64,000 nucleotides of DNA from Isoetes taiwanensis (Eukaryota; Streptophyta; Lycopodiopsida; Isoetales; Isoetaceae), in the NCBI GenBank assembly GCA_021234155.1, contig JAJEKV010000541.1, forward strand, positions 62,001-126,000, given 5' to 3'. The position numbers and the translations under genes are program-made. Shown piece by piece: positions 1-64,000 of this stretch; positions within the stretch are counted from its first letter, which is position 1, and every line of letters starts with the position of its first letter. Under the pieces are notes generated by a model. That model was not told the origin of the DNA. It worked only from the letters and a program-made list of their open reading frames with translations, and searched no databases.

Positions 1-384
1 CGGAGGTACATTGTTGAATGGAGATGGGCCACCATATCTTGTGCCGGCAAATGTTATTGCGGCTTCTTCACAAGGAGTTAGGATTCAACCATGTCTTTAG
101 AGCCGGTGAAATTACGCAAACCCATGTGTGTCACCACGTTTTGTGAAGAGGAGTAGATCTTTGCAAGGTCGTCTTCATTTGTAGTGACGTCTTGGTGGGA
201 GAAGCGATGGAGAATCTCCAGATCTTGGAGCGTCTTTGTATTCCTCGTTTGTGTAAGTAAAGAAGGAGAAACCTACAAATAGGCGAGGTAGTGCATTGCG
301 AAAAATTTGCCGGTCGAGCCTCTGTAGTGTAGGGGATGGTACAAAAGGTGGTGGAAGATTGCTACGATTACCAAGTGTGAGGCT

Positions 385-636
385 ATGAAAGGAGGTAGCA
401 GCCGGTTTCCTACTAGACTTGGAGAGGGTTGGAAAGGTGGTGGCAGTCTACTAGTTACTGGACTCGGAGTGTCTTCGAGAAGCAACAAAGACCTTGTCGA
501 GGTAGAAGTTGAAGAAGCATCTGCTTTATGTGTTCCATCTGAAGTAGCGGTACTTGGGGAAACAAATGGTGGTGGAAGTTTGTTCACGAAGCGGTTAACC
601 ATCTTAAAGAACTGCAAAAAATTATGGACTTGTTAG
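385..636 (+). CDS. Possible Gly-rich repeat exon, function unknown
   Basis: The frame encodes 83 residues with repeated Gly-Gly-Gly-Ser/Arg blocks (near 343, 388, 433 and 555), each preceded by Lys or Asn and followed by a hydrophobic pair. The minus strand reads as an equally open proline-rich frame, so the coding strand is not settled. I recognise no domain. It lies upstream of the ParB-like exons and could be a 5' exon of the same host gene, but no splice site ties them together. The bases from 1 to 384 hold nothing else I can identify. Confidence 0.15.
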   Translation: MKGGSSRFPTRLGEGWKGGGSLLVTGLGVSSRSNKDLVEVEVEEASALCVPSEVAVLGETNGGGSLFTKRLTILKNCKKLWTC

Positions 637-1004
637 TAACTCACAAGGCGGTTGGACTAATGATATACGAGAATACAAATGCTATTCCGGAATACTGTTT
701 TGTGTACAACATTTTCCGTTTGTGTGCATGAATCCTATTCTAGAATACACTTGTCCAGACTGTCTGGACATGAAGTATTCCACTTTACATAGAAAAAGAC
801 AACTGACAATAGCCTACCTTTAAAAAGGAAAATTGAGCGCCTCTGTTGCGTATTCCGCTTTTAGAGATTTAGTCGCCAACCCGAGCGCCTTCCAATCTAT
901 ATTGATTTGCTGTATTCCATTTTACATAGCAAAAATTATGGACAGGTAAGCATGTAAAGCACATAGTACGTCTTTTATCCCCATGTTAGTTTAATTTTGT
1001 GGGC

Positions 1005-1366
1005 AAAGTGTATTCCGGAATACACTTTGCCTTCAGTCAGAAGGGCAAAGTGTATTCCGGAATACACTTTGCCTTCAGTCATAAGGGCAAAGTGTATTCC
1101 AGTGTATTCCGGAATACACTTTGCCCTAATACACTTTGCCCTTATGACTGAAGGCAAAGTGAGGTAAAGTGTATTCCGGAATACACTTTACCTCACTTTG
1201 CCTTCAGTCAAAAGAGCAAAGTGTATTCCAGAATACACTTTGCCCTTCAGGTCAAAGGCAAGTGTATTCCGGAATACACTTTGCCCTTCAGGTCAAAGGC
1301 AAGTGTATTCCGGAATACACTTTGCCCTTTTGACTGAAGGCAAAGTGTATTCCGGAATAAGAATCT
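1005..1366. repeat. Array of palindromic GTGTATTCCGGAATACAC units
   Basis: About seven copies of an 18-bp palindrome lie within 360 bp, most flanked by GGCAAA on the left and TTTGCC on the right and separated by short CAGTCA-containing spacers. The spacers themselves occur in both orientations, so the whole block is highly self-complementary and could fold into large cruciforms. Isolated variants of the core lie nearby at 683-694 and 736-747. The unit sizes are uneven and no cas genes are present, so this is not a CRISPR array. It resembles a foldback or MITE-derived palindrome cluster. Confidence 0.9.
1145..1210. repeat. Perfect 66-bp palindrome
   Basis: Bases 1145-1177 are the exact reverse complement of 1178-1210, with the centre inside TTCCGGAA. 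Imperfect complementarity continues outward on both sides. No spacer separates the arms, so it would form a cruciform or a very strong RNA hairpin. Confidence 0.95.
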
Positions 1367-1591
1367 TGGATTTTTGGGAAATAATGCCCTTTTTTTTGTT
1401 GTTTTTAGCTTACGAAAACCACTTTTTAGTTAATTAAGAACATGAAAAAGCATGTTTGTGCGTCTATTTTCTAGCTGTTTTTTCTTCTTTTTGCTTGCAT
1501 TTAACACACAAATTTTCAATTCTTATTATGGAATACAGTTTTCATCCCTTTTCAACTCTTAACAGTGTTGTCTTAAACATTTCTGTGGCAG

Positions 1592-1732
1592 GCAAGAAGG
1601 AAGCAAGAGGGCACCAAAGAAAGTGCTGAAGATAGTCAAGCGGCCACATCCAATGAAGCGGGCCCGACACTGGGGCGAGCCTGCGATTTATGAAAATTTT
1701 CAAACGCAGATGGTTCGTAACCGGGTGCAGCG
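1592..1732 (+). CDS. Possible basic 5' exon of the ParB-like host gene
   Basis: After a plausible acceptor (TTCTGTGGCAG) an open frame runs through a lysine/arginine-rich stretch (KRAPKKVLKIVKRPHPMKR) and a short segment with HWGEP. It ends near CAG-GTT or CAG-ATG positions that could be splice sites. It is placed here because it lies just upstream of the ParB-like exon on the same strand. Between 1733 and 2205 there are several broken short frames with no domain I recognise. Exon boundaries are guesses. Confidence 0.25.
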
Positions 1733-2205
1733 GCAAGTATAGCACCGACATTTCTACACGCTTGCAAGAGCCCCACGGGAACAAACGATCACGCCGACTC
1801 GAGTTTGTCAACCTTGGGACAATAAAAATGTCTCCGAGATTGCCTGGACAAGGAGGTCAAGCTGGGAGGCTATCCTTCAAAACCTCCTGGGCTGCATTGT
1901 TGCGAGACCTTGCAAGCTTTAGAATTGGGTTGCAAACCACGGGCACTATACAAATACATTTCACATTACCGGAGCAAACGGCTTTGGCTACAATTAATAT
2001 TGTGTTTGTTCTAGTCGAGGCGAGAACTTTCCGCCGCTGAATCGGGAAAGCATGAGGTAGCAGTGAAGAATCACCGCTAGTACCGAGGGAAACAGATGGA
2101 AGTTCGAGGAAGAAGTAGAGGAGCAGCCCCCAGAGCAGCTCAAGAAACTTAGCAGTGCCAAGAAACACTCGGGGCTAAGGAAAAAAAAGGAAGGTAAGGG
2201 AAATT

Positions 2206-2764
2206 TTGAATAGAAGAAACCCCGAGGAGAGCACAAAGAAAAGAAAAGGAGAAGCAAAAACTCCCGGGGTTGCAATAAAGGAGAAGAAAGTTGACAAGAC
2301 CTCTGAAAGAATAGAGGTAATAAACAGAGAAAAGTTCGTACAAGGGGTGATCTATCTTCCAGTCACATGCATGAGGCTGCCCCCTAAGAATGAAGCTGGT
2401 GAACGGCCACTTCAGGTTCAAAAAATCTACGCTGATCACTTGAGGAACCTGAAGGACCGAATAAGGAGCAATCCCAACGCTCATGTGGCCCCCATTGTGG
2501 TGCTTGTTGACAGGGAGTAGTGCACAAACCCCCAAGACTATGACAAGGAAAATGCAGAGACTTACATGCACTATGTCTTGGGGGGAAACCACAGCTTTAG
2601 AGCCAGACGGCAACTGTATAAATAAAAGAACAACCCGAGATATCTTTCAGTTCTTTGTGCAGTTTACTGTGGCCTGACAGACGAGGAAGCTAAAATTGTG
2701 GCCAATAGCACAACGCAGATAACGAGTACAAACTGAAGATGAGCATTGTGCACAGGGAGTACGT
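2206..2764 (+). CDS. ParB/sulfiredoxin-fold-like N-terminal exons of host gene (frame-broken)
   Basis: The frame starts with a lysine-rich basic region, then a motif reading VINREKFVQGVIYLPV. A segment follows with IYADHLRNLKDRI and a hydrophobic APIVVLV strand. A TAG at 2518 interrupts it, but the same frame continues through CTNPQDYDKENAETYMHYV to GGNHSFRARRQLY near 2590-2620. The GGNH-type loop after an alternating strand/helix layout is what ParB/Srx-like domains show. After about 20-50 bp of unclear intron or frameshift, another frame gives CGLTDEEAKIVA and, one shift later, NADNEYKLKMSIVHREYV, matching the usual continuation of this family as I remember it. It ends abruptly in a pentanucleotide satellite at 2765. 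The TAG sits where CAG would be expected. I infer, without proof, that it continues in the exons at 19.8 kb and 28.4 kb. Confidence 0.45.
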
Positions 2765-2955
2765 TATCTCCTATCCTATCCTATCCTATCCTATCCTATC
2801 CTATCCTATCCTATCCTATCCTATCCCATCCTATCCTACTCCCTACTCCCTACCTTACTCCTACTCCTACTCCTACTCCTACTCCTACTCCTACTCCTAC
2901 TCCTATCCTATCCTATCCTATCCTATCCTATCCTATCCTATCCTATCCTACATAT
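2765..2955. repeat. Pentanucleotide TATCC microsatellite with CTACTC core
   Basis: Two runs of the pentamer TATCC flank a central run based on CTACTC and CCTACT. Both runs have the same orientation, and the long translated frames through it are repeat artefacts. It starts directly after the last recognisable ParB-like codons. Confidence 0.97.
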
Positions 2956-5900
2956 ATAAAAATATGTTAGCTGTGGGAAAAGTGACGTGGATTGAGGACA
3001 TAAATGCACGTGGCCGACAAAAAAGATGACGTGGACGTATCGAAAAAATCCAAGTGGATGAGAGTGCTGAATGAGCGAAGGCAGAGAGAAATGTAGACAG
3101 GATTCACGACGGGAGAAGGGAGAGGCGAACGGAGCTAAGGGAGTCGTTTGGTGCAGCAATTCCGTTGTAGATGCCGGAATCTATTTAGGGAGATAGGGTA
3201 GCGAATTTAGGAAGGACGGGGGATTCCAGGTAAAACTGAACTCTTTGGAAGGGTCGAAGCAAAAGTAGAGACGCCTAATGTTCGTTTTTCCCTGTCAGGG
3301 ATGGTGTAAAGTCAAGATTAGATAAGTGGAGACGGAAGTATCGACTTAGGGTAAGAATATAATCGAGGTGAAATTTTGCTGTTTTTGCTTCTCTGTTTTT
3401 TACTGTGGTGTATTTGTGGCTGCTGTGGATAGTATCGAGGTAGCCCAGAATAGAAGAGCAGTGGAGAAAAGGAAGGAATTCGGAAAGAGGCAGTTTAGGT
3501 AAGAACATGAACAGAACGAAGTTTTACTGTTGTTTTTTTTGTTTTTGTGTACGTACACAGGAATGAATTGCTTATGTGATGATATGCTATCTTTCTCCGT
3601 TAGGAATATCGTTGGTTTGGAGTAGAATAAATGGAGGGAAAAGGATAATTGAAAAGGGAAGGAGCGATTCCAGGTAAGGGTTTCTTCGTGCATATGTGTA
3701 AGATTAAGTTGCTTATCTTGATGTATACTTTAAAGTTTTCTGTTCTCCATAGATGCGTAGTAGATGTGTAGGATGATAATATATTAGATACATACCTAAG
3801 TTAATCTTATTCTGAACTAGACGATCGAGCATAGCGACGGATTGTAGTAATATTAGGAGAAAGATGTTGGATGAGCGAGCAAAGAAAAGGGGGCGTCCAA
3901 GGGAAAAAAGTTTAGATGATCAGGATGTTGAGAGAAATAAGAAATATGTAGCACAATAATAGGGGGTTTTCTTTGTGTTTTTGTACGCTTTTCACAAAGG
4001 TTTTCCTAAGATTTCATAGCGTATTCGAATGGATGTACTAATGCGTACATCTAGAGTGCACCATTTCTTAGTCGTTGATTTAGTTTTTTTTTTTCAATGG
4101 TCCAACATCCAAGGGCTCACAACAAAAGCCCTCTTTATTTTAGTGGCTGAACATGCAAGCCTCGTGGATAGCATTTTAGGGCAAATCCAGAGGAGAGCTA
4201 GAGGTTTCATCTGCAGCCGAGCTTCAGGGAGTTTGGGAGTTCTCGAGTTCGGGTGTTTTTCTTTCTAAAATTTGTGAGCCACAGTTCATTGAGCAATTTG
4301 TAAATTCTAGGATTGCCAATTTTTAGTTGGCGGAGATGGGTTTTTCACAGGTAGGAAGAATTTTGAGGCACCAAAAGATCATATGAGTTTTGGTTAGCAA
4401 GGGCGGAAAGCGATTCATAAATGGAAACCAAAGCTTTAACGGGCAACATAGGGCTTTTATTGCACTATCTAAAACAATGAGAAAAAGGGAGTCTATGGAT
4501 TATGATGTAGTTATAGTTGGAGGTGAACCTCTTTGGCTTAGCTGCCGCTATTAAGATAAAGCAACTGCGGCATGTCTCGTGAAAGCAAGGAACTCTCGTG
4601 TGTGGAAAAAGGAGCTGAAATGCTAATTTTATCCAAGAATTGATGGGATTAAAGTTAACATGATTGATGGTAGATAATAGGATTCCTTATTTTACCATCA
4701 TGACAAGTGTTGCTATTGGTTCAAAGCTCACATTTTATGCGGAAATGTTTTGAACCAAGAGCACTGAAAGCAAACTCTCTTCCCGATTGGAAAGAACAAG
4801 GGTTGCTCACTATGCCCCGCTACTCTTCTTTTTTCTTCTACATAGTCTGAATCAAGTTCTTTTGCATTTGTGTGTTTTGGATGTAAATGTGACAAAAGAC
4901 AAATTTTGGTTTCTTTCAAGGAAACATGCTTTTAACTTGCCATCACCTTTCAAAAATGATGGCAACTCATTGATCGAGTCCTATTTCGTGTATTTCTTGC
5001 AAACATTTAATTAGTAAAGTGATGCTTATTTACGAACACTTGTAGCGTTATCTTGATAAAACTGTTTTACTTATTCGGGTTTGAGGCAAGCAGAAACCGG
5101 CCGCTAGGAGGCAAAGTTGAGGAATTTGGTGTAGAAATCTATCTTTGGATTTTACGCAGAGGGAAGTCTTGTTAGAGATTTAGCCCTTCTTTCATCAGGG
5201 TTGTGATATCATCATGTTCACCGGCCCCTCACAGGTCTTGTATGATGGGAATCGGGTAAGTGGTATAGCAACCAATGGTCATGGGGATTGCCAAAGATGG
5301 CTCGCAAAAAATCTAGCTTCCAATGTGGGATGGAGTTGCGAGGTATCTTTATTTAGTTCTAGAGTCAAGGTCCGTTTTGCTTGCCATATTCTTTTCGTAA
5401 TTGAACAGGGATCTGCAGGACGCATTACCTTGCTCGAGAAGGTTGTCGTGTTGGTTCTCTTTCCGAGAGGTACTCACCATTCTAACATAATCGCTTTTTA
5501 TCAAAACAACTTTGCTTTGGGGCTGAGTTTTGTTTCAAACGGTCAATCTTTTGGCGAAAGTGATTCATAAATTCTAATTACGTGAAAGGCTGATGCTCAA
5601 GATCGGACATATGCACCGGAATCAAAAAGTTTGTCACGAGACCTTGAATTCGAGATAGATAAGTTTGTCTTTATCAGGCAACTTTTGTGGAGGTATGGGA
5701 GGTGGACGTAAGAAACATCACCTAGTTTTGTGCTTCATACAATTGGTTGGCCCTTCACTCTGGGTACCTATGGAGGTTCTTTTCTTTATCACATGTCAAA
5801 TAGGCGGTATATAATAATCAGCTTAAAGAACCTTTCTTGTGTTGGAACTTCAGTTGTTATGGTTTAACTTTACATGTGTATGCTCGGGCAGTTGCGATTG

Positions 5901-6989
5901 GCCCAATTGTTGCTAGCCCCACAGTTTCTATTCGGTTTCTTTTGGGGCTGTGTTGAGAGAATAATGAGGAGTTGAGCTTTGTGCAGTTTGTGTGAAGCTT
6001 AGGAAGCTTGAACTCGAGGATTGTCCTATTCTATCGGGCTGAAATTGCAGCCACGTTAGATCGCTTACAATCGTTGAGAGATACATATGGCCCTAAGGCT
6101 ATGAAGCAAGAAATACAAGTGATTTTCTTGCAATGGGGCCTTAATAGAATACCCTCGAAGTTCTTGTAAAAGTTGTGCTTATTTTGGTGCTCAAGTGCTC
6201 AAGTATTTATGTTTCATTTGAGTTTATGCCCATCGATTTAAGTTGCCTTGCAATTTATAACACCCTATGCAAAGACAAATCTTTAACTTCGATTTACTTG
6301 TGGAGATGTTTGATTATTCCCACAACATATGTATCCAAGATGGCATTTTTAAATATCGACAACATATGTGCCATGGCAAAGCACATGGTTTAAGTGCTCT
6401 TCACGACTATATTGTTTTAGGCAAGGCCTTTGAAGGGCCAAATTTTTTTTAATCTAACACAAACCATTACATCTAATGTTTCCAAGTGTGATATAATGTT
6501 TGTTTTTGCCCTCGAAGGGCAAAATTTTTAAAGTTATAACGCAAACCATTACATTACACACCTTAAAATTAAATTCCCCTTAAACCCCCTTTTCTTTGGG
6601 TGCATATTCACACACGGGGACGAGGGTAGAACTAGGAGCCCTATAATTATGTTTTGTATGTACAAAATCAACACTATATAGTATGTTACCTGAAATCTTA
6701 TAGCATTTTTCAAATCTTATTATACAGTATCATAATTTCTATATATCTATACCCCACAAACGAGGAATTTTGTGTACGGTGTAGATTAAGGAATAATGGG
6801 TGAATATGCCTGTTTAACAGCTCTCGTTGCCCGTAATCACCTAGAAAACAAACAAGTAACGAATCAAGCGATGTATTTACATGGCGGCGGCCTTTAGATA
6901 ATAATCTGGTATTTGCAAAACTTGGAGGTGAAATGACGTTTACCTGAAAAAAGTATTAAAAAAATTAGTATGACCAAAATCATGATCGT
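2956..6989. other. Spacer or intron without recognisable genes
   Basis: Four kilobases of A+T-rich sequence contain only short open frames. The largest, 5214-5570 on the plus strand (118 residues), has no motif I know. A small direct repeat near 6425-6560 repeats GAAGGGC-AAATTTTT followed by CAAACCATTACAT. The left end of the Helitron should lie within roughly 6.5-7.0 kb, but I could not fix it. I read the whole stretch as intron of the host gene plus unrecognised debris. Confidence 0.5.
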
Positions 6990-7007
6990 CTTTGTGAAGT
7001 AGAAAAT

Positions 7008-10000
7008 ATGAGCGGCAAAAATTGTGCAGGTGAGCATTTAGAATATGGCATGAGAAAAAAGGGACGCAAAAAACAAAGTGGTGTGATTAATGGAAATATC
7101 GAGAAGGATGAAGAAAAAGATAGAAGCCTAAAAAGAAGTGGATGCAGCAAAAGTTTTCTTTGGCAGCGATCTCTAGACAATAATCCAGCTTTTAAGGACA
7201 TTGAGGATATTGGTTTGAAATCAATTTCACGGAAAAGATGTCGATCAAAGGGAAGTGAATTGAGCGAAACAGAAAGCAAGTTTGACGAGAAGGAATGTGG
7301 CCACAAGGAAAATTATTGGAAATGATTGGCATCAAAAATGAGAAACAAGAGTGGAAAGAGAGGAGTTAGATGTGAATGGAATAAGAAGTGTGATATTTGT
7401 GGTCTGGAATTGCTAAACGTAGAAAGAAAAGGGTTTTGCTGCAACAATGGAAAATGGAGACTCCCTCGGCTGCCTGAACTGCCGCAATGCATACACGAAT
7501 TATATTCTGATCCTAAATTCTCTAGAGACTCTCGAAAAGTAAATAATTTATTTTGCTTTACTGTTCTTGGTGTGAAAGGGTTATTTGTCCATCTGAAAAT
7601 ACCATCGTCCGTTAGTATTATGGAAAGAACATATCATAGACTATTACCAACTTCACAAGAGGGAAACCCTCTTCGATGATATATATATGATGAATCAGAG
7701 CGATATGACATGGCACGTGCACATCTAGTTAAATTTGAATGGGTATCACAGATAGCTAGCATGCTGAATAGCGTAAATCCATTCGCTCGAGCTTTGGAAA
7801 ATGTTACACAACTTGAAAAAAGGGATGTTATGCTGAGTATTAATGGGACAACTAGCAAGGATGAAATAGCTGCTATTGCCGATGTAAGCGATACTGTTAC
7901 CATCGAACCAAGAAAGGTTGGTTTTTGGTTGCAGCATGAAGGATCACCAAAATTTATAAGTATTTTAGACCCTTTATATGAGACATTACAATATCCATTG
8001 TTCTTCCCGCATGGAACATTAGGCTGGTATCCACGCAATGAATTTAGTCTTTCCCAAATTGAATGGTATAGGCAATGAATATTACATGAACCAAGGCTCG
8101 CCCAATTGGGCCGCCTTTGTGGCGAATATTTAGTTGATATGTTTTCACGGACTGAGGAGGAGAGATTAAATTACATATCAACCGAAGGGTTTACGAAAAA
8201 GAGCAACTCTAATAGAGATGATTTTGGGGACAATAGCAATGATTCAGGGGATGATATTATTCTGCCATCGTCGTTTTTGGGCTGGCGACGGTGGTGTGCA
8301 TCTCAAGTAGCAGACGCACTTGCATTAGCGAGATCAAAGGGACATCCAACCTTTTTTATAACAATGACTACGAATCCGGATTGGCATGAAATTCGTCAAA
8401 AAATAGAGCAGGGTAGAACAGCAGCAGATGTTCCAGTAGTTGTTTGTCGAGCATTCCATGCGCGTTTGCATGAACTTAAACAGCTTTTGAAGCGATATTT
8501 CGGATGTATTTCCTACATAATACATGTTATAGAGTTCCAAAAGAGAGGTTTACCTCACGCACATTTGGTGCTACGGACAGAAATTGATATTCCAATAAGT
8601 CCAATTGACGAAATCATTTGTGCAGAACTACCAGCAGATGTATCTGAGCGTATAAAAGTTGAAAAATATATGATACATTACCATTCATCTAGATGCTCTG
8701 ACGGCAGACCGTGTTGTTGGAATTTTCCTAAACGTATCACTACATCTACTTATATTGATGAAAAGGGTTATGTCCAATACAAAAGAAGACATGAAGAAGA
8801 CAGGTCTATCGTGCCATACAATCAGTTCTTATTGGAGAAATTGGACTGCCACATAACAGTTGACATTGCATCGACTGTCCACATATTCTCATATCTATAC
8901 AGTTATATTTATAAAGGATTTGACTCCGTTAAGTATCAGCTTCGAGCAAAAGACAAGCAATCAAGAACAAAGGCTGTAAATCTTTCTGATGGTCCAGTTG
9001 ACACAAAGAAGTGTGAAGACGGCCAAAAACAAGACCATGAACAGAAACGTCCAAAAAATGAAGTGCATGACTATCTAAATGCACGTTACTTATCCGCAAC
9101 GGAAGCAGCTTGGCGAATACTGGGCTATAATGTTACTAAGAAAACACCGGTTGTTAAATGTCTTCCATTACATTTGCCAGGTGAGAATAAACAGCAATTC
9201 AATAGAAAAGAAAAGTCGTCGTCGCTATCATTGCTAGATAGGTATTTTTTGCGGCCAGATAATTCGGAGTTTGATAATCTAACGTATGTAGAGTACTATG
9301 AAAAATATATGCTGCTTCCCAACAAACTGCATTTGAGAACAGAACAGGATAGTGTTGAGATATACGATGGTCACAATCCAGTTAATATTGTCAGAAATCG
9401 TGGAAATAAAACCTTGGTATGCCGAGTCCGATTATTACTTCCACGTGCAGGTGAGATATTTTATTTGCGGCAATTGCTTCTACACAAACCGTGCAGATCT
9501 TGGACTCATGCGAAAACGGTAAATAATGTGGAATACCCTATATAACAAAAAGCAGCAGAAGCGTTCGGCCTAACAGATGCAACAAATGAGTCTGACTTGG
9601 TTATGGAAGAAGTTGTCAGTTTAGCATTAACACCTAGTCAACTCCGTTTTCTGTTTGCATTGTTGTTAATGGATCAGGCACCTGCAACAGAATTATGGGA
9701 TAAGTATAAAGATGTAATGGCAAAAGATATGATTGACAGGTATATAGATAATCATGAGCTGGCCTACAACGAATGCTTGCATTTGATAAATGAGACATTG
9801 CTTCAACATTCTACAAGTGTTGCTGCGTTCGGACTGCTAATAAAAACATATATGGGTAGAGAAATTCCCAATGAACTTTCCCAATTTGCAGAAATAGACA
9901 CATATAAAACGACCTTTAATCAGATGTTGGCATCATTCAACAAAAATCAGCGACAAGTATTTGATGTTATACAGTCCATGATAGACGGAAAGGATGCTAT

Positions 10001-11300
10001 CAGACCAATTTTCATCGACGGAAAAGCGGGTACAGGTAAAACATACTTGCTTAATGCAGTGTGTTTATATACAAGAGCATCCAAGCTGATAACATTGCCA
10101 TGCGAAACAACAACACTTGCTGCATTACTTTATCCCGGTGGAAGAACAGCTCATTCATTATTCCAGATACCCGTAATAGAAAACAATGTAAATGTGCATT
10201 CATTGATGCCCAAGAAATCTGGATATGCAGACCTCCTCATGAAAAGCAGTGTAATAATATGGGATGAATTTCCAATGGCGAACAAGGCTGTGATTCTGGC
10301 AGTAAATAATCTACTTCAAGATCTATGTGAAAATAAAGAACCATTTGGAGGAAAATGCATCATAACAGCAGGTGATTTTAGACAGGTAGCTCCCATCGTT
10401 CGAGGAGCAGGCAAGACTGCGGCTATCAATGCATCGGTAAAATCATGCAGTTTATGGAATCACTTCGAGGTTCTAACGTTACATGAGCCAGTCCGTAATG
10501 CAGAAGATGAGGAGCTGATAGATTATGTAGACCAAATAGGAGAGGATTTCACAAATCCAACTGTCTCGATGAAATTGTTTGCAACAACCACAAGCCTTGA
10601 TGATGCAGTCAAATTTCTTTATCCATCGGCAATATTGAAAGACTCATCACAATCTGAAAAACGTGCATTCTTATCTGTACTTAATCGTAACGTCGATGAG
10701 TTCAATAAATATGTACTTTCGCTGTTAGAGACAGAAGAAACTAAATACTACAGCTTGGACCATATCACCGAGGATGATCAACGTATTGAAGATCATCCAT
10801 ATGCTAATCCAGATTTTCTAATGCATTTCAAACATCCAGGAATATCAGAGCATGAATTATCTCTCAAAGTTGGTTCCATCTGCCATATAATGAAATCATT
10901 AGACAGAGAAAAAGGATTAGTGAAGAATGCAAGAGTTGTCATCGAAGAACTCCACAAAAGATTTGTGATTGTTAGAGTTGTTGGAAGCACCGCAAAATCA
11001 GCTAATGCACGCCATGCAACATACCGAGTTGATTTTTTTTATCAGCCAGACAACAGACCATGGACAGTTCATAGACGACAGCTCCCTCTTCGACTTGCGT
11101 ATTCTACAACGTTCAATAGTTGCCAAGGTCTTACACTAGATAAGATGGTACTGGATTTGAGAGACGATATGTTTGCACACGGACAACTATATACAGCATT
11201 AACACGCATACGAAGAAAAGAAGATGTTCTTATTCTGTTGCGTGAAGAAAACACATCACTTACAACAACAAACATAGTTTATGAAGAACTACTTCAATAA
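7008..11300 (+). pseudogene. Helitron Rep-helicase (RepHel), one frame with four internal stops
   Basis: One reading frame of 1431 codons is unbroken by frameshifts, but stops occur at 7323 (TGA), 7677 (TGA), 8076 (TGA) and 9543 (TAA). In order it shows a basic N-terminus, a Cys-rich finger with GFCCNNGK, and the Helitron-like N domain with PFARALENV and LFFPHGTLGWYPRN. The HUH endonuclease has PHAH with His at about residues 517 and 519, and tyrosines at about 629 and 633 in YLYSYIYKG (lysine is usual where Ser-632 stands). The PIF1-type helicase has Walker A GKAGTGKT at about 1005-1012, Walker B WDEF at about 1085, GDFRQVAP, and a C-terminal CQGLTLDK then HGQLYTALTR. Rep nicks and joins single-stranded DNA during rolling-circle transposition and the helicase unwinds it. 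Three of the stops are TGA, and at 7323 and 8076 arginine (CGA) would fit, as expected from decay of methylated CpG. It is probably not functional as it stands. Confidence 0.93.
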
Positions 11301-11487
11301 TCAGATGCAGGTAGGCGCGCTCCATGTCTTTCATTGTTTATAGACCATTAATCAATTAAATTATTATATTGCCATAATATCAATCCCATCTCCTAATTTG
11401 CATTCATGATTATTATCCTTTTTATAACTAAATCATATTTTCTACAAACTACCTCGCAGATCAGCTTACATTCTAAGAATATTTTAC

Positions 11488-12401
11488 ATGGCGAGCACAT
11501 CCACAAAGACAATCTGCCCTCCACATGAACTAAGTCCATACGAGCTTAATTGGACAATCAAAGTCCGGGTGACAGCAAAAACACCTCTAAGATCTTACAA
11601 TAACACCCATGGCCAAGGGAATGTCTTCAGTGTTGAACTTATCGATGAACATGTGAGATACTTCCACTTTACTAGTCAAACTTTTCATTTTGCATTATGT
11701 TACTTACACATATTGTTTACAGGGAACAGAAATACAAGCAACAATGTTTAAAGAGGCAGCACAAATGTTTTATGACATATTGCAAGTTGACAAGGTAGTA
11801 TTCAGACCAAAACAGCAAGCTTATACAAGCTCAACAATCTCCCAGTTTTTTTGTTAATAATGTGATGTACTATATTTCAAAAGATTTACTCTCTACGTCA
11901 AGCAAATAGAAAGATATACACGCGGAACAATGATTACCAAATCATAATAAATACACGCTCAATTATTGAGGAAATCACAGAGGACCAGCAAATTCCTAGA
12001 GGATCGCAATGCTTCACTGAAATCAGCCGACTACCGCAATACATTAACAGCAAAACCCTTCTTGGTAAGCTTAAATACTTTTTCTCTCTTCAAACCACTC
12101 TATTTGTAGCTCTATATAACTGACATTTCCTTTGCTTCCATGGACATTATCGGCATTGTTTGTCATGTTTCTTCAACAACATCCATCACGAAGAAAGATA
12201 GACAACCGCCAATTCCAAGAAAAAGATATCACGATTCTAGACCAAAGGTATTGTAACATTTTAAATTATTAGTCACATATTTGAATCAATGCACATACGT
12301 TAACATAAAATTGTTTTGGAAAATCGCAGCCAAACCAAAGTCAACATCACACTTTGGAATGAACTTGCTTTAAATGATGGAAATCAGCTGCTGCAAATGA
12401 T
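11488..12401 (+). CDS. RPA70-like single-strand DNA-binding protein, 5' exons
   Basis: Exon 1 (11488-11652) encodes the first OB fold (NWTIKVRVTAKTPLRSYNN, then GNVFSVELIDEH). A GT-AG intron leads to exon 2 (11723-11794), reading GTEIQATMFKEAAQMFYDIL. Exon 3 (about 11868-12064) gives NNDYQIIINTRSIIEE and one small frame slip. Exon 4 (12144-12247) reads DIIGIVCHVSSTTPVRRKID in the better copy. Exon 5 begins at 12330 (QTKVNITLWNELALNDGN) and is cut at 12401 by the LINE. These match the DNA-binding domains A and B of replication protein A large subunit. Plant Helitrons commonly carry such genes, thought to bind the displaced strand. The acceptor of exon 4 reads TGG here but CAG in the second copy at 20.3 kb. 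Confidence 0.88.
12394..12401. repeat. Target-site duplication, left copy (CAAATGAT)
   Basis: CAAATGAT ends at the left LINE boundary and recurs after the poly(A) tail as AAATGAT at 18194-18200. In the duplicate the match is the full CAAATGAT (20561-20568 and 26357-26364). Removing the LINE and one copy restores a continuous RPA reading frame (LLQMIDQVPNQYFP). Confidence 0.9.
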
Positions 12402-12473
12402 CTCGACATTCCTTGTCATAACAATTTCAGTGTCCTTGCTGACCTAAAGGATGATTGCACTGAAGGTCTTATG

Positions 12474-13590
12474 GAGTCAAATGTGAAAACAAATGATAAT
12501 GTCAACTTTTCTGCCTCCCCCATCATTCAAGACATTTTTGATCCCATCTTTCCTGCTAATTCATCTCTTGCTCAGCCCACACAAAACAATCTCATTGACC
12601 TCTCACCACCTACTTTTAATTGAACTTCACTCCCCCATTAAATAATCATCATGAGATTATTTCCCCTTACAATGAATTTCGATAAAAGAATTGTCGGGTC
12701 ATGCCATCAGTTGGTGTTGAGGAAGTTCAGCCAAATGGATGCTCTCATATGCAAATTCAACAACATTCTATGGTCAGTGATTTCACAAACACATCAGCCT
12801 CATGTGACAGAATTACAGATCAAGACCTACAAGGGAAATTCCAAAATACTGCAGGGGTCATCTCAGGGGTCAGCTCAGTGGTCAGCTCAGTAGTATCTAA
12901 GGAAATTGAGGTTCAACATTCTATGGTCGAGTGATCTCACAAACACATCAGCCTCATGTGGCGTAATTATCGATCAAGATCTACAAAGGAAATTCCAAAA
13001 TAATCTGAGGGGGTATTTCGGGGGTCACTTCGATGGTCAGCTCAGTAGTATCTAAGGAAATTGAGGTTCAAGATTTCAACACTCAGCAAGTCAACTCCCA
13101 ACTTGGAGACAAAACCAGGCAAGATCCTTCCATTCTAGTCATTGCTTCTTATAATTTAAATAATAAAGTTCTTTCAAATGACAGCATCCCTGTTCTCAAG
13201 GATATTGATGGAAGTACTAATTATGATAAATCCATCCTGCCTCCTTCTCAGAATTTAGATTCTCCTGAATTACATACCTGTTGCAAATCTAAATTTTGGT
13301 GTTGTTCTCATGCCTCAAACTCTGACACAGATGCTGATTTGGATAAAGAAAATAACAAACCTCCTCAAAACTTATCTTCCTCTGATATTTGGGAAGATGA
13401 CTCCTTCCTTATCAACAATCCTCTCATAGGTTGTGAGAATAATCATAATTCCAATGGCTTGAATAGACAGACCACCAAGAAGCATAAGAATAAATCCAAA
13501 AAGTCCAAAAGGTCTACTGTTATCTCTGGTACTCCAGCTGCTAATACAAGAAATAGCTCTAAAAGAGTTACTAGGAGCCATAATCTTTAA
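12474..13590 (+). pseudogene. LINE ORF1-like region with internal repeats
   Basis: The frame begins MESNVKTND and is broken several times in this copy. It contains two copies of a block of about 156 bp (from about 12762 and 12917) encoding SxxTNTSASCDRITDQDLQ followed by KFQN. Between and after these lie repeats rich in GVSSVVSSVVSKEIEVQ. The last third (13033-13590) is acidic and then basic, ending with KKHKNKSKKSKRS, which would suit nucleic-acid binding. I see no CCHC zinc knuckle and no RRM, so assignment as ORF1 rests on position just ahead of ORF2. The stop at 13588 lies 36 bases before the ORF2 start. Confidence 0.6.
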
Positions 13591-13625
13591 GTTGGTCTCC
13601 ATTTTCCTTCATCCTATTCTTCTCA

Positions 13626-16600
13626 ATGAAGATTCTTACTTGGAACCTTAGGGGAATAAAAGGTCCCCTTAAAAGAAGGAGGGCTATTTCCCAAATAAGG
13701 GAATACAACTCTGATATCATTCTTCTTCAAGAGCTAAGGCTACCAAACTTTGAATGCTCGAACTTAGGTGACTGGATTGGCCCTGGTCATTCTTCCATTT
13801 GGATTGAAGCCTCAGGAACTTCTGGAGGCATATGTATTATCTGGAAGAAATTTAAACATAATATTGTTTATAACAGTCCATGCAAAAGCTGGCAAGCTGT
13901 TACTCTTGTTCATGATGATCTAACCTTTGGTGTGATCAATATTTATGCTTCTACTGATTCCAGAGTTAGAGAACACACTTGGCATGACCTCAATGACTGG
14001 CTTCTTTCTCAATCTTGTCAAACATGGATTATTGCAGGTGATTTTAATAACACACCTAGCTGGGACCTTAAATGTGGCAAAAATCTTAACATGTCTGCTT
14101 CTGAGAGGGTAAATTGGGATAACTTCCTTGATCAGCATCTCCTTAATCACATCCCATCCTCTACTGCCAGATACACTTGGTCCAATAAACAAAGTGGTAA
14201 TGCCCGAGTTTTTTGCACTCTGGATAGATTCTATATCAGTAACATGGCTAATTCTTTCTGGGACAACTGCATGGTCTTTAGTGATGAGTCTACTTCTATA
14301 TCAGACCATCAACCTCAATTTCTATCTACCAAACATGTCATCAACATGAAGAGATCCGAAATATTCCTTTTAAATTAAACGTTCTCTCGCTTGACTCGGA
14401 TAGATTCAATTCGAATTTATAGCCTATTATAACTCTCTTCCAAGGGTTACTTTGCTCTTAATTCCATGAAATCTTTTCTACCCAACATCAAGTTTGTCTA
14501 AATCTTGGATCAAAAATTGGTCAAAGATTTTCGTGTTTCTAAAATTGCAGAGAAAAACAATCGCTTCAAAAGATGAAAAGATGTCGATTGAATCTCCAAT
14601 CACGACCCTTTAAACTCGAAGCTTCACTCTATGGAAGAGAAATGGAAATGTCTATCAAATCTATGGAAGAATTGGAGGCTAAAGGGGGCAGCCATCAAAT
14701 GCAAATTAAAATACCATGCTCAAATGGATAGCTCCAACTCAAAATTTTTCTCCGGGGTTGCTAAAAATAGGATTTTGAGAAATCAACTCTCTGCAATTGC
14801 TACTGAAGATGGATCTATTATCTCAGATCATGGCCATATCTCTAATTATTTCCATGACAAATACAGGGATATTTTTACCAAACCTTTGGACAATACTTTC
14901 GCCTCGTAGGGCAACAATTTCGGGGATTTCCTAAACAATGCCAAACTTAACTTCCATATCTACATCCCCGAAATTGAAAACCTTCCCACCGAAAAAATGA
15001 AGTCTTGTCCATAATTAAAGATCTTGGGAAGAATAAAAGTCCAGGCCCAGATGGCCTTCCTGTGGAATTTTATATTAAATTCTGGGATGTTATCAAATTG
15101 GATCTAATGCACATGATTCATGGATTCTGGAATCTCAATCATTTACATCCATCTATTTGCTCGTGTTTTGTCACCATGATTCCAAAAGTAGATAATCCTG
15201 CAAAGTTCAATGATTGGAGGCCAATTTCTTTAACTAATACCTCCTATAAAATATGTGCTAAGATCATTGCCAATAGAATTAAAGGTCATCTTCAAAAGGT
15301 CATTAGTTATTGCCAATCTGCATTTTTACCAAACAGGTTTATTCTTGATAACTACATTGCTGCCATGGAGGGCCTCCACTGGAATTCTTTATCAAAGAAA
15401 AATTGCATTCTCTTGAAACTCGACTTTTCCAAAGCCTTTGACACAGTAAGATGGGATTTTTTGGAGTTTGCCTTATCTAAGCTTGGTTTTTCCAGCAAAT
15501 TGATAAAGTTAATTCTTGGTCTCAATCAAAGATCTCAATCTGCTATTCTTATCAATGGATCTCCTACCAGATTTTTCCCGTTAGCCAGAGGTGTCGAGGG
15601 GCTGCTGCCCTCTTGCCCCTTATTTATTTCTGGTAGTTGCTCAAATGCTTACATCTGCTATTCAATTTCATCAAAGTAATAATGATATTTATGGTCTCAC
15701 TCTGCCTGATAATTCTTCTCTAACCATCTCTCAATATGCAGATGATACCTTCACATTCCTCCAAAATGATCCTAATAATATTGATTTCTTTTTCAAGATC
15801 ATAGATTCTTTCAGTGCTGCCTCTGGTGTTCACCTCAACAAAGATAAATGTGTCATCATTGGGGATATTACTTCTGATAATATCTCGGGTATTAAATGTG
15901 TGCACTCTAATGATTCAACTAAACTCTTAGGCATGCCTTTGTCCACAAACCCTTCTATTAAAGGCCTGTGGTCTCCTATTGTCTCTCGGATAAAAAAGAA
16001 ATTGTCTAATTATGGCAGTTGTTTATCTTTAGCTGGCAGAACTATTATTGCTAACTCTATTATTGCCAGCTCCCATATTTACTTCTCTTCAGCCCTTCTT
16101 GCTCCAAAATCTGTCTATCAACAGCTTGAAAGAATTATTAGAAATTTCATTTGGGGCAAGCATCATATGGTCAACTGGAAATCCATTGCTAGAAGTAAAA
16201 CTCAAGGTGGTCTTGGATGTAAAAATCTTCTTTATCAAGGCTATGCTCTAGCTGGTAAATATGTCCGATCTCTCTTTCATGGCAATAATCCAAGCCTCTA
16301 TCTTTATCAAAATCGGGCCGCCCCGGCAGCCATATTAAAGGTCATCTATCTCTTGTGCACCATTACCCTCTTGACTTTTTACAACTTACAACCCGGTGCA
16401 AATTCATCCCCCTCGATGAGAAACATTATCCTGGCTTGGAATTGGTCTCATAAAGCTTTCAACCATGTGGATCTTCATAAATGTCACCTTAGCTCTTCTA
16501 TCTTCTGGAACCCTATGCTTTCTAGGGACAACTCATCTCCTCTTGTTGTTATTCACCCGTGATTTATAAGAAGTGGAGTAATCATAATATCCTCACCTTA

Positions 16601-17430
16601 GGTGATCCGGAGATGAGAATAATGTGGATTACTTGGACCGCCTTCTTCGGGCAAAAAATAAGGGAACCTCTTCCGACAGGGAATCTTTTAAGCATATCAC
16701 TCAATCTCTCAAGTAATCATAACTTGGAGGCATGCTCAAACTCAAATATTGACTAGATTCTAAATAATAAGACGGTTTACAAAGTCTCCAAAGATTTACA
16801 AATTTTTGAATAAGCTGCACACACCTCAAAAGCTAAAACTTTTTGGAATATCTCACGAGGAATCGAGCTGAAACTTTTAGAAGTGTGTGGAATTCCAAGC
16901 TAACTCCCAAGATTGAATATTTTATCTGGTTATTGGCTAATGGTAGTGTTCCTAATCTTCTCTCTATTGCTAGACATCAAGCCAGGAATGCTGCTCCTAT
17001 AAATGCCCATTGTCCTCTTCAATGCAATCAAATGGAAGACATGCTACACATTTTTATCTGTCCTAAGCTGAACTCTTTATGGAATTGGTTTCATTACCAT
17101 TTTGCCACACCTAAGCCTACTTCCATGCTGAACTTTCTTTCAAATAATGATGCTTTCTTAAATTCCTTATCCTTCACTATTTTATGGAATATTTGGAAGC
17201 ACAGAAATAGATGTCTACATGGCAAATATTCTGTCTCTTGCACTTGGATTAAGTTACACATTATTTATGATCTCGAATTGGCAGCCACTTGTAATATAAA
17301 CAGTAAAAACAATCATTTTGATGACAGGTGGAACAGCTTGGGTGTATTTTATGGTTCTTTTAATCTTTTTCGATTAAATTGTCATGATGAATTCACTAAC
17401 ACTGATTTTTATCCATCATCGATTATATGA
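13626..17430 (+). pseudogene. LINE ORF2: endonuclease-reverse transcriptase, copy A (broken)
   Basis: The start ATG begins the endonuclease domain (MKILTWNLRGIKG, LLQELRLP, GDFNNTP, ARYTWSNK, LDRFYIS, SDHQPQ), open to 14378. Frames then break repeatedly from 14350 to 15000. Reverse transcriptase follows from about 15005 (IPKVDNPAKFNDWRPISL, LKLDFSKAFDTVRWDF) with YADD at 15735-15746, and a frameshift at about 15591 where the second copy is clean. From 16843 the C-terminal zf-RVT domain is visible (CPLQCNQMEDMLHIFICP, then LWNIWKHRN). The product would nick target DNA and prime cDNA synthesis from the element's own RNA. The family is plant L1; length is normal. As printed this copy cannot make one protein. 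Confidence 0.92.
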
Positions 17431-17489
17431 ACAACCTCGGATCGACCTTAGAAGAGAATTCGCATTCATGTGGAGCGGCTTCTTGATCA

Positions 17490-17860
17490 AGAGATAGTTT
17501 ATTCTCAAGGCCTTTGGACAGGGAATTGTTAGAGGCGAACCCGATGTGGACATTCTAGACATACCAGAGAGGGAGATTGACTGGACAATTGAGTTCTGCA
17601 GAGGCGCCTACCTTATGCATGAGTTGTGGTGGTTCCTAGACAGATTTGGCAGCAATATGACTGAGCATCAATTTGATTACTATAGAGGCTGCTATTATTA
17701 CCACAGGAGTATGGCTGATGCATATGGAACTCTTATACTTCTGAGGGCAACAAGATACTCTGATACTTTGATTCAGAACTGGGCGGGAAATAATCACATC
17801 ATGATTATCCAACCAGACTACCCTTCCTTTTTCCAATACATTGACTCATATCATTTCTAA
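17490..17860 (+). CDS. Extra open frame in LINE 3' region, function unknown
   Basis: Downstream of the zf-RVT domain an open frame encodes about 120 residues, ending HIMIIQPDYPSFFQYIDSYHF. It is rich in Tyr, Trp and acidic residues (DIPEREIDWTIEFCRGAYL, HELWWFLDRFG). There is no ATG at its beginning; the first in-frame candidate is a GTG at 17546, and a shared TAG at about 17490 separates it from a preceding stretch in the same frame. The second LINE copy has the same region at about 25700-26021, with indels. I recognise no RNase H or other domain. It may be a C-terminal extension of ORF2 or non-coding 3' sequence. Confidence 0.3.
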
Positions 17861-18200
17861 TTTCCACATCCTATCACCATCACCTCACATTTTCCTTAAT
17901 TTCACATTTTGACTCATGATTTTCCTCTCGAGTTGCTATCTTCCTGGCCAATACTATTATGTTTTTTTTATGTCACCGGTCATTCATGGACATTACGGCA
18001 TGGTATCTTAATCATGTTTCAGCTTCCAGACTTCGGGACTTTAGATCTAAGTTGGTTTTTAATTTACCATTGTATTCACTGCTACTTGTATTTTCATTGT
18101 CATACTACTATAGTGACAATAATTTCCTTTGTATCTTTTTTACATAATTAATGGAAAAAACTTCATTCTCTCAAAAAAAAAAAAAAAAAAAAAAAATGAT

Positions 18201-19255
18201 TGACCAGGTGCCAAATCAATACTTTCCAAGGTTTATTAACAGTTATTTTTTTTTATACATAATTGCTGCTGATCATTGTATCTGCTTTCCAACAGGTATT
18301 GCTTTATCGACAACCAACACCAGCACCATACAAATAAATCCAGATATTCCTGCTGCTACCGAATTACGCTCATGGTTATCTACCTACGCTCTTTACCTCT
18401 TTTCCAATTTACACATGTTTTCTTTCATTAATGCATTTTCCATTATAGGTACAACACCCATGGAAAAAATGCAACATACATAGATACAGAAGCAGCTTTA
18501 CTCCGTGCAAACGTAAACGAAACATGTCAACCTCTTTGCGCTCAACGTTCATTCATAGCAGACATCATGCAACCAATGATTGGCAAAGATAAGGTATTTA
18601 AATCATAACTGGTTCGTTACTTTGACTATTTAAGACCTACTTATCCTCGTTGCAGCCTGCCTACTTCAACATCAAATGCCACATCAGCTTTATCGATCCA
18701 CAGCAGCCTATGTGGTACCAGACATGCATGGCATGTAACAAAAAAGTAATCAGTCAAGACAGCAATTTCTGGTGCAATGATTGTCATAAAAACACGGACA
18801 GCTCCAAAAGATACTTTTAATTTCAGTTACACCATCCATAAACAGACTAACCACATTGTTCATTATTTGCTAGGTACATATTATCATGCAATCTAATTGA
18901 CACAACTGCAGAAATACGAGCTACTGCATTTAACCAAGAAGCAGAACAAATTCTTGGCTGTAGCGCTGAGCAACTATACAGAATGAAAAGCCAGGTCGGT
19001 AATTCTGCACAAGATTACACGAGGCAATACCGTGATAACATCAAATCCTTTTACTTGCAGGAATCTTTCCAGCAAACATACCATACACAACTCAAGAAAG
19101 CAACGTGGATACCCAAACTATTTCGTGTTAGTGTACTCCAAGTCGACTTCAATTATGATAAGAGGCGAAAAGTGATTATTCGCCAAGTCGTTCCGATAGA
19201 CTGGACTACTGAATGTAGGTATATATTACACCAAATACAGTCTCTTCAGACCTAA
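18201..19255 (+). CDS. RPA70-like protein, 3' exons beyond the LINE
   Basis: The exon cut by the LINE resumes at 18201 (DQVPNQYFP). Later exons give GIALSTTNTSTIQINPDIP (from 18296), WYNTHGKNATYIDTEAALLR (18449-18593), and the zinc-finger exon near 18660-18820 with Cys-x2-Cys then Cys-x2-Cys (CMACNKK, FWCNDC). The last exon (about 18873-19255) reads YILSCNLIDTTAEIRATAF and ends in QSLQT. This is the C-terminal domain of the RPA large subunit, which binds ssDNA and holds the trimer. Splice acceptors are clear at 18449 (ATAG) and 18873 (CTAG). With the LINE in place the gene should be dead unless the LINE is spliced out. Confidence 0.88.
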
Positions 19256-19759
19256 CTTCTCGGCTCAGTTTCATTGTACAACATATGCTATTCGCTGTTT
19301 ATAACTACTTCCCCTGTATATATTACACGAAATACAGTCTTTTCAACCCTAGCTTCTCGACTAAGTTTCATTGTATATATGTTATTTGCTGTTTGTAATT
19401 ACTTCCCCTGTATATATTTTTCATTTTCAATCTACGACACTCTATTTCAGCAAACAAACGTTGTTTTCAAATCAGCTTTAGATAGCTCTTTACAGCAACT
19501 AACCTTGACACCCATTTCTTTCTTGCTATCTAATTGAATGATAACCTATTAAATATCCACACCAATAAGCAATAACACAATAAAATATATATAATTCATA
19601 CAATTGCAACACAACGCATAACTTCACGTCCATTTACGTAAATATTATTACAATTATATTAGAGAGTAACAACATACATGAAAATCTATCATTCACACAT
19701 ATTTTCGCGTTCAACACATCGTACACTTCAAACCAAAATATCATTCACTGCTTAACCAA

Positions 19760-19791
19760 TGCGGCGGCAACGCCGCCGCATTCCAGTCTTG
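19760..19791 (+). other. Helitron 3' terminal hairpin and end
   Basis: A perfect 9-bp stem (TGCGGCGGC) with loop AAC is followed by TTCCAGT and then CTTG. Position and form fit the subterminal hairpin of Helitrons. A similar hairpin followed by CTTGTAT lies at 48271-48304. The duplicate at about 27920-27950 is degraded. Host-gene coding sequence starts within a few bases of the end. Confidence 0.65.
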
Positions 19792-20177
19792 TATTTAAAG
19801 AAAAGTATGGCGAGGACTTAAAGAAACCAGCCAACTCTTTGGAGCTTAAGGAGGCGTGTGCAATAGAGTGCTGCCTAAAGTACGATGAGGCAAACAAACG
19901 GCAGTCGCTTATCAGCCACGACAACTGGTTTCAGCTTGCCTTCAGAGATGGTCGAGTATGTTAGTTTTGTATTCCAGAATACGCTTTGTGTGCTTGTTGC
20001 CCTTGAACGCTCTAACAGCCTTCTATTTTCGAGTGCAGATCTGGGAGGTGCAGAACGAAATTTTTAATATGTTCGAAAGGGGAGAGCTGAAGAGTAAGGG
20101 AAAGGTGTCCGACAAAAAGAAGGGTGCCGACGTCCCAAAAAAAGAGATGACAATTACAGTGTGGAGGGAGTTGCAGG
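19791..20177 (+). CDS. Middle exons of the host gene (between ParB-like and methylase parts)
   Basis: Exon 1 (about 19791-19955) encodes YGEDLKKPANSLELKEACA, then ECCLKYDEANKRQSLISHDN and WFQLAFRDGR, ending in phase 0 at a GTATGT donor. An 83-bp intron contains a TATTCCAGAATA palindrome. Exon 2 (from 20039, after GTGCAG) reads IWEVQNEIFNMFERGELKSK, a lysine-rich linker, then EMTITVWRELQG. The two exons join cleanly in frame. I recognise no domain here. I connect it to the ParB-like exons because of strand, order and a rural setting without other gene candidates; this link is inference. Exon 2 is cut by the duplication breakpoint at 20177. Confidence 0.6.
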
Positions 20178-20568
20178 GCTTCACTGAAATCAGCCGACTA
20201 CCGCAATACATTAACAGCAAAACCCTTCTTGGTAAGCTTAAATACTTTTTCTCTCTTCAAACCACTCTATTTGTAGCTCTATATAACTGACATTTCCTTT
20301 GCTTCCAACAGACATTATCGGCATTGTTTGTCATGTTTCTTCAACAACACCTGTACGAAGAAAGATAGACAACCAGCCAATTCCAAGAAAAGATATCACG
20401 ATTCTAGACCAAAGGTATTGTAACATTTTAAATTATTAGTCACATATTTGAATCAATGCACATACGTTAACATAAAACTGTTTTGGAAAATCGCAGCCAA
20501 ACCAAAGTCAACATCACACTTTGGAATGAACTTGCTTTAAATGATGGAAATCAGCTGCTGCAAATGAT
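20178..20568 (+). pseudogene. RPA70-like exons, second copy, up to LINE insertion
   Basis: It contains the end of exon 3 (fused at its left to host-gene exon sequence by the duplication junction), the intact exon 4 with a proper CAG acceptor at about 20310, and exon 5 up to CAAATGAT at 20561-20568. It lacks the first OB-fold exons, so it is a partial gene created by the duplication. Confidence 0.85.
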
Positions 20569-20637
20569 CTCGACATTCCTTGTCATAACAATTTCAGTGT
20601 CCTTGCTGACCTAAAGGATGATTGCACTGAAGGTCTT

Positions 20638-21775
20638 ATGGAGTCAAATGTGAAAACAAATGATAATGTCAACTTTTCTGCCTCCCCCATCATTCAAGAC
20701 ATTTTTGATCCCATCTTTCCTGCTAATTCATCTCTTGCTCAGCCCACACAAAACAATCTCATTGACCTCTCACCACCTACCTTAATTGAACTTCACTCCC
20801 CCCCATTAAATAATCATCATGAGATTATTTCCCCTTACACAGAATTCCTGATAAAAGAATTGTCAGTCATGCCATCAGTTGGTGTTGAGGAAGTTCAGCC
20901 AAATGGATGCTCTCATATGCAAATTCAACAACATTCTATGGTCAGTGATTTCACAAACACATCAGCCTCATGTGACAGAATTACAGATCAAGACCTACAA
21001 GGGAAATTCCAAAATACCGCAGGGTCATCTCGGGGGTATTTCATTTGGTCACTCCTCAAGAGTATCTAAGGAAATTGAGGTTCAACATTCTATGGTCAGT
21101 GATCTCACAAACACATCAGCCTCATGTGACAGAATTACTGATCAAGATCTACAAAGGAAATTCCAAAATAATGCAGGGGTCAGCTCAGGGGTCAGCTCAG
21201 TGGTCAGCTCAGTAGTATCTAAGGAAATTGAGGTTCAAGATTTCAACACTCAGCAAGTCAACTCCCAACTTGGAGACAAAACCAGGCAAGATCCTTCCAT
21301 TCTAGTCATTGCTTCTTATAATTTAAATAATAAAGTTCTTTCAAATGACAAAGATCCCCTCGTTCTCAAGGATATTGATGGAAGTACTAATTATGATAAA
21401 TCCATCCCCGCCTCCCTTTCTCTAATTTAGATTCTCCCAATTACATACCATTTGCAAATCTAAATTTTGGTGTTGTTCTCATGCCTCAAACTCGACACGA
21501 TCTTTGATTTGGATAAAGAAAATAACAAACCTCCTCAAAACTTATCTTCCTCCTCGATATTTGGGAAGATGACTCCTTTATATCAGCAATCCTCTCATAG
21601 GTTGTGAGAATAATCATAATTCCAATGGCTTGAATAGACGTGGACCACCAAGAAGCATAAGAATAAATCCAAAAAGTCCAAAAGGTCTCTTCGTTATCTC
21701 CGGTACTCCAATTTTGCTAATACAAGAAATAGCTCTAAAAGAGTTACTAGGAGCCATAATCTTTAAGTTGGTCTC
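20638..21775 (+). pseudogene. LINE ORF1-like region, copy B
   Basis: The first 143 codons (20638-21069) are open and longer than in copy A, showing an N-terminal half rich in Asn, Pro, Ser and Leu. The 156-bp internal repeat starts near 20930 and 21086. From about 21340 the frame is broken many times, at places where copy A reads CAG or CTG. Same uncertain ORF1 assignment as in copy A. Confidence 0.6.
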
Positions 21776-21802
21776 CCATTTTCCTTCATCCTATTCTTCT
21801 CA

Positions 21803-24800
21803 ATGAAGATTCTTACTTGGAACCTTAGGGGAATAAAAGGTCCCCTTAAAAGAAGGAGGGCTATTTCCCAAATAAGGGAATACAACTCGATATCATTCTT
21901 CTTCAAGAGCTAAGGCTACCAAACTTTGAATGCTCGAACTTAGGTATTTGGATTGGCCCCTGGTCATTCTTCCATTTGGATTGAAGCCTCGGGAACTTCG
22001 AGGCATATGTATTATCTGGAAGAAATTTAAACATAATATTGTTTATAACAGATCCATGCAAAAGCCGGGTAAGTCGTTACTCTTGTTCATGATGATCTAA
22101 CCTTTGGTGTGATCAATATTTATGCTTCTCTTGATTCCGAGAAAGTTAGAGAACACACTTGGCATGACCTCAATGATGGCTTCTTTTCTCAATCTTGTCA
22201 AACATGGATTATTGCAGGTGATTTTAATAACACACCTAGCTGGGACCTTAAATGTGGCAAAAATCTTAACATGTCTGCTTCTGAGAGGGTAAATTGGGAT
22301 AACTTCCTTGATCAGCATCTCCTTAATCACATCCCATCCTCTACTGCCAGATACACTTGGTCCAATAAACAAAGTGGTAATGCCCGAGTTTTTTGCACTC
22401 TGGATAGATTCTATATCAGTAACATGGCTAATTCTTTCGGGACAATCAAGATGGTCTTTAGTGATGAGTCTACTTCTATATCAGACCATCAACCTCAATT
22501 TCTATCTACCAAACATGTCATCAACATGAAGAGATCTGGAAATATTCCTTTTAAATTAAACTGTTCTCTGCTTGACTCAGATAGATTCAATTCTGAATTT
22601 ATAGCCTATTATAACTCTCTTCCAAGGGTTACTGCTCTTAATTCCATGAAATCTTTCTACTCCAACATCAAGCTGTCTAAATCTTGGATCAAAAATTGGT
22701 CAAAGATTTTCGTGCTTCTAAAATTGCAGAGAAAAACAATCTGCTTCAAAAGATGAAAGATGTCAGATTGAATCTCCAATCTGACCCTTTAAACTCTGAG
22801 CTTCACTCTATGGAAGAGAATCTGGAAATGTCTATCAAATCTATGGAAGAATTGGAGGCTAAAGGGGCAGCCATCAAATGCAAATTAAAATACCATGCTC
22901 AAATGGATAGCTCCAACTCAAAATTTTTCTACAGGGTTGCTAAAAATAGGATTTTGAGAAATCAACTCTCTGCAATTGCTACTGAAGATGGATCTATTAT
23001 CTCAGATCATGGCCATATCTCTAATTATTTCCATGACAAATACAGGGATATTTTTACCAAACCCATGGACAACTTTCCGATCTCTGTAGGGCAACAATTG
23101 CAGGGATTTCCTAAACAATCTGCCAAACTTAACTTCCATATCTACATCCCCTGAAATTGAAAACCTTCCCACTGAAAATGAAGTCTTGTCCATAATTAAA
23201 GATCTTGGGAAGAATAAAAGTCCGAGCCCGTGATGGCCTTCTGTGGAATTTTATATTAAATGCAGGATGTTATCAAATTGGATCTAATGCACATGATTCA
23301 TGGATTCGGAATCTCAATCATTTACATCCATCTATTTGCTCGTGTTTTGTCACCATGATTCCAAAAAGTAGATAATCCCAAAGTTCAATGATTGAGGCCA
23401 ATTTCTTTAACTAATACCTCCTATAAAAATATGTGCTAAGATCATTGCCAATAGAATTAAAGGTCATCTTCAAAAGGTCATTAGTTATTGCCAATCTGCA
23501 TTTTTACCAAACAGGTTTATTCTTGATAACTACATTGCTGCCATGGAGGGCCTCCACTGGAATTCTTTATCAAAGAAAAATTGCATTCTCTTGAAACTCG
23601 ACTTTTCCAAAGCCTTTGACACAGTAAGATGGGATTTTTTGGAGTTTGCCTTATCTAAGCTTGGTTTTTCCAGCAAATTGATAAAGTTAATTCTTGGTCT
23701 CAATCAAAGATCTCAATCTGCTATTCTTATCAATGGATCTCCTACCAGATTTTTCCCGTTAGCCAGAGGTGTCAGGCAAGGCTGCCCTCTTGCCCCTTAT
23801 TTATTTCTGGTAGTTGCTCAAATGCTTACATCTGCTATTCAATTTCATCAAAGTAATAATGATATTTATGGTCTCACTCTGCCTGATAATTCTTCTCTAA
23901 CCATCTCTCAATATGCAGATGATACCTTCACATTCCTCCAAAATGATCCTAATAATATTGATTTCTTTTTCAAGATCATAGATTCTTTCAGTGCTGCCTC
24001 TGGTGTTCACCTCAACAAAGATAAATGTGTCATCATTGGGGATATTACTTCTGATAATATCTCGGGTATTAAATGTGTGCACTCTAATGATTCAACTAAA
24101 CTCTTAGGCATGCCTTTGTCCACAAACCCTTCTATTAAAGGCCTGTGGTCTCCTATTGTCTCTCGGATAAAAAAGAAATTGTCTAATTATGGCAGTTATT
24201 TATCTTTAGCTGGCAGAACTATTATTGCTAACTCTGTTATTGCCAGCTCCCATATTTACTTCTCTTCAGCCCTTCTTGCTCCAAAATCTGTCTATCAACA
24301 GCTTGAAAGAATTATTAGAAATTTCATTTGGGGCAAGCATCATATGGTCAACTGGAAATCCATTGCTAGAAGTAAAACTCAAGGTGGTCTTGGATGTAAA
24401 AATCTTCTTTATCAAGGCTATGCTCTAGCTGGTAAATATGTCTGGAGATCTCTCTTTCATGGCAATAATCCAGCCTCTATCTTTATCAAATACTGGCTGT
24501 CTGGCAGCCATATTAAAGGTCATCTATCTCTTGTGCACCAATTACCCTCTTCAGCTTTTTACAACTTACAACCTGGTGCAAATTCATCCCCTCTGATGAG
24601 AAACATTATCCTGGCTTGGAATTGGTCTCATAAAGCTTTCAACCATGTGGATCTTCATAAATGTCACCTTAGCTCTTCTATCTTCTCGAACCCTATGCTT
24701 TCTAGGGACAACTCATCTCCTCTTGTCGTTATTCACCCCGGGATTTATAAGAAGTGGAGTAATCATAATATCCTCGACCGGAGACGTAATAGCGGTGGAT

Positions 24801-25588
24801 TACTTGGACCGCAAAAAAAAAAATAAGGGAACCTCTTCCGGGAATCTTTTTAAGCATATCACTCAATCTCAAGAATCATAACTTGGAGGCATGCTCAAAC
24901 TCAAATATTGACTAGATTCTAAATAATAAAGGCAGTTTACAAAGTCTCCGGCATTTACAAATTTTTTGAATAAGCACACAGCCTCAAAAGCTAAAACTTT
25001 TGGAATATCTCTCGAGGAATCTGGAGCTTTGAAACTTTTTAGAAGTGTGTGGAATTCCAAGCTAACTCCCAAGATTGAATATTTTATCCTGGTTATTGGC
25101 TAATGGTAGTGTTCCTAATCTTCTCTCTATTGCTAGACATCAAGCCGAATTTTGCTCCTATAAATGCCCATTGTCCTCTTCAATGCAATCAAATGGAAGA
25201 CATGCTACACATTTTTTATCTGTCCTAATTTGAACTCTTTATGGAATTGGTTTCATTACCATTTTGCCACACCTAAGCCTACTTCCATGCTGAAGTTTCT
25301 TTCAAATAATGATGCTTTCTTAAATTCCTTATCCTTCACTATTTTATGGAATATTTGGAAGCGCGAAATAGATGTCTACATGGCAAATATTCTGTCTCTT
25401 GCACTTGGATTAAGTTACACATTATTTATGATCTCGAATTGGTGACCACTTGTAATATAAACATAAAAACAATCATTTTGATGCCGTGGAACAAACTTGG
25501 GTGTATTTTATGGTTCTTTTAATCTTTTTTCGATTAAATTGTCATGATGAATTCACTAACACCGATTTATATCCATCGAGTTATATGA
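21803..25588 (+). pseudogene. LINE ORF2: endonuclease-reverse transcriptase, copy B (broken)
   Basis: The endonuclease start matches copy A, but 21885-22135 is frameshifted. The stretch 22109-23150 is the cleaner of the two copies. From 23543 to 24826 a single frame of 427 residues spans the core of reverse transcriptase, with LKLDFSKAFDTVRWDF, RQGCPLAPYLF and YADD at 23912-23923. The zf-RVT part after 24.8 kb is heavily broken, with lost or gained bases. Reading the two copies together shows that neither set of breaks need be real. I do not reconstruct a product. Confidence 0.92.
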
Positions 25589-26364
25589 ACAACCTCGGAT
25601 CGACCTTAGAAGAGAATTCGCATTCATGTGGAACGACTTCTTGATCAAGAGATAGTTTATTTCAAGGCCTTTGAATGAGAGAATTGTTAGAGGCGGGGAC
25701 CCGATGTGGACATTCTAGACATACCGGAGAGGGATATTGATTTGGACAATTGAGTTCTAGCAGAGAGGCCTACCTTATGCATGAGTTGTGGTGGTTCCTA
25801 GGCGATTTGGCGGCAATATGGTGAGCATCAATTTGATTACTATAGAGTACGCTATTATTACCACCGCACGGGAGTATGGGCGATGCATATGGAACTCTTA
25901 TACTGAGGGCAACAAGATACTCGATACTTTGATTCAGAACCGAACCGGGAAATAATCACATCATGATTATCCAAACCGGACTACCCTTCCTTTTTCCAAT
26001 ACATTGACTCATATCATTTCTAATTTCCACATCCTATCACCATCACCTCACATTTTCCTTAATTTCACATTTTGACTCATGATTTTGCTCTCGAGTTGCT
26101 ATCTTCCTGGCCAATACTATTATGTTTTTGGCTGTCAGCTGGTCATTCATGGACATTACGGCATGGTATCTTAATCATGTTTCAGCTTCCAGACTTCGGG
26201 ACTTTAGATCTAAGTTGGTTTTTAATTTACCATTGTATTCACTGCTACTTGTATTTTCATTGTCATACTACTATAGTGACAATGATTTCCTTTGTATCTT
26301 TTTTACATAATTAATGGAAAAAACTTCATTCTCTCAAAAAAAAAAAAAAAAAAAAACAAATGAT

Positions 26365-27415
26365 TGACCGGTAGCCAAATCAATACTTTCCAAGGTTTAT
26401 TTTTTTTTTTTTTTATACATAATTCTGCCGATCATTGTATACGCTTTCCAACGTATTGCTTTATCGACAACCAACACCACACCATACAAATAAATCCGGA
26501 TATTTCCTTTAACAACTCTTAATTACGCTCATGGTTATCTACCTACGCTCTTTACCTCTTTTCCAATTTACACATGTTTTCTTTCATTAATGCATTTTCC
26601 ATTATAGGTACAACACCCATGGAAAAAATGCAACATACATAGATCTGTACGACTTTACTCCGCGGTAAACGAAAGCGAAACATGTCAACCTCTTTGCGCT
26701 CAACGTTCATTCATAGCGGACATCATGCAACCAATGATTGGCAAAGATAAGGTATTTAAATCATAACCGGTTCGTTATTTTGACTATTTAAGACCTACTT
26801 ATCCTCATTGTACCGCCTACTTTAACATCAAATGCCACATCAGCTTTATCGATCCACAAAGAGCCTATGTGGTACGGACATGCATGGCATGTAACAAAAA
26901 AGTAATCAGTCAAGACAAAGCAATTTAAGGTGCAATGATTGTCATAAAAACACGGGGACTCCAAAAGATACTTTTAATTTTCGGCCACCATCCATAAACG
27001 CGGACTAACCACATTGTTCATTATTTGCTAGGTACATATTATCATGCAATCTAATTGACACAACTGCAGAAATACGAGCTACTGCATTTAACCAAGAAGC
27101 AGAACAAATTCTTGGTCATGTAAGCCGGAGCAACTATACTGTAATGAAAAGCCGGTCGGTAATTTCTGCACAAGATTACACGAGGCAATACCGTATAACA
27201 TCAAATCCTTTTTACTTGCGGAATCTTTCCAGCAAACATACCATACACAACTCAAGAAAGCAACGTGGATACCCAAACTATTTCGTGTTAGTGTACTCCA
27301 AGTCGACTTCAATTATGATAAGAGGCGAAAAGTGATTATTCGCCAAGTCGTTCCGATAGACTGGACTACTGAATGTAGGTATATATTACACCAAATACAG
27401 TCTCTTCAGACCTAA
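26365..27415 (+). pseudogene. RPA70-like 3' exons, second copy
   Basis: These are the same exons as 18201-19255, with damaged triplets: the acceptor before the exon at about 26455 has lost CAG, and the zinc-finger exon is frameshifted near 26820-26960. The last exon recovers from about 27230 and ends with the same stop. It is a by-product of the tandem duplication. Confidence 0.85.
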
Positions 27416-27954
27416 CTTCTCGGCTCAGTTTCATTGTACAACATATGCTATTCGGGTCCTTTTATAACTACTTCCCTCAGTATATATTACAATCTAAATC
27501 TTTTCAACCCTAGCTTCGACTAAGTTTCATTGTATATATGTTATTTGCTGTTTGTAATTACTTCCCTCAGATATATTTTTCATTTTCAATCTATTTACAC
27601 TCTATTTCAGCAAACAAACGTTGTTTTTCAAATCAGCTTTAGATAGCTCTTTACAAACAACTAACCTTTGACACCCATTTCTTTCTTGCTATCTAATTGA
27701 ATGATAACCTATTAAATATCCACACCAATAAGCAATAACACAATAAAATATATATAATTCATACAATTGCAACACAACCATAACTTCACGTCCATTTACG
27801 TAAATATTATTACAATTATATTGGGGAGAGTAACAACATACATGAAAATCTATCATTCACACATATTTTCGCGTTCAACACATCGCACACTTCAAACCAA
27901 AATATCATTCATCTTAACCAATGGGCGTGTTAACGCCGCAAGATTCCAGCCTTT

Positions 27955-28353
27955 GTATTTAAAGAAAAGTATGGCGAGGACTTAAAGAAACCAGCCAACT
28001 CTTTGGAGCTTAAGGAGGCGTGTGCAATAGAGTGTTTGCCCTAAAAGTACGATGAGGCAAACAAACGGCGGGCCGCTTATCAGCCACGACATTAACCGGT
28101 TTCAAATTTTGCCTTCGAGATGGTCGAGTATGTTAGTTTGTATTCCGTATCACGCTTTGTGTGCTTGTTGCCCTTGAGCGCTCTAATGCCTTCCATTTTC
28201 GAAAGCGCGTGACCGGGAGGTGCGTAAGCTAAATTTTTAATATGTTCGAAAGGGGAGAGTGAAGAGTAAGGGAAAGGTGTCCGGACAAAAAGAAGGGTGC
28301 CCGGCGTCCCAAAAAAAGAGATGACAATTACAAGTGTGGAGGGAGTTGCGGTG
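27955..28353 (+). CDS. Duplicated middle exons of the host gene
   Basis: The exons at 27955-28127 and about 28209-28353 duplicate 19791-19955 and 20039-20177. Here the coding sequence contains small indels at CAG/CTG sites and the second acceptor reads GCG instead of CAG. The second exon runs straight on into unique sequence at 28354, so this copy, not the one at 20 kb, is joined to the 3' part of the gene. Confidence 0.6.
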
Positions 28354-29030
28354 GCTTCGATATGGATTTGCTAAAAGGCTCCTTAAAGTTGTTGACAAAT
28401 ACTTAATCGGAAGAAATGTCCAAAGAACCGCACAAAGCAAGTTGTATTTTAAGTTTTGTTTGTTATTCTAATAATCTCCTACTTGCTCGTGAAGGCAAAA
28501 GTGTATTCGAATACACTTTTTCTTTCCTTTGTAAAGTATTACGAATTGCGGGACCCAAGTGCAAAGGCGTAATTGTCAATCATTACGAATACGTAAGCTA
28601 ATTAACCATCTTCCGATATGTTCTCACGTCGTGAGATTGGGTCCTTGATGCTTTCTTGCCTGGGTACAACAATAGCATGTGCACTTAAAAGGGTCGCGAA
28701 TTGTGTTGTTATTGACATTGATAAAGAGGTCAAAACTTTATCAAGATGAGGTTGTCCGCCTTTACCAACTCTACCGTGATGAAAATCAAGAGTTTGGTGC
28801 CAAATCATCATCGATTTTTGCCAAGATGACATCCTCGAGATACAGCCCCTTTACGGCTCTACGGAAGATGAAGCTACCTTTTTGCGAGGCTTAAAGTAGA
28901 TCTAGCTACTATTTCTGAAGAGATTGTAGACACCGGTAAAGATGAAACAATGACAATGGAGCAAACCTGCAGAAGGACCAACACGGGGACAAGCAAACAA
29001 CATCTTGAGGACTTTGATTTAGACCTCTGA
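28354..29030 (+). CDS. 3' exons of host gene with DNA-methylase-like AdoMet motif
   Basis: Directly after the duplication one frame reads GFAKRLLKVVDKYLIGRNVQ. An intron-like stretch with the palindrome at 28497-28520 follows. Next comes GPKCKGVIVNHYEYVS, a broken link, then WVLDAFL and, one frame slip later, GTTIACALKRVANCVVIDID (to about 28726). VLD.F-GTT-hydrophobic helix-ID.D is the layout of motif I of N4/N6 adenine or cytosine DNA methylases. The slip falls at a GCCTGGG where GCTGG would keep frame. The C-terminal frame begins near PLYGSTEDEATFLRGL and ends DFDLDL at a TGA (29028). I could not find the catalytic DPPY/NPPY motif; it may lie in a missed exon. A ParB-like domain joined to a methylase is known from phages and mobile elements; a plant nuclear version would be unusual. 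Confidence 0.45.
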
Positions 29031-29099
29031 CTTATCTTTTGCTAAATTATTTATTATTGGCTACAAAATACTGCCATATTTGATGTACTGAAAGAAATT

Positions 29100-29105
29100 A
29101 ATAAA
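29100..29105 (+). terminator. Poly(A) signal AATAAA
   Basis: A canonical AATAAA lies 70 bases after the TGA that closes the host gene, followed by T-rich sequence. It supports 29.03 kb as the end of the coding part. Confidence 0.5.
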
Positions 29106-30693
29106 AACAAAATTATTCTTATTTCTACCTTTTTTGGATGTCTTCGAATTCCTAGTGAAATTCCTGGTGTATTAATGTCTGGAATTTTGCCATTTTCAAG
29201 TGCTCTTTTCTACAAATGCAAGATCATCACTTCAAAAGAACCTAAAATGCACGATAAAATATTCTGTTCCACTTAAAATCCCCAACTTCTTTTGAAAATG
29301 ATCAATTTTTAAATCCTGGTGTTTTTTTTAAGGGAATCTTTGAAACGGGAGTGATGCAACACTCCCGTTTAATTTGCAATCGTGTTGAGCTTTGTCTCGC
29401 ATGAAAATCTATGATTTAGTGAGACTATTTTTTATTGGCGAGTATATAAGTCTCATGACTGTTAACTTAGATGTTAATGTGTTAGTACAACAGCCTAGGC
29501 CAAGGGGCTAGGTCCATTTCAGTTGGTATCAGAGTGGAAAGTTTTGTCACCTTCGGGCCGTGGAAATTAAGGGCTAAGAACTTAATAGATTCTACTATAA
29601 AGTAGAATGTTCTGGCGGTTGGCAAATGCACTAGCCTAGATGAGTCAAGTGGAATGAGAAAGGAGCATAAGTCTAATGGAGTGATAGTATCTTAGTTGTG
29701 ATTGTTATTCTATGTTATATAAGGTACAAAAGCTAATGGAATGCAGCTCATCAAGGAGCTAAGCTTGGTTGTTGGTAGATTGTCTAGTGGTGGACCACGT
29801 TAACGCATTACTTTAAAGTAGACCATGTGTAAGGAGTTGCAGTGCTTCAGCAAAGTCAGTGCTAAGGTTGTGAGGGCCCATGAACTGTGCTTAAAGAGAT
29901 AAATTCAAGGGTTTAGGAAGTGGCTAGCTATGTTGAGTAGGTTTTTTTTTTTTTTTTTTTGTGAAACGTCCGCTAGACTATGTTCGTAATCTTTTATGTT
30001 CTCTTGAATTAACATGTGCGGGCTGTATAGCCATAAGATACATAGGTTGGAGGATGTGATTATGTCATTTATTTGTCACTCTTGGATTTGGCCATCCAAG
30101 ATGTGTCATATGAATACATATCTAGTTCGACCTGAGTACCTCTCTTGCCATGGTGGGCTTAGTATTTCATAGTGCGCTATTTTATCCTTAGTAGGAAAAA
30201 GTAGATTAACCCTATGATGCAGATGTTTGCTACGTTAGCTTGGACATCTGTAGTAAATAATTTATACTTGATGCTTCGAGTTTCATTATAGATAGTGAAG
30301 TTTTTAATTCCAAACTTTATATATGCTAGTGACAAGGTTAATGCACTTAGTTGATGATGAATTTGTTGTAGAATGTGGAGGGGTTATTGGGAATACCCAT
30401 GTCCTATTGCTATTGTGGTGGAAATGTGCAACTGAGGAGACTGTATCAGAACATAACAGTGGCTCAGAATCGCAAAAAGCCAAATATGGATAAGAGATGT
30501 AAAACCATAGATTGGCTAAAGGTTAGTCTTTTACATTTAAAGTGATAGAAAGTGAGCTACTAGATATGTCAGACCGAATGAAGTGTTAAACCGCATTGAA
30601 GCAGTGCCTTACGGACTAGAGTTACGCTGCATATTAAGGTTGGAGAAGCATGTGTACCTCAAGTAACTCATGAGGACATGAGTTGAATTTTAC
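29106..30693. other. Non-coding stretch with LTR-element traces
   Basis: No coding frame of note. It contains a methionine-tRNA primer-binding-site match (29524-29534), a run of 22 T (29941-29962) and a TATA-like ATATAAG near 29445 just left of the binding site. The sequence before 29515 may be the end of a 5' LTR, though I did not find its mate. No gag or pol is visible. Confidence 0.4.
29524..29534 (+). other. Primer-binding site of an LTR retrotransposon
   Basis: TGGTATCAGAG is complementary to the 3' end of initiator tRNA-Met, the primer used by most plant LTR retrotransposons. It lies 8 bases after a possible LTR end (GTCCA at 29511-29515). The element's coding part is absent. Confidence 0.55.
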
Positions 30694-30715
30694 AAGGGGA
30701 GAATGCAACGAACCT
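30694..30715 (+). other. Possible polypurine tract and 3' LTR start
   Basis: AAGGGGAGAA followed by TGCAACGAACC matches the arrangement polypurine tract then TG at the start of a 3' LTR, as in Ty3/gypsy elements. The following 600 bases, with ATATAAG at 31089, might be LTR. The end is not found, and the sequence does not match the LTR-like end at 29.5 kb. Confidence 0.35.
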
Positions 30716-33285
30716 AGTGGCCTTGTGGGCATGACGCTCGTAAGTTACCTGAAAGTGGCTTACTTTGTTTCAGTATAAGATGGTGTAGATCATCTAACGA
30801 CCTTGTTGATATGCGTCCATAGGTTATGCTAGTTGTGGCATTTAAAACTATAGAAATATATTAGCTAAGGTTATTTCAATCCTTAATATATTAAACTCAA
30901 AAGAGTGAGCACCATAAAAATAGGCGCAAGAGAATCGTGAACTGTGCTAGGAATATCAGAGAACCGAATGTGTCTTATTAAGGAATGCCATGCTAAATCC
31001 AGCACCCAACATGCCGAATGGGCATCTGGTGGGATGTTCTGGCAGCAGGATCAATTGCCAAGTGGGCTTCTCTGCATCGAGCTAAAGTATATAAGAGGAA
31101 GGAGAGGCTGGCCGGATTGCAGAACATGGAGGAGAGAAGAGAAGAAAGTAGCAGAAACTGGAAGGAGCTTGCAGATGGGAAGGCGATGAGGAAATAAAAG
31201 CAAGAGAGGCAGACCCAGTCGATAGGAAGCAGAACCAATCCGAGAAACTGAGGTGGGGATTCAAGCATGTTTGGGGTTTTGTTGTATTACTGTGAATATG
31301 ATTGCTTAAGACTGGTTACTGTGAAGCATAGGGAAGTAAACACCATCGTCTTTGAGCCAATTGCCAGTTCGGCAACTGTAATCTATCATGATATTTGGTT
31401 GGTGATTCCCAAATCCGAAAGATTGCGGTGGAATTCGACCATCAATCCCTGTGAACAAAAGCTTGTTGTAGTATTTGCGAAAAAAACCTTCCTTCTACCA
31501 GTCGATCTCCTTTGCCTGGGTAAAATTTGTAGCTCCACTTTCTCAATCGGTTGTGATTCCAGAGGTTGCTTTTGGGATGCAAATCCATATCAGTGCTAAG
31601 ATCCTACCTTGGCCGGATAGAAAGAGCAAGTGGGCAAGGGAAAAGGCTGCCGCTATTGGCTGCCGTGCCTTCTGTTATGTATTATGTTCTTGAGGGGGAT
31701 ACCCGGGGCCGATATCCCCCGACTTTTGAAAGTTATAGGAAAATTAATATCCATGCCTTAGAAGATTATTTGGCATCTTTGTTGATTGGGCTGTATTATA
31801 CCTTGCTAGCCATATATTTGTTAGGACCAAGTTTTTCGCTAGCAGTAAGCGTCTTAGGTATAGAACTGTGCTTGATGTCTTGAACCATATTAGCCAACCT
31901 TGAAATATGTTTGTTCTTGGGACCATTGGTCATATGATCACTGTCTTAGATTTATGTATATTGTTGCGGTCTACTTTAAACTATTGGGGTGGTTAAACGT
32001 CTTTTACCATTCACGTCTTGTGAGGTATAATGGTAGTACTAATACTAGATGTGCAAAGATCCTGCTTAGACAGTTGCCCAATCTATAGTGCTTTGCCTTT
32101 GATATGGTATAATGGCCATAGCTCGAAGGGAGTATTGATAAGCCTACGAACCATAAGTGATAAATGTTATATGTTGGAAACATAGAGTAACCTTGTCCTA
32201 GAGTTAGGTCGAATATGTGGGATAGTTTTCTTGCATAACTCCAGTCTTTAGAGACGTCTTCCTGCATGTCCATGTTAGGGATATACTTGAAGATATAAGG
32301 TCTAAGTTATTGATCCATGCTTGTTAGCATATGAAGTTATGTAATCATGCATAGGTAGTACTATCCTCTAGAGTGGGTCGTGACTAGACTGAGTTATGCC
32401 AATCATTGATTCTACTAGGCCAAACCACGGTATGGGGCCGAGGGCACGATAATACAAAAGCTAAGGGGAAGAATTGGAAAATTGAATGGCGTATTAAAAT
32501 AGTTAGGGAAATAAATGATAAACATCAAGTGCGTAATGTTCAAGGAGGAGAAGAGCTTGCGGGGCTTATAGGTATTCCTGGACAAAAACTGCCGTTTTGA
32601 GCCATAAAATTGGGCAAACTTTAAGTAATTTTTGAGGTTGTCTAGGGCTTACAAAACAGGGCCATTTTGAGCCATTAAACTTCATCTACTGCTGTTAGGC
32701 ATGTTTTCTCCTTCACATAAAGATGTCCAATATATAATTCCATGATATAAAGATGCATAATAAATGCAACAAAATTCCTGCTTATGAAATAGTTGCATGT
32801 AAAATGTAGGCATATGCAAGATACAATAGGTTCTAAAAATGACGTGCCAGCTATTGGGAAAGAGTAGAAAGAGACAAAGAGATACCATGATCATGTATTG
32901 TCATATAAATGCAAGATGGCTACCCATAATTACCAGAAAAATATATAATTATGATAAAAAGATGACATTCAGTCTGTAGCCATAACAGTTTTGAGATTTT
33001 TCAACCACAGAGAGCGAATCTATGAAAATGGGTTGGCTTTCTATAGCAATCAGGGCTTAATGGTATAAGGGAGAGTAATTAGCCAGTTGGGCATAATTTC
33101 AGGACAATATTGGTCTAAAGGAGGCAGACAAAACAATATGGAATTGTGTGGCTACGGTACTCCCAAACACTATAAGTAGAGGAGATCAAAACCCGTGGAT
33201 ATTGCACCCTTCTATTCAGCCAAACAAGTTTGTGAAATAATGTTATAGAAGATTGAGGACTAAGGGCTTACTTCCAATATATAAT
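30716..33285. other. No recognisable gene
   Basis: Only short frames occur; the longest (31267-31599, 110 residues; 31566-31883, 105 residues) lack motifs. The purine-rich stretch at 31090-31250 may belong to LTR or leader sequence. Otherwise I see nothing here. Confidence 0.4.
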
Positions 33286-33289
33286 AAAT

Positions 33290-33820
33290 GGAAACTAGTG
33301 ATCACGAAGGAAAACCTTTAAAACATCCGGAGTAATGCTTGGCTGAAATATCTCCCCCCATGCATTAATGGTTTCCTTTGGCAAGTGATCCATAGTGTTC
33401 CAAAGGTCAATCAACTAGTCTCAAAATGGGACAATAACATCAGCCCACTATTCCCCATATGTGAGGCTGAAGAGGAGTCCATAGAATATTACCTGGTAGA
33501 GTGTGAGATGTTGCAAGTAGTGTGGGCAAGGTCTTTCATATAGCTAAGGCATGGACAATCTGGTCAATATGGAAAAGGAGGAAAAGGATTAGGAGGTCAT
33601 ATCATCAAATCAGCTTCTTCATATGGTACTTCAAAGGCTTAAAAAATTCAAGCTAGTGTTTGAAAGTGAAGAAGACATAAAGATAGAAATACGGGGCATC
33701 TTTCTAAATCTACTCTAGGTCAAAAAAGAGAATTGTGCAAGAAGGAGCCATGTAGCTATCTTCATCTCAAAATAAAGTCTATTTTTTATCCTTCAAGAAA
33801 AAGAAGAAGAAGAAAACTTA
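33290..33820 (+). pseudogene. LINE remnant with zf-RVT domain
   Basis: One frame reads WLKYLPPCINGFLWQVIHSV, then PICEAEEESIEYYLVECEML and VVWAR: the C-terminal zinc-binding zf-RVT domain of plant non-LTR retrotransposons (Cys-x2-Cys normally, here only one Cys of the first pair, then Glu-Tyr-Tyr in place of Glu-His). A second block, WTIWSIWKRRKR, follows after a stop. The end has an A-rich AAGAAG tail near 33800. It is a short 3' relic, different from the LINEs at 12 and 35 kb. Confidence 0.65.
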
Positions 33821-35267
33821 CTTTGGTGGGTCTTCTATAATCATCCAACGGCTCAATATCACACTGCAGTGTTGGATGTACATTAACAATCCACACTTTA
33901 TCTTTACAAGTTTGTAGCTAAGGCTCAGTTTCTCTTATTATCTATGAATCTAACTGAACATAAACTTTCCATATTCTAGTGTGAACATAAACAACCTGAA
34001 TCGGCTTTCTAGCCATCTAGCGATATATGATATTAGCCATGTATGCAATGTTACATATTGTTTATATTGTGCTTGAACTAACCTTATAAGCTAATAATTA
34101 GTGATGTTATTCATAGGTGCTTAATATTGACCATCAGGCAAAGTAACAAGACGTACAGGTTTCATAGGACAATCACAATTTGGAGCACTACTGTAGATAT
34201 TGAAGAATTAAGGTTTTAAGTGTTACGAGGGGAGTATGTATTCTCTTGTGATGATAACAGTTGAGCTGATGTCATCAAATACATATTATATATGCTACTA
34301 TTTTGTAGTTATGCTATGATCTCAATATCTGTATATGGCATGGTGTATAATAGATCAAAACATAGGAAGCATATTCTAGGTTGCTTACTAATTGTGTGTT
34401 ATGCAGGCAATAAAGCAAATTGGATCGAACCATGATAACTTGAATCAACCATCAAGTTCCCTTCCGGGGTTACCTTTTGCAAGTCTACTAAGCAAGTTAA
34501 GATGTAAATCTATATTGTTGTGTCAATCGAAATGATATGCATGCAAGCTTCAAGGAATTGTAGAGATCGTTTTATTCCTTGAAATGTTATGAAATCTATC
34601 ACATTCTTACAAAGTGATTTCTCTTGTAGCTTCACTCTAGCATAGCTTGGCAATAGTCTAACAAAAATTAGTATGCGTTCTTGAAGATCATAATTTACGT
34701 GAGCATATAAGAATCAAGACTAGTGGAAAAATGATTTACCAAACACGCTACAAGAGAATGATGGCTAAATAAATGTCAATAATTGTCGAAAGCTTTTTAT
34801 AAAATAGACAACCTGTAGCATGCCCTTATTCTCGACGATTGTCTTGCGACGAAGTTTTATCTGATGATTTATTGTTAGATAATTAGTCAGACATAGTCAG
34901 ATGAATAGTCACCAGAGTAGTCAGATAAGTAGTCTATAAATTAGTCAGGTTTTTTATCAGATATTTAGTCAGGCTAATAGTCAAAGGCTTAGTCAGCTAA
35001 TTTGGCATTTTAATAGACAGTGCAATAGTTAGAATATTGGTCATCGTATTTGCTGGTCTACACGTATTATGATGTTTATATACCCAACATGGATTTGAAC
35101 CCTGATATTCCAGCTTGTAATAAGACTCTAAACTTAATAGAGTGTACTTAAACAACACAATTGATTGAAAAAATCTTAACAGCACATCACTCTAGCATAA
35201 AAAAAAAAAATGCTTGTAGATCTGCATTTGCAATCATAATAACAACAAATATTATAGCAAAAACGCG
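33821..35267. other. Spacer with TAGTCAG-rich short repeat
   Basis: No gene is visible. Between about 34876 and 34998 the motif TAGTCAG or near variants occurs some ten times at spacings of 10-20 bases. The rest is A+T-rich with no structure I can name. Confidence 0.5.
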
Positions 35268-35282
35268 AATAACACCATCACA
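35268..35282. repeat. Target-site duplication, left copy, of second LINE
   Basis: AATAACACCATCACA is repeated exactly after the poly(A) tail at 37864-37878. Fifteen bases is typical for L1-type insertion. Confidence 0.95.
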
Positions 35283-37863
35283 AATGGATAGGATCTTGAA
35301 TACCGCATGCATTTCCTTGATTCCTAAGGTTAAGCAGCCTTCTACTATTAATGATTGGAGGCCTATCTCCTTGTTATCCTCTCGTACAAGATTATTGCGA
35401 AGCCCTCGCAGAGAAGTTGAAGCCGTGTTGACTTCTTCCATTAGTAAGGTGCATCATGGGGTTTGTTCCCGGGAGGAACATTTTGACTAATGTTGCCGCA
35501 GCTTATGAGGGCCTTTATTGGGCCGGAGAGCGAGGTCAAGGCATTGCCTATCTTAAGCTTGACTTTGCCAAAGCTATTTATAGTGTTCGTGGGGAGTTCT
35601 TATTCCGCCATGATGTTAGCGTTGGGTAATGCGGGTCCACGCTTTCAGAGCGATCCATGAAGCTACATAGGTCGCGATGGGCTACGGTGGTGTGCGGGGT
35701 GAACCCTCCGCCTTTTCTCCTTAGGGGCAGAGGGGGTGCGCCGGGGGTGCCCAGCAGGCGCCATTTTTGTTTACGATTGTGGCGGAGGCTTTGTCTCGCT
35801 TATTTTTGGTTGCGAGAGGAGGGGGGGTGGTGGATGGGCTTCGGATGCAAGATGGTAGCCGCAGATTATTAACCGTTTGCCGATGACACTTTCCTCTTCT
35901 TGGTGGCGTAAGAGAGGAATTTTGGAATGTGAAGGGTTTCTTTGGATACTTTCTCCTTGGCCTCGGGCATTCTTCCGAATTGGGGTAAATGCTCGAGACT
36001 ATGGGCCCGAAATCGACTCAGCCCCCTTGTTTGGCTCTATTCCCTTGGAAGGTGCTTCCAAGTAATGTGTGTACTAAGTCATTTGGGTATTCCCTTTGGA
36101 GGGATGTTTCCATGGGAGGGTGTGGGATGAGATTTTGTGGGCTGCGTAAACACCTCAATTGGTGGAAGGGCAACAAGTTGTCCATGGCGTGTAGGATCAC
36201 CACGCCAAGTTAGTACTTTGTAGCACTCATGTGTATACAAAGATCGTGATGTTAGCTCCCGAGGGTAAGATACAGCTTTGGATAAGATTGTTCAAATTTT
36301 GTGTGGGGGGATGATGAAGGGGCGGTTGTTAAAGTGGCTTGGTGGAAGTGTCTCCGCCCGGAGGATGGGGGGCTTGGCCATTGGATTTGCACCGCATAGT
36401 AAGGTGTTGGTCTCAAGTTTGTTTGGAGCATTCGCAGATGGAGCATCTTCTCGCCATTGTGTGGGCTTTGGGAAGCCGCTGCATGTGGAGTTGCCCTCGG
36501 CACCGTTGTATGGTTCTCGGCCCTTTCCCACATGCATTCCATTGTGTCACACAGGGTGTTGGGTTTGGGATCATCGCGTACGTGGATTATGCCTCCTTTA
36601 TCAGGCCTTTCCTTCTTATGGGTTCCTCACCCAAGCAAGACTTGCATCGCCCTGCATTTTCTCCTGCTAGAGGGTGTCACCTTGGAGGATTGGGATCATA
36701 GCTTGCGGGGAGTTCTTCCAGCTAGATTTTGCCTCGGGGGCTTATCACCTGCCATTCGGGAACAAGTTTCTTGTGGGTTCCTATAGTCCCTGATGATGAT
36801 GTGGTGGTGCCCTTGGAAGATTCATTCGCATGTTATGTCTTCTTGTTTTGTGCGGGTCTTGTTACCGAGTGTGCGTATTCATGACACCTTTCTTTGTGCT
36901 CTTTGGAGGATTGGTATTGGGATGGTCGCTTCGGTTTTGGGCGTTCTTTTGGAGCTCACTTTTCCCGAGGGGCGGTTAGGGGCTATCTCGGGGAACAAGT
37001 GGTGCAAGGAGGTATTAGGGGTGGAATGCCCTATAGTCCCTCGGGATGATGTGGTGTGAGCGGTGTTTGGAAGATTCATTTGTTGTGTCTTCTTGTTTTG
37101 TGCGGTCTTGTTACGCAGGGCCGGCTATTCATGACACACTTGCCCCTTCAGGCAAGTGGTCTCGCAGCCTTCCTGCCTCGATGGGCTTTCGGTTTGGGCG
37201 TGGACATGGAGCTCACTTCCCCCACCGGTTAAGTTAGGGTTATACGTGGCGGTGGTGCACCGGGCCGTATCGGGGGTGAATGCCCCTTGTGAGTCGGGCT
37301 TTTAGGCCGGTGTGAGCCCTCTCAGCGCCCCTTGTTGTGGCCTTCATCGTGAGACCTGTGGAGCATTGTGCGGTTTTATGCCCTCACTTGCGTGCTGCCT
37401 CGGGATTGGTTAGGGGCTCGGTTTCGTGTGAGATTGACTAGCCGCCAATTGTCGCTTCCATGTGTATCCCGGTGCTTGGCCACTCTTAGGAAGCAAGCCT
37501 TGCATCCGTGGCGCGGCTTGGTTGTGTGGCTGATTTGGAAGCGGGCGGCGGTTGTGGATCTTTCGGGGATTTAGCAGCGCCCTCTTTGATTCCTCGACCG
37601 GGTACAAGCTATTTCAAAGCTTTCTCGATGTTCCTGTGGATTGGTAGAGCGGAAGTTTGCCATTTGGCGTGACTTCTTGGGTGTTGTAGATGGTGATGGT
37701 CGGTTTGTACAAAGCATTAGAGTTGCGATTTTTTTCCGCGGAGTTTGTTATGGAGTGTCGAGGTATCATTGCCTCTTTGAGGCGCCCTCCCTCCTCCTCA
37801 CTTGCTTTGTAACATTACCATTCTTTTAATATATTGACGACACAGTTCTTAAAAAAAAAAAAA
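35283..37863 (+). mobile_element. 5'-truncated L1-type LINE (second family)
   Basis: Right after the target duplication the sequence enters reverse transcriptase: TACISLIPKVKQPSTINDWR then PISLL. After a shift come YKIIAK-like codons, ILTNVAAAYEGLYWAGERG, AYLKLDFAKA, and after more shifts LPMTLSSS where the catalytic Tyr-Ala/Asp-Asp box would be. The element lacks endonuclease and ORF1, so it is a dead-on-arrival copy. It ends in an A tail at 37851-37865. G+C is visibly higher than in the flanks. An internal stretch of about 160 bp is repeated at an offset of 249 (36.78 and 37.03 kb). Many frameshifts are present, some probably consensus errors. Confidence 0.9.
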
Positions 37864-37878
37864 AATAACACCATCACA

Positions 37879-40800
37879 TCTATAAACATTGCAAATTGAT
37901 TTTATACCACATATAACATCACATATGGAGAGAAGAGAAAGTGAAGTTACCTCGTCATGAAAAAAGCAACGAAATAAATATGCATAACCATTGGATGACC
38001 TGAATTAAAAAACATACAGAGAACATCATGAACATGCAATATGAAAATGGGACTGCAAAAACTATAAATTAAACTACTTCGCAATACAAAATTCAAATAA
38101 GCTACAAACAAGCTTAATCTCCCTAAAATACAGATTCTTCTATTAACTGTAATGCATGACCTTTAGAGCATACTTTATTTATTGCAGCAAGTAGCTCCAC
38201 GTTGAAAAGACATATTACTAGTCGCTGATTGTGGTCGAAGCAAGGGGGAACATTTACTCGGCCAAAGGAAAGGCAGAATAACTAAAAGCATAACAGTCAT
38301 GAAAACATAAAACGAGGAAAAAGATTGTTCTGCAGCTGTAATGCATAGTCTTTAGAGCATACTTCGTCTGATACAGGAAGTAGCTCTACATTGTAGCACA
38401 TATTGATAGTTGCCTTAATGACAGGATCCAGCAAAGAGGAAACATTTGCTAGGCCAAAGGAAAAGCAGAACAACAGAAAGCAAAACAGCCCATATCCTAT
38501 TATGAACAACAAAGTGAAAAAAAATGGCAGAAAGGTGAGAGAGTTAAGAGAAACAGACCTGATTCCTTACAACCTTCACTGTCCTGGGAAAATCACGCTT
38601 CAGGGCAGGAGCTTTGCAAGTCGACAAATGCTTCAACAAGGCCGAAATCGAACTTTAGGCAGAAGACTTGAGGCAAAAACACTAAACTGGAACAAACGAA
38701 CTTTGAAGGCCAGTGCCATGGCTCAACCTGTAGCCAGCACCAATGCCAAGGCCATCGCACTTAGGTCTGCAAAGGAAGATCGCCTTGTGCAAAAGAAGAA
38801 AAAAAAACACCAAAACATATTCCGGAATACAAATGTATTCCAGAATACATTTTCCTCTTATGATTTAGAACCAAAATCCAGTATCCCTGATCTTAAAAAA
38901 GAAAAAAATCAAAATCCCTTTATTATTTAGAACCATGACCCTGTATCCACACAAAACAAATAAAAAAATTGAAAGGTCACCAAAATAAATTGAAAATGTC
39001 TAAATATCTAGTTGTTATTGGTTTAATCTTTCCTTTCGCTAATCCCTTCATTATTTAGAACTATGTTCCTGTATCCCCACATAAAAAAACGAAAACCCAG
39101 AAAACCTGGAAAATTACAGGATCACTGTTGAGTCTCAAAACTTTGTACAGCAAAAGTGTATTCCGGAATATACTTTAGATTCGAGCAAAAACAAAAGTAT
39201 TCTGAAATACACTTTAACTTTTAAGAAAAGCAAAAGTGTATTCCGGAATACACTTTTGTTATCCTCGAAGAATAGAATAGAATAGAGCAAAAGTGTATTC
39301 TGGAATATAATTTTGGTACTTTGAAATATTATATCATTAAAAAATGACTCATTGTAACCTAAAAGTATCTTTTTCTAGAATACAATCCAAGCTAACAAAA
39401 TGTCGTGTAGGACATACATTTAAATTAGTGGTTTTCTCTAAAAACACACTCCAGGTAAATTCTAACTGTTAGGAAAAGTGTCACTTTGACATAGTCAAAT
39501 TTCTCTTTGCACACAAAAATGAGTGATTTTGGGGGGGGTCAAAATGCAATTTTATGACCAAAATAAAATGTTTACCTCATTTTAGCTCTTTTTTTGAAAA
39601 GAAAAGAATCTTTGAGGAATATTCCTTTTGCTCCTGTTTCAATGATTTGCTCCCGTTTAATACACAACCTTGTTTAAGATTGTAATCTATAGTTCATAAT
39701 TTCGATGTCGCGACATGTCGTTTTTGGATAATTTTATGTCTTTTATTGGATAATTTTATACTCGATTCTATGTTTACCATGTTATCAATTAAAAGTCTCT
39801 CTTGGCTTTATAGACCTTCAAGATTTGGAGATGCCCGTAGATAAGCTACCATTCAAGATACATGGAAAGATTTGACATTGTTTAATTAAGTATGATGACA
39901 GAACTTCAACATGCCGCATAAGATCTACTTCAATGCAATCTCAAAATTTTTATTTATTGTTTATCACACGCTTTGAAGATATATTACTACTAAAATGGGT
40001 CTAGAAGCATGTTCAAATGTGTCAACGTGACAACAAACATCCCACTTTAAGATATAAATAATATAATTTATTAGTGGCTGACCTGTGGTGAAGTAATATA
40101 ATAACAACCTCCAGCTATCAGCGTGGGTTAAAGAGCAGGCAGCTAAAGAGCAAGCAATGATTTGACAAACGCCTTTTGCAAAACCTTCTTTAACAAAAAG
40201 CAAATGGAGCTGCATCTGCCAAATGGATGCCTACAAAGATACAGTAAGAGTAAATAAGAGAGAACACATTGATTGCATTACAAAAAAAGAACCTCACCTC
40301 ATAAAACACAGTGGAAAGTGGATGCCCACTTGACATTTTCAAGATCGCCATGAACCAGGCTGCTCTACTGACACAATCGAGACAGGGCCGGGTTAAACCT
40401 TCAATAAGGAGTCACAAGAAAGAAGAGATGTACAAAGAGCACATATAAAAACACATGATGCAATCAGAATAAATTGCAGAATAGATCATAAGAAATTGCG
40501 GAAGTTCATGCAAGAAGATGCCTTAGAAAATGCACATCTAACAATAATATCAAGATATAGTAGGTCAATTTCTTACCTGATCGATATCCAAATTTGCCCT
40601 AAATAGTTGCAGCAGAATAATATATTCAAGTTCAACAGTAAGATAGGATTGAAATCTTACTGTTCGGGCTTGTTTGGCAAATATTCCAGGTGAAAGTGCT
40701 TGGCCTAAAATTATTCTAAAAAAGATAAGCAAATCTTCAGCAATGATAAAGAGAAGATGAGCAAGGAGAATATTACAACGTAGAGACTTGTTTGGTGCCT

Positions 40801-41330
40801 TCCTAGTTTAATCACATGGATCTCAAAGATATGGCAATGATTAAAAATTCTAAGGAATGAGCATCCAACTTTAATTTATTTATATGTTGCCACACGGAGA
40901 TACACCTTTTTAAGTCTAGGATGGATCTATTCTATTCTATTCTATTCATAGGTATAAAACGTAACTGTCAATGCTTCATAATATAGGAATTGCATCAAGT
41001 GTGGGGAAAAAAAAACGTGCAAGCTGCTTATTCCTGTGACATAATAAAGAGCAAGCATTTTCTACATATTCTGCTTAACAAAAATGTTAACATGAATCCT
41101 AACCTTTGGTTGCACTCATTAAAAAGAGAGAGGCAGAGACATATCAAATCTCCTCGGACCAGCAATGCATACAATCAAGTCAAACATAGATCAAAGAATA
41201 CTGCAAATCACTATATCCAAAACATTTAAGACAAAGAGAATCCATGTTTGAAAGCACAATATCTTCATCTCCAAGCATACAATCTAAAGTGTTAATTGTG
41301 AATAAGTAGTTCAAGTCTCATACAGATGCA
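37879..41330. other. Spacer with a direct repeat and palindrome cluster
   Basis: About 170-190 bp at 38142-38310 is repeated with divergence at 38328-38500 (TGTAATGCAT, TTTAGAGCATACTT, AAGTAGCTC). The open frame 38403-38930 overlaps the second unit, is lysine-rich and has no motif, so I do not call it a gene. Palindromes of the GTGTATTCCGGAATACAC type follow at 38.8-39.3 kb. From 39.4 to 41.3 kb I see nothing but A+T-rich sequence and a short TTCTA run at 40926-40948. Confidence 0.5.
38818..39310. repeat. Second cluster of GTGTATTCCGGAATACAC palindromes
   Basis: Copies lie at 38818-38829, 38834-38849, 39156-39173, 39195-39213 (diverged), 39231-39258 and 39292-39308 (TTCTGGAA variant). The copy at 39231-39258 is a perfect 28-bp palindrome. 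Arms here are CAAAAG/CTTTTG, whereas the array at 1 kb has GGCAAAG/CTTTGCC. Confidence 0.9.
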
Positions 41331-41834
41331 TTACAACCATTCTCGGGTTTGGGCATGATGAGGAGGAGGAGAAGGCTGGGGGCGTGAAGTTTCTGCATGA
41401 AGGTTTTGGTCAACAGGAATGGGATTGGAGGGTTGTTTGGTGGATGCTTGAGACGTGGTATTGGGATGAGTGGATGAACCCTGACTGGGGAGAGGGAGGC
41501 AATGATGGAGGATGGCCTGCAGATGAGCACCTATAGTAGATTCAAGGCCCGAAGAAGGGGCTGCTCGGATGCGATCAATTTCATGAAGGAGGGGGAGGAA
41601 TAAAATTTGAGGCCAATCAATGGAATGAGTGGAGTGGATGGCCAAGACAACAATGTTGAAAAACTGCTTATTTATGTGGGTATTCTTGATGGAATACCCA
41701 TAGAACTTCCACCACAGAAATTTGACAAAAATATCATGGGATTTGGCAATGTTCATGAGACGATGAGTGTTGGCTTGATAAGGAAGTTGGCCATACTTGG
41801 TGACATCCTGTTCCTGTAAAGCAGCCCAAGACAA
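41331..41834 (-). CDS. Hypothetical ORF, possibly retroelement gag-like
   Basis: A 167-codon minus-strand frame, with a similar frame continuing upstream to about 41990 after stops (DRYFTHLGLLSQVFQLPLRRP). It has a globular first half (LPYQANTHRLMNIAKSHDIF, VKFLWWKFYGYSIKN) and a Pro/Ser/His-rich tail that ends at 41331. I recognise no catalytic motif. The layout of a helical domain with a Pro-rich tail would suit a plant retroelement gag-like or transposon-associated protein. It has the same strand as the integrase relic at 43 kb but lies 3' of it, so it is not the gag of that element in normal order. Confidence 0.3.
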   Translation of the reverse strand: MSWAALQEQDVTKYGQLPYQANTHRLMNIAKSHDIFVKFLWWKFYGYSIKNTHINKQFFNIVVLAIHSTHSIDWPQILFLPLLHEIDRIRAAPSSGLESTIGAHLQAILHHCLPLPSQGSSTHPNTTSQASTKQPSNPIPVDQNLHAETSRPQPSPPPHHAQTREWL

Positions 41835-41989
41835 AGAAGGCCTGCGAAGAGGTAACTGAAATACCTGAGAGAGAAGACCTAGGTGAGTAAAATATCGGTC
41901 TGATCAACTCTAGTGGCATAACCAGTCGTGGATGTTGACCATGTTAGCAACAAACCGCCGGAGTTGGTGTAGATTTAAAGCGGGGAGTT

Positions 41990-43040
41990 CGCCCAGAGAA
42001 TTCATATTAACCCGCGGGCGTTCTGCTCAAGAACTTCGGACCGACCTTTCAGGACATCACAAAGGTAGGAGGAAAAGGTAACAGACTAAAAAGAGCAGGA
42101 TCCCCGGGAGCATTAACTTCAAGAGTAGGGAATTTTGGTGAAACAGGCCATGGCAAGAAACGAAGAAGGAAGCGAGGGCGAGTGAAGGAAGCCGGAGGGG
42201 GAGAGCCGCGAAGACAAAAACGGAAGCAAGGCGAAAAGGTTTTAGGGCACACGGCTGTATGGTGGCGGCATGACAAGAGGAAAAAGGAGCGATTGATGTG
42301 GGCAGTGTGGCAAACCGGAAGAGGACGATTGAGAGGCAAAATGTTGGCTAAGTCCCGAGTAGTGAAGGGAAGGCGGATGAACTGGGCGGAAATAAGTCGT
42401 GAAGGAAGCGGTAGGATTTGGAGGTTTGTCTAAGGTACAAATAATAATGGCGCACAGGCGTAAAAGGAAGGAAGAACATTTAATGCGCATAAACTTAAGT
42501 GGGATATCATAAAAAGGAATTGTCGACAATACCATGGCTAGATATCACGCGGGAGAAGAGATTACGGATTTAGAAATAACCTGCATTGTAAACCACGTTA
42601 GCAATGTTTTTTTATTGGTCCCGTCGCCAGAGTTCCAAGCCGGTTGGGCTATATAAGACGAAAGAGGGTCGAAGCCGGAGACACCGGTTGGCGATGGAGC
42701 GGGGAGTGTACAATGCCACCTAAACCGCCAAGAGTGGGTTACTTTGTAAGATGAACGCTTTCGACCTCGGAAATGCCGCCGCAATCGGTATACCTATGGA
42801 TGGTGGTGGGGGGATGGCTGAGCATCCCCACCCTTTAACTAACACCATGGAGGTGGTGTGCTTTGCATGCGTTGGGATCCCCGAAAGCAAAACCTCTACC
42901 ATGTCCTCCGTGATAACCTCTCGCCCAAACCCGGAGTAGGGGGACTTTTTACCTTAGGATTTTGTAAATAGGGCGCTGCCCCTAATGGATGTATATGGGC
43001 AATGCCCACCTTTTGTATTTCGCCACTAATATAATATAAA
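41990..43040. other. Unassigned sequence beside integrase relic
   Basis: There is G+C-rich, purine-biased sequence with overlapping short frames on both strands and none convincing. A TATA-like CTATATAAG occurs at 42648 on the plus strand. In the minus direction this region follows the integrase stop and may hold LTR sequence of that element; I cannot find its ends. Confidence 0.35.
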
Positions 43041-43048
43041 TATGCTGC

Positions 43049-43891
43049 TTAGTCACTATCTTCTGAGTCGGAATTTTGTTGTTGAGCATGTGTATGAACG
43101 CTTGTAGCTTCTGTATGAAATTGTTTTAGGCGAAAATCATTAACCAGTGTAGGTAATGGAGTGCCATCTAACTCAGCCAGTTTGAAAACACTGGGTTGCA
43201 CTACTTGAATAATTTGATACGGTCCCAACCACCGAAATTTTAATTTGCCCAGAAAATTTTTGTGTCTTGAATCATAGAGTAGAACCAAATCACCTTTATT
43301 GAATGTTTTTGTCTTAAGATGTTTGTCATGCAATGATTTCTGCAACTGTTGGCCATGAAGAACACGAATATAAGCATCTCTCCTAAGTTCGTCTAACTGT
43401 TCCAGTTGATAAACCCTTTCTTTAAGAGCTCCAGGTGGATTATGTGCTGTAGCAAGTTGGAAACGGAGAGTCGGAAGGATATATTCAAAGGGCATAAGAG
43501 CTTCTTGACCATAAACCAACTTGAAAGGAGTGTGGCCAGTAACAATTTTGAAACTGGTGTTGTAAGCCCAAAGAACAGTAGGCAACTTGTCTTGCCAATC
43601 CGTGCGAGAGGCATCACAGATTTTCTTGAGAATAGTAATGAGAGTTTTGTTGGTACTTTCAGCCAAACCATTCCCTTGAGGATAGTAAGGTGTACTCTTC
43701 CTATGATGGATATGAAGATAATCCGTTAGCTCCTTGATGGTACGATTGACAAAATGGATGCCACGATCACTAACAAGTTCCGTGGGACAACCAAAACGTG
43801 TGATGATGTGCGTGTATAGAACCTTGCACACTAACCCCAAAATCTGCTCTATGTGTAGTTTTTTGCTGTCTTTTTTGCAAAAAAACAACAC
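43049..43891 (-). pseudogene. Ty3/gypsy integrase, C-terminal two-thirds
   Basis: The 280-codon frame starts inside the integrase catalytic core: ITRFGCPTELVSDRGIHF contains the second Asp, and the Glu lies in YPQGNGLAESTNK; the first Asp and the N-terminal HHCC finger are missing. Then come LWAYNTSFKIVTGHTPFKLV, and the GPY/F module (GDLVLLYDSRH, GKLKFRWLGPYQIIQV) that helps bind DNA. It ends with an acidic Asp/Ser tail. The frame is unbroken to its stop. The 5' side is lost at about 43.87 kb, where a hairpin-rich element begins. No reverse transcriptase or protease is found upstream, so it is a fragment. Confidence 0.93.
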
Positions 43892-44112
43892 TTAAACACC
43901 ACCCATAGTAATGTTCCGAAAATGCTAGAAAACACGTGTAGTTTTTTAGTGTTGTTTTTTACACATAAAAGACGTGTAGTTTTTATGCGTGGTTTTTGGA
44001 AAAAAAAAACAACACATAGTTTTTATGTGTAGTTTTCACCGTGTAAAACAACCTGTAAATTCTATGTGTGGTTTAGAGAAAAACAACGTGTGTGTTTTCA
44101 GTAAAAACAACA
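43850..44112. repeat. Foldback-like repeat of GTGTAGTTTTT units
   Basis: GTGTAGTTTTT-type units recur at about 43855, 43937, 43973 and 44021, and inverted AAAAACAACAC segments lie between them. The block is strongly self-complementary, like a MITE or a foldback terminal region. It directly abuts the truncated integrase, suggesting insertion into, or capture of, that element. Confidence 0.65.
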
Positions 44113-44137
44113 TGGTTTCAAGCATTAGGGCGGATTT

Positions 44138-44602
44138 GGGGTCTGAAAATGGCCTCCTATCAGCCATTCCACGTCATATTTCCGCTCCCTTTTTCCCATG
44201 CCACCTAGGATACCAAACTCTCATAATTACAGATTTGCTTGGAATATTCTTCCCGAATAAGGGGATTGCACATTCATGGCGCCATATGTATTTAATTTCG
44301 TTGGTTGGTCGACGGACCGATGCAACACGGCGCTTCTAAAATGCCACTTGCATTATAGCATACCGCAACTCATGACGGCAGGTTCTTAAGCGTATGCTAC
44401 ACCGCCCTTCTACATTTCAAAAATTTGAATGTGTAGGTTGAAGCTTTGTATCGATCAGACTTTCATTTCGAGGTGTCAAGGGGTCGCTACTTTAACCGAT
44501 CTTCACTTCATCCTAATACAGGCTTCCGCCCCTACAATTGGAAATTTGAATTTGCTTAATGTATAAAAGCATGGATTGTAGGAGAATGGACTTTTCGATT
44601 TC
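44138..44602 (+). repeat. Dispersed direct repeat, copy 1
   Basis: From AATGGCCTCCTATCAGCC to GGAGAATGGACTTTTCGATT this segment is repeated at 46105-46582 with about 80-90 per cent similarity by eye and small indels. A short stretch after it (TTGTCAAATTAAA near 44738) recurs before the second copy (46009). No protein is encoded. It may be LTR or MITE sequence or a local duplication. Confidence 0.75.
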
Positions 44603-44925
44603 CATATGCACGCGTTGCAAATTTCAAAAACGGTTAGTAATGCGGACGCTGCGGCTCAAACGGTTTAATTGTGTTGGGGCATAAAAATACCACACCTTGA
44701 TTTGTACAGGCGATCTGCCACAATATGGAAGTTGCTTGTTGTCAAATTAAACTTAAACACAAGTGAGGTCGGCACTTACGTGGTTTTCTCGAGGAGGGTT
44801 TTGAGTGTTTTTTTTTTAAATCCCAATTATCGACATAGTGTGACGTAGCATCTTGGTATTAAATAGTATGTTAAATTCGAATTATATCGGTGTTCATTTT
44901 GAGGGTTAAACTCAAATCATATAGG

Positions 44926-45040
44926 GTTTAGGAATAAGGTTTAAAAAGGAAGATATTGGATATTTAGGAATAAGGTTAAAAAAGGAAGATATTGGATATT
45001 TAGGTATAAGGTTAAAAAGGAAGATATTAGATATGGCTCA
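44926..45040. repeat. Short tandem repeat, three units of about 37 bp
   Basis: The unit contains AATAAGGTT, AAAAAGGAAGATATTGG and ATATTTAGG, and repeats three times with single-base changes. Nothing else is seen between 44603 and 45217. Confidence 0.9.
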
Positions 45041-45217
45041 AATTTGAGATATGCACATAATGGCATATAATGATGGTTGATATAATCGAATCTAATCATT
45101 CCCACGATTTTCACGCCTAATCCAGCCTATATCTATTCCAGCCTAGATTGGCCCATTCTCCCCAATCTCCGCCCAATCTTCGCTAGATCCTCCGCCCAAT
45201 TTTTCTAGTCCATCGCC

Positions 45218-45540
45218 ATGAAGAGATCACTATTTAAGAGCCGGGAGGTGTCCTCCAAGAGGCGCCTATTACGGCTGGAAGAGGTGTTCCCTCCATGATT
45301 CCCTCCGCCCTCCACGGTTCTTCTCTGAATGCCTCGATTCCTCCGATTCCTTTGACGAGGAATGGAGAGAATGAGGAATCAGAGGAAATTTCGGGAGCAG
45401 GAGTTCATCACGTGTTCTTGAAGGTGGATAGGAGATTCTTTGAAAATGAGTATTCACGGGACGGAGAAGAAGTCAAGATGATGAAGAAGATGAAGTTGAA
45501 GACGAATCTCACGACTTCGAGGAGCTCATGGCGTTAGTTC
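45218..45540 (+). CDS. Possible short coding region with acidic and basic stretches
   Basis: From ATG at 45218 a frame gives KRSLFKSREVSSKRRLLRLE and stops near 45297. Another frame continues with SDSFDEEWRENEESEE-like codons and reaches HHVFLKVDRRFFENEY, then a long Asp/Glu run to about 45540. The frames would join with small shifts of the sort common in this window. No domain is recognised. A purine-rich low-complexity origin is equally possible. Confidence 0.2.
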
Positions 45541-48270
45541 ATGGTACATGCATGTTTTCTTTTTCTTTTCTTAAGCATTCAACTAACGGTTATTTCTTAT
45601 TTTTTTGCGGATGGTGAAGCAAATGAATGAAATTTGTTAGGGCAGAGCACCTCTTATTTTTTTTTCCTTGTTCTTAGCCTCCGGCTTGCCTCCGCCTTCT
45701 TACCATATGTTGCAAGCCTCCCGGGCTTTTTTTGTTGTGAATAGTTGAAGCCTCCGGGCATTTAAATTTACAAAATGATGTAAAGCCATACCTACCATAA
45801 AAATTTTGAATGTAAAAGTTTTTGCTTCTAATTCCATTTGAATACCTAACTTTTTTTTATGTACACATGTTACCACTCTTAAGTACATAAGTCATTATCC
45901 CTTTTCAAAGAGCATATTATTTTCAAGGATCACACCGTTTAATAGTACATATGCAACAAAATGGAACACACTAAATTCGTGATCGCGGTGATCCACTTTC
46001 TTATTTGTTGTCAAATTAAAATTAAAACACAAGTCCCCATCAATAGTCTCCCATTTGCATATAAAATATCTATCATTCCAAGTTATATTATGTTTTATGA
46101 ACTAAAATGGCCTCCTATCAGCCATTCCATCGCCATATTTCCGCCTTTTTTCCTTCGGCCGATTTGTTTGGAATATTCTCCCTAATAAGGGGAATCGTGA
46201 TATCTATGGCCATATGTATTTAATTCTCGTTGGTTGTATTGATTGGCAACACGTGGCGCTTCTAAAAAGCCACTTGCATTATAGCATACCGGCAACTCAT
46301 GACGGTGTCTCTTGGTTTGTCGATACCAATCATGCATCACCGATTCTTGTCTTGCCCTATTTTCATTTAGAGTCCATTCCCCGCCTTCTACATTTCAAAA
46401 TTTGAATGTGTAGGTTGAAGCTTTGTATTAGACTTTCATTTCGATTTACTGCGATTTAGCCTTAAAAGTTCGTAGAAGGGATCTTTACTTCATCCCAATA
46501 CAGGCTTCCGCCTCTACAATTCAATTTTGAATTTGCTTTTGTATAAAAGCATGGATTGTAGGAGAATGGACTTTTCGATTAAGAAGCATGAGCACAATAT
46601 CCGCAATTCAAGTTGAAGAACTAACTTAATACAGGGATTGCAAGCTAGCAATCACCCATTTTTATGGGTTTTCAAACCACATTTTGTGGTGACGATCTAA
46701 ATTTCTGCCTTAATGGTTTGAAGAGAAGATTGAAGGCCAAGGATTAGTGTGGAGCCCGAGGTGCAAGTGCTTGGCCGCATAAGCTTCCCCCCGTGTGGCC
46801 TATATCATAGAATCATCAGGTTAAAAAAATCCTCTTAGTGCTATTCCTAACTCGAGGAAACTCCATAGTTAGGTCAAAATTACTCATACATGCATATAGG
46901 TCTCCGAATCAAACCGTTGGGCAGATCTGGCGTTCAAAGCCACAATTCACATCCTCGGCCGATATAATCGGGATTCAAATCTTCACATCTTTAGAAACAC
47001 TTCAACCCACGAACTTTGTCGACGAGGACCTATTTTTTTCCTCCCGCAAATTGAACCTGGACACACTAAACCCAAGATCAATCTCAAATCTAAGACTCCA
47101 TAAGCGGATCGTAAACTCCCCGATTCCCATTACATGCAACCCTAAGAGAAGAAGAAGCGGCTGGAATTAGGACACGAGGGACAAAATTTGACGGTTAAGA
47201 TCAAATCAAATCTCGGATATGGTCGATCCGGCCATAGGGAAGATTAAAGAGCAACAAATCGGTGAAAATTGAAAAGGAAAAATCCGGTCGGAGGGGCTAC
47301 TAAGGACCGCAATCGCGCCTACCTAAAAAGAGAGCTGATGGAAGAAAGAAGAGTCGCACCCTACCAGCCCTAACTTACACATGCTATAAATTTTGAAACC
47401 TATCGACACCAGAGCAAATGAGAAATCGACACGTAAGATTGCATATATGCTAAAATGTTCTTCTATAATGGCATTTTGGACAAAGTTTTCCAGCATTTTT
47501 TGATAGAAAAAGAGTTGTCCATATTTGGCATGGCCATTAGAAAAATAGTTCTCCATATTTGGCGTGGCTAGATGCATTGCAAAGAGGAAAAATGGCATAT
47601 ACGGATTTTACCGAAGTTTTTGTTAATAAACTAAGCCGCCCGGTTGGGTCCATAAACTAAGCTCATGTACTACAACATGTGTATGTTGTGAATGCTCGTA
47701 TACCATTCAACTGAGTAATTGGAGTATATTGCACAAAGTATATGGTTGATCAACATAAGAACAAATATAATACCGTGCTCCAAAAGGTCCAATTCTGATT
47801 GTTGCTACGGATTAATAAATAACTTTGTGCCCCATACATGTATTTAAGACAAGAAGATCAAGTAATTGTCTAAATAAGCATGAGGATGATTTTTGTTCGG
47901 TCTGGCATAAGGAAAATCTTTTGTGTATTGTGTGCTAGAAAGCACAGTATATGATGCATATTTAATAGACACTTCTCATCATATGATGTACCGGTGTTTG
48001 AACCAATTCATTGAAAATTCAGATTTGACAACATAACTAAACTAGACAAAGATGTTGGCAATGTTGATATGTTGGAGCAGTATAGGTATGTGATATTATG
48101 TTGTTTCATTGTACGCCGAAGTTCCCTTTCATGTTTTAAATATTAAGTTTTGCACGCATTCGACACCTTCTTGACAACAATTTCGAATGAACAGCAAGTT
48201 TGACAAATGGACAGCAAGTTGGACGTTTATATCATTTTCAACTAGCACAAACTCGATAAAGAGAAATGTT
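45541..48270. other. Spacer holding second copy of the 44.1-kb repeat
   Basis: Apart from the direct repeat at 46105-46582, which matches 44138-44602, there are only short frames without motifs (for example 46838-47170, 110 residues). The rest appears to be non-coding. Confidence 0.5.
46105..46582 (+). repeat. Dispersed direct repeat, copy 2
   Basis: Partner of 44138-44602, in the same orientation, about 1.97 kb away. It retains a GTGTCTCTTGG-to-CCATTCC segment of about 60 bp that is shorter or altered in copy 1. Confidence 0.75.
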
Positions 48271-48500
48271 CGCGGCGGCCTTGGCCGCCGCGATAAATTT
48301 CTTGTATACAATAACTTAAGCTGCCCCCTTATGGATAGAGATTTAAGTGTCGCCGCGCTGGCCTCAATCTCAGATCTGGACGGCCCATGTTATCTCTATC
48401 CATAAGGGGGCAGCTTGACTTAGATTCATCTGGGCCGTCGAACGTGCGAGATCGATGGCCCAGATAAAAGCCCCCCTTATTTGGGGCTTTTAATATGGAC
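48271..48500. repeat. Cluster of three strong hairpins (possible Helitron end plus MITE)
   Basis: First, a perfect 10-bp GC-rich inverted repeat (CGCGGCGGCC, loop TT) at 48271-48292 is followed eight bases later by CTTGTAT, as at the Helitron end at 19.76 kb. Second, 48318-48342 is the exact reverse complement of 48392-48416 (25 bp each, 49-base loop). Third, AAAAGCCCC and GGGGCTTTT around 48465-48490 form another hairpin, and its neighbourhood recurs inverted near 55949-55975. No coding frame spans the region. Confidence 0.8.
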
Positions 48501-50897
48501 CGTCCGGATTTGAGAATTTAATCAGGAGCCCATTTATATAGATTTGCATTTAATGTATAGGGGTGGCAACAATATTTAATAACCATTAATGCCACGTGAT
48601 GCGGTGGCAAGTATTTTTATAACCCATTAACTACGTGGCACTAAACTTGAAAAGGAATGTATTATTTTTCTTTTAACTGTTCTATTTTCTATAGAACAGC
48701 AGAGAATTGAAACGTGAACGGCATTTTTGACCCGTTCTTGATTTCTTAGCAATGTTGGAGCTGCTACCTATGGAGATGGTGAAGCTTTGAAGTGCTATTG
48801 CCGAGTATAATGCAGTATAATTGTCTTGCGATTACCATGCTTCCCCGGGATAACATTACGATTTTCAGGATTTTGTGCTCTATACACAGGTAAGCTGTTG
48901 CGAAGGACTGTATTTGCTGCTATGGCGGCTAGGGATATGAGGAAAGCGATTCACCAACATGGAGTTTTTCCATTAATGATTCAAAGATAACAGAGTTAAA
49001 GTTTCGCCACTGTTTCCAAGGTTCTTCATTTGTTCTTGAGGTTGATCCTTATACATGTGGTAGTTAGCTATTGAGGTCGTAGAATCGCGTTTTAAAATTC
49101 AAGCGAGAATGTGATTTATATTGGATTTTGCACTTATTAACATATCTTTAATCTGTCTATTTATTTTCTTGCAGTACTTAAACTTGATAACCGCCTCCTT
49201 ATTATAGGTCGTGCACAAGCTGTGATGTTCTTGGATCCGTGAACATATTCAAATTCTTTCTTCTTAGGCTTTGAACAACCGTGTGTGTACAACTGCCTCG
49301 TGCACAATATTAGGCTCCTTGCATCTTCAAGGTGTTTCCAAGTTGTCTTTACTTTCTTTGATGCCATAAATTTCAGAATATTATCCAGAGGGGAAAAATG
49401 GATGATCTTTGCAGGTTTAATGGAAGAGGTCAGACAGTGAATTTGTCATGCGTAGCATATAATAACCCGCGTAAGTATAAGAACTTTAAATTTTAATTGT
49501 CAAGTTTAAGTAAAGGGGTTTTGCATGTCAGTTTGGGTTCTGGACGATACTTAATAGGTTTTATGGTGAGGTCCAGGTTTGCAGTTCCCAACAAAACCCG
49601 ATATTATATCTAGTTATTTCAATTGGAGTGTCATATGGTGAAGGTTAACGATGACATGGCATCATTTAACAGTTCTTTGTGGCACTTTTATTTAGGGACA
49701 AGGTAGCAAAATATATGATCCCATTCTCTTATTAGAAGACCACACCATTTTGCTTCGAAAGATTGTGAAAAGCCTCATCTGATCCATGAAAATTCTCTTG
49801 AGCATAATTTTAATCTTTCTGCCCAAAAAAGAGGGAGCAATAGCCATTCATGAGACTTTCAACCTGGTTCCATTCCTTGGGTGCATTTTGAATGCCGTTG
49901 TTGGTTCACAACTTCTGTCAAATAAGGAACAAGGAAAAAATGAGCAAGTTGTAGTATGCGTAGTTTAGCCATGGACTAGGCACTTGAGAGGGAAAAAAGA
50001 ACGTGTGTTTTATAGAGAGTAATGTGCAACAAAAAACACAAAGAATATAGTAATTTGATAAATACATTATGATTGGAACATAGGAAATTTACCTTGCTAT
50101 CAATTAATGTACTATGAACTTCATTCATGTGCAATGTTACTCCTAGCATGGCATATGGCCCATAAATCTTAAATACTTAAGCTTTAATCCAAAACTTCTT
50201 TTTGTCCCTCGTGAATTGACCTTGTGCAATTGAGAATGTAGATAGTAATAAGTCCATACAATTGATTGCCCACAATGCATTGAAGATTCTAGAGCAGTAT
50301 TGAAGGAACCTAAAGGAATTCTATTAGATCTTAGTCTTCTAATATGTGATTGTTAAATTGTGCATCATCAAAATGGTCACTTCGTTTGGGCCTTTTCTAG
50401 ACAAATCGTTCTTAGTTATTTCTTGGTGGTCTTACTGTCTTTGGAATTAATCATAGCATTGCGAGATATGCAACGGTATCCTCTATTGTTAATATGACGA
50501 GCAACTTATGTCGAGCTACCTAGAAACATTGGGGTAGTTCAAGCCGAATGTACTAGAACATATAAAAGGTCTCAAAGAATGTATCGGAATTTAAGTGATT
50601 GTATATAGAATCAAATGCATCCATTGACTTTGAGTGTGACTTTGACATCTTCAGCCTTAGCTTGACTCTTTCAGTGTAATTCGAATTTATCTTGACCATT
50701 TGATTTGGGCTTTAGCTTGAGTCCTTCAACTTAGTTCAAATTTGACTCGAGGATTTGACATACCCACTAGGGTAACATTGGCCTATAATGCAATTTTGAC
50801 TTTTGAAACCCTTATTCTCGAGTACTATAGCAAAATGATCATTTAATAACAAAATAGACAACGCTTCTTAATGAAATCCTTATGCAAAAAAAATTTT
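48501..50897. other. No recognisable gene
   Basis: Short frames only; 49161-49367 on the minus strand and 49786-49968 on the plus strand have no motifs. It is A+T-rich intergenic or intronic sequence. Confidence 0.45.
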
Positions 50898-50985
50898 CAT
50901 GGTACAACCACTCATAGTACAAGCACTTGTATATGTATACAAGTTTTTCTACTATGAGCGGTGCACTACGAGTGGTTGTACCATG
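50898..50985. mobile_element. MITE-like 88-bp hairpin
   Basis: CATGGTACAACCACTC at the left and its complement GAGTGGTTGTACCATG at the right are separated by about 55 bases that themselves contain complementary TACTATGAG/CTCATAGTA. The whole element folds as one hairpin. The flanking ATT/AAC gives no clear target duplication. Confidence 0.75.
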
Positions 50986-53305
50986 AACGATTAGCATAAT
51001 GATTTCAAAGAAGGAACATGGTTAATTCTATCCTCGATTGATCACACATACGTCAAATTTAATGCTTCCTTTAGCAAACATTTTCCTATGGAGTTCCATT
51101 TAGACAAGTCAAGTTCAATCTTTCCTACAATGGGCACCACAAAGTGCATTTGTCAACTTGAATTAGCGGCTATGCCTATAGAGTTCTATTTAGAAAGGAC
51201 GAATTCAAGATTGCCTTAGTTTCCCTTGACCATGTGCCCCTTTATTACCATTTTCAAATCATTAAACTCATTATGTAAATCCAATAACTCTATTATTCTA
51301 CCCCTCTTCGCAGTCACACAAATGGAAGTATGCATCTAGACCAATGTTATGAAGGTTTAACCTAAATTCATTGCACGGGATAGCAATTTAATGAACATCT
51401 TGAAATAGCAATTCACGTGTTGCATTGGAGATTCCGGGCCTCCTAACTCCCTTGTCAAAACACCACTATGTCATTTCTCAACTACTTAAAAGATTCTCCG
51501 GCGTCACAAGCTTGCAATTGTTTATTAGAACTTCTCCTTCCATCCAATGCCATAGAAAGTGTCATATCGCTTGTTTGTTTCCAAGTCTATAATGCTCCTC
51601 CTTTTTGGAGACTCCAGTAAAATTGCTAAAACTTGTAATGAGATTCCTCAAGAATCCTCTAGATTGTCCTGAAACATACCAAGTGTGAAAGATCACCTAC
51701 ATTCATTAAGATCACCAATATTCTATCAAATTTATCGAGATTTGCCTTCCCCAATATTCTATCAAATTTATCGAGATTTGCTGCAGAAACCCTCGATCAA
51801 ATGCATGATCAAACCCCTTTGTTCGACATTTTATTGTCCTGGCCATACAAATACCACCTCTTAACCAAATGTAATATTTTACAGCATGCCTGAGCTCATC
51901 ATTGTTTATTACAACTTCCATTTATAGAGGTTTATTCCTATTGCTCTTCTTTCTTGAATCCCAAACTTTAAATGCAATTAGAGAATCCTTTTTCCAATCT
52001 ATAATGGTCCTTTTTTTGCATGTAGTTTTGATTTTAGGTAACTCAAAATTAGTGTTTCCATTATTGAAGATCTAGATAAAAAGAACGTGTCTACAAAAAT
52101 ATATAAGTTGAGTTATATAAGCCGAATTTAATGTTTCCAAAATAGTAGTGACAACACTAATGTTGCAACATTGAAGAGTCAAATCAGAAGAAGTCACTAT
52201 CAAAGTGCAACTTGAATTGGTCACATGAGCTTTTTATTTCATATGCCAAACAAATTTATTCTTTTAACCAAAGCATATCATTAATAGAACTAAAAACTAT
52301 GTAGGACTGAATTGCGTGAAGCTGCATTGAACTTAGATATTGGTAGAAACATTTAGGATATTGCTATAAACATTGAATAACGACATGAAAAATTACTACA
52401 TCAGCATTCAACCACTATTATTATGGCTGAGGGCAACAAAGTTCATACAACACATGAAATGATTTCACCAACCTCCTTTGCCTTGTCCACAGTGAAGTAA
52501 TTAGGAAAGACGCACACATTTTCCATGCATATAAGGATATGAATCATTTTACCACGCCCATTTAGTAAAGAGAAGAATATTTGAAAATTATAAAATGTTG
52601 AAGACGTAGCTTTCTGATGACTCCAATTGTGCCCAAAAAATAAATAAATGAAGGTCAAGTAAAATTGACTCCAAGGAATAATATTAAAGATGCTTTCAAA
52701 GAAAAAATGTACCCAACGATTCTTTAAATGTTTTTAACTTGGGAATTTTACATGTGGTCCATGATTTACAATTTGGGTGTCAGGCATGAAAAATGCCAAG
52801 CATTAATGCTTAGCAAAGCCAAATAAAGATAACATGCATTAGTAGGAACTTGATTGCATTTTATTTGTAAGAAATAAGCAAAAGCTTTTCATAATTACTA
52901 CTTCATTATATGAAAAATTGTAACCGACATTCACACAAGGGATGATAAAGCAATGCATGTTAACAAAATTGCTACTACCACCATGGAGCTTTTCTTTGGA
53001 GCAGCGATAACCCATCATCATACGATAACATAAAGGTAAAATAACAAGATAGTTATCCCATATTCATCCTTCTCCCAAATGTTTCTACCAATATCTAAAC
53101 AATATCATAGCAAACATTTAGGATGGGCGCAAAGAACATGGGCATTTTACACCAATCATTTCTATACATGTAGATGCAATATGACAAAATCTTCATAATT
53201 TATCTCAACGAGAAAGTATATGAGCATTGTATTCTCTCTCTTTCATCATTTTAGGGAAAATAGTGTAAAATACTTCCAAATCGGGGTTAACAAAAAATGG
53301 GTAAC
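50986..53305. other. Spacer with one short tandem duplication
   Basis: A 36-bp unit (51715-51750) starting CCAATATTCTATC is repeated at 51751-51780. No gene is visible in the rest, which is A+T-rich with motif-free short frames. Confidence 0.5.
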
Positions 53306-53309
53306 ATTC

Positions 53310-53591
53310 TTACTTAGGTGGAGCTTTTGCACTTTCAAAAGTAATTTTATCATGTGACATTACCTCGACAAACAAAATTGTGGTACCTAAACATACCTTG
53401 TCCTTGATCATTACAAATAAAATAATCGGGTCATTTTCAGTAGATGCTCGAGGAAGCCTGAGGTTATCAAGAGGTTCTGATTCAAGCTTGATGGTAAAAC
53501 TTCTAATAAAGCGATTAAAAACATTACTATCCATCTCAATAGTATTTTCAATCTTGGTCTTTTCAAATCCGCTGGTTCCAAATCCGATCAA
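53310..53591 (-). CDS. Hypothetical exon
   Basis: A 93-codon minus-strand frame encodes TSGFEKTKIENTIEMDSNVF, IRSFTIKLESEPLDNLRLPR, then alternating hydrophobic strands (DPIILFVMIKDKVCLGTTIL). The composition looks protein-like rather than random, and the strand is that of the HslU-like exons 0.5 kb away. I cannot match it to HslU or to any other family, so it may belong to a separate gene or be chance. The spacer between 53592 and 54114 shows nothing further. Confidence 0.3.
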   Translation of the reverse strand: MIGFGTSGFEKTKIENTIEMDSNVFNRFIRSFTIKLESEPLDNLRLPRASTENDPIILFVMIKDKVCLGTTILFVEVMSHDKITFESAKAPPK

Positions 53592-54114
53592 AGCACCTAA
53601 GACATAGCCTCAAAAACAAAAACAATATCTATGTATAAAGTAACAATAGAGATTCATACAAAGATCGATCCTCTTACCAAAAAAAATCGGGTAATGTCAA
53701 CCTTTCGCCTCAATAAGACCAATTTTGAGCGGCGCGTGCATTATGAATCGCATTCGCTTTGATAAATATTCTCTAATTTGTTTGCACATAGGGCGCCGAT
53801 ACACGAATACGCTTTACCGGGTTGAAGGAGCAATTTAGGCCTTTTCGAAGTTGATTCTAGTCACGACTGATTGGATGGTGATGGAAGCCATCGGGATCTC
53901 ACAAATCCTTCTCGAGATCATGTCACTTGGTTTACGAGAATGGAAAGCACTTAGCTACAAATAATAAGTATATGATCATTTGACATTTCAATGTCATTGT
54001 ACTCACAACAACGCCACAAAAATACTAACATCAAAATTTCATAAATGCCGCCATTGCAACTTTATGTGCAATTTAAAAGTGAAAATTTATAGAAAATAAA
54101 AAAGAGCTTACTTT

Positions 54115-54830
54115 ATAAATAATGCTATTCGCTAAATGCCCTCCCATGATCCCTCTGAGAATAGCATCCATCCTCCTTCAGGCATCTCCGAACTTGCAAT
54201 CATCAAGTTTACCATCTTCGTATAGCTTTCTAAATAGTCCATCAGAGTAAGATTCAGTGACTTCCTCTTGCTGAAATAGAAACAAAGACAATCGCAGATT
54301 CAAATAACCATTTTAAGAATTAATAAGAACGCAAAAACCTAGATCCACCTCTCTGTATCTGCTCACCGTTCTCAACACTTGTTTCAATATCCCGATAATG
54401 ATCTTGCACACCATAATTGAAGATCATTGCTATAATTGCTTGACTCTAATGACCACGAGCACAATGGAAATAACAATACTCATACAGCCCAATATAATTG
54501 CAAGATCAACAAGATCTCCTATAATCGGGTCCACATACCAACCATGAAAACCAACCTCTCAGAACTGGTGGTTTGCACCGCTAAGAGACAAGATTTTAAT
54601 GTAAAAACCGAAGTGATATAGCATTTTCACTAATCTATAAATAAACATACTTTCAATAAAATGGGCATATGCTGCTTGGCAAGTCGCCTTGCTATTTGAT
54701 CTTTCCACAACGAAGTTGGCTCAATCATAAGAATGTTCTTAGGTAAAATTTCTTCCCTTAAATGTGTGTTGGGACTTCGATGGCGGCGCCTTTTATTTCC
54801 CCGCGACAAGAAGGGCAAATTAAAGTCATC
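54115..54830 (-). pseudogene. HslU/ClpY-like AAA+ ATPase exons (N-terminal part)
   Basis: Reading the minus strand, the first exon (about 54830 to 54651) encodes RRRHRSPNTHLREEILPKNI, LMIEPTSLWKDQIARRLAKQ and PILLK before a GTATGT donor. HslU has [35 protein letters not shown] at this place. The P-loop is thus recognisable but damaged. The next short exon (about 54425-54365) reads HYRDIETSVEN, where HslU has G-RDVES. The third (54270 to about 54175, acceptor TTTCAG) reads SYSDGLFRKLYEDGKLDDC, like the I-domain FRKKLREG-LDD. HslU unfolds substrates for the HslV protease, in mitochondria of those eukaryotes that have it. The damaged P-loop positions coincide with expected CAG/CTG-containing codons, so the break may be a sequence error. 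Later ATPase exons are not seen. Confidence 0.5.
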
Positions 54831-54839
54831 ATCCAACAT

Positions 54840-56158
54840 ACGGACCCATTTGAACCCCAGATGTTATTATCATTGTCTTGACTAACGGCACGCCAACACA
54901 TCAGCGAAGACGCGACAATCACCTAGACCAGATCTCATAAACGAAAGCCAACCAACGCGATGTTTAACCCGCTTTTGGTTGGATGGAGCATCCAACAGTT
55001 GGCTACTTCGCAGAGGTTGCTTATTTCAACTTGCATTTCTTCTCAAGACGACAATAATGGTCGGGCTGCTTTCATCGACAAACAAAGTATAACTATGTGA
55101 ACAAACCAGAAAAACTGGATGGATGGTTCGTGTCGCAGCTAGTAAGAAAACAAACCGACAATATTATATTGCGCATTTTTTCCTTCACGCCCATGGTTAG
55201 CAACCGCCCGAGATCGCCGCTCCTTTGTCGTGGAGCCACATTTTCCTACTAGGGCTAAGATTTGAGAGGCAAAAGTACATAAGAAAACCCCAGAGATAAT
55301 AAAAAATATGCCTTCTATGTTGCAGTCGGAAGGCACCACGCACAAGAAACACCACATAACAAAAAAGAAAAAGCATGATCATGCAACCCCCATCATGTAG
55401 GGAGTTGCGAAAATCTGGTGGAGCCAAAACCAACCTGCACAAACCATGCAATCGATCTTGGGACGCAAGAAGAAAATGAATGGGCTTTGCACCACCAGAC
55501 CTCATTGGTCAAGCATAAAGAAAAGATTCCCTGGGGGCCTTGTATTTTGAGCATCCCAACCCAATATTGCCCCATTTCAACCGGGAGAAGACCGCGAATG
55601 CGCTTTGCCTCGATATAGACGCTCATTTTTATCGAATGCTATGGAGTTTCTCCGTGATCGGCCCCAAAAGCAACACATTTTTGATTCAAACTTCATGTTG
55701 GAATCAAACTTTAGTGTGAAAAATCTATCATGCCTAATGATCACTAACAAATAATAGAGGCATAGTTGTTTGATTTGTATTTTGCCCCATCATCCAAAAA
55801 TATGCTAAACCTACCTTTATTAATAATCATGCAAAATACATTAAATTCCTATGATCTGCCACCTCATCAAAGGCATTAATTGCATTGAGATCATAATTGA
55901 TTGCACTTTAATATGACCAAATCTAGACCATCATCAACACATTCAACGTGAGATCAAAAGCCCCAAATAAGGGGGCTGTTTTGGGATCATGACGGGTACG
56001 CTTCGCGGGCATTTGACCACAATCTAGACCGCCTGCATCTAGATACACACCTCGGTCGGAAACAAGGGCAGCTTTATATAATTGTATATATATAATGTAT
56101 ATATCACTATCACTCAATATATATACACGCGGTATTAGATGTGTGTTTTGTCATCCCA
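54840..56158. other. Spacer; minus-strand short frames, hairpin trace
   Basis: Minus-strand frames at 55197-55505 and 55393-55626 overlap and have no motif. At 55949-55975 CAAAAGCCCCAAATAAGGGGGCTG is a hairpin related, inverted, to the one near 48470; at 56080-56105 there is a TATATA run. No gene is seen. Confidence 0.4.
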
Positions 56159-56260
56159 TGGGCATGTTCATAGAGATTCATCCTAGCCGCCCAATCACAA
56201 AATAGAAGGCCGTGATAATGCCACCTCATTTGGGTGCATGGATGGCCATGATGGGCAAAA
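56159..56260 (+). repeat. Terminal-repeat-like sequence, left arm
   Basis: GGGCATGTTCATAGAGATTC followed by ATCCTAGCCG and, 40 bases on, CCACCTCATTTGGGTGCAT matches the reverse complement of the last about 100 bases of the window (63890-64000) with moderate divergence. Together they could be ends of a 7.8-kb element or two inverted copies of a MITE. Between 56261 and 56640 I see nothing else. Confidence 0.6.
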
Positions 56261-56639
56261 ACATGGGCATGCATGGGGGGCATGCACCATATCCCCTAAC
56301 CGTTGATCGGGGAGAATAAATCTTAGCCCCTTGATTTTTTGTAAAGAATGTGCTAAAAATTTAAATTTGGTGTAGCGATCTTAACCGTTAGATCAAAGGT
56401 GAGGATAAATCTAGCCATTAACTCTTAATATTAAATTAAGTTTTTAAAGCGAGGTGAGGTGTCACCCCCATTAATAAAAAGAAGTGAGGGTGGCAAAAAG
56501 CATTTATGAATGGACTCTTCTAGGAAGCTTCTTCCATTTAATCGCCTTCAAAGGCATAGCTTGAGAGTGGGTCTACCAAGGTGGGACCCACTGATTGGAT
56601 TCTGCCGCCAGAGTTTCTAAATGAGTAGTGGTTTGGCAA

Positions 56640-58135
56640 TATTTTGTTGCAGCTTGAGCCAACATGATTCAAATACAAGAATCTTCTGGAATCTGAAAGC
56701 TTTAAGGAGTCTGGTAAGTTGAGGAATCTAGAAGAATCTTTACAGATAGAGGAATATCATGAGAATCTTAGAGAGAATCCATAAGAATTTAAGAGAGCAT
56801 CTTTGAGAATGTAAGAGAATCTAGGGAATCTTGATAAACCTTTTAAGAACTTAGAGGAATCTTTATGGAACTTTGGGGATTCTAGGGGAATTCTATAGAA
56901 ACTATGGGAACTAGAGGAACTCAAGAGAATCTATATAGAATCCTCAAGCTTCTATTTCTTTGGGAACCTAGGGGAATATTCCTAAAATCTTGAGAATTTA
57001 GTGAATTTTGTTGAATGTTGAAAAAATATTCTTTAAAAATCTATGGAGTCTCAACAAAATCTTTGAGAATCTAGGAGAATCTAAAAAAAGAATCTTCATA
57101 AAATCTTTTAAGAATCTATGGGAGTCTAGATGGAATCTTGGGGAATCTTCAGAGAATCTAGGGAGAATCTTTGCAGAACTCTAAGGAATCTAAGAGAATC
57201 TTTGGGAATCTAGGATAATCTAAATGAATCTCAAAGAGAATTTAGGGGAATTTAAAATTTTAGAATCTGCGGAAGTTCATGGAATCTTGTGAGAATCTAA
57301 GAGAATTTTCATAGAATCTTTTGGGGAACCCAGAGGAATCAAGGTGGAGACCTTGGGGAACCTAGGGAATCTTCATAGGATCTTGAGAATCTAGAGGAAT
57401 CTCAAGAGAATCTTTTAGTATCCCAGGAATCTTTAGCAACTTCTTGGAAAACCAAGAGAACTAAGCATGGGAATCTTAAACCTAGAGGAATCTTGGGATA
57501 ATCTTTGAAAATCTAGAGGAATCTCGTGAGAATCTAGGAAATCTAGGGGAATCCTAAGGAAATGTTTATAAAATCTTGAGAACCAGGGAGGAATCTTGAT
57601 AAAAATTTGGAGAATCTAGGGGGAAACCCCATAGAATCTATGGAAAGTAAGGAGAATCTACATAGAATATTGCGTAATCTAAAGGAACCTTGAGATAATC
57701 CTTCTAAATCTAGGGAATCTTGTAGAATCTTTAAGAATCTAGGGGAATCTTTCACTGATGTGTTTTGAAGGGAAATCTTTCTTTAGGGGTGTTTTTTCAT
57801 GGAATGTTGGAGAGTCTAGGGGAATCTTCATAGAATCAAAAGGAATCTAGGGGAATTTCTTTAAAAATCTCGGAGAATCTAAAGGAACTGATAGAATCTT
57901 AAGAATCTAAGGTAATCTTTGATATAATCTATGGGAATATGGAGAACCCACACAGGATCCTAAAAGTAATATAGAGGAATATTGGGATAATATTTAGATA
58001 TTTAGAGAATCTTTATAAGAATTAGGGGAACCCCTAAGAATCCTATTATTGAATCTTTAGGGAATCTAATGGAATATAATCTTTTTGGAATCTTATAGGA
58101 ATTTTAGGGAATTCAAGACAAGCTTCTTTAATGAT
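56640..58135. repeat. Degenerate GAATCT-rich minisatellite (1.5 kb)
   Basis: More than a hundred GAATCT, GAATCTT and GGGGAATCTAGG-type words follow one another at irregular spacings of about 10-14 bases, with no fixed long period. The open minus-strand frame 57543-57755 is a product of the repeat. The array has few long homogeneous runs, so it looks old or under no homogenisation. Confidence 0.92.
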
Positions 58136-58231
58136 ATTCTTTTCAAACGATCAAGGAAATCTTGGAGAAACCAAATAAAATTTTTAATCCTGGCCATATC
58201 TTTTGCGTGCCCTAAACTTAACAATTTGTAT

Positions 58232-60119
58232 TTTTATATATATATAGTATATATATATTAACGCTTTTATCTAGACCCGGGATCCGACAAAAAATTTTCA
58301 CCAACTTGGTTGCCCCACCCGGCTTTAGAGGGTTTAGCATTCTATATAACCTAAAAAAAATGGTATAAATTTATAATCGCTAGAACTCTTACCGTGATAA
58401 ATTTATATGGCAAGAGTTGACTTTTTGATTTTGTTATATACTATATATATAGTATACAAGTCTTTGTATTCATGATGAAGCGTAAAGTCAACTCGACATT
58501 TGTGATTGAATTTTTCTATGAGGAATTTACAACAAACATCTTAGCATGAAAGTTAGAAATTAAAGACCGTGATTCTATCTACTATATAGGCAAATAGAAA
58601 AGTCAAACTAAACTTGAATATACACTCGATTGTTTGGTCAACCCATCAAAATTCACAATTGATTCTAAAGAGGAAGTCAAACACCTAAGCCAAAGTTCAA
58701 TAAGCCCATCGAGATGTACTCCAAACTAAAAGTCAATTGTAAAGTGAAAATCAAATACAAAATGATAAGATTTAAACATGTTTACTTTTGTTTGCTTTGT
58801 CGTAGTAAAACCAATTTTTTGCAATAATAAAAATATGCATGAAACGTATTCAATAACATAGGCTCAGACCAACATTATGCGTCATCCCTGCGGCTTTACA
58901 CGATTATATGTATTGTTCCTCTTGACGATGGATTTTGTTGTTCTCAAGATCAAACCCAATGTTAATGCTGTTGGTCATCAGATGCAATTTCAGAAAGGTT
59001 ACCATAACCTTGTGCCGGGCTATATGGAGTACGCCAAATAACCAAATTTCCTTGAAACTACATTATTTCCGAAGCCATTTTAGAAGTAGCTGATGAGCTT
59101 CCTGAGGTCCCATGTTGGCATGTATAACGCTAAATAAAATGATACATTCAATGATATTTTAACCTTTTGGCAAATCATCATTCAACAATTCCTCGCATAA
59201 TCGTAGGACTGCTCATGAATAAGCCGGCGGAGAGGAGGTCCCAGCTGGATTGACCTCGCAACGGCTTACTACAACAAATGATGTTTATATCTAACCTGCC
59301 CAACATCAAGAAAATCCATGCCACAAACCTATAAAAAAGTCCCAATGATGTTTGCATCAAATCACATTGCATGATAATACCGTAAACGTAAACCAAACTT
59401 TTCTTCAAATGGTATAAATTCCCTCATACAACATGTGTGAAAGACAACAAAGAGTGTATGGTGTTCTAGTTAACAAATTAGCCAAGTTAAAGCCAACAAC
59501 ATACAATAGAACCAGGTTCACATCAACAGATATCAATTTCACTGGTTGAGCCGAAAGTAAAGCAAATGCAAAAGATTGTTTCAAATTGTTTGTACAACAT
59601 CTATCAATCATATCATGTGTAATCAACATGTATCAAGCATGTCTTGTCTACTTTAGTATGACTTAGCGGGACGCCACATTGGCATTGGATCACATTAGAC
59701 CAACAACCGAAAGGAATTGTATATATAGTGTACATGAGGGATTAAATTCAACGAACCTTAACACCTCAAAATACCTTATTAAACCACAAACTGAAGGAAA
59801 CAGAGGTACATTTTAGCCAACTTTAAAAAAATGTGATGAATTGCATTTGCAAAGTCTCTCCACTAAACACCCAAACGGAATAACAAATTCAGAACCTTTT
59901 ATTGGAAATCTTTTGTGACCGGAGAGACCATTCCAAGTACCATGAACCTTCGAATTTTACTTTTCAAGATCCTTTCACTTGTAGACGAAAAAACTAAGAC
60001 CAATAATTTCGTTCTTATATGGGTCCATCAACTGCTTAAATAGTTACATTCTATGCATGTTAATGGACGATATAACTAGGTGCTCTTAAACATTTGTAGG
60101 TGATCAATTTCCATCGCTA
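58232..60119 (+). repeat. Tandem duplication of 1.89 kb, unit 1
   Basis: It starts in a TATATATAGTATATATATA block followed by ATTAACGCTTTTATCT and is repeated directly from 60120. No coding frame is longer than about 75 codons. The differences from unit 2 are small indels and CAG/CTG-type changes, as in the 8.2-kb duplication. It could be a non-autonomous element or simple duplicated spacer. Confidence 0.9.
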
Positions 60120-61987
60120 TTTTATATATATATAGTATATATATATTAACGCTTTTATCTGGACCTGATCCCGACAAAAAAATTTTCACTAACTTGGTTG
60201 CCCCAACAGCTTTGTAGAGGGTTTAGTATTGCATCTATAAAAAAATGGTATAAATTATCGCTAGAACTCTTTATTTATAAATTTATCAAGAGTTGACTTT
60301 TTGATTTTTGTTATATACTATATATAGTAGTAAGTCTTTGTACTATGATGAAGTGTAAGTCAATCGACATTTGTGATTGAATTTTTTCTATGAGGAATTT
60401 TACAAACAAACATCTTAGCATGAAAAGTTAGAAATTAAAGACTGCATTCTATCCTATATAGGCAAATAGAAAAAGTCAAACCAAACTTGAATATACACTC
60501 CCCATTGTTTGGGTCAACCCATCAAAATTCACAATTGATCTCAAAGATAGTGCCAAAACACGGGCCAAAGTTCAATAAGCCCATCGAAGATGTAATTCCA
60601 AACGAAAAGTTCAATTGTAAAGTGAAAATCAAATACAAAATGATAAGATGGAGAAACATGCTTTACAGTTTTTGCTTGCTTTGCCGAAACTAATTTGTAA
60701 TAATAAAAAATATGATGAAACGTATTCATAACATAGGTTTCGCATCAACATTATGTCATCCCCGTGCTTTTAAGCATGATTATATGCACGTTCCCTCCGG
60801 ACTCCATTTTAGTTGTTCTCGTGATCAACCCAATGCTAATGCCGATAGTCATCCCAGATGCACTCACAGAGGCCACCAACCTTGTGTCGTATGGAGTACG
60901 GGCTGTAGGCCAACCACATTTCCTTGAAACTACATTCTTCCGAGCTACTTCTAGAAGTAGCCATGAGCTTCCTTAGAGGTCCCATGTTGGTATGCATAAC
61001 GCTGAAATAAAATGATATCTAACAGATAATGAACTCTTTTTGGCAAATCATCATTCAACAATTCCCACATAAGCGCTAGGACTTCACTCATGAATAAGCC
61101 GTGAACAGGAGGTCCGCAGCTTTGATTGACCCCAGAAATGTGGCTTACCATAACAATGATGTTTATATCTAACTGCTCCAACATCAAGAAAATCCATGCT
61201 ATATAAGGCCTATGTAACTAAAAGTCCCAATGATGTTTGCATCAAACTGCATTGCAACGAAGATAATACCGGAACCAAACTTTTCAAATGTGGCATAAAT
61301 TCCATAAACATGGTTAAAGACAATAAAGAGTGTATGAAGTTCTAGTTAACAAATTCAGCGTAAGCCTAAACACAATATAAGACAATAGAACTAGGGTTCA
61401 TCAACGCATATCACCACCGGAAATGATACAGTAAAATGCAAAAAGATTTGTTTTCACCGTTTGTACAACATCTATCAATCATGGTCATGTAACGGCATGT
61501 ATCAAGCATATCTTGTCCTTACTTAGTATGACTTAGCTGGACGCTTACATTGGTATTGGATCACATTAGACCAAACAACCGAGGACTTCCCATATAGTGT
61601 ACATGAGGATTAATCTAATTTGCACTTTTTTAACACATTTATCCTTTTATTAAACCTGTTTCAAAGGAAAATGAGGTATTACTAGGCCAACTTAGAAAAT
61701 GTGGATGAATGCATTTGCAAGTCTCTCCACTAAACACCAACGCGGAATAACAAATTCTGAAACTTTGTTGAAATCTTTGCGCATCGAGAGACTCCATTCC
61801 AAGTACTATGAACCTTTCAATTTTACTTTTCAAAGATCCTTTTCACTTGTAGACGTAAAAAACTAAGACCAATAATTTCGCTCTTATACGGGTCTATCAA
61901 TCGCTTAAATAGTTACATTCTATGCATGTTGGCGTGGGATCTATAACTAGGTAAGCCAACATTTGTAGGCAGGATCAATTTCCACGC
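60120..61987 (+). repeat. Tandem duplication of 1.89 kb, unit 2
   Basis: Partner of unit 1, at an offset of 1888 bases at the left end and slightly less at the right because of deletions. It ends near GATCAATTTCCACGC, after which unique sequence begins. No gene is recognised. Confidence 0.9.
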
Positions 61988-63889
61988 AGATACAAAAAAC
62001 TCATTAACCCGGACTCACAATGATAAATTGGATGGACCGCCATGGTGTTTCTTCCTCAACATCAAAGAGACAACATCACCATTTGTTTTATTTGTAGGGG
62101 GCACATTGCCAGCGACCCAACTTCATAAATGGTGTGGTTCAGATGGGCCTATGAGCATTACGTGTACGTGGTCATCCAGATGGTTCAATAGTGCGAAAGA
62201 AAGGTAGCAAAGTTTAACCCGGAAAGGTGAAACGGTTCATACCGGAGTTGTTCGAGGTATTTAGGTTCGCCCGGCGTAATTAACAACTTTCATTAATACT
62301 CTAGAGCTTTCACAAAAACAATATTTTCAGTTGGTTTTGTTTGTAGAAATCTCAAATAATATATGCAAATCGCCAGCTAGATAAGGCAAGGCATATAGGA
62401 CTTTCTAAGCATCAAGATCTAGTTTGGCATTCCAGTTTACTCGCGTCCAGCGCTTCGCTCTTCCAAGACTTTATACACGAACGAATAAGCTCAACAAAAG
62501 TTGAGCCAATAATCTCTCCAATTTGTTTCATGAAAATAGAACGTGTATCCGTCCCGAACCCTGGAACTCACATTGGTAATTTATCTTTGAAAAAAATAAA
62601 CACATGTCTAAAACACTTCGTGTAAATTGCAAATAACATCTGAGAAAAAATACACACATGCTTCACTACAAAATTCTAAAAAGCTTTTCAAGACCTCCGC
62701 TTAGTCCTTTCCTGTAAAACCATGAAAATCACAGAAGTTTCTTGCTCGGCAATGAATCAAGGATGTTGGGTTCTTTGACCTGCACTAGATAGGTCCAATT
62801 GATGAAAACCATGTCAATCTTTGTTCTAAAAGGCTATCCCATGGCTTAGCCAATTTGTTGCAATAATAAGGGATGATCCACAATGGGCTTTGTTGGCATC
62901 TAAAATGCCTAAAAGCAAGAAACGCGAATTACCAAGAGAGATAGAGCAAGCAACACAGGACTTAGGTAAATTCAAGAACCATCACAACCCTCGCATGTGC
63001 CGCCAGAAGCATCCGCATGGAAACCGCACTCGGTGACGTGAAAAGCCGCCTTTGCACTAAAGTAAAGCGCACCAAATTGAACGCGGAAATAGAAACGTCG
63101 CCAGTAAATTGAGATTGAATGAGAAATCCAAACACCGTGACTCCCTGCGGGTACCGGAATCAACAAATGCGATTTCAAAGCAGCCCTCGAGGCCCCGATT
63201 TATTTAAAAGTCCTATCTTCCCCGAATCATCTTGACCACTTATTTCCGCACATTTTTAATAGCATAGCATACTTTGCTGAAAAATGGCATTTAAATCATT
63301 CCGGTTCCAAATCTATGACATCGTTAAAGCGCGACATCAACACTTGTAGACGGCCTACCATCACGTGGGTGCGCGCGTGCGCAGTAATTTAACCATTCCT
63401 TTCACTCTCGGGCAGTGTAAATTCCTTTCGAGGTAGATCCGCCTCCCTCCCTATCGGGACTTTATACAAGCCAATTTATCCTTTTCTCAACTCCAGGGAC
63501 CCATATGCCACTGTTTTTTCAAGAGCTTTAGTATTTTGACCTGAGAATTACGGTGAATTATAAATATGTCACATCGTGCCATAGGGAGAAGCCGCCGCCA
63601 AACAACAATCGACATACCCCACGAACAGCCAAATGTCCAATCCCAACATGCTTATATATTTATCCATCAATAAATATTTTTTCACCCTCATTTTCATTTC
63701 CCATTAAATAAAGGTGCCACCTCATTTTAAAGAATTGCTTTGCACTTTCCTATAATTTTTGTATTGAAGGGTCCAGATTTCATCTTCCCCATCCAACGGT
63801 TTAGACATGGGGGTAGGTGGATGCCCATAAATAACCTATATATGCCCTACATTAAAAATAAAAGCGACATGCAAATGTCCAAGCTTAGA
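61988..63889. other. No recognisable gene
   Basis: Short motif-free frames only. GCGCGCGTGCGC at about 63371 is a small alternating purine-pyrimidine run. The rest is ordinary spacer. Confidence 0.45.
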
Positions 63890-64000
63890 AATAGGGAATT
63901 TTCATGTATGCCCCATCATGCACCCAACATGAGGTGGAATCTTCCTAACCCTTGATCTCAATCATTTGACGGTTGGGATGAATTTCTATGAACATGCCCC
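63890..64000 (-). repeat. Terminal-repeat-like sequence, right arm (inverted)
   Basis: The reverse complement of this stretch reads GGGGCATGTTCATAGAAATTC, then CCACCTCATGTTGGGTGCATGATGG, matching 56159-56260. The window ends here, so the outer boundary cannot be seen. Confidence 0.6.

Follow-up and report, generated by a model that had tools for sequence, protein, structure and literature searches.

Palindrome arrays beside a transposon-borne ParB-like and DNA-methylase gene in Isoetes taiwanensis, candidate targets of its protein

A 64,000-nucleotide stretch of the Isoetes taiwanensis genome (hereafter, the window) carries motifs of a ParB-like domain and of a DNA methylase on one strand, which raises the question of what such a pair of domains is doing in a plant nuclear genome. 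A first, sequence-only reading had proposed one gene of about 27 kb, domesticated or horizontally gained, with plausible exons between the two domains and a Helitron in its introns. The motifs on which it was built are real: GGNHS and GLTDEEA share a single frame, the split methylase motif is in place, and a stop codon and an AATAAA stand at the end (Table 1). The feature as a whole, however, is a broken copy of a cut-and-paste-type DNA transposon of about 8 kb that occurs in many copies in this genome.

A multi-copy element with two divergent genes

Genome searches were carried out with the ParB piece, for which the best 150 of 2831 candidate places were scored, and with the methylase, for which 150 of 2884 candidates were scored. 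The window's ParB piece was 78-91% identical to the 149 further places among the best 150. Where ParB and methylase places from these best-150 lists lay less than 20 kb apart, 45 of 46 pairs shared a strand and had the methylase downstream of ParB, and 37 of these 45 were separated by 2.07-2.56 kb; the two pieces therefore belong to one gene, so that the first reading was right in substance to join both ends of the feature. A divergent gene matching DUF7869 (E=2e-49 in a profile scan) lay upstream of ParB in 26 of 28 pairs. The chance expectation was about 0.5 pairs. Another count, 17 of 18 ParB-DUF7869 pairings, is not an unbiased one because the 41 DUF7869 places behind it (out of 150) were hand-picked with an eye to pairs.

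The element ends in terminal inverted repeats (AACA[AC]GATTGC..ATTAAACGGGAG). Its boundary was fixed by eye on two copies, with target site duplications AACA and AAGT. In 11 of a further 20 copies retrieved, at least one end could not be found, and an exact 4-bp target site duplication was present in all nine with both ends located (11 of 11 when the two boundary-setting copies are included). Terminal inverted repeats and a target duplication of constant length place the element in class II, and what had been taken for a domesticated host gene is thus a gene of a multi-copy transposon. The DUF7869 gene is probably the transposase. Sola superfamily elements make a 4-bp target duplication; the length found here matches, which taken alone is no proof of Sola membership. 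Our literature search found no paper holding the name DUF7869, and against the PDB the DUF7869 exon retrieved only Nop56-type proteins at E>=0.04, judged to be chance matches. The complete element comprises two divergent genes and two arrays of one palindrome.

The interrupted copy in the window

The window copy is dead: a Helitron interrupts its ParB exon, the copy has lost the exon encoding DLPY (methylase motif IV), and its reading frames are disrupted. The frame slips suspected at both ends proved to be genuine decay: the ParB part has two in-frame stops, and the methylase piece changes frame. Between 28536 and 28551 the copy lacks about 1.25 kb of element sequence, the DLPY exon included, and a tblastn search of the window and of the 8 kb to its left found no match to that exon at E<=0.01. 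The reported absence of DPPY or NPPY thus holds for the window, but other copies carry DLPY at this position. What remains of the methylase aligned with the corresponding C-terminal exon in a different copy (tblastn, E=3e-17). No match to PF01555 was obtained in the window's own decayed pieces, and PHROGs returned nothing for three window pieces. Further left, a DUF7869 exon match was found outside the window (tblastn). The palindromes of the window's intergenic array are spaced 41-67 bp apart.

Table 1. Features of the transposon copies and of the inserted Helitron in the window (positions counted from the first base of the window)
Feature	Position	Strand	Remarks
Leftward extension of the transposon	past window edge to about C265:61075		with internal deletion
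DUF7869 gene, 5' part (probable)	1..640	-	ORF; blastn of window 1-1060 to copy a, 90%; L040 alignment
Intergenic palindrome array	1001..1359	.	AGTGTATTCCGGAATACACT: 6 exact, 1 with one mismatch, 1 with four
ParB-like exon remains, first part	1598..2766	+	start approximate
ParB-like domain	about 2308-2733	+	two in-frame stops
ParB motifs GGNHS and GLTDEEA	about 2.58-2.70 kb	+	single shared frame
Helitron (17 kb) in ParB exon	2767..19791	.	insertion between GTTA and TATTTAAAG
ETF-QO fragment in Helitron	5715-5819		by Pfam (ETFQO_UQ-bd, E=1.9e-5); wider by reading
Rep/helicase ORFs of Helitron	about 7.7-11.3 kb		
Tandem duplication, 8.17 kb	12011..28358	+	12011-20182 / 20178-28358, 94% identical
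ParB-exon tail after Helitron and part of next intron	27956..28536	+	FKEKYGEDLKKPANSLELKEACAIE...
Lone decayed palindrome, intron-array remnant	28498..28519	.	
C-terminal methylase exon, decayed	28551..29030	+	motif I VLD.F...GTT.ACALK...VDID; blastn to copy a 10376-11216
Methylase motif VLD.F / GTT-ACALKR / CVVIDID, split	about 28.64-28.73 kb	+	
Stop codon of methylase exon	29028-29030	+	
AATAAA	29100-29105		
Right terminal inverted repeat, element end	29362..29386	-	AACACGATTGCAAATTAAACGGGAG on - strand
Related palindromes of second copy	38832-39311		
Second, fragmentary copy: left end with TIR	39422..39674	-	

The interval between the two domains does not hold the exons once thought plausible there. 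Nearly all of 2767-27955 is the inserted Helitron, partly tandem-duplicated, and the only pieces of the ParB-methylase gene within it are at 19792-20182, an exon tail and intron start that the tandem duplication also doubled. Nor does the Helitron sit in an intron: its empty site is present in two other copies (L007 and L031), which places it within the ParB exon. Helitrons insert between A and T, begin with TC, end with a hairpin and CTRR, and encode Rep/helicase. The interrupter has these features (Helitron_like_N, E=5e-33 in the Pfam scan), except that its 3' hairpin is followed by CTTG instead of CTRR. The z value of this hairpin is -6.15 where the Helitron end first occurs and -1.05 at the duplicate end (27.9 kb), where most of it has been lost. 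Two further passengers are presumably an RPA-like piece (11.5-12.1 kb) and an L1 (13-17.4 kb), labels taken from reading of the ORFs and from resemblance because the Pfam scans covered other stretches (plus strand 1-9900, 27900-37800 and 37000-46900; minus strand 1-3000 and 28000-44400).

The methylase and the ParB-like domain

Profile searches treated the two halves of the proposed fusion differently. The methylase half was clearly recognised in another copy (L037:377-868), where N6_N4_Mtase (PF01555) scored 58.7 bits against a cut-off of 26.7 (E=1e-15). The nearest solved methylases include MboIIA, RsrI, CcrMI and DpnA (profile matches at E 7e-9 to 2.4e-4), and these relatives suggest that the enzyme is probably a beta-class N6-adenine methylase. 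The Isoetes protein has the C-terminal motif I region in common with M.MboIIA, M.RsrI, CcrMI and DpnA; unlike them, it has DLPY as motif IV and is joined to a ParB-like domain. Motif IV of beta-class methylases is usually of the DPPY type, so activity could be altered here. DLPY was found in 13 of the 18 copies, out of 22, in which the motif was readable, with single instances of DLRY, DLSY, HLPY, NLPY and NLSY. Across the aligned copies the motif I region is kept. For the methylase exon, the median dN/dS (9 of 22 sequences) was 0.32, with a range among pairs of 0.03-1.25, a weaker constraint than that on the ParB exon. In phages, 833 records matched the methylase end, and the listed ones are mostly annotated DNA methylases.

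The other half is called ParB-like on weaker support than the methylase, and here the ParB/Srx part of the first reading fell short of the curated profile cut-offs. DUF6551, the sole relevant match, was obtained in 13 of 14 copies with a best E of 0.0025; it scored 14-18 bits against a cut-off of 26.8 in the window piece, in these 13 copies and in the L102 family. An hhalign comparison with three plasmid ParB proteins (L099-L101), themselves weak tblastn hits, gave probability 75 and E 2.5e-5 over 80 columns, with a control at probability 0.2; the GGN-type motif of plasmid ParB and the segment that follows it align with the Isoetes domain. Unlike bacterial ParB, the Isoetes protein is joined to a methylase and encoded inside a DNA transposon, and no ParA was noticed. 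The ParB queries found four plasmid records at E 0.3-6 by tblastn (three annotated as ParB family protein, one unannotated), and the 63-residue piece and the 239-residue exon had no match in phages. Neither the alignment searched against IMG/VR nor the GTDB scan yielded any match; one IMG/VR candidate (L001) was rejected as a chance match on a strand without coding sense. In the PDB the ParB piece and profile retrieved only Na/K-ATPase beta subunits (E 0.04-1), also judged to be chance. One comparison of the ParB exon took in 14 of the 30 ParB loci together with the window. The exon's median dN/dS was 0.055 (112 usable of 120 pairs among 16 exons, from 16 of 30 loci), a value biased downwards because intact, similar copies were chosen.

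Palindrome arrays and their possible readers

All 30 loci of the focal family, to which the window copy belongs, carry the palindrome AAAGTGTATTCCGGAATACACTTT, with at least five sites of up to four mismatches in each of the 30, the window copy included. The sites form arrays at two positions per element, one between the divergent genes and the other in the intron that follows the ParB exon. Genome-wide, the exact palindrome occurs 1925 times, as against 0 for a reversed control; among 36 window pieces used as an array control, one had three near-copies of a 14-bp palindrome and the rest at most one. The exact 20-bp palindrome is absent from IMG/VR. We also took 22 loci from the palindrome side (about one per cluster on the first contigs listed, omitting clusters by known copies on C23, C50 and C91), and 21 resembled the element outside the arrays, L095 showing no resemblance (20 of 21 distinct loci, as L002 and L003 overlap). 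Many loci have an array period of about 41-42 bp. Once one half-site is known, the partner half has an information content of 1.4-1.5 bits per position, compared with 0.4-0.5 in the spacers. The spacers drift while the palindrome is held, and they differ between the two arrays as well as between copies.

Palindromes of different classes accompany different ParB families. The 30 focal loci contain 138 exact sites of the TCCGGA class and 0 of three other classes. Arrays of GTATAAATTTATAC accompany a ParB exon on C4 that is 51% identical to the focal one, a decayed ParB piece at L105, and, at L107 and L112, ParB places 58-59% identical to the L102 family, where the arrays lie between DUF7869 and ParB. 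At L102 and L103, whose ParB is 49% identical to the focal one, GTATGAATTCATAC occupies both array places; their intergenic arrays are mixed, with one exact GTATAAATTTATAC each plus intermediates. Among the 50 GTATGAATTCATAC sites listed, 23 have a scored ParB place no more than 4.5 kb away and 27 do not (142 of 3189 candidates having been scored); the 23 include a solitary site whose neighbouring ParB is only 58% identical to that of L102. No array is seen at L104, a DUF7869 locus where a search of 7 kb found no ParB, or in L111, L113 and L114 among nine DUF7869 intergenic pieces. Clusters of palindromes next to a gene resemble bacterial parS clusters, and clustering of this kind with family-specific palindromes was found across the three ParB families sampled, the L102 array being mixed. 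It seems that palindrome and protein have changed in step among related families.

From these patterns we infer, and consider somewhat probable, that the ParB-methylase protein binds the palindromes of its own element and methylates them, probably on adenine, as a self mark of benefit to the element. The ParB-like part would bind as ParB binds parS, the methylase part would mark the bound palindromes, and the mark would let copies of the element be recognised as self, which may shield them from host silencing or license the transposase. A wider proposal, which we put forward only tentatively, is that each of several transposon families in this plant possesses its own restriction-modification-like identity. 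A ParB-guided N6-adenine or N4-cytosine methylase and TAT-N6-ATA palindromes with a family-specific six-base centre would mark the copies of one family and leave those of rival families unmarked, which would amount to a transposon-run self/non-self epigenetic code in a eukaryote.

Alternatively, the arrays could serve the DUF7869 protein or host factors as transposase-binding iterons or as a bidirectional promoter/enhancer, with the ParB-methylase acting elsewhere. One array does lie between divergent genes, where regulatory sites would be expected; the CTATGCGCGCATAG class adjoins a DUF7869 gene, and a search of 2.4 kb there found no ParB; and DUF7869 differs among families too (62-64% identical in L102-L105) and would therefore likewise co-vary with palindrome class. 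We nevertheless regard this as rather unlikely, given that the second array is intronic, within the ParB-methylase gene and away from both the element's ends and the promoter of the transposase, and that long clustered palindromes are expected of ParB-type or methylase targets. It is quite unlikely that the methylase, catalytically changed, is only part of a DNA-binding protein and modifies no base. The frequency of DLPY and the weaker constraint on its exon favour such a change, but the motif I region is conserved, the match to N6_N4_Mtase is strong, and the predominance of one motif IV form argues that the motif is being kept. Tandem arrangement and the regular period would also fit passive, satellite-like repeats homogenised by conversion and without function; this is very improbable in view of palindromes held amid drifting spacers and of other families with another palindrome at the same two positions. 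Finally, a single domesticated or horizontally gained 27-kb host gene with an intronic Helitron, despite both domains lying on one strand in one ancestral gene, is ruled out for the window copy by the copy number, the terminal repeats and target duplications, and, in this copy, the Helitron in an exon, the stops and the lost exon.

If self-marking by the ParB-methylase is true, transposons in a vascular plant would use a bacterial-style DNA-marking system. The closest published counterpart of the element is Sola1-1_Ec32 of the brown alga Ectocarpus, which has, as here, an accessory gene oriented opposite to the transposase and encoding a ParB-like domain and an N4/N6 DNA methyltransferase; that element measures 21.5 kb, whereas the one in this land plant is about 8 kb, and the two are likened by description (PMC12477816). 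The same source reports this domain pair in green and red algal transposons, citing Iyer 2011 and Petroll 2025, and describes transposon-borne ParB-methylases as possible self-marking proteins; 'palindrom' is absent from its main text on Sola1-1_Ec32 (PMC12477816). The literature passages retrieved name no target for such proteins, and our searches found no report of ParB-methylase transposons in land plants or of cognate arrays. The genes in algal transposons were thus already published, and the two palindrome arrays per element are new. About 290 ParB places were scored in this one genome, from partly overlapping lists of 2831 and 3189 candidates, and they come with candidate targets, namely family-specific palindromes at fixed positions that are kept amid drifting surroundings. 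With these in hand, whether the protein binds or marks them is directly testable, in principle by native long reads; Nanopore reads were used in the paper on the I. taiwanensis assembly.

A repeat family with defined ends

The sequence-only reading had assigned both coding pieces of the window to a single plant host gene joining ParB/Srx-like and DNA-methylase-like domains. We rejected this gene because both pieces belong to a repeat family with inverted terminal repeats and 4-bp target duplications. In the assembly searched (1,658,258,908 bases, 1110 contigs), the best 150 of 2831 candidate places were scored for the ParB-like piece and the best 150 of 2884 for the methylase end. Besides itself, the ParB-like piece showed identities of 78-91%, and the match was stop-free in 125 of the 150 scored places, with open frames of 166-587 residues. 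Two copies, each fetched with 20 kb, aligned over about 8.1 and 7.9 kb with some gaps, and not further. The element termini are inverted repeats, AACA[AC]GATTGC..ATTAAACGGGAG, and the boundary was fixed by eye on these two copies, which have target duplications AACA and AAGT. Of 20 further copies examined, 11 could not be delimited on one or both sides within the sequence fetched; each of the nine with both ends located carried an exact 4-bp target duplication, a different word every time. Target duplications of 4 bp are typical of Sola, and membership in that group is plausible on the basis of the duplication and the gene order.

Genes of the element and their constraint

DUF7869 (PF25273, E=2e-49) is encoded on one strand of the element, and the divergent strand carries in order the ParB-like exon, further exons, a motif IV exon reading VHGDCTKL...VIADLPYG, and a last exon with motif I. 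Among the best 150 places for each piece, the methylase lay downstream on the same strand in 45 of 46 ParB-methylase pairs no more than 20 kb apart (37 of the 46 at 2.07-2.56 kb), and DUF7869 was divergent and upstream of ParB in 26 of 28 ParB-DUF7869 pairs, with about 0.5 pairs expected by chance. Neither DPPY nor NPPY had been seen in the window, where the exon bearing motif IV is indeed missing, but other copies carry it as DLPY (13 of the 18 with a readable motif, from 22 examined).

Of the two predicted domains, the methylase end of a better-kept copy was confirmed by its last exon (PF01555, E=1e-15), whereas the ParB part drew only DUF6551, below the cut-off. Nine solved proteins matched the methylase end at E<=0.01, and because those named are the MboIIA, RsrI, CcrMI, and DpnA methylases, N6-adenine would be the likelier product. 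DUF6551 was the sole recurring profile for the first domain and was always below the cut-off: the window piece matched at E=0.0021, matches in 13 of 14 copies reached E=0.0025 at best, and a second family, whose ParB shares 49% identity with the focal one, matched at E=0.03. Every match covered the GGN[HT]S..GLTDEEA stretch. When the family profile was compared with three plasmid ParB proteins, the probability was 75 over 80 columns (control 0.2), with GGNHSFKARRQL paired with GGNTRLAILREL; since these templates came from weak tblastn hits and the family profile is low in diversity, this is support, not proof, for a ParB-like first domain.

The ParB exon was intact in 16 of the 30 fetched copies, and their median dN/dS was 0.055 (maximum 0.28; 112 of 120 pairs usable), values biased downwards by selection of copies for likeness to the window protein and for intact frames. 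The median for the methylase end was 0.32 (range 0.03-1.25; 9 of 22 sequences). Among the ParB copies, nucleotide identity between two reached 99.4%. We read the ParB ratio and this identity as suggesting that the gene was kept working during the spread of the element and that some copies are recent.

Fate of the window copy

The motifs GGNHS and GLTDEEA share one frame at about 2.58-2.70 kb, and the methylase C-terminus pieces stand at 28.6-29.0 kb, both where the sequence-only reading had placed them. The latter are spread over three frames and end FDLDL, followed by a stop (29028-29030); translation of the ParB-like stretch (window 2308-2733) revealed two in-frame stops. A Helitron had been placed in an intron, but its insertion site is an exon, as seen from the uninterrupted site GAGTACGTTATATTTAAAG in two other copies (L007 and L031); the window has GAGTACGTTA, 17,025 bases, and then TATTTAAAG. 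This insert begins with TC, has a strong hairpin and CTTG at its 3' end, and carries a Helitron Rep/helicase and a piece of ETF-ubiquinone oxidoreductase (ETF-QO); these features mark it as a Helitron, and its insertion point lies between an A and a T. The ETF-QO fragment looks like Helitron gene capture. The 8.17-kb tandem duplication came later and copied the right-hand portion of the Helitron, with its nested L1-like ORFs, together with the adjoining tail of the exon; most of the hairpin is gone from the duplicated Helitron end. The window corresponds to C265:62001-126000, and to the left the element extends past it, with a deletion, to about C265:61075, where its left end was not found.

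Features located in the window
Feature	Position	Strand	Basis
ETF-QO fragment	about 4400-5900; Pfam match 5715-5819	+	PF21162 E=1.9e-5; wider extent by reading
Tandem duplication, 8.17 kb, 94% identical	12011-20182 and 20178-28358
Right terminal repeat of window element	ends 29386		
LINE zf-RVT remnant	about 33.3-33.5 kb	+	E=9e-8
Second, fragmentary copy of the transposon family, opposite direction	38832-39674		palindromes and left terminal repeat
Gypsy-like element, integrase remnant	43049-43891	-	rve E=0.001, below cut-off
Tandem duplication, 1.9 kb, 80% identical	58232-61987

Palindrome arrays and their candidate readers

Arrays of AAAGTGTATTCCGGAATACACTTT occupy two places in the element: one array lies in the intergenic stretch that separates the divergent genes, the other in the intron that follows the ParB exon. 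The sites are often spaced 41-42 bp apart. At least five sites (<=4 mismatches) were present in all 30 ParB loci, including the window copy, and the 20-bp core had 1925 exact copies genome-wide versus 0 for a reversed control. Element-like sequence was found outside the arrays in 21 of 22 loci picked by palindrome (20 of 21 with an overlapping two counted once); 2 of 38 control window pieces resembled the element, both being pieces of it. With one half-site as anchor, the information content per position was 1.4-1.5 bits for the other half, in both arrays, and 0.4-0.5 bits for the spacers (189 half-sites at 28 loci and 181 at 26 loci). From array to array and from copy to copy the spacers change; the palindrome stays the same. 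Within the second half-site, conservation is lowest at the first base, which is the G of the central CG (0.80-0.81; L006-L035), as would follow from methylation and deamination of that CG.

The four best DUF7869 matches were examined. L102 and L103, whose ParB shares 49% identity with that of the focal family, have GTATGAATTCATAC in both array places, five exact sites each, and their intergenic part also holds one exact GTATAAATTTATAC each and intermediates. L105, with a decayed ParB, has 16 exact GTATAAATTTATAC over both places, and L104 had neither ParB nor array within 7 kb. Nine further DUF7869 intergenic pieces contained GTATAAATTTATAC arrays in five cases (3-16 exact sites), CTATGCGCGCATAG in one, and no array in three; among 36 control window pieces, a single one had three near-copies of a palindrome and none of the rest had more than one. 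Two of the five pieces with GTATAAATTTATAC arrays, L107 and L112, have DUF7869 on one side and, on the other, a ParB place with 58-59% identity to the L102 family. A ParB exon on contig C4, between two GTATAAATTTATAC arrays, shares 51% identity with the focal family and 63% with the L102 family.

Genome-wide, GGTATAAATTTATACC occurred 7218 times and CTATGCGCGCATAG at 1551 exact sites, versus 0 for either reversed control, and GTATGAATTCATAC 64 times versus 11. In the 30 focal loci, 138 exact sites belonged to the class of that family and 0 to the other three. Six of eight ParB places 83-100% identical to L102 have a listed GTATGAATTCATAC site no more than 4.5 kb away; of the remaining two, C986 has none among those listed and C1067 is outside the listed range. 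One ParB place just 58% identical to L102 has a single GTATGAATTCATAC site nearby, and 27 of 50 listed sites are near no scored ParB place. GTAT-N6-ATAC is common to three classes and TAT-N6-ATA to all four, from which we infer, on four examples, that the palindrome may combine a common part with a family-specific centre.

In the simplest reading, the ParB-like part would find the element's own palindromes and the methylase part would then mark them, forming a self-recognition system; the mark might shield the element from silencing, license the transposase, or regulate the divergent promoters. The main rival is that the probable transposase (DUF7869), not the ParB-methylase, reads the arrays, because DUF7869 also varies between families. 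ParB-methylase transposon genes and the idea of self-marking are already in print, in the paper on the algal transposon Sola1-1_Ec32 (PMC12477816). Among the open-licence PMC papers listed by our searches, we found no report for land plants and none of family-specific palindrome arrays. The fourth class, CTATGCGCGCATAG, forms arrays next to a DUF7869 gene at L110 and L115 (C907), its sites often following one another at about 41 bp; examination of 2.4 kb there revealed no ParB.
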